DNA of 64,000 bases from Dryococelus australis (lineage: Eukaryota > Arthropoda > Insecta > Phasmatodea > Phasmatidae), in contig CM056995.1 of assembly GCA_029891345.1 (NCBI GenBank), positions 218,826,275 to 218,890,274 of the forward strand, given 5' to 3'. Below the pieces are notes generated by a model. The model made no database searches and was not told the DNA's origin. It was given only the letters and a program-made list of their open reading frames with translations. A program made the translations under genes and the position numbers. Positions within the stretch are counted from its first letter, which is position 1. Each line of letters opens with the position of its first letter. Of this stretch, positions 1-64,000 are shown piece after piece.

Positions 1-408
1 GTAACTGATGGAGGTATCAGTATTGTTACTCGAAACGAGACTAGGGGTAATGGAATTATCGGTAATATTGAAGAGGTTATAAGGAAAACAACTACACTGA
101 CAATAAAAGAAACAGTTTCTGATGCAAATTATGTTTCCTCGTGGTTTATCGACAGTTTTGGTCCTGACATGTTGTCGAAAATGGAAGAATATAAAAAGAT
201 GACCGAAAAAATTGTAGAAATTTTTCAAGAGGTGAATAGTGATGCTACAAATAAAACAACTCTCTATTTTGATCGCATAAAAAATGAAGCAATTGTTCAA
301 AGTGTGTGTTTGGTTCTTTGGGGCACAAGTCTAGGTATGTGCATGGCACTCTTAAAATGTGCATTTAAAAAATGTGCTCGAAGGAGAAGAATGTCTTCAT
401 TTGGTTAA
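1..408 (+). CDS. C-terminal end of a membrane glycoprotein-like protein (partial)
   Basis: The frame is open from the left edge of the window and ends at TAA 406-408, giving 135 residues without interruption. The last 40 residues hold one hydrophobic segment (around VCLVLWGTSLGMCMALL) followed by a short tail rich in K and R, the layout of a type I membrane protein with a cytoplasmic tail. Several N-x-T/S sequons lie before it. I infer a viral envelope protein from this layout and from the viral genes downstream. No family is recognised, and the N-terminus lies outside the window. Confidence 0.5.
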   Translation, partial: VTDGGISIVTRNETRGNGIIGNIEEVIRKTTTLTIKETVSDANYVSSWFIDSFGPDMLSKMEEYKKMTEKIVEIFQEVNSDATNKTTLYFDRIKNEAIVQSVCLVLWGTSLGMCMALLKCAFKKCARRRRMSSFG

Positions 409-539
409 CAATCACACTTGTAGATAGTGTACTTAAAAAAACACAAATAGGTCTATATATTATTTAAAAAAAACTTATTTGCATATAAATTACAAAAAAA
501 ATACACACACATAAATAAATTACAAAAGTTTTTTTTTTT

Positions 540-1500
540 TCACATCTGTTGTTCTATATCTTTTAGATTTATACACAATGCAGTGAGCTCAAACTTAAAA
601 TACTGCACATTACTGCTGTGTAGATGACGAAAAATAGCAAATACTGTTGGGATTTCATCCTGGCATTTACATAGCTTTTCTAAACTGGCAGGATCCATGA
701 TTCAAAAATTACAATTTTGTTCTGGGGTAGCAGGAAGGGAGATCTTTGTTTTAGTTCAATCATCTGGTCGACACGTTCCATGTTTTCTTCTTCCACAGTG
801 GAAAAAGTGTATTGTATCACCTTATCTGAGATCAAGTACCACGAATTGAAACTTCCCCTACTACTATATTCGCGAACAATCTTTTTCAGTAAATTGCCAT
901 CTATCATGAAAAATACATATTTCCTTAACAGTTCGTTTCCAACAAACGGAATTTGAGAGCTTATATTTATCTCGTCGTCATTGTTCAAATTGAAGAGGTT
1001 ATTATTTGAACCAAGTAGGTTAAATATCTGAAGGTATTTTGCCAACAGTTGGATAAAGTTGGTAATTTCATCATTTTTGGAGCGATAGTTACGCGCGTTC
1101 ACCTTTATTTGATTGTTGCAATAAAACTTGAAGTAGTTGCCATCAATTTCACCCAACATTGAAACAAACTTTACTTCGGAATTATCTATGACAATGCATG
1201 GTAGACATGTTTTGTTCTCGACCCGTTGATATTTCACAGCTGGTTTCCCCTCTGGTTGCTGGTTGATTGGTGCTTGACTAAATGATTCACTGTCTTGAGC
1301 TTCTTCGTCATCGTCACAACATTCGTAATTTTTTCACTTGACTGAGTTGCGATCTTCCGCCATGAGATTAGTGAAAGTATTAGCGCTATTGTCGAGTTGA
1401 CATGGCTGTGGTTCGGGCTGCTGCTGTTGTTGTTCAGTAGTTTTACTAGGGGGTATCCATCTTGCCGAGTTTCTTCTGAGCGACTGGTAAAGTAACAACA
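540..1500 (-). pseudogene. unrecognised viral gene with a polyQ segment, broken
   Basis: A minus-strand frame starts with a basic stretch and a run of five glutamines near 1,430 and passes an internal ATG at 1361-1363. It meets an in-frame TGA at 1334-1336, then continues through an acidic stretch (ECCDDDEEAQDSE) and 185 further residues to a stop at about 680. A second frame overlaps this end and adds about 52 coherent residues to TGA 540-542, so one frameshift near 690 is likely. The full gene would be about 300 codons. No family is recognised. The coherent sequence on both sides of each break is the evidence for a decayed gene. Confidence 0.45.
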
Positions 1501-1760
1501 ATTAACTTCCTCTTTTATAGCTGCAATTTCTAAAAAAAAAAGATTTTTTTAACTTAATTAATTAATTAAATTATTTCAATAATTTTCTATTTTTATTTTT
1601 TATGCATTCATTTTAATATTTTTTGTTCTCTTTTTTACTTTTGTTTCAATATTTTTTCTAAAGCCAACGGACTATAGTTATTAGTCGCAAGTAAAATTGA
1701 ACATTCACATGAATTTTTTGCAGAGTCCTTAATTGTGTCGAAAGAGCAAGGTATTTTAAA

Positions 1761-2700
1761 TTACTTGTACAAAGAATTATCAGTATTTGGGTTTATATAC
1801 GTGTGTGCTATACTGAATGCAAATTGGGCTCCTTGTATGGTCGGGTCACTTCCAGCCCATTTCGAAACACATTTCGTACATGGAAGTTTGGGGTCGGAAT
1901 TCAAGTATAAAATTTGCGGGCCACATTCACAATTACCGGTGGAGTAATCGGGCATCACGTTTTCTGGTGCATTGAATATCATCGTAACATATTTATTTGG
2001 CATGTACTTGAACCACAATCCATTATTCAATGGAATCAATCGATTTTTTAAAGTGTCTGATTGCTCAGTACACGCGATCTGGTAATCTCCATCATCCAAC
2101 TTTTCGTCTACATCATCTATCCTAAACGTGTGGCTACCATAATGGTGTATGTTGTATTAGTCACTCTATCCACTATCGACCCATTACAACCAACAATCAG
2201 GTTGGAACCAATCCCTCCAAACAAGTACAGATAGCGTGGAAGGCAAATGTATTTGTCATCCACGTAAATGATTTTACCCAGATGGGGATTACAAGCGGCT
2301 GCTTCCAAAGTCATACAGTAGGGACCTCGATACAATATGTGATTGATGACTGTTTCGGTCGGTAAAAACTTGTATTCGAATTCACCATTGTTGTCGTTAC
2401 TAATCGAGGTGCAAGATACCGGCTCGTTTTCCTCGCCCTGGTAATGGCCGAATGGGCTTTTATTTTGTAGAAATGACTCGTCATTTTCTCCGTCATCTAC
2501 ACTCACATTCTCCTTCAACACAACGGTCAGTAGTTTTTCGAAACCAGTCAACCCATGTATGTAATTCATACCAGATTCTAGGTATTTTTGCTAGAAATTG
2601 GATCACCTGTACACCAACAATATGCAACGGAAACTTGAACAATGAATAGTACAAAAGCAAATAAAAAAATTATAAATACCGATTCATCTTTTCTTTGCAT
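1761..2700 (-). pseudogene. cysteine-rich PIF-like (PIF-2 type?) envelope protein, broken
   Basis: The start ATG is at 2698-2700. The first 25 residues contain a strong hydrophobic anchor (VFIIFLFAFVLFIVQVSVA) followed at once by CWC, the N-terminal layout of per os infectivity factors PIF-1, -2 and -3. An in-frame TAG follows near 2,590, then a frameshift leads to a 150-codon frame (2569-2117) and a 112-codon frame (2099-1761). The body is cysteine-rich, with CNPHLGKIIYVDDKYICLP, IVGCNGS and GNCECGPQ...PCTKC. Total length is about 313 codons. The family assignment is inferred from layout and cysteine pattern only, and PIF-1 or PIF-3 would also fit. Confidence 0.35.
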
Positions 2701-2789
2701 GATTTTGCAGAAAGCTTATGATTATATTATCATTTCTTCTCCAATTGCAAACATTTTTCCTTTTCAAACTAAACTTCTTTTGTCAATCA

Positions 2790-3185
2790 TATGATTTCAT
2801 CATCCTGTCATTCACAATCGTTTTTCGTTTCCTCTGCCGACATGTTGTTGCCAGTTTTGTCAATGGTTGGTAGAATCTGGCATAATACCCAATCTTTAAA
2901 ATCTTTTCCTGTCGACAATCACGATTTCATAATCAAATTATATAAGCCTATTTTGTGATGAAAACGGTTCTCAAATTTCCATGATAGCTTCGATGATGGT
3001 AAACAATTTGATTCTACGAGTTGTCTGTACTTTGTTCGTTCATATAAGGGAATGTGTCTCCGAACGGCATCGCAAGTATTCCTGTATTCCAAAATTTTTG
3101 CCACATCCTTTCCTCGAAACCACTGCTTATTATCCTTGTCTAAAAGAAACAAAAAAATTTTTATGATTGTATATGATGATGAATT
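2790..3185 (-). pseudogene. BRO-N domain protein fragment
   Basis: The minus-strand frame at 3152-2919 begins LLDKDNKQWFRGKDVAKILE, the typical opening of a BRO-N domain (W-F-x-G-K-D-V-A). It continues through GLYNLIMKS, then an in-frame stop, then a stretch matching the usual domain end (DWVLCQILPTIDKTG) down to about 2,840. BRO proteins are DNA-binding proteins common in baculoviruses and other insect viruses. No clear start codon is seen: the frame runs upstream into the foldback repeat at 3,178, which may have displaced the N-terminus. A C-terminal domain is not recognisable. Confidence 0.65.
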
Positions 3186-3405
3186 TTACGATACATGGCG
3201 AGGCACCTCGGGATTTGGATCTTCTTCATCACCACCGCTACGATCACCACCATTACCTATACCGACACAAACCATCAAAGTGAATCCTGCAGTCCATCGA
3301 GAAGAACCCACACACACACACATATATGATGGTAGTGGTGGTGATGAAGAAGATCCAAATCCCGAGGTGCCTCGCCATGTATTGTAAAATTCATCATCAT
3401 TTTCA
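3178..3405. repeat. foldback inverted repeat, about 65-base arms
   Basis: The left arm begins GATGATGAATTTTACGATAC at about 3,178 and runs to about 3,243. The right arm ends at about 3,404 and is its reverse complement with only about two mismatches. The spacer of roughly 90 bases contains a short CA microsatellite. The arms are so similar that both strands carry mirror-image open frames, which explains two opposed short ORFs here. It lies directly upstream of the BRO-N remnant and looks like an inserted foldback element. Confidence 0.8.
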
Positions 3406-3464
3406 TCTGTTGGTACAAACGTTACTATCATGTGTGGCATTATGAATAGTTGAGCTATATGAGA

Positions 3465-4039
3465 TCATTTCTCGGCTTTGAATGTTGAATTTTCTCGATT
3501 TTCCAGCTGCACAAAGATATCTCCTTTGTAGTCTGAATATATAATTTCAATATAGGCATATATTCGATGGTTGAATGCCATGATAGATCCATCTGCGAGA
3601 ACGGTCGAATGATCATCATGGTTTTCTAGCTTTTCTGTTTTACTCGATTTTTTTCTATGGAGCCGCATCTTTCAAAGATTTTTTTCTTTTTTGTTTTCAG
3701 GAACCATTTTCCTCACTGCTATAGTGGGCCTAGGTTGGAATCTTCTGGTGATGATGGTTGGGTTGTTGATGGCAACGACCCCTTATCTTTTTTTACAGGA
3801 TGTTATCATTTGTAATTAGTTTTTGATTTTTTATGGGTTTGCCAGTGACTGCAGTTGGGACTTGATCCTCTCTATCCTTTTTCTCCACAGCAGCCTCCAT
3901 AGTCGATATTGGCTCTGTCGTCTCTGATGTGGTAGCCGTCGTCTCTTTCAACACTGCAATCTTTACCATTTCCAGAAACAGGTTTCGTAAAACATTGGTC
4001 CACTTTAATGACTTTCTGTTATAGGTTATCGAGATCCAT
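3465..4039 (-). pseudogene. unrecognised viral gene, threonine/glutamate-rich middle, broken
   Basis: An ATG at 4037-4039 opens a frame with an early TAA. After a shift near 3,970 there are about 60 coherent residues with a T/E-rich stretch (KETTATTSETTEPISTMEAA), then further stops, and finally a clean 67-residue frame at 3668-3465. I treat these as one gene because they are collinear and overlap by only a few bases, but the last frame could be separate. No family is recognised. Confidence 0.35.
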
Positions 4040-4249
4040 TTTGACAGATAACTAATATTTGGAGTTTCTCATTGCATGTTTTCTTATACACAAGTATGTA
4101 TAGAAAAAAAACTTTTTCTCAACTTTTTTGTTTTCACCTTTTTTTGCCCCTTCATAGAAAGGAAGGAATGTTATCATTGTGTTTTAGGTACAATGTGTCA
4201 TAGGTGCTGGTGGTGGGAATCCCATCATGATTGGTCGTCAACTTGGTCA

Positions 4250-4561
4250 ATTCTCAATGGAGTATGGAATCGGCTGGCATCCTTTCGACAAGATGGATGT
4301 TCGGGTAAAGAAATTGGGGTTTTGTCATAAAGATGAGTGAACAAATTGTATTTTCGCTTTGTTGATTTTCAAATAGGGTGTTTACCAATTCCTCTTCGTG
4401 AAGGAGTAGATTTAAGTAGTGCTCAAATTCCCTGTTTTAGCATGAGTATGAAATCTGGGGCAGATCAGAGTAATCGTCCCTCATCTCGAAATTGGCTGTT
4501 TTATTGATGTGTAGGTAAAAAGTTTCAACATTTCGAGGTTAATTCGTTCTGTGTCATGCAT
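4250..4561 (-). pseudogene. small unrecognised viral gene, broken
   Basis: A minus-strand frame starts at ATG 4559-4561 (MHDTERINLEMLKLF). It shifts once near 4,490 and then runs about 80 residues with one TAA inside a sequence rich in E, L and N (HYLNLLLHEEELVNTLFENQ), ending near 4,255. The plus-strand frame over the same stretch looks like an antisense shadow. No family is recognised. Confidence 0.35.
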
Positions 4562-4615
4562 GTCGCTGTCAAAATGAACAAACATGATTATGGATTTTTA
4601 TATCTTGGAAAATAA

Positions 4616-5058
4616 CTATATCGAATCGAAATGACAGTGGGTGATGTAGGGTGTTAAACATCTATACAAAACACCCGAATAGTAAAACAAACTCTTGTTT
4701 AGTATCAGGGTTCGAGATGTGTGCAGAGAGAGTAGAATTTCAAAGGTTGATTCGTTAATGTAATTACACAAATAATAATGTGTTCTGTGCTAATCTGACT
4801 CGAGTTCCGCAAAATTGCAGTAGACAAACTCAACGCCCAAGTAATCATCGAAAATTGTATCCAGCGGAGAGGGGGGGGGGGGGAGTATATCGATGTATTT
4901 TGAAATTGCAATTTCACTAAAAACAAGAGGGATTCTCTTTGTACAATTTCTGACAAGTGAGCCAACAACAACGTGATTTTGTCTTCCTCGTTTTTATCGA
5001 TGCATAAATTTGTATATATACAAACATTGTCCATAAATAAGTTATTACAAAAGAACAC
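4616..5058 (-). pseudogene. unrecognised viral gene split at a poly-C (minus strand) tract
   Basis: The 117-residue frame at 5058-4705 reads well until SIYSPPPP, where the DNA has a run of 13 G on the plus strand (4871-4883). Past the run another frame reads well (DTIFDDYLGVEFVYCNFAEL), crosses one TAG and ends at the stop 4616-4618. A length change in the homopolymer is the simplest explanation of the frameshift. The whole gene would be about 147 codons. No family is recognised. Confidence 0.4.
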
Positions 5059-5193
5059 ACCTATGTAAAAAGTATTAATGATGCAGGAATGCTGTACATA
5101 AACAAATTATTGTTTGATTACATAACCATCAAACCTGCAGAGAATAAATTTAACAACTTGGTTGTGTGTTTTGGGCCTTGATACTACATTGGA

Positions 5194-5740
5194 ATGGACA
5201 ATTTCGAAGAGTGTTTAAAATTTTTGGGTGCAAAACACATTTTAAATGACTTGTATTGTGATAATCAAGTGACGGAGTTCCAGATAGTATCGGAACACTC
5301 TAATAAAGTGGCAAAATGACTCGATGTACTCTACATAACAAAAGGCATAAACATTGGCTACAAAACTAAATTCATCAACTACTTTGAACTACACCGCTGG
5401 TTTTGTCCATGGAAAAACACAAGTCCACCACTACAAAATTTGTACTTGTAGCTGCAATTAAACTTCTATCATCAATATTACATTTCAAAAAAGTTTTACC
5501 GAGAGATATTTCCGAGCTGATCATGCAAAAAATCGAACCCTACCTCATGAGCATTTGAGATCTGGGACGAAAAGAGAAACTCGCGGAAAATGTAGACATT
5601 GTGTTTGTGCTCAATCATGAGAGATCTGTTTCCCACGTGTCATCAAATATCGCCACAATGGCTTTTGAAAGCGAACAAAATTACTCTCCTTCCAAGTGCG
5701 ATTGTAGATATCGTTTTTGCCAAGATGACGCCAATCGGTA
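5194..5740 (+). pseudogene. unrecognised viral gene, broken
   Basis: Starting at ATG 5194-5196 the frame reads MDNFEECLKFLGAKHILND, has TGA near 5,318, and continues coherently to about 5,430. A second frame then carries a leucine- and lysine-rich stretch (KVLPRDISELIMQKIEPYL) with two stops to about 5,740. This makes about 180 codons if joined. No family is recognised. Confidence 0.35.
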
Positions 5741-5844
5741 ACTGCGGTAATGTTTTATAGAAAAATAATAATTTCTATAAAAAATGGATTAGTATCGAAA
5801 TAACCCATTTTTGTGTGTTGTTATTGAAATTACTGCTCCCCCAC

Positions 5845-6090
5845 TCATACATTCAACAACCAATCAAGTTGCAGTATTCCACCTCAACTCTTCCCCTTGT
5901 TTCAGTTTAGCCTATATGGCCATGAAAGCTCGAAAAAAAGACGCCAGTCTAAGGCGAGAGCTGTATGTGGAAATATCACTCCTCCTCCCAGAGCAGAAAA
6001 GGAATACAGAGATTGAAAAAAGGGAAGGGAGGGGAAGTGGAATACTGCAATGTGATTGGTTGCTGGAAGTAGATAAGGGGTTGGAGGAAT
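5845..6090. repeat. inverted-repeat element, family A copy 1
   Basis: The left arm contains CAACAACCAATCAAGTTGCA near 5,858. The right arm ends with the complementary AATGTGATTGGTTGCTG near 6,064. Inside the arms are polypyrimidine/polypurine stretches (CTTCCCC / GGGGAAG). The same arm sequence recurs in both orientations at 22,905-23,375. The element carries no obvious gene and resembles a non-autonomous foldback or MITE-like element. About 300 bases further right (6,180-6,340) hold no gene. Confidence 0.65.
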
Positions 6091-6329
6091 GTCGATCGTG
6101 AGCCCTCTTGCGAAATTTCGTGGGAAATCGAATTTTAAAGGGAGAATTTGCAGGGCTTAAACCCTCAATGTCCATTTAAACTAACCCTATTACAATGTTG
6201 GTTTGTAATGAAAGTGTTATTTGGCCAGGCTGAAGGTGGTTGGGGGGAGAGGTTAAGGGGCGTCAGATGAACTTTTTATTTATAATTAATATAAAATATT
6301 GAATTTTGGCATTATTTCAGTTTTGGGGA

Positions 6330-6600
6330 CCCAAAATTGAATTTTGGAGAGGGAACAAATCCGGCAACTCCCTTCAAAATTCAACGACATTCTCATCCAT
6401 TTATTTTTTACACAATCTAAAATTACTTTACATGAGTTTTTATATCCAATAAATTATGCTATAACTTTGCCCTTGAATCAAAATTGTTCGATTCCATTAT
6501 GGTCGACCGGTATGAAAATCCAATAGTTGAAACTTGGGGATGTTTGACAGTGGAAAAGACTGTTCAACAAACGACATTGTGAGTGACAAGCAAAAAAATG
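6330..6600 (-). pseudogene. BRO-N domain remnant (tandem copy 1)
   Basis: Read on the minus strand this stretch contains a degenerate BRO-N start (NHNGIEQF, stop, FKGKVIA) with several stops. At DNA level it matches the copies at 7,380-7,600 and 7,795-8,010, for example around CAAAATTGTTCGATTCCATT at 6,480. It appears to be a truncated duplicate of the neighbouring BRO gene. Confidence 0.55.
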
Positions 6601-6717
6601 ATGTAACTTTTTTTGATAATTATTAATTTTTAATGCTTTATTTTTTTATTTTACACAGATTACAGTTTATTCAAGACTTTTGGTGATGTGATTATGTTAC
6701 GTACAAACAATATAACA

Positions 6718-7583
6718 TTACTCTGAGTCCATGGTGTCCAAAATGTGCACAATATTATTACGGGCAGAATTCAGCATTTTTGATTCCTTCAGCCAATCTT
6801 TCACACAATTCAAAATGTTCACGCTATTTGGGATGTACCCAATCCTGTACAGTTCCCTGGCATTTGGATTTTTGTTGTTGAGCCATTTCAGAGATTTGGC
6901 GAGCGATCGACATTGGCATCGGGTGAAGGCTATTTCTCGGTTTGTTTCTTCCTGCATGTGCATGGTCAACGTGTGTAATAAACTATCAGATTTGGGTTTA
7001 ACGATTACATCTTGTCAATTTTGGTGATGCGATGAAAAAGCACCATGGCATCTTGTCTAGCTTTTTCGGCATCTCGTCTAGCTTTTTCAGAATATTGTCT
7101 GGGAAGTATCAATTCTTCATTGGTTAATATAAATGATTTCATCACCTCGAGTAAGCTGTGGTTCACATCTTTTAACGATTCATCTTTTTTAGTCATATCA
7201 ATCTTGTATTGACCATTCTTTCTCGAGGAAGGTAGCACATCTTCATAGACCCAATCAGTGAACCTTTCAGCCTCTGGTAATTTTGAATGTTTTACCAGAG
7301 TAATAGGACAGGCTCAGAGGTGAAGATGCTATGTGATTGCCAGTTGGATGGAATGTCAATGATATATTGAGATGCACCCTTTAATTTTGCCCATGTTTTT
7401 TTTCCAATTTGGTTCGATAAATTTTGAAATTGCTTTACATGGGTTATTGTACTTAAGAAACAATCCAATATCTTTACCTTTGAACCAAAATTGTTCGATT
7501 CCATTATGGTTGATCATCAGGAAAATCCAACAGTTGACATTCTCGAAATTTGATAACGAAAAAGACCACTCAACGAATGACAT
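6718..7583 (-). pseudogene. bro: BRO family DNA-binding protein, nearly full length but broken
   Basis: The start ATG is at 7581-7583, 25 bases from a TATATATA element. Residues 1-70 include GIEQFWFKGKDIGLFLKYNN, the BRO-N core. After frameshifts between 7,290 and 7,390 the end of the domain is visible (ERFTDWVYEDVLPSSRKNGQ) in the frame running into 7238-7005. A coiled-coil-like stretch follows (EKARRDAEKARQDAM) and then a C-terminal part (6969-6718) with a BRO-C-like character. The expected total is about 288 codons, ordinary for BRO proteins. Such genes often occur in multiple copies in insect DNA viruses. Confidence 0.7.
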
Positions 7584-7605
7584 TGTGAATGAAATGATGT
7601 CAGTT

Positions 7606-7620
7606 GCTTATATATAGACT
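7606..7620 (-). promoter_or_regulatory. TATA-type promoter of the BRO gene
   Basis: The minus strand reads CTATATATAAG here, about 25 bases upstream of the BRO ATG at 7,583. A similar TATATATATAAG lies near 8,021-8,034 upstream of the next BRO-N copy, so promoter and coding start were duplicated together. Confidence 0.45.
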
Positions 7621-7794
7621 AAATATAATAGTATCTAATATTTTTTGTGATTATTTTTGTTCTATAATAAATGTTAACTTTTATTAATAATAAATATAAA
7701 AATTGAATTTTAATGGGAAGAACTTTTCGTGTACACCCAAATTGAATTTTGGAAAGATCCCCTTCTTATAGTGAAGGTGTTAGTTGGAGTGAAT

Positions 7795-8010
7795 GTCAAA
7801 AATACCTTTCAAATTCGACCTCGTTCTCATCCATTTATTTTATACACTGTCTAAAATTACTTTACATGAGTTCCTTTATCCAATAAATTATGCTATAACT
7901 TTTCCCTTCGAACAAAAATTGTTCGATTCAGCATGAAAATCCAGCATTAGAAACTTTGGAAGCTTGGCAGTAGAAAATACCACTTGACCAACGATGCTGT
8001 GAGCGAAATG
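7795..8010 (-). pseudogene. BRO-N domain remnant (tandem copy 3)
   Basis: The minus strand contains IEQFLFEGKSYSIIYWI, a degenerate form of the BRO-N core, with stops on both sides. The DNA aligns with the copies at 6,330 and 7,380, including the conserved words TTACTTTACATGAGTT and CAATAAATTATGCTATAACTT. Flanking sequence around 8,100-8,260 also resembles that at 6,180-6,340 (shared GGTTAAGGGG...GTCAGATAAGCTTT-like and CCCAAATTGAATTTTG words). Confidence 0.55.
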
Positions 8011-8247
8011 ATGATCGATTACTTATATATATATTTATTATTACATAAACTATATAGTTTATGTAATAATAAATAAAAAATTGAATTTGTGTAAGAACCC
8101 TCACCCATAATCTTCCTTCAAAGTAACCTGCGATATTGTTTAATAGTGAAGGTGATAATTGGGGGTTAAGGGGAGTCAGATAAGCTTTATGTGGAAAATA
8201 TAAAAAAATCGAATTTTAAAAGGAGGGACTTTTAATGCAAACCCAAA

Positions 8248-9049
8248 TTGAATTTTGTTGCAGAGAATTTCTCCATCTTGCCACTCCAATCCATGGAAAC
8301 TTTTCATCAGTTAGCCCACGGATGTGGAGATTTGACCTGCAGCAATCCAGTCGAACTATCTCTTCTGTTGGGAACCCGCACCAAAAACTTTAAATGTAAA
8401 GTCTTTGATACATCTTATTTCAATTTCGTTGTTGTTTTTGGAAATCTTCCCATTTTGCCATTACATTATTGCGGAACCACAAATGCAATAATTTCGAATT
8501 TCTATCTGAACACACAAATCCACGAACGTGTCTCCAATAATCATAATGGCCTGCATTCCCATATATAGTTACCAGAGTCTTAAATTATGGGCATTTGTAA
8601 GTTATGCAAAGCCACATTTCGAGATAGTGATCGAATTTGCACAACTTCTTTAGCCATAGTATTTGATATGATCCCACAACAAATATTATAAACTTATTGT
8701 AATGGCTCCTTATCAATTGAAGTATTTCCCTTTCAATTTTGCCATAGGGAATTTCGCCATCTTGAAATGCCAATTGGTGAATATTTTCCTTCAGCCAATA
8801 GTTTGTCTCTTTACTTACATCATCCAATGCTTTCCACGGATATGGAGATTTGAAGAGCCGCCTTTTGGTGAAACCATCAATGTTGGTGATTGCCAGTTCC
8901 TTCAGCGCATGTTCGCCATTGTTACCACGGAAACATTGCAGATTGCAAAACATGTTGTATGTTGATACTTGAGAGTGTATCAAGTGCTGGCTCGAAAGTG
9001 CGTGATTTGGCTTGGCCGATACCATCGTATCATGACCCACCGTGGTCAT
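8248..9049 (-). pseudogene. unrecognised protein with an internal repeat, broken
   Basis: The frame at 9049-8585 is clean for 154 residues. It contains KALDDVSKETNYWLKENIHQ and LAFQDGEIPYGKIE in the middle, and its C-terminal third is aromatic-rich. Downstream, at 8,250-8,580, the minus strand holds a degraded second version of the same unit (KDFTFKVFGAGSQQ and LEWQDGEIL) with several stops. This is consistent with a tandem duplication of a domain or gene. The function is unknown. Its position beside the BRO array suggests it belongs to a multigene virus family. Confidence 0.4.
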
Positions 9050-9160
9050 GATATGTTTTTTTTAAAATACCTCTTCGGATGTCTTGCATAACTAACTGAA
9101 AAAAAAGTTTCCTTGAAAAAAAACAATGACATAATATCATTCATCATTTATTTTTCCAAC

Positions 9161-9568
9161 ATGAAATATATATATGAAAACTATTCCGATGTTGCTGTTA
9201 GTAATGCTTTGGACGATTGGGAATCATTTTGCAAGACTGAGTCAAAAGTTAACTCCATCGAATCTAGATTTTATGATAGCGACCAACAGAATACCGAATT
9301 TCTATTGGTGAAACACCGCCCAGTCAATTTTCTAAGCATGAACTTTCTACGACATTGTTTCGTCAGCATAAATAACCGCGAATGGCATCCCGGTACTCAC
9401 GAAGTTAACCAAATTTTTGTCGATTCTTCCGATGCGTATTGTGTTGTGATGGAAATTAAGGAATTTTGCAAGTTTTGCACATCGCATTACTTTAAAAATT
9501 TGTTTGAACAAGATAAAGTTTTCAATTATTTTATCAGCAACTGTGAATTAATAGTTGATTATTATTAG
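9161..9568 (+). CDS. intact unrecognised viral protein
   Basis: From ATG 9161 the frame encodes 135 residues to TAG 9566-9568 without interruption, in a region where most genes are broken. An upstream extension to 9,113 adds 16 hydrophobic residues that could be a weak signal but are probably leader sequence. The protein contains NREWHPGTHEVNQIFVD, a cluster CKFC in its second half, and no membrane segment. No family is recognised. The intactness may be chance, recent decay of neighbours, or retention. Confidence 0.5.
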   Translation: MKYIYENYSDVAVSNALDDWESFCKTESKVNSIESRFYDSDQQNTEFLLVKHRPVNFLSMNFLRHCFVSINNREWHPGTHEVNQIFVDSSDAYCVVMEIKEFCKFCTSHYFKNLFEQDKVFNYFISNCELIVDYY

Positions 9569-9822
9569 GAAACTACGTCGTTATTTTGGCCACATGTTGT
9601 CTCTTTATATTTTTCATTACACATTCGTTTTTATTTATCATAGTTTATTGTGTGTTATTTTCATTGCTGTCTCTCTTGATACTAAAAAAAAATGTTATGA
9701 TTACCAAATGCAAAAACACATAAAATTAATATTGGGTGTGAAACCATGTATATATAAGGTCTGTTCCCTCCCAGGGAGCATAACAGAATGGACACTATCG
9801 AGTTCAAAAAATTTGTTTATTC

Positions 9823-10550
9823 TCAATACCAGAAGAACTGGATGTGTAGAATCAACTCAAATAGAAACATTGACGAATACATAGAGTTGATTACAAAGTT
9901 ACTCGATTTGTTACTGTGCCCATGATATCGTTTGTACACGAATTTGTGACTGATGCCTGCTTCTTGCACGTGCCCATAATTTTCAAAATGGTAATTGTAA
10001 ATCCCAGGAACTTTCACTTTGAATAAATCTTGAACCTCGTGGCTATCGGCTAGGTAAAAGTTAAACCCCAAAACATTTTGCAACACCATCAAACCCATAT
10101 CGAATTATTTAATAGCATTTCGAATTGCTGCCTAGGGATCGAAACTGAAAACGTGGATTTGGTTTTTGGAAAGTAAAACATTTTCCCCGACGATTTCATC
10201 AGTCATTTTATCAAATAATCTTAATATATGTAGGCGTTAGTAACTTATGTTGAACTTTGGTTTAATCTCGTCAAGTTTAAAATCCATTGCTGGAAGTTAT
10301 TCTTCTAAAACTATGTATTCAGTACCATCACTGCTTTTCAAAGTTTCCGAATTTAGTGCCTGTTCTATGAAAGCTCGTAGTTCACAACCACCATTATACA
10401 ATCCAATCATTGCTTGTTCGGAAATATTTGGTGTTTTAACCAAAAGCATCCACTCATCGACTCTTGTCGAAGTTTTGTCCTGTGGGCGGCCTGGCTTTCT
10501 AGTGTACCACTCTTGTACATTTTCTAAAATATTTTGTTAGGTATACAATT
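9823..10550 (-). pseudogene. unrecognised viral gene, several in-frame stops
   Basis: One minus-strand frame runs from about 10,546 to 9,823. It includes NILENVQEWYTRKPGRPQDK, then TAA, then MTDEIVGENVLLSKNQIHVF (ATG 10,204-10,206), TAG and TAA, then a 91-residue clean end at 10098-9823. The coherent sequence around each stop indicates one gene of about 240 codons. The segment 10,143-10,206 is homologous to 11,177-11,240. Codon comparison of the two copies mildly favours the minus strand as coding, but a plus-strand reading cannot be excluded. No family is recognised. Confidence 0.4.
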
Positions 10551-10554
10551 TGGG

Positions 10555-11260
10555 GTAAGTTGGTTTTGCTCTAGCAATTGTTGTTATTGCTCTTCAAGTA
10601 TGTAATTAATAGTTTGTGGTTCTTGCTTTGGAAATTCTAGTTGTTTGTTGGGTATTTAATTATTAGGTACGAAATTTGATGTGTATTGGTTTTGCTCTGG
10701 TAATTGCTGTTGTTCTTGTACGAGATTATCGATTGAATAGTTGTTTGAAACATCTGATTGAAACACCATGTCCATGTCGAAAACATGAGGTGTGTCGATT
10801 GCCTATAGTTAATTTAAATACATGAGTGATGTCTGAACCTGGTTAATTATCTGGTTTCTTTCTTTTTAAGGTGGAGTCTTTTGATGTTTTACTTCATGCA
10901 CATTGTTGGCGTTGTTGTAAAAGTCTAATGCGACATTCTTATTGTCCATGAATTGAAGATGCTGCTTGTATCGGTCGATATCGTGCGTTCGCTTCACCAA
11001 TTTTGTTCGACGAGCACCAGCCAATGTCTAGTCGTAATAGTTGACTGATTGACCCAACACTGGTGAAATATTCTTAAGTAAATATAGCACATTATCAATA
11101 TCGGCTCTATTTAAATCTATAAGGAAATTATTTTTTATAACCGTTAAGGATGCTGTGAATTGCTACATCAACATCAAAGGTGTGAATAAGGATCTGGTCG
11201 TTATTAATAAGAACACTTTTACCGACGATTTCGTCAGATATGAGTTTTGCTCTTATTTAG
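10555..11260 (-). pseudogene. unrecognised glutamine-rich viral gene, many in-frame stops
   Basis: A single minus-strand frame can be followed from about 11,150 to 10,560. It includes NNFLIDLNRADIDNVLYLLK, then TAG, KRTHDIDRYKQHLQFMDNK, three more stops, then two successive glutamine-rich units (VQEQQQLPEQNQ and LEEQ-stop-QQLLEQNQ). At least one stop lies exactly where CAA would be expected. The upstream part (ISDEIVGKSVLINNDQ) is a paralogue of the gene at 9,823-10,550. A plus-strand frame of 78 residues (11,155-11,391) overlaps and is an alternative reading. Confidence 0.4.
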
Positions 11261-11445
11261 ATATTATGGTAGCTTATAATTTTGAACATTTGTTATCCCA
11301 ACTGGAAGTATTTGAACTTATCGAGTGTAACGAATATGACGAGGAAAATATATCTAATGACGAGAGCACAGAACTCAAACTCATGGGTTAGATACATATA
11401 CAAAATATATAAATAAAAAAAACTTGTAAAAATATTTTTTTTATA

Positions 11446-12400
11446 ATTTTTTTTATGAAACTTGAATGTTTGCATGCACATTAGATACATCGCCAGTTTT
11501 TTCATCACTTCTACAAAAAACAAAGACTTTTTATAAAATGCATCGAACTGTTCCTTGAAGGTGTTGAAAGATGCATTCTTGAACGTTGATTCACTCAGTG
11601 GTATAAATTCGTGTCTGAGTTCGCTGACGACATACATTTTGTTCTTTTCCAAATTGTCTGATATTATACGACAAAGTTCGTAGTCGATTTTTTTTCTGTT
11701 GTAGCATTTTTCCAAAGCTGCTTTCATAAATGCATCGAATGAAGATTGCAAAGGTGGAACTAATTTAATGTGTTTGATGAACGAGTGGGTGTTGAGTACT
11801 GGCTGTGCTTCGACGGATCCGTTCAGCCACATTTGAACAAGAGTATATGTGTTAAGAGATTGTGTTGTTCGAGGATTCGACCAAACCACGTTATATTTTC
11901 CGGCATGTCTACATATTTCGAATCGAGGATGGATTTTATAATTTCCATGTACTGATGACTGGGCGCTCCATTATTCACCATTTCCGATTCTAGTTGGCCG
12001 AGCTCGGCGAAATGTACAGTCACTCATTTCATAGCCACCGAAGTATTTGACACACAAAATGAATCACCAACCACATTTTTGTTTGCCTGGTGGTCGTATG
12101 GATTCTCGTCAAAATTTCCACGAATCGAGATATGTAATTTTTAAGTTTTTGCACCAATCCTTCGTGACCATCATCTGGCTCTATTCACATGCCGATGCGA
12201 GGAATGGACATTTCAGTCATAGATGGATGTTGTGGAGGGGAAGGAAAAGAGTTTACCAGCTGAGAAGAAGATTGCTGGTTCGTTATGATAATGTCAGAGC
12301 CGGTGCACTGAGGTCTGAGTGGTTGAAGTTGCAATGATAGAAACAAGGTACTTTGCTGTTGCTGTTGTTGGTGTTGCGTGACGATAAAAAAAATGAATTT
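11446..12400 (-). pseudogene. unrecognised viral gene with Q-rich N-terminal part, broken
   Basis: The minus strand from about 12,390 reads HQQQQQQSTLF, then a proline-containing stretch (SFPSPPQHPSMTEM), one TGA and KNYISRFVEILTRIHTTTRQ. After shifts near 12,060 and 11,880 it gives two longer frames (12023-11880 and 11889-11446). The last contains SFDAFMKAALEKCYNRKKID and ends in a basic region. Joined, it would be about 310 codons. Its Q-rich start is shared with neighbours at 540-1,500 and 10,555-11,260. No family is recognised. Confidence 0.4.
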
Positions 12401-12429
12401 TATAAGTACCGTGGAAAACCCAGATTAAA

Positions 12430-13822
12430 AAACAATGAATGAAATTGTTCGTGTCATCATAGAAGCGGGTCTGATTCATGTGCGCCGAAAATCGCATTTG
12501 GCGAACACACAAACGTGGAAAAATTATCTCAAATGCTGAACCATGCGGAATTTTTGTCATCTTCGCTAGAAAAAACACAAATCTCTTTGCAGAAAGGCGA
12601 CAAGCTTTTAAATTATTTAGAGACTACGCTCTTTGGTTTAGGTGAAGAATTTTCAGAAATTTTAACGGAGTGGGAATCTACGCTGGCTGAAAACCAATAC
12701 ACTATTTACAAATCGTGGGTGTACTTGGTACAAAAATTTTCAATTTTCAGATGCGCACTACTATCGAAAAAAAAACTCGAATATTTAATGGCCCAATTTG
12801 AGAATTTATTTCTGGGTTACTTTCGGAATCCCAAGAATGCGAGCTGTTTATTTGGAGGAGAATCAAATTCGGAGATTACATCCAAGCTGGACCCCTGGCG
12901 AATCGAACCCCAATCTTCTTTCAAGGATGTATGTGGCCACGACCAGTTGAAAGCACAAATCAAAATTTTAATTTATACACAGGTGTTTAACCCATGATTC
13001 AAATTTATAATGTTTTTCGGTCCTCCGAGTATGGGTAAGAGTATACTGGCCCTCGCAATCGTGTCCGAATGGAAAGCTAAACTATACCAACTCAACATCG
13101 GACAGTTATCATCGCCCACCATCGGTGATACCGAATGCAAATTAGCCAATTTTTTCAAGATGACTATCGAGAACCAGAACCAGCGATTCGTGATATTTCT
13201 GGACGAAATCGGCGAGATAGTTTCGCAAAACTTGGCAGTTCCCCCCCCCCCTCATTAACAAAGCGTGGCAATTACCCTACGAACCAGATTCGAAGTAGCT
13301 GTTCAAATGAAAAACAATGATTTAATTGTAGCTTCAACCAATTACAAAGAATCAATAAGACCTACAATCCTCGACCGAACCCATGACTTTTACTTTATCA
13401 TCTTGCCCTCGTAGGAAGAATGTCGCAGCGCATTAATTGGTCTCTTGCAGTTGTTTAAGAATCACCATCTTAAGGACTGGGATGAAGAATACCAACGTCG
13501 GGTGATTGATAATATATCTCTACCACAATACCTCACTTTTCGAAAAGTCACGGCCATACATGAAATTACGAGATTGGAAAACTTTAAAGACGGGCCATTC
13601 TTGTTCGTGATCGTCAATCAATCTCTTCTCGTACATATACCAAAGGAAAATTACATGAGTCAACACATTTCGTATGAAGCGGCGCTAAAAGTATTCGAAA
13701 ATGCAAACGAATCGACAGTGTTGACTTTGCGTCTCGAAACCAACTACAAACTGTGCCGGAACAGCATCCTGGCAAACGATCGAATTTTCTTCAGGCCAAA
13801 CTTGGATCATTTAAACAAATAA
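12430..13822 (+). pseudogene. AAA+ ATPase, broken
   Basis: The AAA+ core is clear: Walker A GPPSMGKS (13,019-13,042), Walker B FLDEIGE (13,196-13,216), and a sensor/arginine region (VASTNYKESIRPTILDRTHD, about 13,325-13,390). An N-terminal part of about 150 residues precedes it (12,515-12,994). Breaks are a TGA at 12,995 just before the ATPase core, a frameshift at a run of 11 C (13,241-13,251) and a TAG near 13,414. The C-terminal 125 residues are clean (13,445-13,822). AAA+ proteins remodel other proteins or DNA complexes. The specific viral family is not recognised. Total length is about 450 codons. Confidence 0.7.
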
Positions 13823-13906
13823 ATTGCTAATACAAGAACAATGACTGAAGAAGTACATAACAAATTTCAAGATGACAAGATGTTAAAACCAAACGTTTTT
13901 CATTGA

Positions 13907-14537
13907 TTATAGATTGTGTAAATTAAACGAGTACTTGTTTACTTGTGATGCTAATACATTACATAGAGGTCCCAGTCCATATTCGCCACGAGATTCTTCG
14001 AAATTCTTTGGCGAACGTTTCCAATCGATCATCACCAAATCACCCTGCTTGGACATGAGAAGCATGGTTCTGCAAAGAGCGAAATCAACATTTCGTACTC
14101 TGAGCTCCGACACATAAGATGTCCAGCCATTGGCTTGTCTAACATCACTGTCAAAATCTAAAAATTGTGTAAATGTATCGTCTATCGCATCGGGTAGTTT
14201 TTGCTCGTTCGATTTGTAGTAATTTTCAATATTTGTACGTAGTTGAACTCCCAAATCAAAGGCTTATCGACTGGTTTTTTTTCTTTCATTTTTACTTGAT
14301 TGCGGCTACCGGATCTTCATAGGTTCGGAAATCACCGTATGGCCCGATGGAATACTTGGGCGAATTCACGATGTAAGATGCCATTTTCTTTGACTAAAAT
14401 TTTGGAAAGGTGTTTGAAACACATGTCGAAGCAGTGATAAAGGTTTTGCGTGGATCATTGCGCACCGAATACTTGTGAGTTTTTTCCTCTAGAGATACCA
14501 AATCGTACAAATTTCCCAGTTCTATATACCCCAACAT
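13907..14537 (-). pseudogene. PD-(D/E)XK nuclease-like protein, broken
   Basis: The ATG is at 14,535-14,537. A TAG falls near 14,394 and a short multi-stop stretch near 14,280. The last 115 residues (14254-13907) are clean. They show the RecB/Cas4-like pattern: LGVQLRTNIENYYKS near the start (usual G-x-x-L/H-x-x-I-E), SELRV in the middle, then LVMIDWKRS with the D-W-K at 14,018-14,026, and YSFNLHNL at the end. The upstream acidic residue usually found before the hydrophobic strand seems replaced (CRTMLLM), so catalysis would be doubtful even before the stops. Confidence 0.55.
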
Positions 14538-14590
14538 TGTGATTCTCTTACTAAAGGAAAACAATTAATGTGAAACAAATAGGCACTCTT

Positions 14591-14604
14591 GTCTCTTTAT
14601 ATAC
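14591..14604 (-). promoter_or_regulatory. TATA-type promoter motif TATATAAAGAGAC
   Basis: On the minus strand TATATAAAGAGACAAGAG lies about 55 bases upstream of the nuclease ATG at 14,537. Nearly the same word occurs on the minus strand at 22,252-22,270 upstream of lef-4 and, less perfectly, at 9,597-9,610. The repetition suggests a viral promoter class. Confidence 0.45.
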
Positions 14605-14745
14605 CCGTTTGCTTTTTTTGTAATTAAAAATACAGGTTTTTTAATTTTATTTTCAGCGCAACAATATGTAAAGAATTTCCTATTCCTCGTTTACAAAAAT
14701 TTGTGGAAAAATATTAAAATGTTAAAAAGTTTCCACAATCTCCAT

Positions 14746-15108
14746 TCACAACAAACACCAAACATCGTTCAATCGTAGTGCGAAAGAAATTGGTCTTTGA
14801 ACACTTTCATAAATTTCGAGCTGTTTGTAATACGAGAGTAACTTTGATTTTAAATTAAAAGTGTACAATTCATTGACTTTTTTCAATACTGTATAGTATC
14901 TATCGAACCTCTGGTCGACATTTTTCAAATAGAGTAACAATTCCCTCTTGTCATCGTCGAGGAATTGGTCCAATCGGGTCTCATCGTAACTCTGCTTCTT
15001 TCGAATAAAATAATCTAGAGTATTTTAATGTGCAACATCTTGATACTCGTAATACATGCGAACTGTAGAATACGGATTACGATTGCTAAACTTGAGTAGA
15101 TCAGACAT
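14746..15108 (-). pseudogene. small unrecognised viral protein, one in-frame stop
   Basis: The ATG at 15,106-15,108 opens MSDLLKFSNRNPYSTVRMYY. A TAA at codon 28 (15,025-15,027) is followed by 93 clean residues rich in K, L and charged pairs (KRELLLYLKNVDQRFDRYYT), probably helical. The 30-base gap to the divergent gene at 15,139 suggests a shared bidirectional promoter region. No family is recognised. Confidence 0.5.
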
Positions 15109-15138
15109 ACTCTTTATTAATAAGAACTAATTTAAAAA

Positions 15139-15436
15139 ATGAGCCAAATATTTTCGATTAATTTCGAAGAAGAGTACATGAATACGATAAAAAAAAAATG
15201 CGCTGAACTTCTGAAAACTTGTGTGGATGACAAATCGCGACTTGATGAGTTGTGCATTGCGACAGACAACTTTGTTCGAAGCAAGCAGATATTCGACACA
15301 TCTCACACATACGTCAATTATGTCAACATTGTGGATTGCTGGAAAATTAAAATCGAAATTGATGAGTAATTACCTTCAGAGATTCGAAAAGATTAATAAC
15401 GATTACTTTGGCGATAAAATGCACGAGTTTTTTTAA
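15139..15436 (+). pseudogene. small unrecognised viral protein, one frameshift
   Basis: From ATG 15,139 there are 76 clean residues (MSQIFSINFEEEYMNTIKKK...). One frameshift near 15,362 brings in SNYLQRFEKINNDYFGDKMH to a stop at 15,436, about 99 codons in all. The protein is probably helical and charged. It is divergent from the gene ending upstream at 15,108. No family is recognised. Confidence 0.45.
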
Positions 15437-15503
15437 ATTCCAGGAAACGTTGATGAAACAACTTAGGGACGAAGTCACGGACAAAAACACGGGAATATGC
15501 AAA

Positions 15504-16062
15504 CTAGTCAACAAGAATTGAGTGTGAGATATCAACAATGTGTTGAAAGTCTGGCGTGGTCAATTCGAGATCGGTCAATAAATTTACATTAATGGGATTT
15601 AATATCCTGCGATCCATCTTGGTGAAGAGCGAAAGTATTGGTTTGCCATTTGGCATTATGCTTGCAAACCGCTCGTTGAAATCATCAATTCCTCCGAGCA
15701 GAGAATCCAACTCAAGAGTTCAATTCGAAAGAATATATGGGATGCATAAAATTTTGCGGAAAATTACTGTACCAGCGATACGCTTGCGAGATAAGATCCA
15801 ACTGTTTGTTTAATGTGGAATTATTAATTTTTTTGTTCATGGCAGCCACACCGCTCGAGATTGATTTTGCCCATCGATTGTAAATAATTTTTTGTTTTTC
15901 AAATCGCATGGAAAGTGATTTGCAAAATAGACGGATAAATAGTCCGTTCATGAAATGTCGGTAAGGGAATTTAGTGGGCAATCGATAAGTTGCTAAAATA
16001 TTTGCGAGTAATTTGAAATGCCGATCGGTTAAATTGGATTTCTGTGACAAGATTTCATACAC
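15504..16062 (-). pseudogene. unrecognised viral protein, one frameshift
   Basis: The frame 16062-15712 (116 residues, SNLTDRHFKLLANILATYRL...) and the frame 15710-15504 (68 residues, LLGGIDDFNERFASIMPNGK...) abut and read as one protein of about 186 codons with a single shift near 15,712. The sequence contains an aromatic and arginine-rich part (KFPYRHFMNGLFIRLFCK). No family is recognised. Confidence 0.45.
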
Positions 16063-16131
16063 CTCAAACAGCTTGATTATGGGCTTCCCATTGTCTGCGC
16101 TCGTCAGTTACACTTATCTTTCTTTTACCCT

Positions 16132-17034
16132 TTAACCACAACCGAAAAAAATTATGGTGGCAAAACCCAAAATAATGACCCCACCGATAAAAATTAATCC
16201 GTAATACAAATACTGAAATATGTTTTTCGTACAGTCTAATACATCACCGCCAAAGGCCACAACATTCTCCATGTCTTTGCCCAATATATCGGGAATCGCA
16301 TCCATCCATAAGGCATCGACACAACGATATTCCACATATATGTCATTCACTGGAAGATCGTTTCGAACACTGTCACCATCCGCCCCCAAACTCCGGGTCT
16401 TTTTTACCTCGTCGTATAAAACTATATCGTCGCATAGATCCAAGTAACTATGGTTGGAAAACGCCCGACAACTGCGATGATATTTACACACTTTGAGTTT
16501 TCCATTGTCGTTTTCGTAGCGAATGCATCCGCTTATCGCCTTCCCGTACCTATCGATGTAGGCCGACAGACCCGAAACACCGATGGTAGAAAGAAGGGTG
16601 AAACCGAAAAGTTTTGTTCTCTGAGAGAAAAAATGTTTATTTACTTTCGTGAGCTTGGGATCGTTCATGATTAGTTTTACAACATCGTTAGAATTAATGA
16701 CTTTATTCGATGCCAGATTCAACGAGTTTAGTTTTTTTGGATCCGAGCTGAATTTTATGCAGCACATAACCCGGTAAATTTTTTATTTCGTACAATAAAA
16801 ATTTACCCATTTTGGCATTGAGGAGGATGCTTGAATCGATTTAACCGAAAGCGGCGTCGATCTTGCCTTTTTTGATCTTGCTCATAAATTCACCAATTGC
16901 GGTGTTGCCAGTTCGTAATATTTGTTTACCATTTGCAATAACTTTCAAACTATGCAAAGATTGATTGTTAACAATATTTTTGAAAACTGAACCCTTGTCG
17001 ACATTACCGGCAATTTAATTAGAGCCTTCAACAT
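16132..17034 (-). pseudogene. candidate PIF-5 (ODV-E56) envelope protein, broken
   Basis: The ATG is at 17,032-17,034. A first frame carries DKGSVFKNIVNNQSLHSLKV and ILRTGNTAIGEFMSK, crosses a TAA and shifts near 16,730 into a clean 211-residue frame (16767-16132). That part has six or more cysteines (CIRYE, CKYHRSCR, CDD, YRCVD, DCTK) and ends in one strong membrane segment (LIFIGGVIILGFATIIFF). Conserved N-terminal glycine/asparagine motifs, cysteines and a C-terminal anchor in about 300 codons fit the PIF-5/ODV-E56 family, which acts in oral entry. The assignment is inferred without alignment. Confidence 0.45.
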
Positions 17035-17410
17035 TGTTATGTGGTTATACTTATTTTTGTTATAACTCGCAAGTTAGAGGTTTGGGAAGTTCGACGGCGA
17101 CGACGGTAAGATAGACTGCCAAGATGCAATTAAAACTAATTAACAACCCGGTGATTGGTTCCACACAAGTTTTATACTTGCTATAAACAGGAGTATGTTA
17201 ATGATTAGTATTACTACCGATGTACATATTATTAGCTGTTTACTATTATTACATTTCGAGTTTTGCAAATAATTTAAAGAAAACATTATTGATTATTTAC
17301 AAATAATATTCTTATATAACTCCTTTTTAAAAAAAATAATATATCCATATATCTCATAGTTATGGTTTTATAGTGTACATTTCGATTTGGTAAAAGAAAA
17401 GTTAGTAAAT

Positions 17411-17740
17411 TTATTCTAGTTTGGTTGTTTTTTCCAGCAACCTTATTTTCACGTTATTAATCAACACACCGTTCTTGTATAAATCCAAATTACACATATA
17501 TTTGTCTGTTTAGGGCGTGGTTTCGCATGGTAGAGATGTTGGTAAATGTTTTGGCGAAGGTGATTTTGGTCGAGGTAATAAGGTATGCACGTTATTTATT
17601 TCTCTCCTAAGGTGGTCCACATCTTCGTGTATCGTATACAAGTGGTTTACAAAAAATATGCATGCGAATATCGTCACAGCTAACAACACACCGGAAAGAT
17701 GATAACACTTTTTTTCTATTTCCTTACTTTTCTTATTTAT
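17411..17740 (-). pseudogene. small type II membrane protein, one in-frame stop
   Basis: The minus-strand frame from 17,740 to TAA 17,411-17,413 has a membrane segment (GVLLAVTIFACIFFVNHLY), a proline-rich linker (LLPRPKSPSPKHLPTSLP) and two cysteines. A TAA lies at 17,510-17,512 inside it. No ATG was found at the N-terminus. An N-terminal anchor with a cysteine-bearing ectodomain would suit a PIF-3- or PIF-6-like envelope protein, but it is too short to assign. The opposite-strand frame with a kinase-like glycine loop is a shadow. Confidence 0.35.
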
Positions 17741-17744
17741 TTAT

Positions 17745-18367
17745 TTTCTTTTGTTTTCACAATTCACATGTAGTCGAAAATATACATATCATATACAATG
17801 TTTTGATTACATATTCGAATACAAATATCGAAATAAAAAACCATAATATGTGTTTATTGTAGTCAGCATCACTCCAAAATAAGACCCCCATACTGAATTC
17901 TTACTTTACATTTTGTTTTCACCTATTTAACTCTGTGTTGTCATAGCCATTCTCGCAGGGGTAGATGTTTTTAACGATGCGCCACTTGTACCAAAATGCG
18001 TAGTCGTGGAGGTTTTGAGTTTTACTTTAAATTTCCAAATCACAGAGGCCAGAACCCCTTGTATTAAAATGGTTCCAATACCCATTCACAGATATATTTG
18101 GTTTTATTATTTACCTTCTTATATATCATTATGCACGGGATTATTATAGAAATCACCCATTGATGTTGTCGTCTTCATAATCCACCATTAATTGAATATC
18201 ATTACTCTTCAACTGATGAAACGTAAACGTGATGGGAAAAGGAAATCTATATACTTTAAACAAATTCAAGTATTGATAAGTATGCGCGACTGGCAAGTGA
18301 AACGTGTTTGAAATTGTTTTTTTATTTGTTTGGGTGAAAAGAGAAAACTTTCATTCAAATCATTGAT
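17745..18367. other. intergenic stretch without a recognised gene
   Basis: The AT-rich sequence has stops in all frames at short intervals. I see no repeat, RNA gene or promoter that I can support. It may be fully decayed viral DNA. Confidence 0.4.
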
Positions 18368-20473
18368 CTAATAGGGTTTTTCTTTGTACTTGAAATCGTA
18401 ACCAAACAATTTAATTAAGAATGTACTCGTACTGTTCAATAAAGTAGATGCTTGAATGGTTTTCAGTGAAATTTCAGCCACATTATTATCATAGTATCGT
18501 ACATCAATGTATTCATTGTCTATTTCGTTGGCCAGGTAAAGATTCTTCTCGATAAAGGCCAATTTATGTATAGAGTAGAAATTGTGAAGGAGGTTCGTAC
18601 CGATTACAACTCGTCGAAGTTGTCTAGGTAAACGAGCAATTTCGTACTGAAGCATCGTTGTATCCATTGTCTTATTTTATCCGTGGGTTAATCTTGACAT
18701 TTGCAATTTTCGTATTTAGTGTCATGTATGGAGCAGAAGTAAAGTATTTTCCCTCGGAATTAATTCCATTTACGATTTTCGCACCAATACCATATTTTCG
18801 CCTAATCATCGGGCCATCAAATTCCAAAATGTATAGAGGAGGGTCAGATTTTTCACCGATCGATACTTTGTTTGTATTCACATCCTCGAGAAATGATTTC
18901 TCATTTTCGAAATACAGAGTGTAATAATGGGTGTAGATTAAATTTTCTGAGATGTTTTGTACATTGACAGAATTATTGTGAACCATGCTGAAGGCAACCA
19001 CGTCGGTAATACTTGGTGTGCACTGCAACGAATCGAAATTTTCAATATCTTCCATTCGAACTACTTTGGTCAATTCCGGAGTACCCACATGCACAAACGA
19101 ATAGTTTTGATCAAATTGGTACTTTGACATCACATTGAAAGAACGATTGGATTATGTAATGCATTTACCCAAATTTACTGAAACTTTTATGGGATCGCGA
19201 TTAGTCTGCAAAGTAAACTGTACTTTATAGGCGACAGTGTAGCTTGTTTCGTTCACTAAAATTAATTCAGTCACTTTTAGTTGGAAATTGTTTATCGTCC
19301 AAGCATTATACATACGGACAACGGAATCCAAAAGGGCAATGTACAAAAAGGCACTTTGTGGCATGAACGTTGTCGTGGTTTCTGTCGTGGTCGGCATAAA
19401 AACAAATTTATTGTTTATGCTAATGACTCCGGGATAATATGTACAAAACTCTTGGCGAATTTTCATTTTGGAAAATACATAAAAATGCGGGCCATGACCC
19501 AAAATTGACCCCATTTATTATAGGTTTGGTCGGATTCGTAAAAACAGAGTTTGGAGCATTGGCCGTTGAATTGCAACATCCATTTTCCAGTCTTGGCCAT
19601 CACTGCTTTTATCGAATCAAACACAAAGAAACCATAATCACCTCTATCTGGAGATACCAAACTCGGCATACTCGTAGACATGGGGTCGAAATGTAATGGG
19701 ATTGTCTGATGCTGCAACATCCATTTTACTTTATCCATCACTGCGTTTGAATCTATATTGAAAAATTCTTGCGCTGCGACAAAATCCCGAGCTGAAGAAT
19801 ATATATAACCGTAGGCTAGGAGATTTTTGTGAAACACACCCCCTCCGTCGGGATACAAACCTTCGTTCGAAGTAACCACTTGGAATTTCAATTGCGATAA
19901 TACGTGTTGCATCGCTTCAGTGTCGATTTCATTTTTTAAATTACCCATCAAAACATGGGCGCCAACGAATGGCACTGCCATCATAACTGCATTTGGTCCC
20001 GATCTAGGCCAACCTATACTTGTTGTAGGTGTGGGTAAATACTTTTTAATCGTCCTAACCAGTTGATTTCGTAAAGTTTAATCAATTTCATCAAATAAAC
20101 ATGCATAGATAAAACTTGGAAAGACGAGAAACCATGGAACGGAAATTGAAAATTGATACCAGTTTGTAACCCATGGCAATGTATAGTCTGTTGGTGTCAT
20201 CAGTAACTTGCTGTGAATGGTTTGTATTGCAAATTTCATGCAATTCCATGCATCCATTGATCTATAGTACTTTGAACGTTCGTTCATTGTACTAATAATC
20301 AGTTTCTCCAAAACTTCAATCATTTTACCAAACTGCTCAATGTATCATAGCCAGTAATATTGAGCTAAAAGTGTATTGTTAGTTTCAAATGTTTTCATTG
20401 CGAGATTATTGCTATCATCATTTGTCGACAAGTATTGTTTGTGATAATGTTGTATTATCTTTACAAAATGCAT
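18368..20473 (-). pseudogene. odv-e66: ODV-E66-like polysaccharide (chondroitin/hyaluronan) lyase, broken
   Basis: From ATG 20,471-20,473 one gene of about 700 codons can be followed, the usual ODV-E66 length. It has TGA 20,345, TAA 20,078, a frameshift near 19,500, TAA 19,152 and a frameshift near 18,668. Diagnostic parts are TNWYQFSISVPWFLVF, the lyase-type stretch GLYPDGGGVFHKNLLAYGY near 19,860-19,800 with conserved aspartate, histidine and tyrosines, and MGSILGHGPH near 19,510. ODV-E66 is an occlusion-derived virion envelope protein that degrades glycosaminoglycans in the gut and is shared by baculoviruses and nudiviruses. The usual N-terminal anchor is not evident, so the 5' end may be lost. 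Confidence 0.7.
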
Positions 20474-20627
20474 GTCTGTTTATATTTTATTCATTTGGAC
20501 AATCGCTTTTATGATGTATTTTAAAAGTAAAATAATAAAACCTTATAATTATTTCCAGACTTATAAATATAGGGGCACCAAACTTTTTGTGAAATTTTAA
20601 AAATAACGTATGGTTATGATACATGTT

Positions 20628-22167
20628 TCATTTATTCGATATAATCTTTTCAATTACACTCGCTGGATTGGCACTTGTTTTTTCGCGAAATTTACAAAAT
20701 ACAATTTCGCCTCTATCATAACATACTTTGAATTCCAAAATGAAAAACTAATCAACTGCAATGTCTTCGCAGGGTGCAAATTTTCTAATCTCTGGAAGAA
20801 TTTCGTTTAATTTACTCTCGTCATTTACGATGGAATAATCTGGAAACATCTCTTCAAATATATGTCCATCTTCAGTTTCCAAGACCTTGGCACGAGGTGT
20901 TTATATGCTGCATATCGGTCGAGATATTTCACAATCATGTCGGCCAATAACACTCCTTGTTTGAGCTTTAGTTTAGGGATTTTTTTAAATCTTGAAATAC
21001 TTGAAAAAATGTTGCCAATCAAACTTCAAATCGATTGTTTTTTTCACTCTTTACTTTGATGGTCTTATTCTTGTGGAAATACAACAGGCCATCGGTGGGA
21101 AGTGAAATTGGCACAAGAGAGCATTGTGATCGATGGAACGTGTTTGCGTATAATTTGTCCTCGTTCAAGCAGTACAAACCAGCCGATTGATCAAAACGGC
21201 CGTGTTTTTCCACAAGGAATATTATGAATCGAATTTATGCCTGAATATCAATTTCATAGACGGCGGGAATATGGTTTTGATGATTTTGTAATACCTGTTT
21301 CATATCTACCCTCGAAACGTTTATTTTACCCAATATGTCGATGAAGACGAAAACTTTGTTGTTTACCAATTCCTCGACGAATACGACGTAATAAACCCTC
21401 AATTTTAAATCATGCACCTGAAGGGTGGGTGAAAAGGGGACGAAAAGTAAATCAGGTGTGAGAAAAGCGAGTCTATGCTCGCCGTCTAATTTATTGGCAT
21501 AATATACCAGTCGTTCACTTATGCAACACCTTCTGTAAAGGGCCGTTTCTCTACGTGATCGGGCCAGATTCCAATGATGAAATCGGTTACTCTCTTGAAT
21601 TCACCACAATAGTCGTCAATCAATTTGTCGAATAACATTTCGAGAAGATGGTGTATGAAAGTTTCGATTGAATCAAACATTTTGTTTTCGGCACTGATTC
21701 GATATGTGTTGCTAGAGATGTTTCGTAAAATACACGATCAAAAATAATTTGGTGCCCCATCTCGCTATTGGAATATACATAACGAACAATTCGCAATGTT
21801 TCATCCAAAGTGACGAGCTTCAAATCACATTCATCGAGATCAATTCCTACTGCTTTGCTCCAATCTACAGGCATGATCTCGCCCTGATAAAACTTTAATT
21901 CGATCAGCCAACCAAAGTAAATTTTGAGTTGATAGGTAATGATACCAGACTCATTTAAACTTCTGATTTGGATTTCTGCCGATTGGGGGATTTGAAAATG
22001 ATTATGCAGGCAAGTTTCTTCATCGTGGCTCCATGGCGATGATGACAATTTGTACAATGTTTTAATCACTGTAGGTTCAGTATTTTCCACAAACTGATTA
22101 AATTTTGCAAGGGTGATGGATTGTTGGATTGTTGTGATTTACCTTTCAAGGGCATATCGAAATCCAT
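20628..22167 (-). pseudogene. lef-4: LEF-4-like RNA capping enzyme / late RNA polymerase subunit, broken
   Basis: From ATG 22,165-22,167 to TGA 20,628 the gene spans about 513 codons, close to LEF-4 length. In one frame the nucleotidyltransferase motifs come in order: motif I K-L-D-G (21,481-21,492, the lysine that takes GMP), motif III VFVFIDIL (about 21,331-21,357), motif IV PTDGLLYF (21,076-21,099) and motif V IKVKS (21,046-21,063). An N-terminal 157-residue part (22090-21620) and a C-terminal part with LEFKVCYDRGEIVF follow the same strand. Breaks are shifts near 22,100, 21,640, 21,530 and 21,020, TAA 21,235, and one more stop near 20,745. LEF-4 caps late viral mRNA. Confidence 0.75.
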
Positions 22168-22225
22168 TCGAGAAAATTTCCCGATTGTAGTTGATGCTGA
22201 TCTTGCATATCGTACAAAACACTGC

Positions 22226-22630
22226 AAATCTTATGACTCGAATAAAGGAAATGTCCCTCTTTATATATAAGAATAAAAAGACTACAGCAATATACCAGCA
22301 ATGGGAATCAAGTTGCCAAATCTGGTGATAGTAAAAAATATTTCATGACTAATGGGTAATGCTATCAAACCAGTTAACATTCAAAAGCCAAAATAAAATA
22401 TTATCAGAAAGACAAATAGTATTCTGTTGACAATATAACGATGATGTATCGTTGTTTATTTTAATAAATAAAATAGTTGAATATCGAAACACTAATGAGT
22501 TTGTCGATTGTGCACACTATTTCTTTTTCATTGTTGATCAACCCAGTCGGAGAATGTTTTCAGATTGTTGTATTAAACTCTACAAAGCTTATGACTCGAA
22601 TAAAGGAAATAACCCATTTTTATATATAAG
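22226..22630. repeat. direct repeat of about 46 bases containing a TATA element
   Basis: Units at 22,226-22,271 and 22,584-22,630 share CTTATGACTCGAATAAAGGAAA and end in TTATATATAAG. On the minus strand the first lies about 60-100 bases upstream of the lef-4 ATG and gives TATATAAAGAGGGACA. The duplication may have copied a promoter. The rest of 22,170-22,900 holds no recognised gene. Confidence 0.55.
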
Positions 22631-22904
22631 AGTTTAAAAAATTCAAAAGTTATAGTGTAAAAAAAATATTATTTACAAAAAAACAACAACCATGATGAGG
22701 TAATGAGTCCAAACTTTCAGATGAGTAGGATAGGCATGACATCACACTGTATTGTTTCCAAGTCGATGTAAAGTTTATGACATTACATCATCCTAAATTA
22801 CATTAATATTCGCTTTACAGTTACAAGACAAACTTTGAATATTAATTAGTTTTATAGAAACAAATGAATATTTTTGTTTAGTTTTGTGTGATTTTCTGAG
22901 CACT

Positions 22905-23375
22905 CCATGATTGGCATTCCTTCCACCTGACCTAATTCTCCAACAACCAATCACATTGCAGCATTTCATTTCCCCTTCCTTCCCCTCATTTCAGTTTGTC
23001 TATTTGGCAGAGAGATCTGGAAAAAAGACTTCAGTCGACTGCGAGAGCTGGACAGAGCAGCATTGACCTCCCTTCTCTCCAGAATAAAAGAAAAACAAGG
23101 TAAGAACAAAAAGGTAAGTTAATTAATATATAGTATATACATACAATATAGTATATTATAAATATATGGTAATTAACTTACCTTTTTGTTTGTACTTTAT
23201 TTCTATTATATTCTGGAGAGAAGGAAGGTCGATGTTTCTCTCTCCAGCTATCGCCATTGACTGAAGTAATTTTCCAGATCTCTCCACCATATAGGCAAAC
23301 TGAAATGAGGGGAAGGGAGAGGCAATGAAAAGATGCAACATGATTGGTTGTTGAAATTAGGAGTGTGGGAAATCA
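22905..23375. repeat. inverted-repeat element, family A copy 2
   Basis: The left arm (about 22,935-23,100) starts CCAACAACCAATCACATTGC. The right arm (about 23,195-23,360) is its imperfect reverse complement, ending ATGATTGGTTGTTG. The arms share CCCCTCATTTCAGTTTG and GAGAGATCTGGAAAA. A short spacer carries inverted TTAATTAATATAT and AAGGTAAGTTAATTA words that extend the pairing. The same arm family is at 5,845-6,090. The stretch 23,376-23,680 shows no gene. Confidence 0.7.
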
Positions 23376-23680
23376 ACAACCAATTAGAAAGACCATAATT
23401 TTTTTTAAAAGGGGTGGTGTAATTGCAAGTTTAAATGCAGTGAATAAGATGTATTTTTCAGTGATTTTTTCGTTTAACTGCTTCAATTCATTTTTAGTAA
23501 AAAATTACACTTTTTGGTGATTGTAGTTTTTATTTGAGCAATAATTTGTTTGTGCTTGCAACTTGAAAGTGCTTACCTTAAGTCTCGACAAATTTCAAAT
23601 GACATCATTCAAATATCATATTACTGGTTTTTGATACATTGAAATTTGAAAATAAAAATGACTAATGTACAAGTAATAAT

Positions 23681-25770
23681 TTGATCGAATGCGATTCTAA
23701 ACCACTCACTGCTTGCTTGAACTGTAAAGACTGTAGATCCATGTGCCATCATTTCGATACCTATGTCACTTTCATAGATCCCAAAACCAGTGTTATTAAA
23801 AAAATTCCCAGCAACAAAGAGCCAGGTAGGGGTATTGCATGTATTTGGAAGATAGAGGCTGACGAACTTGCATGGCTAAGAATTGTGGACAGTGGATGCT
23901 TACCTTGGATGGTAATGATAGGTACTCGTGGATTTGCGGTTGTCAATATCCAAAAAATTTTTATTTTTGCAAATTTGTACACTGATTGCACAATATTTTC
24001 TGGTTGTCCATTCAATTCAAAGGCTACAAACGCCAACGATCCGACACAATGGAACTCGTTTGAGCAAATTTCCTGCAAATGTGATCCCCCAGACCAGTTA
24101 AAATCCTTTGCTAATGGCAGACCTTTATGCACAATACCAACATATTTCGAGGATTCACATGATGATTTCATCGATTTCGTACCAATCAGACTTGATTATA
24201 TAGACACAAAATTCAAATCCTATTCATAGATATATGACAACAAAGAATACCAGATCATTGCAAAATTGATGTCTTGTCAGGCGAACAGATTCTCAGCGAT
24301 AAGGTCGGATTGCGAAACTGGAAAGGCACAGTTGAATGTTACTTGCACGATTCATGCTACATCCCCATTACTTTTGAACACGATTACTTGCTCAACAATA
24401 ACGGCCGATTACTGAATGGAATCGTTAAAGTTTCAGATTCACAATCTTCTTTATTGGTTAGCGAAACACATAATGCCCAAAAACATTTATCATACAAACT
24501 TTTAATTGGTTATGCTTTCAAAGTTGAAGAGATAAACTTATTGATTGATTTAGAGTTTTTGAGAATTCCTATTTATCCTTTTGTCACAACTACAAGGTCC
24601 TTATTGTCCCTGGTATTTTTCTACCATGCTCCTACAGAAGATCCTAATTATCCACCCATCGATGAATTGCCTGAAAACATAGATGTAAGACCTATATGCG
24701 TGCACTATGAATTCGATAATTTAGTCAATACCGTTGTACCCAATATTAAGAGATCCAGTTTTGCATTTTGTGGCATACGGATATTTAGAACCAAAAAAAA
24801 AAAAAAAAATCCTACATGGGGTGAAATTATTTACATGTTAAATTCGCAAACTCTTGATTACCTATATTGGGAAAATTTATCTCAATATTACCACAAAAAT
24901 CGCATTGAACAAGTTGATGAACATCTCAACAAATGTGATTTTAAAACATATTTCATACCCTCGATGTTGACATGTCTCGATGGAAACAATCATCTAACAT
25001 CACAAATGCTCAATCCAAAAAAAAAACAGGAGTATTTATTCACGACCTGGCTAAAAATATCGCCTACCCAATATCTTTAAATGAGAATCTTGTTAACAAG
25101 CATTGTACTTTAGTTCCTCAATACTTTCTCGAAACATTTCAGTTCCGATACAATCCCGACGTATATCTCAGTTGCGACGTTGTCTATGATAATATAGTAT
25201 AGTTCGATGAAGGATTTTTCCACGATATCAATGGATAATTTGATTTATCGGCTTTGACTTAAAAAATCTCAATTCAATCCTTATGAAATCGTATCCCACA
25301 ACAAAGTCAAGTACCACACGAATTTTCGTTTTTCATAAGCCAACCATTCTAGTCATGAACATTGAAAATTCGCTCCTGTATGTATTTTTCATCTTGCAAA
25401 AATATACACCATCGATACCTTTGGTTACTTTAGAATACGCCAACTGGTACTATGTTTTATCAAAACATTCTCTAAAGTTCCACCAACTCATGAAAGAACA
25501 ACAAATTTTACAGAATCACATTGTATTAAAAAATTGGAAAAATCAAAACCACTCACATCAATTCGCTCACAATTCAAGACTGTGTATTCAAAAAATGAAA
25601 TTAATAAAACAATCATGTTGTCAGCATATTAAGACTACCCTTATGTAAACAAAGTATACACCTTGAATCCCTTGATTAATTCGTTGAGACATATTGGAAG
25701 GAAAAATAAACTAGAAGACAATTACAACTATAGACTATTTGCAACAAATATGTATACTCGAAGTGGTTAA
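23681..25770 (+). pseudogene. cysteine-rich PIF-1-like entry protein candidate, broken
   Basis: Three frames read on as one protein of roughly 690 codons. Frame one (23,681-24,229) has CLNCKDCRSMCHHFDTYV and SCKCDPPDQLKSFANGRPLC. After a TAG and a shift near 24,272, frame two (24,274-25,080) has GTVECYLHDSCYIPI and PICVHYEFDN. Frame three adds the end at 25,080-25,202, and another shift gives about 160 residues ending at about 25,770. Two A-runs (24,793-24,808 and 25,018-25,026) are likely shift sites. Spaced C-x2-C-x3-C and C-x-C motifs resemble PIF-1 or PIF-2 of naldaviruses. This is inference, and the length is greater than most PIF-1. Confidence 0.4.
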
Positions 25771-25864
25771 AGCAAAAATTATAATTTTAATAGTTTGAAT
25801 ACATGGTAAATGATTGTTTTATATTTTTTTTGAAGATATTTATTTTTGTTCGTTTGTAGAGAAA

Positions 25865-26925
25865 ATGAATCCTACCAAAGTAGAGTCTGATTTGCAAAAA
25901 TTGTTTCTGGTAGAAATTGAAACCAACGAAGATGACGATAGCAAACTATCATCCACCGCCAAAAAGTTTCTATCCAATTTGATCAAATGCGAATAGTTTT
26001 GGCAGTATTTTGCATATCCGAAACATAAACCAAGAGTGATGTTAATGCCGCCGTTTAAAGCGATCGACACCCGAGGTTGGTTTGCGACTTACAGATCGAA
26101 TATCGTACCGATTGAAAATACATTGGTTTAATTGCAAAAAATTAAAAAAATTGAAAACTTTGTTTATCATACACTTTTCTCGCTATAGTGTTACTGGAAT
26201 AAATGCCATCCTTACTTTCTAATCATTCAATATCCTTTTGCCGACATTCACTTCTCGGAAGTCGAACAATCGGCAATGACAAAGGGATATATTACCAATA
26301 TATTTCCTTTATGAAGGTGTTAATGTAAAAATAGGCCACGAACCACGAGAAAATGGAACTTTGGTAATGTTTGTAACACCGATGCATATATCGATGTGTT
26401 TCGGGCAGAACCCTTCAAAACCCAATTTAGAAGATTTGTTTACTCCATCTTTTTTAAATCGAGTCAAAGTGCTAAAGAAAAAAAAAACAACTATGGTAAG
26501 ATGGTAGTGGTGGTGAGACAAGAATATTACGTGTCAGTAAACAAACTTTATTGGATCCAAGAGTGGGTTTCGTGTTTGCAAACGTGAATTTATGGTTTCA
26601 CCATCATGAAGATATAGAAAATAACGTGGAAAATGCTCTCGAACATACCATTAGCTCGCCCATAAAGTTGTTGAAAAATCATTTCGGTGTGAAACAATAT
26701 TTGAATAAAATAGTAAATATCGAAGTGGTAAAAATACAAGTTTTCTTTCGCACGAAACTACACAATCTGATAGTCGAATCGACATTGTCTTACTTCCTAA
26801 TTAAAATAGGTATGCTGATTGGCCAAGATTTGAAATCAGAAGACAAACACGAATTGTTGTTTGTTTTATTTGATAATTACCAATCCTGGTTGAATTCTCT
26901 AATCTCAGCAGTAGTTAATTTGTGA
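25865..26925 (+). pseudogene. unrecognised viral protein, broken
   Basis: From ATG 25,865 (MNPTKVESDLQKLF) the frame is clean to TAG 25,994, continues through RVMLMPPFKAIDTRGWFATY, then has several shifts between 26,100 and 26,550. It finishes in a clean 124-residue frame (26,551-26,925) that starts near DPRVGFVFANVNLWFHHHED and ends in a helical, leucine-rich part. It would be about 350 codons. It could be a late-expression factor such as P47, but I see no motif to support that. Confidence 0.35.
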
Positions 26926-27091
26926 ATATAGTAGGTAAAAAAATATAACCTTTTTAATTATTTTTATTATAGTCATATTTTTTTACATAAGATTCACGAA
27001 CCAATTCCAAAAATCTGAGAGCAAGTGCACATCATGACGGGATGAATGTTATAATCTTCAGTACATGTGGATTTTTTTAAATATTGTCCAG

Positions 27092-27616
27092 TTAATAGTT
27101 CCTGGACTGAATTGTAATGATATTTGAATATATAAGAGTGTTCAAGTTCTTCCTTTTTTTTTTTATTCTGGTGTAAATTGGACGTCCTTTTTCGAAACAG
27201 GAGAACACAAATTTATGATGCGAACAAAAACAAAGAGTTTGATGGTGTTGCAATATATATTTTTTACAATAGATTCGAGATCCAAGGTGCAATTTCCACG
27301 CAGTTCTTCCATCTACGTCTCCATCATCGAAGACATAGACCAGACAGACATTAACATCTTCTTCCACATATCCATCTACTATGTCGTGAACACAGTTATT
27401 TCTCAGTATACCCTTCATCAGTATGCAATTCTTCAAGTGAGCATCGACATAAACTTCATCGGCCGTAAATTCAAAAGTAAGTTTGGGAAACTTGCTCTGG
27501 TTCCTGTAGTAAGTTCGAATGTTTGCAGACTGGGATTTGTAGGCGTCCACCACCTCAGAACCCACTAACAAAGCACTATTGAAACCCATCATTGTCGGCA
27601 CCGAATGATACACCAA
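27092..27616 (-). CDS. nearly intact unrecognised viral protein, Cys/His-rich end
   Basis: The frame is open for 174 codons, with the probable ATG at 27,593-27,595. A TATA-like TTATATAC lies about 35 bases upstream on the minus strand. The middle has an acidic stretch (VEEDVNVCLVYVFDDGDVDG). The C-terminal third carries a Cys/His cluster (YCKKYILQHHQTLCFCSHHK) that might bind zinc, then a basic tail. No stops or shifts are seen, unlike its neighbours. No family is recognised. Confidence 0.5.
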   Translation of the reverse strand: MVYHSVPTMMGFNSALLVGSEVVDAYKSQSANIRTYYRNQSKFPKLTFEFTADEVYVDAHLKNCILMKGILRNNCVHDIVDGYVEEDVNVCLVYVFDDGDVDGRTAWKLHLGSRIYCKKYILQHHQTLCFCSHHKFVFSCFEKGRPIYTRIKKKRKNLNTLIYSNIITIQSRNY

Positions 27617-27717
27617 ACAACAGTTGGTATATAAACAGTAAAATTTTTTATTTATTTTACTCTTGAAAAAAACACGAAATATAAAAACTCTCTCTCAATA
27701 AACACAACCCCTCCCTT

Positions 27718-28205
27718 TTAAAATATTTCAGTTCTTCTACGACCATGCACGGGGAAGTCTTCTTTAGCTATTACTTGAATCAGTTCATCGACTGTGTAGA
27801 ACAATTGGCTCATAAACTTAATGTGGCTTTTCAGGCTTGTCTCAAAAATACAATTCTCAAATGCAAACTGATGGGCATCTGTGGTATTCCATCGTGTTCT
27901 CGTTTCAATCACATTTATTTGGACTTGTGCCATCATCACAACTTGAACTATACGACTTGTATAACCACGGAGGATCGTCATATCGAAATATATTTCCCAT
28001 GATGCTGGGATCTGATTTGGATTTGAGATTACTCCATCATTATGGCGGTTATTGCGATTGCATCGAAATTACATCATCACCATCGTCCTCATCTTCATCA
28101 CCACCATTGCTGTGCGAATGTGTGATGGAATACTGTATGGTGAAAGATTCTAAAAATAGAAGATTAAACGTGGAATATTATTCGACGATATTCTCAAATT
28201 CAGGG
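27718..28205 (-). pseudogene. unrecognised viral protein with acidic stretch, broken
   Basis: Reading on the minus strand from about 28,180 there is an acidic segment (GGDEDEDDGDDVISMQS), a shift near 28,060, then a coherent frame with VISNPNQIPASWEIYFDM and 87 clean residues to 27,718, ending in RRRTEIF. The plus-strand frames over the same DNA are serine-rich and low-complexity and look like shadows. No family is recognised. Confidence 0.35.
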
Positions 28206-28281
28206 TTATTTAGTCGAAAATGATCGTTTGTGTTGGGTTCCCTAGATATTCACGAATAATCGCGAAATACCACACATTCGA

Positions 28282-29383
28282 ATGAGTCGAACACACAGTC
28301 ATCGCTTTTGCATCAACAAATACAGTTACACCTAAAAAAATAAAGGACATTGTTTCAAACTGATTTTGCCCGTGGGTAAAGAACCACACGAGTTTGTTCA
28401 CCATAATCCTGAAGGTAGAACTTTGAAAACGATCTTGATTTGTGAACTTTACACTCTTTTGAAGTGGATGATAAATACATTGTCAATGAGCAGCAACTTT
28501 TTGGGTACATATTAAAACGACTTGTCGGCCAAATCTGGCACATTGATAGCTTCTCCAATAAACTAATTTTCTCCCCATCAATGTTGTTGATTCGGCTGGT
28601 CTTGTATGCATTCGACAATAATGAAGAACAGGCAAAAAAGATTGTTGCGACTGGCAATTGGCACAAGCTTGTTTCCAGGATGAATTCGTACAAAAAAAAA
28701 AGAACAAATATTTCAAACTTGAACCGTAAACCATTGACTCCTCAGATTGGCCATCGAGATTTATTTGGGCTCGTCAGACCTGTACCGAAGAACATTGACA
28801 CATCCACGATACCCACAGATTATTAGGGATTTTTGTGTCTTTTCGAAAAAATGTCGCCATCGATTTGTTCAATCGTGTTTACTCCCTAGTCTCGGACGTG
28901 AACCTGGTCATGAGCACCGATTCGTGTAGGATAGACAAACTGATTTCCAAAATGATTGCTAAAGGATACTTGTTGCCTCTGGACAAACACGATATCGCGT
29001 ATATGAAAAACAGTATTTTTACCGGCCAGTTGTGCACATTCAACTCGATATTTCCCTTGAATTTCAAATTGAATCCTAAATTGAAAGTGAATAAACTATG
29101 CTCAGAGATTCGATGCTGGTTTGGTTTCATCGAGGTGCTTGTGTTTGAAGGTATATTCAACTTGAATAATTTCCAAGGTATGCCATTCAAGAAATTTGTT
29201 GATGAGGTGACGGGAAGAATATGCACCAAATCTGCATTCGAATTGACCTTGAACAGCGATTCGGAGCATGTTTTGACTCTGAATAATTGTTTCGGACCGC
29301 ACATCACAGAGCAAATACGATCCACATTCCAATATGGGAAAATGGCCAAGCTGTACACAGCTATAAACTACTTGAAGACATAA
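28282..29383 (+). pseudogene. unrecognised viral protein (late transcription subunit?), broken
   Basis: From ATG 28,282 the frame passes a TAA near 28,333, shifts near 28,460 into a 120-residue frame, and shifts again near 28,830 into a clean 182-residue frame ending at 29,383. The junction region reads RDLFGLVRPVPKN, followed by a G-F-L-C-L-F stretch. This is faintly like the conserved part of the second-largest RNA polymerase subunit, which would suit LEF-8 or P47, but the piece is too short for LEF-8. Total length is about 367 codons. I do not assign it. Confidence 0.4.
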
Positions 29384-29429
29384 CTAAATACAAAATCCTC
29401 TTGTTCGTTTTTTCGAGCTCGGTATAGAG

Positions 29430-29987
29430 AAAATGTTTTTTTCCCCTGGATGTTGCGGAACATAAATCACAGGATGGCGAAGGCGAACATTTAGAGGCGG
29501 AGGGTGATGATGCGAGGTTCCTGAAATTAAAAACGATCTTTACCATCCATCTGCAACTCATCGAAGATGGGTATGCGATCAATGCCAATAAAGACTTCCG
29601 ACCATACACTATTGTCGTTTCCGGATGATTTTCAACCACAATTCCAAAACCAGATTTCACATTCGCTTTATTAAGGACTTGGTGCCCGTATTTATACCAT
29701 TTAATAAATCCGAAATGGTCTTTGTCGATATGCACATATACTGTGGCGAGGTTCATTCGACCGAGCCACTAGAATATTTCAATAACCCACACTTTAACGT
29801 AAGTGTGTCGACAAACATGTACAGAATATTGTTGGCGGTTGACGACAGTGACATTCGATCTCCGTGTATGAAAATCGAACGAGTAAAGACGAACATGTAT
29901 TTCGTGCATAATAATCGCCTCATTTTCGAGGTTGTTGTAGAGTCTCGGCATCGATTCTACGATGGTTTAAAATTGAGCAATACATAA
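29430..29987 (+). pseudogene. unrecognised viral protein, one frameshift
   Basis: A frame from about 29,440 reads LDVAEHKSQDGEGEHLEAEG, then LKTIFTIHLQLIEDGYAINA, up to a stop near 29,627. The overlapping frame 29,625-29,987 continues for 120 residues and is clean. One frameshift near 29,620 joins about 185 codons. No membrane segment or known motif is seen. Confidence 0.4.
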
Positions 29988-30005
29988 TCACAGAAATGAA
30001 TAGCC

Positions 30006-30520
30006 ATGCCTATGCCCATGAAAGATGATTATATCGATTGCATGTCTTCGATCTACTCGCTTATCGGTCGATCGCCGCTGATTCAGTTGCAAGAAATTAG
30101 TATTTAAAAAAATTCCCAACAAAAATATATTTTGTGGCAAATCGTCGATGGCGGTATTGAAAAAACATTGCATCTGATTGTAAGAGCATCGATTTTATGA
30201 AATTCGACAATTTGTCGATAAACACCTTGCAGATAATAGGGTGTAATGCTGCCATTTATAATATTCTCCAGCGAGCCTATTCGTCAACAGAACAGTACAA
30301 GTGTTTGCCGACAGCAAACAAGCAACTACTTCAACTGTTTCAGATGTTGAAAAAGAATGTGGAATTTGCCACTACAAAAGATGCTTCTGGTGATGTCAAG
30401 TTTGATTTATACGATAAAAATTATATTTGTGCGAACATAAAAAAATTGGACGAGTTCATTTCATTTTCAAAATTGAAATTTAAAAAGAAATACAAATTTT
30501 TTTATATAATGTGTTTTTTT
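30006..30520 (+). pseudogene. unrecognised viral protein, broken
   Basis: The ATG near 30,006 opens MPMPMKDDYIDCMSSIYSLI. A TAA near 30,107 is followed by coherent residues (KYILWQIVDGGIEKTLHLIV), then a shift near 30,195 into a frame (30,197-30,520) that is clean and ends in a lysine-rich helix. About 170 codons in all. No family is recognised. Confidence 0.4.
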
Positions 30521-30637
30521 AATTATTATTATTATATTTTTTCCCCCAAAATTACAAAAGTGTTGGGATGTATTCCGAACACTGGTTGATTTTTCTTTTC
30601 ACGATTGGTATTTTTAACCCCTCCACACCCATGTAGT

Positions 30638-31113
30638 TCAAACACAAAACATTAATGTTTGATGGAGTGGTTTGGAATTGATGATGGCCTGGATGTCTTT
30701 TGGATACCTAATATCGAACTCGATATTTTCCATGTTGGCCAAATCGTGCCTGAGTCCAAATCCCGTACCGTAAACCAAGTTTGAGTTGAAAATGTCGATG
30801 TTTGCCACGTATCCATGCGCATTGACCTTGATATCGCATGAGAGAAGGTAGCTTAGGATTGTTAAAATGTCAAATATGGGAAACTGTGCCAAAGGAACCA
30901 CATATTGTATCTTTTTTTTTTACCATCCTCCATAGCGACTTCTGTGATTGGCAAAGAGGTCGTTAAGTTATAGATCCATTTATTTTGTTTGACCATGTTC
31001 ATATCTAGATATTCCTGGTCGAAAAAAATTTTCCCTTTAGCCTAACAATGTGTACTGAGATTCGAAAATATATTCGAACTACCCTGAGCTTGAAGTTGAC
31101 TCTGTGTTTGCAT
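30638..31113 (-). pseudogene. unrecognised viral protein, one stop and one frameshift
   Basis: The ATG is at 31,111-31,113 with a Q-rich start (MQTQSQLQAQGSS). TAG appears at codon 24, in a context where glutamine or tryptophan would fit. A shift occurs in the run of T at about 30,911-30,921 (A on the minus strand). The last 87 residues are clean (30901-30638; FDILTILSYLLSCDIKVNAH). It is divergent from the P74 gene. No family is recognised. Confidence 0.45.
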
Positions 31114-31179
31114 TTTTGTTATTTACTTATGTATTTTTTAAGGTATATATATATATATATGTTTCTTGAATAACGAACG

Positions 31180-31333
31180 ATGTGGTACACACCAGCTAGC
31201 GAACAGTTGATGATTGGTGGATTGTGCGAGAGTCACAAGTCAGATTCCTGCAATGTCGATTATAATTTATTTAGAAAGTACAACAAAGCGATATTAAGCC
31301 CCATCTCAAAGACGAGTATTTCGTTCCGGTAAT
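31180..31333 (+). CDS. small ORF upstream of P74
   Basis: ATG 31,180 begins MWYTPASEQLMIGGLCESHK and runs 50 residues to TAA near 31,332. A TATATATATATA stretch lies just upstream (31,144-31,160). It may be a short viral gene or the start of a longer broken one. Evidence is limited to the open frame and the position. Confidence 0.25.
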
Positions 31334-31360
31334 GTCCCTTGTATCCCATCCTTGTCGGAT

Positions 31361-31364
31361 ATAT

Positions 31365-31416
<52 letters not shown>
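31361..31416. repeat. TA dinucleotide tract before the P74 start
   Basis: About 55 bases of nearly pure TA repeat end directly at the ATG of the P74 gene (31,417). Both strands give long tyrosine/isoleucine frames that are artefacts. The tract may have grown by slippage from a TATA promoter. Confidence 0.8.
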
Positions 31417-33514
31417 ATGTCCATATTCCCTGGACCAACAAACTTGGATTATTCAACTGCTTTGAAAAATGTTTTTGAAAGACAAAAAATATTAACTTAT
31501 AACGAATACTTACTGCAAAAGCCGCAAATATTTTCTCATGTGTACGTAGAAATTCGGCAAGATGTAGAGTTACAAAAGGCAAACTTGGATTTTTTTTATT
31601 TCTGCTATCAGGTTCGTCTTAAAGGTGGAAAACGATTCTACGATGCATCTTGATGCAATATGCATTATCCACGGGGAAAAACTTGTACATCTCGAGATGT
31701 CCCTAAAATATTCAAGAGTGGTAATTCAGATGTGATTGCGTGCCGAGGATCATGTTTTCCAACCAAATATTCCGAATCGAAATATCACAGATCAAATAAC
31801 TATTGAAGCGACCGTTGCGATGCATGTATGTCGGTTCATCAAGAAGCTTCCTGTTGGGAATAGATAATTACTGGCCCGTAAAAGAAGGCACGCTTATTCC
31901 ACACGTAAATACGATACGAACTGGTTTCCACATCGATTCTTCGCCATATATGACAGAGATGGGTGATAAAACAATACACTTTCGTCTAAACACGTATTAT
32001 TGCGATAATTTTATCATGTCTCTGGCGGGTGACAAATTAACAGACCATTTAGATAGTAAAATTATAGGTTTTTCAATTGGAAAATACTTATACATTACTA
32101 TGTAAAGAGCCTGCTAGTACCACCAACGGGACCAACGCCCGATTACATTGCGGAATGGAGTAACCTCGTCAATCACGAGGCATTCTGCATAAATCCATAC
32201 ATTAAACTCAGCGACATGGGTATCACAGAAAAAACACAGAGACATTTATTTTGAACCATAGAGTATGGGGGAGGGTATAGGCTTGTGGAGCCTTTGATAC
32301 TGACACGCGATGTCGAATCCATAGTTTCCGATAAAGATACTCGGGTTCGAATTGGACCGCAAGCCGATTCGGTGCCATATCACTTGAAATATATAGATAA
32401 TGGTAAATGGCAAATCGACTAAAATCAATTGCTCGGTTTAATGGGTTGTATCCCGACCAAATATCCTGATGATTTATACAATACAGAAGATATTTCCGAC
32501 ATAATTACCGATATTATAACCTCTTGCATCCAAGGATTGGGTAGTAATGAGTTCCTACTGCAATTATTCGGTGAGGTCGGTCTGAATATGGTTCTCTAGA
32601 CCCTAGTCAAACACATCGGACCCACAATGATCGAAACGGGTGTAAAGTTCTTGAATCGTCAGTTGGGAATTTATTTATTCAGAGCCTTGACGAAAGAATT
32701 TGTTACAAGAGCTGTGATATTGACTGCTTTGAAAATGGTGGGATTTGCCGTTAGAGCATTTGCTGCAGTATCTCTTCCTTGGGTGCCCATACTTGATGTT
32801 GTATTGATCATGACTGCAGTCGCCGATGTGTTTTTGACCATATTCGATCCATTCAACTTGCAAAACCTACAAAGTCAAGATTACTTAGATGATATATCAA
32901 AGCTGGAATTGGAATTAAAACAAAAGATTTGGGGTTTTTGACAGATGGAATATACACCGGTATGTTCGTGATGACGTGGAAGAACACGCACGAAGAGTTG
33001 TCGATTTAGCGAATCATGTTTCCATCCAACCATCTTCTATCGAAAATGATGCAGACACTGGTAAATTAGCCGCATTAAAAAAAAAACCATATTTAACCCA
33101 CCTACTACGGGTATTCATTCTACTAAAGTAGTAAAAGATGACGATTTTACAACATTATTGCAATTTCGTTTACAATACCTACTAGCCCTCAAATTCAACT
33201 CGAAAGGATCTCGTATCGATTGGAACAATTTGGGCGGCAATGATGATCATACGATGTTGTTAAATCAAATGAAAACTTTTAGTGCACAAAATCCAGATCA
33301 TGTTTTGGACTTTATACTCTATACATCAAAAATGAACTCTCTAATAATAATGATCGATAGAGGATTGTGTTTGCAGGGGATTTCGATACAAATCTCGGGA
33401 ATAACTGCATTTTCATCAATAAAACAATACATTTCTTTATGGTATCAGTTATTGTATTTGCACTGGCGACTTTTATACAAATATCTACCTTTTATCAAAA
33501 TTTATAATAGGTAA
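31417..33514 (+). pseudogene. p74: P74 / PIF-0 per os infectivity factor, broken
   Basis: The gene spans about 699 codons, the usual P74 size, from ATG 31,417 to TAA 33,514. Recognisable parts in order are an N-terminal region with conserved cysteines (about 31,690-31,850), a middle with HFRLNTYYCDNF (near 31,979), then TGPTPDYIAEWSNLVNHEAF (near 32,130), and a hydrophobic part LDVVLIMTAVADVFLTIFDP (near 32,800). The C-terminal part is aromatic-rich. P74 anchors the PIF entry complex in the occlusion-derived virion envelope. Breaks are TGA 31,651, shifts near 31,800 and 32,101, TGA 32,252, TAA 32,420, TAG 32,597, TGA 32,939, shifts at 32,940-32,970 and in the A-run near 33,080. All three stop codons occur, so the gene is dead. 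Confidence 0.8.
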
Positions 33515-33529
33515 ATTGAGAGACTTTCT

Positions 33530-33950
33530 TAATCGTCAGTTCTTCGTCCGAAGGTAGATGTAACAAGTCATAGAGTTTATCAGGTGAGTACTTTGTGTGA
33601 TGTAAATATCGATCCTTGGCTAATTCGAAAATCTCGCGAACTGTGTTCACATATACCTTTTTAGTTTTTTTTATATAGCTTTCTTAATGAAGGTAAAGAA
33701 ATATCCATCTTATTTGCACGATAAACCATTTTTCGTCAGCCTATCGATGAAAAGGGCAATTGATTCATTGTCATCCTTATTTCCGACTTTGTTATGAGTC
33801 ATTCTGGTCGACTCTGCGATAGTGTTGACATTAATTTTCGTAGCCAACAGGAGCGCTTTGATGTGTTTCTTTACTTACACCAACTACAAGTTTGCTACAA
33901 CACTCTGAATACCACACTATGTATACCAAGAGAGAAAAAAAAATTTAAAG
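33530..33950 (-). pseudogene. unrecognised viral protein fragment, broken
   Basis: On the minus strand a coherent stretch (KKHIKALLLATKINVNTIAE, MTHNKVGNKDDNESIALFID) runs from about 33,870 to 33,700. After TAA and a shift it continues as VNTVREIFELAKDRYLHHTK and KLYDLLHLPSDEELTIKKVS to the stop near 33,510. This makes about 130 codons. Convergent with P74. No family is recognised. Confidence 0.4.
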
Positions 33951-34299
33951 ATTATTTTTTTATTATATTTTTTCAATAATGATGCATAAAAGAATGCAAT
34001 ATATTTTTAAAAATATTAATATTATTATGATTTTTATAATCGTCGTTATCTGTGTTATTTGCATAGACACGATAGTCATGAGGGTCGGCATAATCATACA
34101 TTTTAAAAAAATTTGCCAATCGAAGGTGTTTTATAAATTTTCGTTTCCCAATTGCAGCTTCTCTTTGTGTCCATCTTAAGTGTTTAAAGTAGCAGTAGCA
34201 GTTTTAGTTTTCAAAACATTTGCATTTTCAATCAAATTGTTAAAAAGTATAACTTTTTTCAGCAGCTGCTAATATCTCGGCAGCCGCCATGTCTTACTG

Positions 34300-34933
34300 T
34301 TATTGAGTGCCTTCGAGCACAACACAACTTACGACCTCATCAAAAAGGTCAAAATTACTGTTTTCTTTCACCCGAAAATTGTTTTTGAAGTAAAAGGTGT
34401 TATTTGTAATACCTAAAATATCTTTTAAATCTATGTTGTTTTCATGAAAGTATAATATTATGTATAGCGGGTGGCCGTAAAGTTTTTTTCCCCCCAGGTT
34501 GATGGATAAAAATTTTGTAGGAAGATTGTCTACATACTTTATATGGGGTGCTAAAATACCCTTTTTACCCGAATTTTCTATTTGAGTTTCCTCTTCTATT
34601 ATTCGTACTAGATTTATTTCTTTCAAATTAAAATATACTTTCTGGCGAATATTTTTATTGCTGTATTTCGATTTAGAAAAAAACACGCACTGTAGAATTG
34701 TTATATTTTGCACAAATATTTACCCAAAGAATTCCTAAAGGTGGTTCATATTCCTCAGACTCCCAACGTATAACCACAATGTATGGTATATCATCAACGA
34801 CATTACAGTTGGGAAAGGGATTGAAGGAATTGTAACAAACACACATCTGACTCGTTTTTGGCGCCCTGATCAACTCTTGGTTGAATGTGTCGAGATTACT
34901 TGTTGCATATAAATTCGAAGGATATTTGATCAT
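34300..34933 (-). pseudogene. unrecognised viral protein, one frameshift
   Basis: The frame 34933-34673 (ATG 34,933) and the frame 34713-34300 overlap by about 40 bases and join into one protein of about 211 codons with a single shift near 34,685. The first part has several cysteines (MCVCYNSFNPFPNC) and an E/P-rich stretch. The second has KKLYGHPLYIILYFHENNID. About 110 bases between this stop and 34,190 show no gene. Confidence 0.45.
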
Positions 34934-34962
34934 ATATTACGTGGTTAAAATAGTATATCCTT

Positions 34963-35385
34963 TTAAACGCGCGAGCCTATCGTACCGCAAAATTTTGCAT
35001 GCGAAATAGAAATAACATTTTCACCAATAGTTAGTATGGGTTTCCTTGTCGAATCCACATACACCATAATTTTATAATTTATACCATGACAACCATTGAT
35101 GTAAATGCTATCTGAACTATTTCCTCTCTCAATATCTTTAATTATTTTACTCGAACTAGATACCAATAAAAAATTCAACATTTTATTATAATGATGGATT
35201 TCATCGTAATATGCATTTAATTTATATTTCTTCAGATCGGCAATGCTGGCAATTACAACCTTGTTATAGAAAGCAGTTGGATAATTTTTCATAAATTTCA
35301 ATATGGTATTGAAGGAAGCTATCGAAATTTCATGTATAAAGTAAATTATAATAGTTAGTATTTCATTGTCCAAATTTGAATTTAG
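34963..35385 (-). CDS. unrecognised viral protein, largely intact
   Basis: The frame is clean for 136 codons from 35,373 to 34,963 and can be extended slightly upstream (SQLNSNLDN). It contains a hydrophobic start (EILTIIIYFIHEISI) and a C-terminal part with CHGINYKIMVYVDSTRKPIL. It may be its own gene or the end of the large gene at 35,390-38,207. No family is recognised. Confidence 0.4.
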   Translation of the reverse strand, partial: LNSNLDNEILTIIIYFIHEISIASFNTILKFMKNYPTAFYNKVVIASIADLKKYKLNAYYDEIHHYNKMLNFLLVSSSSKIIKDIERGNSSDSIYINGCHGINYKIMVYVDSTRKPILTIGENVISISHAKFCGTIGSRV

Positions 35386-35389
35386 CTGC

Positions 35390-38207
35390 GAATTAAACTA
35401 GTTCTAACTTTGTTGATCTCCACAAAATAAATATGCCACATCCCCACGGTTATTGTTATGTGTATTTGGGGTATTAGACTTGAACAACTCGCAAATCTCT
35501 TCGATAAATTGTAAATTATCTACATACGATTCAGCAGTAAATTTCAAGGTTTTGCTATCTAAAACCAATTTGCCCTCTTCGGACGTGCCAGAGTTTTTGT
35601 GAAATAAAATTTTTGTGTTTGCACCATCCTCAAATTACAAACAATCGTTTAGAACTTCGAAGGAAGCATTTGAAATGATGACGACGCTCCTTTGAATATT
35701 TCCAACGACTTGGAAACCGTTATTTTCGTTAAATAAATTGGTTAGATCTTTTTTTTGAAAACGATACCGCTATCTCCCGTAAATGAATCGATAATCTTCA
35801 CCACTAGTGTGTATTTTCCATCAGGCATGGCTTCTAAGTACTTGCTCAAATAATACACATCAGATAAAAATTGCTTTGAATAGTACTATTCGATGAAAAT
35901 ATTGTTCGTGATTGTCATGCGTGTTGTTAATGTTTATTTTCCCCCGATTTTTATCCTCGTAAATGGCAGAAATCCCTGGAATACCAACAAAGGATGAGAG
36001 GTTTACGACATAATGTCAACCATCAATCGCACTCTACATATATTCAGCATTTGATGGAAATTGTTCGTTCACCGAAGGTTTATATAAAGATGCCATGACC
36101 ATAAAATCATTGTTGGCATTCGCATATTTTTTAGGGTTTTCAGTAATGACAAATCGTAGTGTTTTATTATTCGACCTGGTCGTTTGGACAATCGCTTCGT
36201 TTTTGTTTCTGTCGTAGAGCAGGGATGTGTTTAGATCTCCTATACAAATGTATTGATACATGGAACTATTGGCTGTGGTGCGCATTTTATACGAAACACC
36301 GGTAAGTTGTATATTTAGTTGATTTTCCTGAAAATTATCGTTTAGCCTAGCCATCATAACAAAAATGGGCGTGTATTTGGTCCATCGGCTTTTAAATGTG
36401 GCCAAATTCATCACCAAAACGCGGACAAATTGTTTGGAAACATTGCGAAAAAGATGACAATTAGAGAACGCGTAAGTGTCGCAAAGTAATTGATTAACCC
36501 ATCATTCGAGTTTAACGAATTTCGCATTTTATTGATAGCTAATACATGAACTTTCCTACGATCCACCAACATTAAATCCTGATTGTTTACTATGTGCTAG
36601 TTCAAATCGACTGGTGAATAAACAGCTTCCCTCGAGGATTCAAACACCCCCGCTTGAATATTTTGCTCTTAGTTATTTGGTTCTAACGAAAATATAACAT
36701 TAGCTGTACTTACATCCAAAGCCAAAATTTTTGACTTGTTTAAAATTAATTTGGAAAAACCAGTTACTAATGTATTAGTAAAAGGAGCGGAGGAAGAAGA
36801 GGAGGGCGAGGATGACGGGTAGGAAAACTGGAAACTTTGATCATCGTTTAGTCGCTTAGAAACCGACATATTTTTTGGATGGCATATCATAAAATAATGT
36901 GTGTTTGAAAGAACAAATATTTCGTGCTGATATTGCGCATTTGAAATGTATTTTTTGATCCTGGATTGTCCATAAGAGATGCTGAATTGTTTTCGACTTG
37001 AAACAAAAAGGTAATGTTGTACTTGTTGATCAATTCCATCGCCTCTCCTATTAAAAACTCTGAAGCAGATCGAATGATTGCAAAATACTGGTATTTATTA
37101 GGATTCATATCTGTATATTCAATTTCGTCATTCACCATGATAGTTTTTGTATTTGATATTCGATTGTAATTTTGAAATTTCAAAGAAGAATCTACAGTAT
37201 AACTACGAGAGGGATAAATGTACGAATAGTTTCCAGATGGAACATAAACAATGATGTGTTCTTCTTTTAACCTATCGAGAACAGGAATTTGAGCCACGTT
37301 GAATGCTAGTGATGTAGAACTATCGATCACTTCTTTGACCAAATCGTTATCTGGTGTCACAACTACATTATTCTTTAAGTTATTTGGCACGACGAAAATG
37401 AAATTATTTTGTTGCTTGAAATACTCGCCGGGAAGGTTTATCAAATTAGTATCGGATTTATAAAACTGAGACGCGTATTTGAAAAATAACAAGTGCTTAT
37501 TTGAAAGGTGTAAGTTATTAATGATTTGTGCTGCCAACCAATCATTGTTTTTATCGAGAACGGAAATTAACAATTTTCCCAATTCATTATTGTGTTGTAA
37601 GTGAATCTTTTTATCCGTGTCTCAAACGTTTTCGCCACAGTTGCTTTGTTAGTAAATTTTATGATATTTGGTGTTCGAATTTTACCCTTGATATATGATT
37701 TGACTGCCGCCGTAGTTTGAGCATCCAACCCGTAGGTAAAATCACTATCGATTTGGCTGATGGTGGACATCAATCGTTGTCAAGTGACCACGTTTTTAAA
37801 TTTAATAATCGAATTATTTGCGTTCGTGTAGTTCATCACGAAAACTATGTATCCATCAAAATCGTATTTTACACATTTACCCGATTTAGAGACAACATCC
37901 TGCATCAAACTGGTTAAATATACACTCTCACGAGGTTGTAAGTTTTTCGCAAATATCGCGAATCCTTCTGTATATAAATTATCCGGAAGTTTTCCCTCAA
38001 ATTTTGAAAAAAAGTATAGTCATTCAATGATGGTAAATTTTGTAAACTGTATATAAAGTTTTTATAATCGGTTAATTTTATCATGTTAATAAGAAAAAAA
38101 TGTTTCGAATATTCATTTGTTAGACTTTCTGACATTGTAAAAGGCCCTTTTTTTAAATTGGCACCACCTAAATTGTTATTTTTTTGGAAACTCTGCGAAC
38201 TTCCCAT
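35390..38207 (-). pseudogene. large N-myristoylated-type virion protein candidate, broken
   Basis: The start is MGSSQSF at 38,205-38,207, a good N-myristoylation signal (M-G-x-x-x-S). Collinear minus-strand frames follow: 38207-37914, a stretch with DFDGYIVFVMNYTNANNSII, 37773-37567, 37582-36887 (231 clean residues), 36890-36669 with a serine run, 36417-36034 and a final part to 35,400. Frames change at about 37,920, 37,575, 36,890, 36,420 and 35,750. Read as one gene it has about 930 codons, but two adjacent genes are possible, the second from about 36,890. Size and myristoylation suggest a tegument or capsid-associated protein. No family is recognised. Confidence 0.4.
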
Positions 38208-38570
38208 ATTTTAATATAGAGTCTTATATGCCAAAAAAATACATTGCCTTCTTTTTTGCAACACATAGCCCTTTTATTTACACTATACCGAACTAAAAAA
38301 AATATTGGTTTGAATTTTGATGGATAAAAAAATGTACTATAAAACGTTCAGTTTGTAAGTAACTTTGTTTATTATACCGGTATCATCCACGGTGAAAGGT
38401 TTAAAATATCACAATGGTAATCTTTATTTTTTGGCTGTTCCTTGAAAATCTTCTAAGCAAACATACAAATTTATTTCACGGATCAATACCTTTGGAAAAA
38501 TCGTCAAGCATAAATTACGAGAGAAGCATGGCCTTCCAGATAAACGAGACTGGAGTGTTGTTTTAGAGAT

Positions 38571-40165
38571 TTGTTGAGTAGTAATGAAATGTGTTTATGG
38601 GCGCAACAAATTCCACGTGAAAATCCCGAGGACAAGTTAATTACCGTTATATATTCATCGAATTCCGAACCGAAAGCTGTGGAAACCACGACAAATTTTA
38701 TGTCGGCAAAGTTAACTCTTTCAATGGCACAAGAACTTGTTAAAACAACTTTATTTACATGGCTCGATGAGAATGATGGTGAGTTGGCTACACTTAAATA
38801 CATAATGTTAAATGGTCCTGCCGGCAGTGGGAAATCTACAATATTTCTTTTTTTTTTCTCGAAGAAAAATATACAGAGTTTTTTACACGACCCCGCAACA
38901 CTTTCTACTGCGAAATATTTGTCGACAGATGAAACTAGCAAATGATTTAACATTATCGAGTCTCCTAATTCGGTTGATTAAATTTAGTTACTATGAGTAT
39001 TTGAAATTCATGCAGTTCTGGCCACTGATTGATCTTGACAAAATATCTACAGTGGTACAAGAATTGACCAAGTTTTGCGATATCGGATACAACATGGCTT
39101 AGTTTTTTTGTGGAATGCAACAACGACTATTCAATTTCCTTCGACGCATGCATTGTTTTATTTGTTGACGAATACAGTATGATCAGAGCATGTCTAGCAA
39201 AATTTATAGTTGAACTTTTCGAAATGGTGAAGCACACTTTTAGTAAATTATTGATTTATTTTGTAGCGATCAGTATCAGCTAAAGCCGTTTGTGACAAAC
39301 AAACCCAATGACATATCGCTTATTCGTGAACTATGCGGTGATAATTTTTTCGTTACCACACAGTTTAGGAACATGGATTCGACATACCAGGAATTTCTGA
39401 CAACTTTAAATACTGCTCCGAATTGGAAGAAACTACTTACACGTCATTTCGGCGTACACAATTGTAACGTGAGTTGTTTCACTCTGGATTTTGAGTGTCT
39501 GATAGAGTTGTTGGCAACTCTGCTTGAGCCGAAAATTAAAATGGCTTCACGTTTGGTACTCAACGCAATTTCAGTTTAAGTGTGTCGATTGCTGTTCTCG
39601 CTCAAATAAAAAAATTTCTAAAGGAATGTAGCTGCCGACTTGACGTGACTGAGCTGGACAAACAGAGTATTTTCAAAAATCGGCCCCGGTTCACTTCGAT
39701 TTTCTTTTTAAACGATAAAAAAACATTGATAACAGAGAAGAATGAAAATCTCAAACCCGCCTACTTGCCGCTAATCGTTGGTGTTCCCTACTGCAGTTTA
39801 ATTAATGGTCATGGAGTATGCTTCGGTGAAGTTTTGTATTATTTGGGACATGTTGGAGACGAAATACTCATGTGTGACAAGAAAAAAAACAACCTCTTTC
39901 TGATACTAAAATGTTTTTTCAAGATGAATCTCTATACGATATATAAATTTGCCTTTCAGCATGCATGTGAAGCTACTAAAAACAGTAAACTCTTGTTATA
40001 TGGTTTCCCAATTCAAATGACGTATGAAAATTCAGTCAGAGTAGTATAGGATTAACAATTGATAATGACATTTATGCAAATTTGATGGGATGTATGCTAG
40101 ATGAAATTTATGTAGTCTTATCCAGAACAACAAACAAGAGTAAATTGAAATTTATTCAAGTGTAA
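38571..40165 (+). pseudogene. Pif1-like SF1 DNA helicase (nudivirus helicase-2 type), broken
   Basis: Motifs appear in order: Walker A NGPAGSGKST (38,811-38,840), Walker B with VDEYSM (39,164-39,181), motif III DQYQLKPF (39,268-39,291), a glutamine/arginine motif FFVTTQFRNMDSTYQEFL (about 39,350-39,400), and near the end GLTIDND plus YVVLSRTT (about 40,050-40,130), the typical Pif1 motif V/VI. Frames change at a T-run near 38,850, around 39,100-39,265 and near 39,580, and a short stop cluster interrupts 40,048-40,060. The gene is about 530 codons. A Pif1-type second helicase occurs in nudiviruses and relatives, in addition to the main replicative helicase. Confidence 0.7.
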
Positions 40166-40321
40166 ATATTTTTTTGTTACTAATGTAAATACATCAATGA
40201 ATAAAAAAAATATTTTTTTCCTAACCTGTTGTGATTTTCTGTCTTTATCCATTTTTTTATCCTCCTTTTTCCAACCCTATGTGAAATATTTTTTTTGCAT
40301 ATTGTACTTGTATATAATACA

Positions 40322-40504
40322 ATGAATAAAAAAGAGCAAATATACGCATTTACCATTATAGGATCTATTTTATTAATTTGATTTTTAGGGTTTGTTTTAT
40401 AGAAATTTAAAAGTAAAATCAAAGGCTCGGTGAATACACAATTTGGTGCGAGTACATCTTTCGGAGGTGCTGCTAATTCAGGAGATGCAGCTGCCGGTAA
40501 TTAA
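40322..40504 (+). pseudogene. small single-pass membrane protein, two in-frame stops
   Basis: ATG 40,322 to TAA 40,504 gives 61 codons with one membrane segment (IYAFTIIGSILLI) interrupted by TGA and then TAG. The tail is a glycine/alanine/serine-rich stretch (FGASTSFGGAANSGDAAAGN). It starts a run of four plus-strand genes. Small G/A-rich membrane proteins occur in virions, but no family is recognised. Confidence 0.4.
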
Positions 40505-40522
40505 GTAAATTAGTATTACACA

Positions 40523-40750
40523 ATGAAAAAACCAATAATACCTTGTGATTTTATCTTTGCGATTAAAGAGTTGCTAAAGTTGAAGGCATGGAGAAAATTA
40601 AATAAAAACATGACGCATTCTGTATTTATGGAATCGGTTTAATTTATAGAACTAAATCCGCCGCTGTACTTGGATTTTTTACATCTGACAGTCATAATAA
40701 ATTTCTAGTATTTTTACGATTCCGTATTGAGGTTAAAAGGCGTTAATGAC
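40523..40750 (+). pseudogene. small unrecognised viral protein, broken
   Basis: ATG 40,523 opens MKKPIIPCDFIFAIKELLKL. A shift near 40,622 gives GIGLIYRTKSAAVLGFFTSD and a basic end (RFRIEVKRR) to TAA near 40,745. About 74 codons in all. It overlaps the start of the next gene by a few bases. Confidence 0.35.
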
Positions 40751-41396
40751 TGAACATGATAAACTTGCTTCTGAAATAAAATTTAAAATTTCGCAATTAA
40801 CCCACCGTTTAAATTTTCTATATCTTAAGTAGTGTACTATCCAACAAAATTTTTTGGACCCGCACATCACTCGCGAAAGTTATAACATATTTTTGAGAGA
40901 CGAGCAACATGCAGAAGATGATAATATTAAACAGTTGACGAAATTACTATACAAAGATAATTCCCTATCATTTCAAATTGAGGAGTTTAAGAATAAAGTT
41001 GGTTCTGTACAAGTACGAAAAAATATTCAATCGCTCGAAAAAAATTTATTTATTTTCAAATTACCACGAAAACGTATTGGCTGATGTAGAGACATTATGG
41101 GAGGGTGTTGCAAAGACAAACGATCCTCAAAAAATACATAAATCTATGAACATATTATCGATACCTTGAGTTATTCTCAAATTTTAGAAATAATGTCTGT
41201 ATTCCTCACTTACCTGTCAGTAAAATACTACGAAAACGCCATTCAAACATCGGTGTGGCAAGTATTTTATGGTTTACCCACAATTATTTACGATCCGAGC
41301 TCGGTCGTCATGACACCCGATGGACAGTTATATAACCGACAATCGCTCTATGTAATTTTGAGTTTTTTTTACTATCGTTTGCCAATATATAGATAA
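40746..41396 (+). pseudogene. unrecognised viral protein, broken
   Basis: From ATG 40,746 (MTEHDKLASEIKFKISQL) the frame crosses TAG near 40,830 and continues to 41,084. A +1 frame carries NVLADVETLWEGVAKTNDPQ, and the original frame resumes with LSYSQILEIMSVFLTYLSVK to 41,396. Two opposite shifts thus restore the frame over about 217 codons. The body is charged and probably helical and the end is hydrophobic. No family is recognised. Confidence 0.45.
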
Positions 41397-41398
41397 CT

Positions 41399-42083
41399 AT
41401 GAATAAAGGAAATAAACAACTCTATGTGGGATTTGGTCTACTCATAGTTAGTTTAATTATTGTAATTCCATTCGGTATATACATTTGGAAAAAAACACCA
41501 CAATTTTGACACCTCTGTAATAGAATTGGACGAGGAGGGTAGTGGGCTGGAAAGAAAAAACTACATCTCCACCACGACCGCATGATTTTACAAATACCAA
41601 CGAATCTAGTTTAACCGACGCAAAAATAGCATATATACAGTCATCAATAATCAAGCCCGGAGAGGCGAATATGATTCGTTTTAAAACGGCAAAGAGATAC
41701 ACTATGAATATTCCCAGAGGTGTATTTACTCGGCTAAAATTTAAGAATTTAAAAAGTTAAATTTCGGAGTATTTAATGCAATTTCCCTCCTTTTGGACGA
41801 ACATTCGCAAACTATATTCACGGTTCGTCAAAACGATAATGAAGATGGCCAAGTCAAGGGTTCGTTGGATGTCAATGAAATAAATTACAAAACTTTACTC
41901 GACCAACCACTAATTTACACTCAATTTTACATTGAATGGACTTTTGAAAATGGAATCGAATTAGTTTACGGGTCCGATAACAAACGAATCGTTATTGTAT
42001 CTCCCGAAGCATCCAGAAACCTCAAAGTGTTTTCAATCAGTTTCGTCACTAATGCGAAAACTATTTTGAAATTTGAAAAGTAA
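41399..42083 (+). pseudogene. N-terminally anchored viral envelope protein candidate, broken
   Basis: ATG 41,399 opens MNKGNKQLYVG followed by a strong membrane segment (LLIVSLIIVIPFGIYIW). Shifts near 41,507 and 41,560 lead to the frame 41,542-41,760, and a further shift to 41,793-42,083, which is clean and beta-rich (YTQFYIEWTFENGIELVYGS). About 228 codons. A signal anchor plus an ectodomain without cysteines fits an occlusion-derived virion envelope protein. This is the last gene I attribute to the virus. Confidence 0.45.
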
Positions 42084-42560
42084 TAAGCGAATGTTAAAAT
42101 GAAATATGTTTCATCAGTAGTTGTTGTGCTATTTGGTAACTTTCATAAACAAAAACTAACTCCTATTACCCGACTGCTGAGGTCGAGAGTGAGAGTCAAA
42201 CTGCTCTCTCATGAGTCCATCTCTTGTTTACATGAAAATGTTTTGAAAGTTAAAGTATAAACAAGTTTGCAATGAAACTTTCGTAATGATTACAGGAACA
42301 AAGCAAGCAGCGTTACATTTTAACATTTCGCATAAATCTAAGTTTAATTTTTTTTACACTTTGCCCATTTAATTGGCAATATCGTGCTAATATACCCTAG
42401 TCATTTTTTTTCCCATCTGAAATTAATCGTGTATGGGAAAATAAAATAAAAAAATCTTCTTATTCATATCATCAAGGTCGGTAAAACTCACAATGACGTA
42501 TATAGAAACTTACATTCCTTTTCGGGAAAAAAAAAAAAAAAAAAAAAAAATCCGCACATT
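42084..42560. other. gene-free junction between viral block and host-like region
   Basis: No frame of note is present. The stretch includes a run of 24 A at 42,527-42,550. It lies between the last virus-like gene and a gene with a canonical TATA promoter, so an edge of the viral insertion may be here. No target-site duplication could be identified by eye. Confidence 0.35.
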
Positions 42561-42565
42561 GCGTG

Positions 42566-42604
42566 TATAAAAACGAGACGATTGAACCAAGGAATCACAC
42601 TCGC
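42566..42604 (+). promoter_or_regulatory. TATA box and probable start region of the ankyrin gene
   Basis: TATAAAAA at 42,566-42,573 is followed about 25-30 bases later by ATCACACTCGC, which resembles an arthropod initiator (TCA-C/T). The coding repeat begins shortly after. This is the most conventional RNA polymerase II core promoter in the window. Confidence 0.5.
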
Positions 42605-42639
42605 TCTTTGCAAATCACAGAGTGAAGACACCATCAGAG

Positions 42640-43495
42640 CCAGAAAGACACCACGAGAGCCAGTGAAAATACCATCAGAGCCAATGAAGACTCCATCAGA
42701 GCAAGTGAAGGCACCATGAGAGCCAGTGAAAACACCGTGAGAGCCAGTGAAGACAAACAAGACTTGTTTGACGAGACGGAAATGTCAATGGTGAGTTTAA
42801 CTGCCTATCGTGGTTGGCTAGATGAACTTGTACCCATGAAGGAGATGAAATTGAATTTTGAAGAAAAGGATTTTGGTGGTAAATTTCCAATTCAGCGAGC
42901 AGCAGCGGGGGGAATTTGGAAATTGTAAAATTCCTAACAAAAGAAGGTGTCAACATTTTAGCCAAAGATTCAGCAGGTATAACCGTATTGTGGTATGACA
43001 ATTATTATTTTGAAAATTCGCCCGTACTTGTGTATTTGATGCAAACAATAGACACAGTAATGAAAAGGATTCACAAAGACTGGAAATTGTTGGTGAAAGC
43101 AGCTAATGAAGACCGTGAAAACATTGTGCGTTACCTAATTGAAAAAAGTTTGGGTGAACCGGTTTTCTTAGAAAAGGATTTGTTACTGCATTTCGCGGCC
43201 CAAGATGGAATCGTGGAAGTGGTAGATTATCTCCTAGAAAACGGAGCAAATGTTTTATTAATGGGACATAATAACATTACAGTATTGTACGAAGTTGTAG
43301 CTAGTAAAAATAAATCGACAGTTTTGTGTGTTTTGGACGATAAAAAAAGGCATTGAATAACGATGAAAAAATTGAAGATTTCCTAAATACTGAGAGAATT
43401 TGATTGGTGAAACTGCAATTATGTGGGATACTACGAATGAAATTTGTGAAATTTAATTGAACATGGGGCAAAACCCTAAACAAGACTAAATTAAG
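42640..43495 (+). pseudogene. ankyrin-repeat protein with N-terminal heptapeptide repeats
   Basis: The frame begins with about five copies of a seven-residue unit (RASENTI, RANEDSI, RASEGTM, RASENTV, RASEDK), encoded by a 21-base tandem repeat at 42,640-42,757. After a shift in GGGGGGAA near 42,909 there are ankyrin units: VKFLTKEGVNILAKDSAGIT, VKAANEDRENIVRYLIE, LHFAAQDGIVEVVDYLLENG. A last degraded unit (GETAIMWDTTNEICE) reaches about 43,490 after stops. No signal peptide. Ankyrin genes occur in hosts and in some viruses. The TATA promoter and position favour host origin. Confidence 0.55.
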
Positions 43496-44079
43496 CCACT
43501 GTGTTATTTATAGTTATGCATATATATATATATATATATATATATGCATATTTTTTGAATGAATATGTATATAATAATAATAAAATAAAACTATAAATTA
43601 AAAATATTCAGTTTTATTTTTTTGTAAATAAACATATACAGGTTAATTGTAATACAAAATCAGCACCATTATTATGATATTTTCTTTGATTTATTTTTCT
43701 AAGATTATAATGAGTCTTTCGGGCTGTTTCTCGCTGCAATTCACGACGAGAAATATCTGTCATCTTGGTTGGCTTAGGATTCTTTCTTCGATGTTGGAAG
43801 ACGTCTGTTGTTGGTATTTGTCTCGAACACTTACTCGGTTCTTGTTTTTGCTTCGCACGAGTGATATCGGGGGCCGATTTGCACTTTGTGCCTCTCTGTT
43901 AATGGACGTCAGAAGTTGTTTGAGGTCTAGACTGATGGGAAACATCTGTAGATCTGTGCCTTTGCGATCTTCGAACAATTCTGTTGGCAAAAAAAAAAAC
44001 TATTATTCTCAAATATAATACTTACAATCACATTAGAAAACATATTATAATAAATGTCTACCATAATTACATATATTCA

Positions 44080-44361
44080 TTCAAAGAAGTTGTTGGTCCA
44101 GGTAAAGAAGAGGTTGATAGTTCCGGGGCTGAAGAAGTTGATGGGCCAAGGACTGAAGAAGTTGATGACTCATTATCTGTAGCTGAAAGATTCTCGTCCA
44201 TTTCCTCCACATTCTATGTATCTGTTTCATCCTCCATTTGGCTGGAACTCGAGAGATTCACCAGAGATCTGCGGGGTAAAAAGTTCAAAAGACAGGTGAT
44301 TATTCCATATTGCATATCTAAATCGCTCAATAACCACTGTATTACATATCCAATGATTTAA
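44080..44361 (+). other. low-complexity EEVD-type coding-like repeat
   Basis: The plus strand encodes GPGKEEVDSSGAEEVDGPRT and further EEVDD from a roughly 24-base imperfect repeat (44,095-44,180), then a serine-rich end. It could be an exon fragment, but no start, splice site or domain supports a gene. The antisense frames around 43,700-44,000 are equally unsupported. Confidence 0.25.
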
Positions 44362-44389
44362 AAAATCAAGACAGAAAACCGCCAATTAC

Positions 44390-44720
44390 ATATCCAACCA
44401 CAACCGGGAAAAGGCCCAAATAAAATACAAAGTTTCCTTCTGCGTATCCAGCGCACCTTGAAAAAGCTGGTTTTTACCAAAAGTTTCCCTTTGCGTATCC
44501 AGGTGACAAAACATGCACGACCGAAAAGGACGGCATTGTGAATCCAAGTGGGCAGGGAGAAATTGGTGCCGCACCCCACTTGTTTCGAATTACATATCCA
44601 GCCGAGTCGGGAGAGAAATTTCGACCTACACCTAACTATTTCCTATAGCATATACAAACCAACAACGGAATATAGGGTAAAAGACCCCTTTTGTTTCCCG
44701 TGGCGTATCCAGGTGCCAAA
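44390..44720. repeat. dispersed short repeat with core GCGTATCCAGG
   Basis: The words TGCGTATCCAG, TGCGTATCCAGGTGACAAAA and GGCGTATCCAGGTGCCAAAA occur near 44,439, 44,493 and 44,703. The variants ACATATCCAACC and ACATATCCAGCC lie near 44,390 and 44,590. Spacing is irregular at about 50-110 bases. The units look like a decayed satellite-type array. Confidence 0.5.
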
Positions 44721-45029
44721 AGTAACTATTGCTAAAAGTTTACTATCGTGTTTCCAAAAGAAATTTTTTCTTCGCCTTTTTCTCATTCCTGTTTTAATAC
44801 ACGCTATTCGCGATGCATAATTTTTTTATTTATTTTAAAGGGAATATTTAATAATTATTAACATTTTAAAAATAATTTTAACCATTCAATACACAATTTA
44901 TCACATGTACGCAATCATGGAAAAGGGTACAGTAAAACATTGTACAGTTAAAAATTCAACCTTTTAATAAATTTAACCATATAGATTTAAAAGATTTATA
45001 TAATCGCTATTACTTTTTTTTATATAAAT

Positions 45030-45310
45030 TACCTCAACACTCGAAACTGGCAGGTCCAAAGTTCGCGAAAGCAACAGCGTATGCAACTGCATACGCCGCC
45101 GGCCGAACCAGTCATGACAGACACTACCGCGCTATGCATTTTCGGGATCGCGAATGAATGTAATTTTTTTTATCACTTTACCTCAATAATTGAAACTGGC
45201 AGATCCAAGTTTTGCGATGCAACAGATGCAAGTAAACCCGTCGTCGCCGGGTGGACCCATCACGACCCACTCGTCAATTTTAGGCGTTTTTCCAGATTGC
45301 GAATAAATGT
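45030..45310. repeat. two diverged tandem copies of a roughly 125-base unit
   Basis: Copy one starts TTACCTCAACACTCGAAACT near 45,030 and copy two TTACCTCAATAATTGAAACT near 45,178. Both continue with GGCAG-TCCAA-TT-GCGA, CAACAG and a GCCG-rich part, and end in GCGAATGAATGT or GCGAATAAATGT. The GC content is clearly higher than in the surroundings. No gene is seen. Confidence 0.6.
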
Positions 45311-45329
45311 TTACACAAACAGTATGTCA

Positions 45330-46080
45330 ATCACACTTTTTTTTTACTGAAACAAGCAGCAAGTCATTCAAACTTTTTTATTTTACTTTCACTAACAGCT
45401 ACACTATCTCATTCCCACCTCTAAATTAAAACAAACAGCAATTTAAATTTAAATCAGACAGCAACTCAATTACACTTTAATTTTGTTTTGAATCAAATAG
45501 CAACTCAACTAAACATTAATTTAAACTTGAATCAAACAGCAACTCTATTGAACTTTAATTTAAGCTTGATTCAAACAGCAACTCAATTAAACATTAATTT
45601 TAAATTAAATAAAACTGCAACTCAATTAAATATTAGTTTTCATTTGAATCAAGCAGCAACTCAATGAAACATTTTTTTAAATGAAACAAACAATAAGTCA
45701 TTCAAACATTAATTTAAACTTAAATCAAACAGCTACACTGTCTCATTCGCACATGTAACTTAAACAACTCAATATAACATTAATTTTAATCAAACAGCAC
45801 CCAAATAAACATTAATTTTAACTTCAATCAAACAGTAACTCAATCAAACATTAAGCTGGATCAAGCAGCAAGTCCATCACACTTTAAACTGAAACAAACA
45901 GCAACTCAATCACACTATAATTTTATACTGCAATGGTAACAGCAATTTAACATTTTTAAAACTGCAACTGCTACAGCAACTAATTCACACTTTAATTTTA
46001 TACTGCAATGGTAACAGCAACTCAATTAACTTTTTTAAAACTGCAACTGCTACAGCAACTCAATCTCGCCCGTGACTAAA
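45330..46080. repeat. minisatellite array, unit about 37 bases
   Basis: Degenerate units with the core AAACAGCAACTCAATTAAAC followed by ATTAATTTAAACTTGAATC repeat about 15-18 times. Near the right end the unit changes to one with ACTGCAACTGCTACAGCAAC. The array ends about 50 bases before the Merlin transposase remnant, so it may be part of that element or a host satellite. Confidence 0.7.
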
Positions 46081-46130
46081 TAATTAAAAACAACCGTAAC
46101 AAACAGATACCTGTCGAAATTGGGATAGCC

Positions 46131-47130
46131 TTAGCTGCCATCTCCTCTGCGCCGATTACGATGGTGCATGTCGGCGGCATGAATCAGCAAAGCGTGCAGT
46201 CGTTCTCCGTACCGATGATTATTTTTCCAGAAGTATTCGGCCAGGAAGCCGACCCAAGATTTTTTCCATCGGCCAAAGCAGGGAATGCTGTATTGCACAG
46301 AACACCAACTTCGCTCGATATTTTGAGTGTGCACCCTCAACATCTCGCCCCTCTTCATATTTAGTGTGTTTCGTGTGTTTACCATTCCGCTCTTTTCGCT
46401 ACACTCAAATTCCCTCCTGTGATTCACCTGCACGTGACAGCAGCCGTGAATGTCCAAGTTGCTGTAACCGTGCCACGTGCCAGTAGTCTGAAATTTTCGT
46501 CCTGACCAGAGTGATCCACTCGCAAATGATTTTGGTTAGGGTCGCTGCGTTCGTCTTTTCCACCAGCACCAGGAAGAATTTCGTCGGAACGATCCGCTGC
46601 ACTTCGCCGAAAATCCATTCACCGTGAACTTTGCATCCTTTGCAGTTCTTGTGTTTGCCCAATTTCGACTCGTCGATCTCGAGCACTTTGAACGGCCCGC
46701 CGATGCGTTTCCTGTACATCAACACCCAGTCTATGCTCACTTGGCGGCAGAAACTTGACCAGGCGACGACCATCTTTCCCCAGCACAAAAGTTCGTTCAC
46801 TATAGTCTGTTGTCTAGGCTATTTGATCAGGCACCAGAGTAGACACAACTCGACTATCTTGCCCGGAGACAAGTTTGAATCGCCCACGAAATTGCCCTGT
46901 CTCGCCGACACTTTAAAGTTGTATTTGGTACCGTCCTCCAGTCGCCATCGGCACTAGTAAAACAAGCCCCGGTTTTCCACCAATTTCGCTGCTTTGCCTT
47001 GCCCGCAATTTTCGCTCCACATTGTCGATTCGAGAATGTCGTGCTCGATGAGAAACGTGTTTATGTCTGGCGAGGAATGAATAACTTGCCTGGCGTTCAT
47101 AATTGTGATTTTACATTCCGCGCACACCAT
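46131..47130 (-). mobile_element. Merlin-type (IS1595/ISXO2-like) DDE transposase, broken, copy 1
   Basis: The minus strand from ATG 47,128-47,130 reads MVCAECKITIMNARQ and has TAG 46,954 and TAG 46,819. Then comes the ISXO2-like catalytic region: EIDESKLGKHKNCKGCKVHG (first Asp at 46,672-46,674), WIFGEVQRIV and a second Asp in DYWHVA (near 46,488). After a shift near 46,440 the last block is HTQNIERSWCSVQ...LAEYFWKN. These blocks and their spacing are those of Merlin transposases, which carry out cut-and-paste transposition. The last 50 bases near the terminus (CGCAGAGGAGAT...TTTCGACAGGTAT on the minus strand) match the end of copy 2. Confidence 0.8.
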
Positions 47131-47239
47131 CTTGCGATTCTCGAGAGAAAATTTGCGGAAAAAATTTCTTGGCTACGCGATATGGAACAATCGTTTCCGA
47201 ATTCGGATACGCTAAACGGAACATGGCCGGATATGTGAA

Positions 47240-47606
47240 AAATCACTAGACTGCAAAGTAAACAATTGGGATGGATACTGTATAGTACACACTGAATGTT
47301 TCTATGGTTTTCCCATTACGATACACAATACGGAACAATTACCAAACAAAAAAATCGTTATAGAAAAGCCCAGACGAAATAAGTGAAAATGAAAATAAAA
47401 AAGACTAGTATTTTGTGGCATGCTAAAATAACACCTTTAGGTATTTATTGTATAGATTTTATTTATTTTAAAAAGTAGTGATTGAATTGACATATAAACA
47501 ACATAAATTTATAAATAAACAATTGGTGAAATTATTACTTACAGTATTAATAAAGATAGTGTTCACAATATGATGGTAAGTCATAAAATGATTGTGTTTT
47601 TGTCTA

Positions 47607-47639
<33 letters not shown>

Positions 47640-48050
47640 TACATATATCTGAAATGGATGTCAGACCACTAAACCTCAATAAATTTTTTTTAAATAAATG
47701 TCAAAAGCTTCAACAGAACGCAAATGTATAAATTACCAGACAAATAGACTTTAACTAAACATTACATTACTCAGATCATTCCAAGTAGGCATAAAGTAAT
47801 TAATTACCACAATGATCAAAATAAACATTTATGAGATAATTAAAATATTTACAATCGTGCTACGAACTGAAAGGAGAAATACTATACTCAAAACCGATAA
47901 AAATAAAGTTAATCATTACGGACCAAAATAATTATAAAATTCGCCCTCTCAATAACTAATCAAAATATTGAAAATTTAAATTGACAAAATAGTTTGAAAT
48001 TTGTTCAACTCAGCGACAACAAATAACATTCAATAGTAGCTTAAAAGGGA
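47240..48050. other. AT-rich stretch without a recognised gene
   Basis: The sequence contains a TA/CA microsatellite at about 47,610-47,640 and otherwise nothing supported. Frames are short in all six directions. It separates the Merlin remnant from the end of a gypsy-like element. Confidence 0.5.
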
Positions 48051-49315
48051 GTGTCGCATAGAAAATTAAGGAGGTGTGCATATACGGCACAAACTGCGTG
48101 TTTGCTTCGTTCACCCTGGCCAAAAGAAATGCTCCATAATATTTCTGACCATCTGGTTCACACTGGGGAGTCCTGCTACATTGCCACAGTGCGCATGGGC
48201 GAATACCTGATCCTCCATTTCCCCCGGTTTCCCAACGAGCATGTTTCTAAGCGGCCGTTAATAACACACCAGTTTTTCAACCATGCCTTGTTCGCATTGC
48301 CGAATTTTGTCCTGCGAGAATTGGCAACCCTGCTGCGCTCGCTTCACCTGCTCGAATAGTTCTGATATTAGCACGTCATTTTCTACTGCACTCACTTGCC
48401 GTACGTGAATTTCTGAAATAGTCTCATCGTCGCTTGGCAGAAAGATTTCTTCCCATTCAGCATCGTCTTCCAAAATAACCTGTTTATTTGGCGCACATGA
48501 GAAAGTGTCGGCTAACTGATTTTCTTCGTATTGTACTTGTTCTACACAAAAATCAAAGCTTGCAAATGTAGTGCCCAGTGAGTTAATCTTCTTCCCGCTT
48601 TGCATATGTTATGCAGCCACAGTATGCATCTGTTTTTGATACGCAATGTGATGCGTTGATACTCCAGATACGCCCGAAATTTCTTTATCGCCCATATCTC
48701 AGCGAGGCACTCGCGCTCATTAACATCATAGCCCCGCTCGGTAGGGCCTAGCTTGGTACTAGCGAAGTCAAATTACATTCCTCTCCCTGCTGTCGGCTAG
48801 TTGGTATAGCACTGCGCCTACTCCTTCCTGGCTCGCATCTGTCTGCAAATACAAGTGTCTGCCTGAGTCATATCTCACTAGTGTTGGACAAGTGCAGAAT
48901 TTTGTTTTGATTTCATGGAATGATTTGTCTGCTTTGTATGGCCACTGGAACCGGGTATGTGGTGAAAGCAATCTTGTTAACGGTGCTGTGATTACTGAAA
49001 ATTTTTGAATATGTTCCTTAATGTATGGTTGCAATGAAATTTTAGTTACTTGGTTGAGTGACCTAAAATAAATGCAAAAACGCCACGTCCGCCCATCTAA
49101 GGTGCGAGCGTGATTGCGGAATTATTCATGCTGTCAGTGGGTTCTATCATGCCATCATTCAACATTTCTTGAATTCGTTGTTTTATTATTTTTGCCTGGT
49201 GGGGTAAATAGTTATGTGGCAGCATACTTACAGGTTCGGCATCTAACGGGATTTCATGTTTCGCTACTGTAGTCCGGCGTAGAGCATCTCTTGTACCAAA
49301 TACATCCGTGTTCAC
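48051..49315 (-). pseudogene. reverse transcriptase ends, RNase H and integrase start of element A
   Basis: 49315-49097 carries the RT entry region (IIKQRIQEMLNDGMIEPTDS), but after LAP the frame stops and the DNA jumps to the thumb/RNase H region (49034-48768: FSVITAPLTRLLSPHTRFQW, LYLQTDASQEGVGAVLYQL). The segment with the Y-x-D-D active site is deleted. The next parts are an RNase H tail (NERECLAEIWAIKKFRAYLE near 48,700), VQYEENQLADTFSCAPNKQ (near 48,500) and a weak H2C2-type integrase finger (FAHAHCGNVAGLPS near 48,190). Confidence 0.65.
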
Positions 49316-50063
49316 TTAACAAACACTGGAAGGTGGCCTGATCTTCGGGTGGTATGTTATGGTCAAGGTCACCTAGCACAACATATGGTAAATTTTCTGA
49401 TTGCTTCTTATCCAAGTTGTCCACAGTGTGCCTCTCATTATATCCGAAATTGTTTCTACGGGCTGCCGGTTCTACAATTGTATTCTGCTCGGCTAACCAC
49501 GAAATTCCTAAAATAACATCATCCCGGATTTCCAGCATGACAATAGTTGTTGTTACGGTACTGATATCGCTGATGCTAACGGTGATTTTAGCTTGGCCTA
49601 ATGCGGTACTGTTATTATTTATAGTGGCTAGTCTGATAACGAAATTGACAGGTCGCACTTCTTGAGATTGAACAAATTCTGGATGTATTAAATTATGTGG
49701 TGCCCCGGTATCGACTAAGGCTTGACATTTATGACCGCTCACAAGAATCCGAATGAACTGCTGCTCACCATTACTGACCTGCTGCAATAATGCCTGTTGT
49801 GGTGTCTGGTCCGGTTGTTTGCTTGGCGGATCAGGGGTGGGAAGACATCCGGTCTCTTCACCCTTGCATCCTGTTTCCCTGTTTCTTGTTTGCTGCTGCT
49901 TAGATATTTTGTGAATGTGGGTTATTGGGACATTTGCTATGCCAATGATATACTTGTGTGGGACAATATCGACACGGATGTCGGTGTGGTTGATTTGTGT
50001 CCCATGCACATCATTGCACTCCCTCACTGTGAGTTGTACTTTGCACTTCCTGTCTTCTGTCAT
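49254..50063 (-). CDS. retroviral-type aspartic protease region of element A
   Basis: This frame is clean for 269 codons. The active-site motif is LVDTGAPHNLIH (D-T-G at 49,704-49,712), followed by the usual hydrophobic strands and the second motif VILGISWLAEQN near 49,500. The upstream half is a proline/glutamine-rich linker (PDPPSKQPDQTPQQALLQQV). The protease would release Gag and Pol products. Confidence 0.75.
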   Translation of the reverse strand: MTEDRKCKVQLTVRECNDVHGTQINHTDIRVDIVPHKYIIGIANVPITHIHKISKQQQTRNRETGCKGEETGCLPTPDPPSKQPDQTPQQALLQQVSNGEQQFIRILVSGHKCQALVDTGAPHNLIHPEFVQSQEVRPVNFVIRLATINNNSTALGQAKITVSISDISTVTTTIVMLEIRDDVILGISWLAEQNTIVEPAARRNNFGYNERHTVDNLDKKQSENLPYVVLGDLDHNIPPEDQATFQCLLSEHGCIWYKRCSTPDYSSET

Positions 50064-50211
50064 TTTGAAACGGCTGCCTGTTCACTTGTGGGGGTTTGAA
50101 AAATTTTTGTTTGTGTTAGTCTAATGGTTTGGGATTTTCTTGCTGTACTGTTGTTGGGGTTGTGTGTCCCCTTGTGTCCTTTTGCTTGTGGCATCATCTA
50201 ACTGCTCTCGA

Positions 50212-50780
50212 CTCGTGGTGCGGTTGTTCGCAGTAGTGTTTCAGCAGAATCGCGGCGTGCATGACGTCCTCGACAGTCCCGTTCTGTAGTGGAATAAATG
50301 CAGCTCTAAATTCCGGTCTTGCAGTTTCTGCGATTATCTTTAGGATTTCCCGCTCTAGCAGTTGTGGGTGAATCCTGCGAATTAGGTGGGTTTTGCGGGT
50401 GAAGAATACGGTTAAGAGCTCGTTTGGCTGTTGCTCTTCTAAAGTGAGACGACTCTGTGCTTCTATTGAACTAAATACACCTCTGAAACAGCTCTGAAAA
50501 GCGTGACGAAACTCCTACCACTGTAGCCCATTGTGGTTAAGAGAGGGCCACCAGGACAGCGTATCTCCTTGAAACTGCACACCAACACAGCTAGCCCATT
50601 CCTCCTGACTTACTCCAAATCTAGTGAGCCTTCTCGCACAGTCCTCTAGAAAGACAATGGGGTCCCCCAACGATGTTCCGACAAATGTGTGCAATATCTA
50701 AAAACGACTGGGAATCCTCGCATGGGCTTGTCCTGTCGGTGTTATGCTGTGGTTAGGCTCTGTGGTTCCCATTTATCTTG
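50212..50780 (-). pseudogene. Gag capsid domain of element A
   Basis: The minus strand carries a retrotransposon Gag-type capsid fold: FLEDCARRLTRFGVSQEEWA, GDTLSWWPSLNHNGLQW, then TAG 50,515-50,517, EFRHAFQSCFRG and NELLTVFFTRKTHLIRRIHP. It ends at TGA near 50,212. A second stop lies just upstream near 50,700. No zinc knuckle is seen after the capsid. Confidence 0.6.
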
Positions 50781-52515
50781 CCAACTCTATTGTGGTTCTC
50801 GTTGCTGGTGCTACTCCTTCTGCATGCATTCCCATGTAGGGGATGGCGTATGGTACTCTCAGGTGTGGTGTGGTTAATGGTGGCAGTATGGATGGGTACA
50901 AGGATGTCAGATACATTGTAGGCATTGGTGGAAAATATGTTGACTGGTAAATACAGTAAGGGAGTTGCATTAGGATGGGGTGGAGGTAATGTTGCAGACA
51001 CTAGCAGTTGTATCCCTCCGCTCACAACATGCACACTGTTTGCACATTGCTGTTTTTCTCCTGCATCTTCGCTGTATATGCGAAGCATTCCTCCCCTCCT
51101 GTGGCCTGTGCAGTAGCTCCCTGTTTATCCTCAATGCTGATTGCTACATTTCCTACTTGCCAGTTAAAATTTTGAAATTTTTTCCCACTACTATCTGCCT
51201 GAATATGACATGTTAGCAATAAGTCCTGAACTTGGTGTTACGCATTATGCTGAACATCACTGAAATGACAGGTACCACGTGTAAACATTAGCCCACTTGC
51301 TGTTGCCTGCTCTTTTTCACTGAGACATTCCCTATGAAATTATGTTTTGCAGTTCCGACAATGTAGAATAATTACTCCTTGCCTGTCACAAAAGAGGTTG
51401 TCACAATAATGCAGTGCATGGAAATTGGGATTGTCTGATTATGCCTTTATTGTTTGCGATTGCGTTACTTCGGGTAGCAAAGTCCTACCTAATACCACTG
51501 TCGCGAATGTGCATGGTTGCTCGCGGCGCAGTTGTCTGCTGGCAAGTCGGTACGGCAGTTACAGTGGCAACATTGCGTGCCCCATTCAAACTTGTCCCTG
51601 GGCAGTGGTTTTAAACTTTGTAAATACAGTGACGAAGGTGTTCCTTCTCTCCTTGTTCCTCCCTCCTGTTATGCTTCACACGCTGCAGCTGGCAGCAGTT
51701 GAGGGGGGTGACATGGATGCGCTCTCACTTCCCCTCCTTTGACTTGTGTCCTGCCTGGTGACATGAGCCCTGACATCACTCACTGCACCAATATGGCAGC
51801 CTTCTTGACCTTCTTCTCCGCTTTCCCCACAATGACGATGAACCAGCTTAGCGCGCCCTTTTTCTTGCAGAGCACATGGTCCACTTTCCGACATCTCCCA
51901 GGCATCTGGAAGGCATCTCGACATTGTAGATGGTCTCCTCTGCTTCTCCTCGTTGCGGGTAGGTAGTTAGACAAGGTTAGGAAGGCGTGAAAGTTCAGAT
52001 TGATGGGGAAAAAAATTTGAAATGTTGGTCAAAAGTTCAGATTCAGGTTTCGGTGGGAAATTTTGGCACCAACCACGGGAGGGCGACAATTTGACGGATG
52101 TCATGGCTTGGAAAAAAGGGTTGGTTGAGGTTACAAGGCCAGAGAACAATTTGGAAGGAGATTGGTTTGGAAATTATTACCTGGTTTGCGGCAGACGTCG
52201 AGGTAGAGATGAAATCTCCTTGGTGCTCTCTGGGTGCTGCAGGTCGATCACCCAGCCAAACTTTCCCACGATGGTCTTGTTGCTGCTCACCTTGTAAAGG
52301 GCCTCGTTTGTTTGTTAAATGTGGGGCTCTTCGGATGGTCCAATCACCACATGGTATTGCATATTATTGAAAAATACTTTGATCAGTGCAATTAGGCATC
52401 CTACATGTGGATTGTTCTGGACAACCACACACCCATAATTGCTAAACACGACCGTTGCAGCACACATGAAAATAAATAACTACCCTTTAAAATTCACATA
52501 ACACTGCCATAAAAA
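50781..52515. other. stretch without a recognised gene
   Basis: Open frames occur on both strands, helped by a higher GC content, but none shows a domain or a codon pattern I can support. A proline-rich minus-strand frame at 51088-50753 could be the N-terminal part of Gag from element A. Confidence 0.35.
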
Positions 52516-53043
52516 ATGGCGGGTTTAAGGGCCCGTGCTCTGAAATGCTTCTCGAAATCCGAAATAAATTGCATTGGTCAGTTATGCAAATTATTCGGTG
52601 ACTTTACAGTTTCCTCCAGGAGAACAACTGACAATGATGCTCGCTTTTGGCCTGCAGTGAAGGCTACACTGATAAAGAGCTTTTAAACTGTGTGGAAATT
52701 AATTGTGCTGTTAAAATTACGAAGTCCACACGAGATGCAATTCCTGGGATGGCGAGGGGGAGTGTACCGGATGGCAGAAAACAAAAGGTTCCAGAAAATT
52801 TATGCTATTGAGGAGAAGTTACCGGTTATGAAGAAGTTGGACCATCCAGATGGAAAAAGTGCGGCCGCAATTTCACATGCAACTTTCCCTTCTAGGCACG
52901 ACTTGCTGACTGACTTTCCACTGTGGTGCGAGGACTGGCGACCATGGGCCCATGCACCATGGACGGATCTACTTGCACATGCAGAAGCAACTCTGCTGTT
53001 ACATTATGGCAAACAATACTTAAAACCCTGCAGAATCACATGA
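52516..53043 (+). pseudogene. unrecognised coding-like frame, one in-frame stop
   Basis: ATG 52,516 opens MAGLRARALKCFSKSEINCI. The frame crosses TAA near 52,684 and stays open to 53,043, about 176 codons with ordinary amino-acid composition (for example VYRMAENKRFQKIYAIEEKL). It may be a host or transposon ORF. No family is recognised. Confidence 0.3.
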
Positions 53044-53399
53044 AACAAATATAACTCTAGGTCTTTATCTCTAACATGGTGGGATGAGGTGGGCAAATAC
53101 TGGCGGTGGTGAAAATAAACATTTATGAAACCACAACATTGCAAAAACAAAACAACTGGTAGCATGTCCAGAAAATCCCTTGAAAATGTTTGAGAACCCA
53201 TTTTATGCATACTTCATGGGGTAGTGTATCACTCTGCCCTTGTCTTGGGCTGTTCCGTGTGCGTGGCGCTACACCACTTACACTTTCCTGCACTTGCAAT
53301 CGCTTGCACCGCTCCTGCACTGCACGTCACTAAACACACATTCGCCTCCAATCACATGTCGAGTGCGGGTGCAACACACATAAAATGTTTAGCTGTTCA

Positions 53400-54500
53400 G
53401 TGGCTGCTCTTCTCCCATTCTCACTGATTACATCGCAAGAAATTGAATATTCTCCTTGCCAATGTGAAACTTTTTGTTCGCGTATGTAAGGCCGTTGATG
53501 GCCAAACATTCGAAATAAAGTGAAAGATGTTGGGTGTGGTCTGGCCAAATCTCGGAACACACAATGACATCATTTAAATAAGCGAGTGCATATTTTCCAA
53601 TTTACCAATTAGACCATCTAGCACATGCACTATCATCGCCTGGAATGTCGACGGGGCATATTTTAGGCCAAACACCATGGCAAAAAACTGGAAACAGTGC
53701 CTGCCGTGAGTGGTGAACACTGTTGTGTAGCTGTCTGCAGGTTTCACTGTAATTTTGCCAGTAGCAACTATGAAGTTCGATGGTGGTAAGCACCTTCGCA
53801 TACCCCAGGGTGTTCAATGCACCTTGTATGTGGATGTATGGGGGTGGTGCACTGCATGTGATCAAATTTAGGTGGTGGAAGTCCACACAGAAGCACCATG
53901 TTTCATCCTCTTTAGGTGCCAGGTGGTTAACTTAATACCATGTTCCCCCATTGCCGTACGATGTAATGGATTGGACATAGTGAATACATTTTTTGTTTCG
54001 TTCAACAGGTGTTGCATGGCGTTGCGGTATTCCAGTGGTACCAAATGGTCGAGGTTATCTAGTGTCACTGCAAGTGCATCCCCAGCCGGTTGGAGTTACA
54101 TATTAATTACTTTCCGGCAATCCTTCCGTCCAAAGTGGATTCACCGTGTATTTTGTTCTGCCAGCCATGGAGCTCCCAGGATAACATCTTCCACGATGTT
54201 ATCGGACACATATACTGTGGCCATGGTCTCGATGTCACATATACACTGTTATTGTTACCTCGCCAGCAAATGGTATGTTGGCAGGTGGCTAATTTGATGG
54301 TTTGTTGTACAGGTCGGATATCAGTCACATTAATGATGTTTGTGTGGATGAAATGATGTGAAGCAGCCATATCGATCAATGCTCACCACTAGGACTGGAA
54401 TGCATATGGAATGATTGTAGTTGCCTGTAATTTGTGCGAGCAGAACCTGTTGTGGTGTCGGATCCGGATACATTGACAGCGGCTTGGAATGAGTGGCGTC
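53400..54500 (-). mobile_element. Ty3/gypsy-like retroelement B, protease and reverse transcriptase remnants
   Basis: The minus strand carries a degraded protease (IDMAASHHFIHTN near 54,350 in place of D-T-G), then the linker and RT start (54068-53868, ending GEHGIKLTTWHLKRMKHG). RT core blocks follow: VDFHHLNLITC (near 53,880), FQFFAMVFGLKYAPSTFQAM (near 53,650) and the active site YLND near 53,580, where the family has Y-L-D-D. Frames alternate several times. It is distinct from element A at sequence level. No RNase H or integrase was found between 53,400 and 53,050. Confidence 0.65.
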
Positions 54501-54773
54501 GGGCCACTCTAACCCGCTGTCCATTTCCCTGTTGTTGTGGTTTGTTTGTCTTATGGGGCGAAATCCGCCCAAGCCGGGCAATCGTTACTCCAATGTGTAC
54601 ATCCGCACCACCAGCAGGGGTGAGGGAGTTGCCTCGGTTCACTAGGATATTTATATGCTGGCACACTGGTACCTGTTGTTCCGATTGCGGTTTGTTTCGT
54701 CGTGGTTTGACTTGCGGCTGTTGTCGATATGATCGGCGGCTTCATCACTTTCTCTCCCGAACCACTGTTTTTG

Positions 54774-55330
54774 TCCAAGCTGGGCAAGCGCAAGAACCGC
54801 AAAGGACACAAAGTTCACGGTCATGTGGGTTTTCGAGGGAGTGCAGCGGGACGACCGACGAAATTCTTCATGGTGCGGGTGAAAAAAAGAGGAATGCTGC
54901 GACCCTGACCAAAATCATTCGCGAGTGGATCACACCGAACACAACAATAATTCGAGACTGTTGGCGAGGTTACAGCAACTTGGACATTCAGGCCACTGTC
55001 ACATGCAGGTGAATCAAAGGAGGGAATTTCTGTGCAGGGAAAAGAACTTAATGGTAAATACTCAAAACACACTGAAGATGAAGAGGGGCGAGATGTTGAG
55101 GGTACACACGCAAAACATCGAGTGGAGCTGGTGTTCGGTGAAATACAGCATTCCCTGCTTTCGCCGACGGAAAAAATCTTGTGTCAGCTACCTGGCAGAG
55201 TACGTCTGGATAAAGAATAATTGGTACGGCGAATGACTGCACTCTTTACTGATTCTCGCTGACGACATGCACCATTGGAATCGACGCAGAGGAGATAGCG
55301 GCGAAGGCTATTCTACTTTCGACAGGTATC
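54774..55330 (+). mobile_element. Merlin-type transposase, truncated copy 2
   Basis: The plus strand starts inside the catalytic region (LSKLGKRKNRKGHKVHG), continues with PTKFFMVRVKK, the second-Asp block IRDCWRGYSNLDI (near 54,955), and the last block HTQNIEWSWCSVKYSIPCF with LAEYVW. The end (CGCAGAGGAGATAGCGGCGAAGG...TTTCGACAGGTATC, 55,281-55,330) matches the end of copy 1. The N-terminal half is missing and is replaced by unrelated DNA next to retroelement B. Orientation is opposite to copy 1. Confidence 0.75.
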
Positions 55331-56240
55331 ACTTTGTCATTTTCGTCATTTCAATTTCAGGTACGAGTGAGATCGAGTTGCTGTTTTACAGTAGATTTAT
55401 AATGGGGATCCTTGATCACCAAACCTTTCAGGGTTATTTATTCTCAAATTACAACAAAAAACGCAGTACACTAAATAAAGTTGCTTTGTCTAAAAGTACA
55501 GGAAAAAGTTAAAAACTCAAGATCTGAAATTCCTTGCAAATTCGTGAAAATCGTGTAAATTAAAGTCAGAATCAAGGTATTTGAGGGCTAAATTTAAGCT
55601 ATAAAAGCTTTTAAATAAGGAGCTCTCAAAAAGGGGCAATTTTAAGCAAAAAAAAAAAATCTAGAATTTTCCAAAAATGTGTGCACACAATTTGACACAG
55701 GTAAAACAAAGAAAATTATGCAAAAATCAAGCCATTTGATAGCTAAAACAAGCGAATAAGATGAAAAGATAATAGATAGAATGTAAATATGAAACTGAAT
55801 ATCATGTACAGATTTTCCACTTTTCTTTTCATTTAAACCTTTATATACTCGCCCTCATTCATCATTTTAAAGCTACTTTCACAATTATCTTTGTTAACGA
55901 TCTGGTGAAGTGATTTTATAAATACCATCTAGAATGCAATTAATTTTTTTTTCAAATTTAGTTTCATAAATTTGAAATTCTGTAGCTTCATACCATTTAT
56001 CAATTTCGAGGTCATGCAGTTTAGTCAATTCATATGAATTGTTCAACTTGTTGAGCAAAGCCTCCATTTTTTGTTTCCATTATTTAAAAGAAAACAAATT
56101 TAATAAAACTACAAAAAAATTGAGTATAAAGATAATATTAAAATAATAAAATTAAAAATGACAATATTAAAATAACACAATATTTTTATTTTACTGTTTT
56201 TATTTTCTTGAATAAAATTTTTTCTTTATAAATAACCAAA
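55331..56240. other. AT-rich stretch without a recognised gene
   Basis: Only short frames occur. From about 55,860 to 56,100 the minus strand has some helical low-complexity coding character (KTKNGGFAQQVEQFI-like), possibly the outermost part of the Polinton, but I cannot support a gene. Confidence 0.35.
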
Positions 56241-56660
56241 ATGGAATCACAACACAAAATGGAAAGTACTAAAATTTGTAAAAAGTGTAATGAATTATTA
56301 AATAAAGAAAGTTTTTACTTTAATCAAAAACACAAAAGATAAGCTTTATAACATTAGTAAAAAATGATGTATTGAAAAGGTTACAAAAAACTATGAATTA
56401 AATAAAGAGAAAGTAATGTGTGAATGTGGAAAACATGTGTATAATACATCTCTCAAAACACATAAAAATTCTAAATTTCACAGTAAAGCACTAGATAATT
56501 TAAATGAAACACAACACGATAATTACACAACAAAAACAAGTAAAGTGTGTAATGAGACTAAATCTATAAAACTATTTTGTCTTCACTAAAATACTATGGA
56601 CAAAAAATAATAAAATGTAAAGCTTGTTATAATGAATATATGAAGAAATACATGAAGAAA
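56241..56660 (+). pseudogene. zinc-ribbon protein of the Polinton, broken
   Basis: ATG 56,241 opens MESQHKMESTKICKKCNELL. After a stop near 56,340 another frame carries CECGKHVYNTSLKTHKNSKF, a C2H2-like unit, and near 56,610 there is KIIKCKACYNEYMKKYMKK. The paired C-x2-C units and the Y-rich end resemble the endonuclease VII-like zinc ribbons found in some Polintons. The role is uncertain. A run of 16 G at 56,858-56,873 follows downstream. Confidence 0.45.
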
Positions 56661-57039
56661 ATATAATCATAGTAAGAAGCTAAATAATTAATTAATATTG
56701 CTTTTGACATTAACATTAACTAAAACATTGGTGTTATTTTGATTTTAAAAATAATGGTACCAAATAGTTCATAAAAATTAAAATACAATTAAATTTTTTT
56801 CCTTATAAATACAACTATAAAAAATGGAGGCTTGTATAACAACTGTGTTGAACAGTCGGGGGGGGGGGGGGGGCGAGGATGTTGAAATGTAGTATAGCTA
56901 AATATTTCAAATTAAAATATATAACTAGACTAAGGAAAATGATCGAATTAGAACTCTTATACCATTTTTTATGCCACTGGTTATAGACAACGCAGGAAAA
57001 GTAAGCAGATAAAAATATCAATGAATAATTTTACAAATT

Positions 57040-57849
57040 TACCTTTTGCTGATTCAAATATCAATGAATTATATCCCAATGATAAAAAAAATGAACAGAA
57101 ATATTTCCATTTTATAATAACTATTTCGTTAAAAAAAAGAAAGAAAAAGAATTAACAAAAATTACTTAATTAATAAAGCTTTTAAAAGTAAAACATCAAC
57201 CTATAATGATGAAAATACTTTTAATTTAGTACAGCCCATTCATTTCTTGACTTCAGCAAAAAATAAGATATTTGAGATAATATACAATCATCTTAAAATT
57301 TTATAGGTGTGAAAATCAGTATTAAATCATATGTTAATTTTCATAAGCAAGAAAATAATCCAGTACATTTGTTCACTTTTCAATCACCCAATTATACAGT
57401 TTTGAATGCTGGAGATATTGAAAAAAATTATAAATTCATAATACAAGAAATAACTTACACAATTATCTGATTTTCAAAAAAGAGATTTTGGATGGGTTTT
57501 TGATAAAATAATTGGAATACAGTTAGCAATGAGAGGCTCATCATATATTGATCAACCAGAAGTGATTAAAAATTAAACAGCATGCACAAATGTACAGAAT
57601 GATGATCAAAAATGTTTCCTTTGGGTGATCAAATCTGCATTATTTCCATCAGACAGCCATTCAGATAGAGTAACCAAATATAAAAACGTGGGGCTTAATA
57701 TCGATGAAGTAATAGGTAAATATGAATATCCTATTAAAATTGATGATAAATTAAAAATAGAAAATCAAATTGATACATATCTGACTGTATACTCTATTGA
57801 AGATGGAAAATCTCTCGTACATAAACTAAAACTTACAAAACAACAGTGA
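57040..57849 (+). pseudogene. N-terminal part of a protein-primed DNA polymerase B (Polinton), broken
   Basis: Coherent stretches include HLFTFQSPNYTVLNAGDIEK (near 57,370) and FGWVFDKIIGIQLAMRGSSY (near 57,490). The clean end at 57,599-57,849 has NVQNDDQKCFLWVIKSALFP, DRVTKYKNVGLNIDEV and YEYPIKIDDKLKIENQI. These are the conserved residues of the region before the polymerase domain in animal Polintons. The exonuclease and polymerase domains are absent here, so the gene is truncated as well as interrupted. Confidence 0.65.
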
Positions 57850-58009
57850 ACGATAAAACAATTGTTAAACACTCTGAGTGTTATGTTACTGCATTTTTTT
57901 TTATATTTAAAATTTATAAACTCTCAGCTAAAGTAGACTCAGCTGCACAAACTGCAGTTTTATTAATCCAAGAGTTGTGAGAATTATCAAAACCTAACCA
58001 CTTTACATA

Positions 58010-58932
58010 CATTTTTTTTCACCTTTAGTTTAAAAAACTTTTTCAACTTAATATTCATTCGGGTAGTCAGTTTTTATAATTTCACATTCATTAAAAAAAT
58101 TACCCATAATTCTTCTTAATTGATATCTTTTAATTTGTAATTTGGAACATCATAATTTAAAACTTTAATAACAGTAAATGATTCTATCGACCAATTAGTG
58201 TAAATCCTTTTTAAAAATAAATTAGTTTGTTCACACCAACATCTCCTACTTTATATTTTGGTTTAGTAAACCCAAAATTTGTTTGCAATAATTCTTTTAT
58301 TTGTTTTATTAACTTCAATTGGCTTCATACAAATAGTTCTGTTTTGAATTATTATATTCTTTCACTAATTTATCCAATATATTTACCCACTTGTAGTTAC
58401 CATTAAAAGCAAATTTTTTCCACGTTATATTTTTCATAGTTCGAATAAATCTTCCAACAACACTAGCTTTTAATTTAGAATATGATGAACAATGGTTGAT
58501 ATTATATTTTTCCATAAGCTCATTAAATATTTTATTATAAAATTCTGAACCATTATCAGTTTGTATGTTATTAGATTTTCTTTTAATTAATATAGATTCT
58601 AAACTGTTTGTTACATTTTTAGCTGTTTTATCTTTAATTGGTGTAGTCAATGCAAATTTTGGGAAAAAAAGTCATAATATATTTGTATCCATTGTTTACA
58701 TGTGATATACCTTTAAATTAACAGTATTCATTTCTACAAGATCAATTTGCCATAAATTATCAATGCCATATAAAATTATTTTTAGCCTTGGAAAATTTAT
58801 TTGCACAGGTTTATATAATTCGTTAATTGTTTCCTTTCTCACAGTAGACAAAAAAAACTTACGTAATTTTATTAGAATTTCAAATAGAACATTTAATTTT
58901 TTGAACTTATTGCCCATTTTTTGTATTTCCAT
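58010..58932 (-). pseudogene. Polinton rve-type integrase, broken
   Basis: 58932-58696 carries the N-terminal part (RKETINELYKPVQINFPR, LWQIDLVEMNTVN with the first catalytic Asp). After a shift near 58,670, 58650-58315 has IQTDNGSEFYNKIFNELM (second Asp) and SSYSKLKASVVGRFIRTMKN, where the usual catalytic Glu of V-E-R-F is changed to Gly. A C-terminal part with PKYKVGDVGVNK continues to about 58,010 with stops. The D-D-E core is therefore damaged by substitution as well as by the frameshift. Confidence 0.8.
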
Positions 58933-59355
58933 TTTTATATAATTACTCTTCGAGCACTAAGTTTTATCCATTTAGTAGTAAAAGAATATTTAATATTTAT
59001 ATTTTACGAATATTCCTATGTAGTCATGAAACCATCATCATATTCAGATATTTTGGTTTTATTTTTATTTTAAAAGTAAAAATATCACCTATGTTAACAT
59101 CACATGGTTTACTATAATCTATTTGCGTAGTTCCCTTAATAACAGTCACATCTTCATTGGTAAATTATATAAACAAAAATGATTTATAAACATCACAATA
59201 ATTAATTTAAAAAGTAAAGTGTATGATTTCCTAAGTGAAAAATATTATTAGTTTTATTCCACTTTTCACTTAAATCAAATATATAAGAATTTTCTTCCTT
59301 ACATTTTTTATTTTAAAGTAAACAAGTGTCTTACAATTATTTAAAACAGATTTGT

Positions 59356-59990
59356 TTAAATTTTGTAGTTATCAGCTCTTTCTTTATAGAAATATCTTTT
59401 ATTGACAGCATCTTTTCCATCAGTAGGATCAGCCATATTATTAAGTATATCATTCTGAAGAGAAGCATAATATCTTGTGTAAACAAAAACTTTACTAATT
59501 TGATCTTGTAAAGCAGAAACAATTATATTATATTTTGATTCTACATATGATTTTAAATCAGAAACACTAGTGTTGTATTCTGTTTCGACATCAGTTTTTA
59601 AAGCATAGTCAGAAACTATATTTTATATTTTTAATCAGCATCATTTTTTAATGCTTAGTCAGAAATAATAGCTTTATATTTCGAAACTACATCATTTTTA
59701 TTGCATAATCAGCAAAAATAATTTTATATTATGTATCAGTTTTTTTTTAAATTACTGTTTTGCATTATTTATTCATTTTATATAATCAAAAAGTGTTATT
59801 GAATTGTAAATTTATATCTTCTTTTAGAGCATGATAAGAATCAATATTTTTAAATTTTGATTCAACATCTTTTAAAATTCATAATCTGCTATATATATAT
59901 AATCTTTTATTAACTGGATCTGTTCCATCAATGGTGTCAGCTATATAAAAAAGTTTGTAAAATTAAAACAGGTGGTTAGTTTGTTTTATA
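59356..59990 (-). pseudogene. fibre-like protein with 17-residue repeats, broken
   Basis: On the minus strand about four units of the type SDYALKTDVETEYNTSV are repeated every 51-54 bases (59,730-59,530), with stops in two of them. The end of the protein reads NMADPTDGKDAVNKRYFYKE, a motif like the phage tail-fibre D-P-x-D-x-x-D-A-V-N-K-R-Y. A related ADTIDGTDPVNKRLY lies upstream near 59,900. The layout (coiled-coil repeats between two such motifs) suggests a trimeric fibre. TAA at 59,356-59,358 ends the frame. Confidence 0.5.
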
Positions 59991-60059
59991 AAATAGAAAC
60001 ACTCGAACTGCATTTTAAATCTACATGTTTTTAAATCCTCAGCAATAAAGTCAAAGTTT

Positions 60060-60540
60060 TTATTTAAATATTTGATTTATGGTTTCCGAAATATATCTTT
60101 CATTTAATATAGAAATTATATCGTTAAACTTAAATTCTCTCGAAAAAAGATGTAATACAATTAAACATGGATGTCCACATATAACTGATTTAAAATTCTG
60201 AATTCGATCATCATTATAATAAACGTTTCTGTTTTTGAAAAAAAAATTAATTAAATTAGTGGGAATATTGCCCCCAAATGAATCAAAATAGTAAACATAA
60301 TTATCTTTAAAATAACAAACCCAATGAGTTCCATCATTTGTTGAAATATCGAAATTAACCACAGCACATTCATTTTTGAGCATGATTTTTAGTAACTCAT
60401 CAATCATATAAACATTTCTCAAATTTTTATATTTAATATTTTTACATATTTTTCAATATCGATATTAGTTAGTGGGTATATTTCAAATTTTTTTGGTCGT
60501 CCTCTTTTTGCAACTAATCCTTTTCCAGCCTTGTTTTCCA
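60060..60540 (-). pseudogene. adenovirus-like cysteine protease of the Polinton
   Basis: The frame 60422-60060 is clean and holds the catalytic elements in order: His in DGTHWVCYF (near 60,330), Asp/Asn-type residue in YYFDSFGG (near 60,285) and Cys in SVICGHPCLIVL (near 60,170). Upstream, after one shift near 60,430, the conserved PLTNIDIEKYVK and a basic start (MENKAGKGLVAKRGRPKK) are seen. These proteases mature the Polinton capsid proteins. The catalytic part itself is uninterrupted. Confidence 0.75.
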
Positions 60541-60549
60541 TTGCTAAAT

Positions 60550-60825
60550 TATATCTTTTTGTTAATCTAATTTTTTTTTATTTTTGTTAGTTTGTTCAAC
60601 GGAATTATAGTTTGAAGTAGCTACATCTGCTAAAGCACCAAGTCTAGTTAAATCAGCAACTATGAGGGGAATAATTCCTTCATGATGTAAACCACTTCCA
60701 TATTTTTCCTTAAATTTTTTTTGAGTATTGGCAATGGCAAGGTTTGGAAGGAATTAAAAATTTATCTATACCCCAGTCTCTTAATTCATCAATGGGTTTG
60801 TCGAAAGTTGAGCTTTTTATCTTCA
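60550..60825 (-). pseudogene. small Polinton structural protein remnant
   Basis: The minus strand begins MKIKSSTFDKPIDELRDWGI near 60,823. After a shift near 60,720 it reads KYGSGLHHEGIIPLIVADLT and LGALADVATSNYNSVEQTNK, ending near 60,560. The glycine/alanine-rich segment before a charged helix is common in a small Polinton protein next to the protease. The function is not established. Confidence 0.4.
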
Positions 60826-60864
60826 TTTATAAGTAAAAAAATATTAATAATTTAATAAATTTTA

Positions 60865-61152
60865 ATGCCCCATCCTAATTTTCTTTTCATAAACTTAGTT
60901 GAGGCAACAGCAGCAGAAGCAATGTTTTCCACCAATTGGAGTATTTTTATCTAACCTAATTTCTTTTACTTCTTTTTGTAAAATTTTATCTGCTTCATGT
61001 CTAGATTCTAAATCTTTATGTGCTTGATAAGCAATATCATGATATTTGCATACTTCATAAAATTTATTTACTCCTTTATCACCTATTTCAAGTCTTTCAT
61101 TTAAATATTGTAAATGGACCACAACACAACCAGTCAAATGTAATTCGGGCAA
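60865..61152 (-). pseudogene. phospholipase A2-like protein of the Polinton
   Basis: The frame 61152-60895 opens MPELHLTGCVVVHLQYLNER and contains CKYHDIAYQAHKD, the H-D-x-x-Y motif of parvovirus-type PLA2 domains (near 61,045), followed by SRHEADKIL. The calcium-binding loop usually rich in glycine is degenerate (GCVVVHLQY), so activity is unlikely. A stop follows at 60,895, with coherent residues (YEKKIRMGH) beyond it. Confidence 0.65.
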
Positions 61153-61175
61153 ATTTAAATTGTTTAATGTCTAGT

Positions 61176-61424
61176 TTATCGCACCTTTTCCATGGTGTTC
61201 AGAATTCCAAAATGAGTGTGGAAAACATTTAAAACTCTTATAAGATATTCTATACCTTTTGGATTATTTATAAGAAATTCAGAAAAATTATTGCATAACA
61301 TATTCATTATGTTCACTTTTTCATTGTAAAAACTATTATTACCAGCATTTTCTTCACCCTGAATAACTAATAAGCTATCAATAAATTTTCTAAAATCTAC
61401 CATCCAAACGAATTCTTTGGGCAA
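61176..61424 (-). CDS. short Polinton-associated protein
   Basis: This 82-codon frame is clean. It contains FIDSLLVIQGEENAGNNSFY, NEKVNIMNM and PKGIEYLIRVLN, residues I associate with a conserved ORF beside the PLA2 gene in animal Polintons. The role is unknown. Its start is not certain because the first residues overlap the end of the next gene. Confidence 0.45.
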   Translation of the reverse strand: MPKEFVWMVDFRKFIDSLLVIQGEENAGNNSFYNEKVNIMNMLCNNFSEFLINNPKGIEYLIRVLNVFHTHFGILNTMEKVR

Positions 61425-61434
61425 ATTATATATT

Positions 61435-62180
61435 TTTTATGCCTTCTCCTGATTTACGAGTTCTTGGAAAAACCATTCTTTCTGGTGTATTTGGTAATGA
61501 TTTTGAGTGTTAATTGTTTTACATATTCTTCATAAATTGGACTAATTATATTATTATACTTCCAGTCAATACTTGAACTTGGATTATTCCTTTTCTTATT
61601 AAGAATATAATTTTGAAATACAGCATTGGTTAATAAAACAATTTCTGTATAATTTTTAAGGTCATTATCATTGTAATTACCTGCAAGTTCTTTATATTTC
61701 CTAACAATTAACAAATGAGAAAGTCCTTCTGTTAATTCATATTCTTTATCTTTGCCAAATAGTGTATCAACATCTATCTTTACTTTTGTATTACCGACAT
61801 AAAAATCACGACCCTTTCCTCGTAAACCGCATATTTCTTTAATGTTATTAATATATAGAAAATTTTTTTTTTTTCCAAATCTAATATTTGAGTCTTTCAA
61901 TGGCATTATACCCAAATTTGGAGACCTATCTTTAGGAATAATTCTATTTCAAATGATGTTTCTTCTGGTGTTGGTGGATAATCTAAATTTTTTGCAGCTA
62001 CAGGTACTAGTGCTGTTATTAAATTTTTTTTTTCTTCACTTACTTGTTCTACTTTTTTACAAATACTTTGTAATTCACGAATTAATGGTAGGTATTTTTT
62101 CTTGTTTTTTTTTCTTCATATTTTACCTCATGGTTATTTTTATAATTTCTATACTTCTCGATGAGCAATTTCTCTAGATT
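61435..62180 (-). pseudogene. DUF8207-type Polinton protein, broken
   Basis: The frame 61915-61454 carries the domain: DFYVGNTKVKIDVDTLFGKD, YELTEGLSHLLIVRKYKEL, LKNYTEIVLLTNAVFQNYIL and PSSSIDWKYNNIISPIY. This pattern is known from proteins of arthropod and other animal Mavericks. A basic C-terminal end in another frame reads RMVFPRTRKSGEGIKN. The N-terminal helical part (62,180-61,925) is broken by several stops. Confidence 0.65.
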
Positions 62181-62299
62181 TACTCCCTCTGAATCCTTCA
62201 ACTATATATCATTATTTTACTTATAAATGAGTTATTAAAGCATTAAGAGTTTTGAGAGATAAACTTTTCCCCCAATTGATCAAACTAGCAAAAATTTAA

Positions 62300-63496
62300 A
62301 TGTTTACAATAACAAAATAGAATTTGATATTCCAATAAGAGATGGCCTTTCGTTTCCAAATTACGTTTATATTTTGGAAGAATATCACCTACTAAAAAAC
62401 AATGTTGGTGATGGGACAAAATACAAAAAATGAGATAATATTGATGTTTCTTCGAATTTTTTTCCATTTCAGTTTTCTAGAGAAGAAACTTCAAAACGTG
62501 GACAGATTATTGAGGCTGTTGATAATCCAGGAATAACTTCGACAATGATGAATAGTATGCTAAGATCACCATGTGAACAAAATTATTTAGAGTCTACTGG
62601 TGTTGATAATAAATATAGAGTAAAATCTGTTCGCATTGATACAATTAATGAAATAATGCATCCATTAAGATATTTGTTCAGTTTTATTCGCGATAATAAT
62701 GAAGTTTACTGGAAGGGTGGTTATAAAATCACTTTTTCCCGAAATTCGTCTGTTAAGACCTATTTATTCGTTTACGAAACAAAAAATGCAGATGGTGAGG
62801 TTGATAAAACTTATTCTGCTTCAGTTAAAATTGTTATTGAAAAATTAGAAATTATGTGGCCTACTGTTCAATATGAAGCTAACACATCAATTGCAATTTA
62901 AGAAAAAATACTAAAATTCTTATTGGTTTTAAGAATTGGCAATTTTTAGAAAAACAAGTTGTTGCTGGGACAACTGTTTTTAACTTTGATATAAAAGATC
63001 AGTTTAATAATTTATAATTTGACATGCCTGATTTTGTTATTGTGGGTTTCCAAAATAATAGGAAAAAATCGGACAGAGCAATATGTACATGCTTCAATGC
63101 TTTTGTTAAAAATGGTAGAAAAGAAATTTTTACAAAAGAAAATTGGAATCAAGATATTGAATATGATCTTTGTCTTAAAATATTTCTGGCTTTTAATGAT
63201 TTTAGAAATTAAGAGAAAATAATTAGATACTATATATAGAAATAATGAAATTTATTATAAGCCAACTATAAATTACCATGGCGGTATCAATTATTATTCA
63301 TTTTGGGGGCGAAACCTTTAAATGTTATTAACTGCCTATATAGAAAAATGGCAGTAGTTAAAGATAAAACAAATTAAAAATTACTGTTGATTTTAAAATA
63401 GGTGATGAGGCTGGTACAATTTGCAATGCTGTTTTAATCAGCCAACAAATTTTTACCTATGATTATTTGAAAGAAAATATCACTGAAGATATATAG
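62300..63496 (+). pseudogene. hexon-like (double jelly-roll) major capsid protein of the Polinton, broken
   Basis: Collinear plus-strand pieces are REETSKRGQIIEAV (62,480), RIDTINEIMHPLRYLFSFIR (about 62,630), YKITFSRNSSVKTYLFVYET, IEKLEIMWPTVQYEAN (to 62,901), MPDFVIVGFQNNRKKS (63,024, the conserved I-V-G-F-Q block), and VDFKIGDEAGTICNAVLISQ ending at TAG 63,494-63,496. Order and spacing match the animal Polinton capsid protein. Stops and shifts occur at about 62,900-63,020 and 63,210-63,370. Confidence 0.7.
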
Positions 63497-63509
63497 ATTT
63501 TTAATTTTA

Positions 63510-64000
63510 TTACATGGATATTGTAAATGATTTTACAGAAACAAGAAAGTGTTTTGGTATTTTAATACAATTTTTTTAACTCATAGTTAAGTGGTCGCAT
63601 TAGAAAAGCTTAAGAATTTTTAGAAATATAGATGAATTATTTGATCAAATAAGAATTATTATTTTTTAATTAAAATCTTCTCATAGTATCAAATTTTTTA
63701 TATAAGATATATAAGATTTTAATATTATAAATAGGTCAAAATTATAGCTCTTTTATAAGTTTGGGATATTGGATATGAAATTATAAGAAACCTTCATTGA
63801 TAAAGTATTGGACATTTCAAACTTGTTTTAAAAATCGATAAAAATTATTTAAGATCAAATAAATTTCCTGATTTTTAAGATGTAGTTTATGGTTTGAATT
63901 TTTGTGATGGTTGGGGTTATGGAAACAGTAATGGCTATGCTTAAGATTTTTCTTTATTTTTTGACTTTAAAAAATTCACGATTTTTTCATCGAATTTCAG
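63510..64000 (+). pseudogene. unrecognised Polinton gene remnant, runs off the window
   Basis: Short coherent pieces with stops between them include DIVNDFTETRKCFGILIQFF near 63,515 and VVYGLNFCDGWGYGNSNGYA near 63,882. The two stops around the latter are both TAA where CAA would fit. The position after the capsid gene suggests another structural gene, but no domain is recognised. Confidence 0.3.

What the first reader, a model, noticed from the sequence alone, without database searches (positions are those of the whole stretch)
1..42083. About 42 kb of endogenous naldavirus-like DNA in an animal genome
P74, ODV-E66, LEF-4 and a Pif1-type helicase lie within 22 kb on both strands, interleaved with dozens of unrecognised, collinear, broken viral-type genes. 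The established core sets of nudiviruses and relatives contain these families. Almost every gene is disrupted, while flanking DNA carries host transposons. This supports a large, old, single insertion rather than contamination by a live virus.
Basis: partly seen in the sequence, partly recalled or inferred. Interest (0 to 1): 0.88.

Follow-up and report, generated by a model that had tools for sequence, protein, structure and literature searches.

The report
Naldavirus copies flanked by Merlin transposons

Summary
The viral DNA is real, but it is not one insertion and does not end at 42,083. P74, ODV-E66 and Ac81 are supported; LEF-9 and an IAP lie just upstream of the window. The genome, very probably Dryococelus australis (one scaffold length equals the published N50 to the base), has at least 145 P74 matches on 16 contigs. 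The window's 'ankyrin host gene' belongs to the repeated unit. Homology runs to 44,294, where a Merlin-type transposon (44,295-47,343) begins; a second one in the same direction lies about 90 kb upstream, beyond the virus's left end. Both inner virus-Merlin junctions recur in tens of scored copies; the outer flanks read differ. Of six units with both ends read, two have perfect 8-bp outer target duplications, one 6/8, three none. P74 and E66 copies differ mostly by private changes spread about evenly over codon positions (neutral decay). Best reading: a Lefavirales-like virus that spread as a Merlin-bounded giant element, by composite transposition or by recombination into resident Merlins; I could not separate these. 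LEF-4 and the Pif1-type helicase were not confirmed.

The parts
1..44294 (.). Right-hand part of the viral block of one repeated unit (the rest lies in about 45.4 kb upstream of the window, loci L014-L018)
   Evidence: DNA searches with 19152-20077, 40501-43500 and 43301-46000 each gave 40 scored copies, main matches at 79-90% identity; eight P74 loci align to about 31360-34770
1761..2156 (-). PIF2-like fragment (weak)
   Evidence: Pfam PF04631 E 1.1e-4, 21.7 bits against a cut-off of 25
9092..9568 (+). Ac81 homologue
   Evidence: Pfam PF05820 E 5.1e-11, over cut-off
18672..20077 (-). ODV-E66 (chondroitin-lyase-like envelope protein), broken into pieces
   Evidence: PDB 3vsm E 1.7e-13 for 19463-20077; profile of 12 E66 sequences hits 3vsm at 3.4e-38; 18672-19151 alone has no Pfam family
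21235..22138 (-).
   Evidence: No Pfam family at E 10; no PDB relative for 21235-21600; KLDG-like motif by eye only
28446..29383 (+). Possible LEF-8 remnant (very weak)
   Evidence: PF04941 E 0.035 for 28446-28826; none for 28799-29383; no genome-wide match at E 1e-3
32600..33514 (+). P74 (PIF0) C-terminal part, broken
   Evidence: PF04583 E 7e-9 and 9.4e-4, under cut-off; genome-search hit of 54 bits at this place
38544..39579 (+).
   Evidence: Only sub-threshold P-loop families; no PDB relative; 39247-39579 no family
42626..43356 (+). Ankyrin-repeat ORFs, part of the unit and not host flank
   Evidence: Ank_2 E 6e-12 for 42883-43356; copies run through this stretch
44295..47343 (.). Right-hand Merlin-type DNA transposon; its right inverted repeat is the outer right end of the unit
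   Evidence: Inverted ends of about 29 bp (22/29); 36 of 39 other scored copies end at query 1337-1355, i.e. 47337-47355; flanks beyond differ
45422..46065 (.). Tandem repeats inside the Merlin copy
   Evidence: TRF, periods 16-75
46131..46818 (-). Decayed transposase of the Merlin copy
   Evidence: Its own ORFs have no transposase match; the sister copy's ORF L014:6269-6688 matches DDE_Tnp_IS1595 at E 4e-4, under cut-off; L014:5468-7117 is 83% identical to 45673-47341

Best explanation
The window holds the right half of one decayed copy of a ~93-kb unit: Merlin-type transposon - large Lefavirales-like naldavirus block - Merlin-type transposon, the two Merlins in the same direction. Units of this build are dispersed in the genome and look as if they came from one burst. 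Shown: the dispersed copies, the recurring inner junctions, different outer flanks, perfect outer 8-bp duplications in two of six units, mutation without codon preference since. Inferred: the virus moved as a giant element by means of the Merlin ends. Either transposase acted on the two outermost inverted repeats (composite transposition), or circular virus DNA carrying a Merlin recombined into Merlins already in the genome. The two leave the same trace.
For: 145 P74 matches at E<=1e-3 (150 of 380 candidates scored; 0 in 14 control genomes). 15 of 40 scored E66 sites have a listed P74 match on the opposite strand within 20 kb, 12 of them at 11.5-14.5 kb as in the window (by eye). Inner right junction crossed in 39 of 40 scored copies, inner left in 38 of 40, the window's own included both times. 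Outer right end sharp in 36 of 39 others. 6 of 20 right Merlin ends abut the virus's left end. In 5 copies chosen for prediction, the outer left Merlin end was found in 5 of 5, the right in 4 of 5. Outer 8-mers: 8/8 at C1:206.57 and C17:236.84, 6/8 at C1:237.12; mismatched-pair control 0 of 110 at 7 or more, 1 of 110 at 6. 9 of 39 left ends pair with one of 68 right sites 49.7-78.7 kb away in the right orientation, against 1 control pair. Private changes by codon position 106/107/111 and 103/106/121.
Against: Three of six units with both ends read show no target duplication (5/8 and A-rich, 2/8, 1/8), the window's own among them. The transposase match is under Pfam's cut-off. The inner junctions show no 8-bp duplication (1/8 in the window's unit; 2/8 with the commoner forms, by eye). 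Outer-left, inner-left and standalone Merlins form one star, so their sequence does not tell composite transposition from recombination. Copies were taken as best matches of capped lists, which favours complete and little-diverged ones. In E66 the third codon position differs more overall (0.089/0.088/0.115 pairwise), so part of the differences predates insertion.
Confidence: 0.66

Rival explanations
1. Homologous recombination: circular virus DNA carrying one Merlin crossed into Merlin copies already in the host genome, giving direct Merlin repeats around a linear virus. If the virus's own Merlin had jumped first, it would have seeded its own landing sites.
For: Same-direction Merlins at both ends; six standalone Merlins with full or near 8-bp duplications, as diverged as the virus-linked ones; naldaviruses have circular genomes (recalled).
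Against: Also predicts an outer duplication in every unit, seen in 2-3 of 6; no duplication at the inner junctions, so a plain Merlin insertion into a circle is not the origin.
Confidence: 0.35
2. Many independent germline integrations of an infecting virus by random end joining, with Merlin as a passenger inside the viral genome.
For: Private changes dominate, as expected of many separate insertions; 2 of 40 scored copies start beyond the Merlin (C17:192065776, C17:270633042).
Against: Random breaks of a circle would give ends all around the map; here the same two ends recur and some have target duplications.
Confidence: 0.08
3. One old insertion multiplied by segmental duplication of host DNA.
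For: A second, inverted partial copy of the viral block lies near the window (L021-L023 against L015-L017).
Against: The outer flanks read differ among copies and two have their own perfect target duplication; P74 matches lie on 16 contigs.
Confidence: 0.03
4. Assembly artefact or contamination by a live virus.
For: None found.
Against: 145 P74 matches across 16 contigs, several over 100 Mb; the 9 and 8 copies compared are each differently mutated; the published assembly used long reads (PMC10268593, abstract and passages seen).
Confidence: 0.01

Closest known systems
Endogenous nimaviruses of crustaceans as giant transposable elements (PMC10871703; abstract, passages and discussion seen)
   Same: Naldaviricetes-type virus, multi-copy (22-477 per haploid genome there), PIF genes kept, insertion tied to a recombination enzyme
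   Different: Those insert into telomere repeats, 28S rDNA or (AT)n with a virus-coded tyrosine recombinase or a Ginger2-like enzyme; here two whole Merlin copies bound the virus, sites are dispersed, the host is an insect, and LEF-9 and Ac81 point to Lefavirales rather than Nimaviridae
Teratorn of medaka, a herpesvirus fused to a piggyBac-like transposon (details recalled; named in the discussion of PMC10871703)
   Same: Large DNA virus genome that multiplies in the germline with the ends of a cut-and-paste transposon
   Different: Other virus class, other transposon superfamily; here two transposons flank the virus as in a bacterial composite transposon
Filamentoviridae and related Lefavirales (for example Microctonus hyperodae filamentous virus)
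   Same: Only named relative of E66 in the profile search (37% identity); weak grouping in a tree (support 0.86-0.92); P74, Ac81, LEF-9, ODV-E66 and IAP are in the gene sets described for Lefavirales in PMC12548425 (passages and section 8 seen)
   Different: Those are free viruses, or viral genes fixed in wasp and ant genomes; no Merlin ends in what I read
Nudivirus remnants in arthropod genomes (Cheng et al. 2020, cited in PMC10871703)
   Same: Naldavirus DNA in arthropod chromosomes, by its title
   Different: Cannot compare: paper not held and not read
Merlin DNA transposons (PMC8101967, passages seen)
   Same: 5'-GG inverted ends, 8- or 9-bp duplications, DDE_Tnp_IS1595 domain; tandem repeats in some families
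   Different: Found here bounding a virus genome

Membership tests
Naldaviricetes (features as listed in PMC12548425, section 8) | pif0/P74 | tested here: met
Naldaviricetes | pif2 | tested here: inconclusive
   E 1.1e-4 but below cut-off; genome-wide search not answered
Naldaviricetes | pif1 | tested here: inconclusive
   Genome-wide search not answered; no Pfam hit among the ORFs scanned, which are a part of all
Naldaviricetes | pif3, pif5, p33 | tested here: inconclusive
   No genome-wide search made; no Pfam hit among the ORFs scanned, which are a part of all
Naldaviricetes | Type B DNA polymerase | tested here: inconclusive
   L015:7081-7950 has an SFDIETG motif by eye; no Pfam or PDB match
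Lefavirales (features as listed in PMC12548425, section 8) | lef9 | tested here: met
   L018:4965-5405, PF05094 E 2.8e-5 with the polymerase motif NADIDGD (motif recalled); 23.3 bits, under the cut-off of 27, so met by E-value only
Lefavirales | lef8 | tested here: inconclusive
   E 0.035 in one ORF; no match genome-wide at 1e-3 in a search that rang nowhere
Lefavirales | lef4 | tested here: inconclusive
   No Pfam or PDB match
Lefavirales | ac81 | tested here: met
   E 5.1e-11
Merlin superfamily (transposon at the ends) | Inverted ends beginning 5'-GG | tested here: met
   single copies differ by mutation
Merlin superfamily (transposon at the ends) | 8- or 9-bp target duplication | tested here: met
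   Six standalone copies: 2 at 8/8, 3 at 7/8, 1 at 6/8
Merlin superfamily (transposon at the ends) | DDE_Tnp_IS1595 domain | tested here: inconclusive
   E 4.2e-4, 20.8 bits against 27, broken ORF of the left copy
Composite transposon carrying the virus | Outer target duplication around the unit as a whole | tested here: inconclusive
   2 of 6 at 8/8, 1 of 6 at 6/8, 3 of 6 none
Endogenous nimavirus type | Insertion into telomere repeat, 28S rDNA or (AT)n | tested here: not met
   Flanks beyond seven virus right ends (window, L043, L046, L048, L050, L051, L053) differ from one another and show no telomere-repeat or long (AT)n run, by eye; no search for rDNA was made

The most novel reading that the evidence does not exclude
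An insect naldavirus turned itself into a giant composite transposon: two Merlin copies bound the virus genome and moved it, or supplied ready-made docking sites for it, into well over a hundred chromosomal places in one burst, a virus-transposon alliance of a kind that I did not find described.
Probability: 0.6. Interest if true: 0.88.

Novelty: new variant of a known kind. Interest (0 to 1): 0.8.

Why it matters
How large DNA viruses become multi-copy residents of animal genomes is an open question, stated as such for nimaviruses (PMC10871703, discussion read). Here the copies are old enough to carry private mutations, and the flanks read so far differ, so ends, target duplications and selection can be read copy by copy. 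It would put an insect beside crustaceans (nimaviruses) and fish (Teratorn) as a host of virus-transposon giants, with another transposon superfamily. It may also account for part of the unclassified repeats of this stick insect (inference), whose genome paper has no word beginning with 'virus' in the text held.

Tried and rejected
Single 42-kb insertion: rejected. Ankyrin gene as host flank: rejected. Polinton as the owner of L015-L017: first guess, dropped because L015:3401-5600 recurs in 40 scored copies, some of them 6-7 kb from a Merlin-virus left junction; the polymerase there is unproven. Direct terminal repeats of the viral genome itself: replaced by the Merlin reading once the inverted ends were found. 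P74 protein search: none, but the query is a partial ORF and the length window excludes full-length P74. IMG/VR scans with P74 and E66: no relatives. Solved structures with partial P74: none. Rfam: nothing. LEF-8 genome-wide: nothing, uninformative. LEF-9, PIF1 and PIF2 genome-wide were asked for but did not complete.

Prior art: searches (open-licence PMC library, listings only, cut to 25 of 6,175) listed no title or abstract that reports this element. Cheng et al. 2020 was not held, and bioRxiv is not in the library.
Full report
What the window is. It is C3:218,826,275-218,890,274 of a 3,415,067,245-base assembly in 646 contigs. One contig, C4, is 262,277,254 bases long, exactly the scaffold N50 printed for Dryococelus australis (PMC10268593; outline and passages seen). 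The printed assembly is 3,421,391,311 bases in 1,879 scaffolds, 17 of them large, so the held copy is slightly shorter, presumably without small scaffolds. [quoted passage not shown] The held text of that paper has no word beginning with 'virus', and 'viral' only in a reference.

The viral genes. P74 (E 7e-9 and, under cut-off, 9e-4), ODV-E66 (PDB 3vsm, E 1.7e-13; profile of 12 sequences 3.4e-38) and Ac81 (E 5e-11) are sound. PIF2 is weak. Within 10 kb upstream of the window, L018 holds LEF-9 (E 2.8e-5, under Pfam's cut-off, with the motif NADIDGD) and an IAP with BIR (1.4e-17) and RING (4e-8) domains. LEF-4, the helicase, DNA polymerase and LEF-8 were not confirmed. A 388-residue E66 ORF of another copy found 11 relatives, the closest 71% identical and 651 residues long, none named. 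A profile search gave 38, the only named one from Microctonus hyperodae filamentous virus at 37%. In a tree of 36 of the 39 proteins plus that ORF (three short proteins left out), the ORF and the 71% relative are sisters (support 1.0) and group weakly with the filamentous virus (0.86-0.92).

Not one insertion. The P74 family search found 145 matches at E<=1e-3 on 16 contigs (C1-C12, C14-C17; 150 of 380 candidates scored; none in 14 control genomes). DNA searches with four pieces of the unit had 286, 511, 1413 and 444 first-look candidates, 40 scored each (the third piece includes transposon sequence); these are not copy counts. Of the 40 scored E66 sites, 15 have a listed P74 match on the opposite strand within 20 kb (5.4-18.3 kb; 12 of them 11.5-14.5 kb; counted by eye), 25 have none listed. 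Eight P74 loci align with one another and with the window around 31,360-34,770 at 76-93% per aligned piece, spacers included.

Where the unit ends. 40 of 40 scored copies, the window's own included, cross 42,083, and 39 of 40 cross 44,294 (the exception, C3:264290696, begins at the transposon's left end). With 46,001-48,600 as query, 36 of 39 other copies stop at 47,337-47,355 and three earlier. The stretch 44,295-47,343 has inverted ends of about 29 bp (22/29) starting GGT, tandem repeats and decayed ORFs; its sister copy L014:4,558-7,119, in the same direction, has an ORF matching DDE_Tnp_IS1595 at E 4e-4. These are features of Merlin (PMC8101967, passages seen). From the outer left to the outer right end the window's unit measures 92,786 bases (from the coordinates).

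Both inner junctions recur. The sequence that follows L014's Merlin also follows 6 of the 20 right Merlin ends that I read. With L014:6,950-8,900 as query, 38 of 40 scored copies, the window's own included, run from inside the Merlin into this virus-left sequence; two do not (C17:192065776, C17:270633042). Of the other 14 right ends, 3 belong to virus copies by position (L043, L046, L048). I fetched a left end for 10 of the remaining 11 and found it in 9: 3 have the virus's right end before them and 6 are standalone. Two are unresolved (L038, L039).

Prediction test. For five copies I predicted the outer Merlin ends from internal hits; left ends were found in 5 of 5 and right ends in 4 of 5. 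Later attempts: C17:236.84 both ends; C17:215.44 left only; C3:264.29 left only, C3:152.83 neither. Outer 8-mers in the six units with both ends read, by eye: C1:206.57 8/8, C17:236.84 8/8, C1:237.12 6/8, the window's unit 5/8 (A-rich), C17:207.2 2/8, C17:116.7 1/8. Standalone Merlins: 8, 8, 7, 7, 7 and 6 of 8. Mismatched pairs (110, without C17:236.84): none at 7 or 8, one at 6. So the whole unit can have the footprint of a single insertion, but half of those read do not.

Pairing. Of 39 left ends typed, 9 have one of 68 typed right sites 49.7-78.7 kb away in the expected orientation; the control arrangements gave 1. Units vary in length, and at least one is shortened to about 23 kb between its end markers (C17:124.966-124.989).

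Age and mode. Pairwise difference averages 9.8% (P74, 9 copies) and 9.7% (E66, 8 copies). Changes private to one copy are spread nearly evenly over codon positions (106/107/111; 103/106/121). Shared variable columns are fewer and lean away from the second position in P74 and towards the third in E66 (21/9/23; 21/18/33). Pairwise differences by position are 0.100/0.087/0.105 and 0.089/0.088/0.115. This is what neutral decay after a burst from a working source would leave. Merlin left ends of 430 bp from outer-left (6), inner-left (4) and standalone (6) positions differ by 13-14% on average within and between the groups: one star. At insect neutral rates (recalled, about 3e-9 per site and year) this is of the order of 10-30 million years. 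Copies were chosen as best hits, so the figures lean low.

Mechanism. Composite transposition through the outermost Merlin ends explains same-direction Merlins, recurring inner junctions, changing flanks and outer duplications. Recombination of circular virus DNA with resident Merlins explains the same facts and uses the standalone Merlins, which are as diverged as the others; those could also be left by recombination between the two Merlins of a unit. Missing duplications in three of six need later rearrangement under either. I hold the Merlin-bounded unit as well supported and the choice between the two as open.

Novelty. Endogenous nimaviruses are already called giant transposable elements (PMC10871703; abstract, passages and discussion read), and Teratorn is a herpesvirus-transposon fusion (recalled). 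An insect Lefavirales-like virus bounded by Merlins was not found in my searches, which cover only an open-licence library and were seen as listings.

Noticed in passing
window 56000-64000: Decayed, AT-rich Polinton/Maverick-like element: integrase core (E 4e-6), adenovirus-type protease (0.05), double-jelly-roll domain (0.004), all under cut-off
   Followed up: partly
window 49254-50081: Retrotransposon remnant with aspartyl protease (E 3e-8) in the flank right of the unit
   Followed up: no
window 54773-55384: Inverted Merlin fragment, 80% identical to 46052-46669
   Followed up: partly
L021:3207-L023:6416 (C3:218,913,481-218,936,690): Second, inverted partial copy of the viral block about 40 kb right of the window's unit, next to Polinton-like sequence
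   Followed up: partly
C17:323,031,892-323,033,894: 22 overlapping rows of about 80-115 bp matching L015:3616-3727: a satellite that seems to have grown from a piece of the unit
   Followed up: no
L014:8099 (query 1150): Many other copies have roughly 350-400 extra bases here that the window's copy lacks
   Followed up: no
C17:192,065,776: A copy whose match begins exactly where the Merlin's right end would stop, with no Merlin matched before it, and with E66 and P74 much nearer the left end than in the window
   Followed up: no
PMC10268593, genome size and annotation sections: Longest RepeatMasker stretch printed as 42,143 bases, and unclassified families with non-transposon protein hits were removed; virus-like families may have been dropped there (inference)
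   Followed up: no
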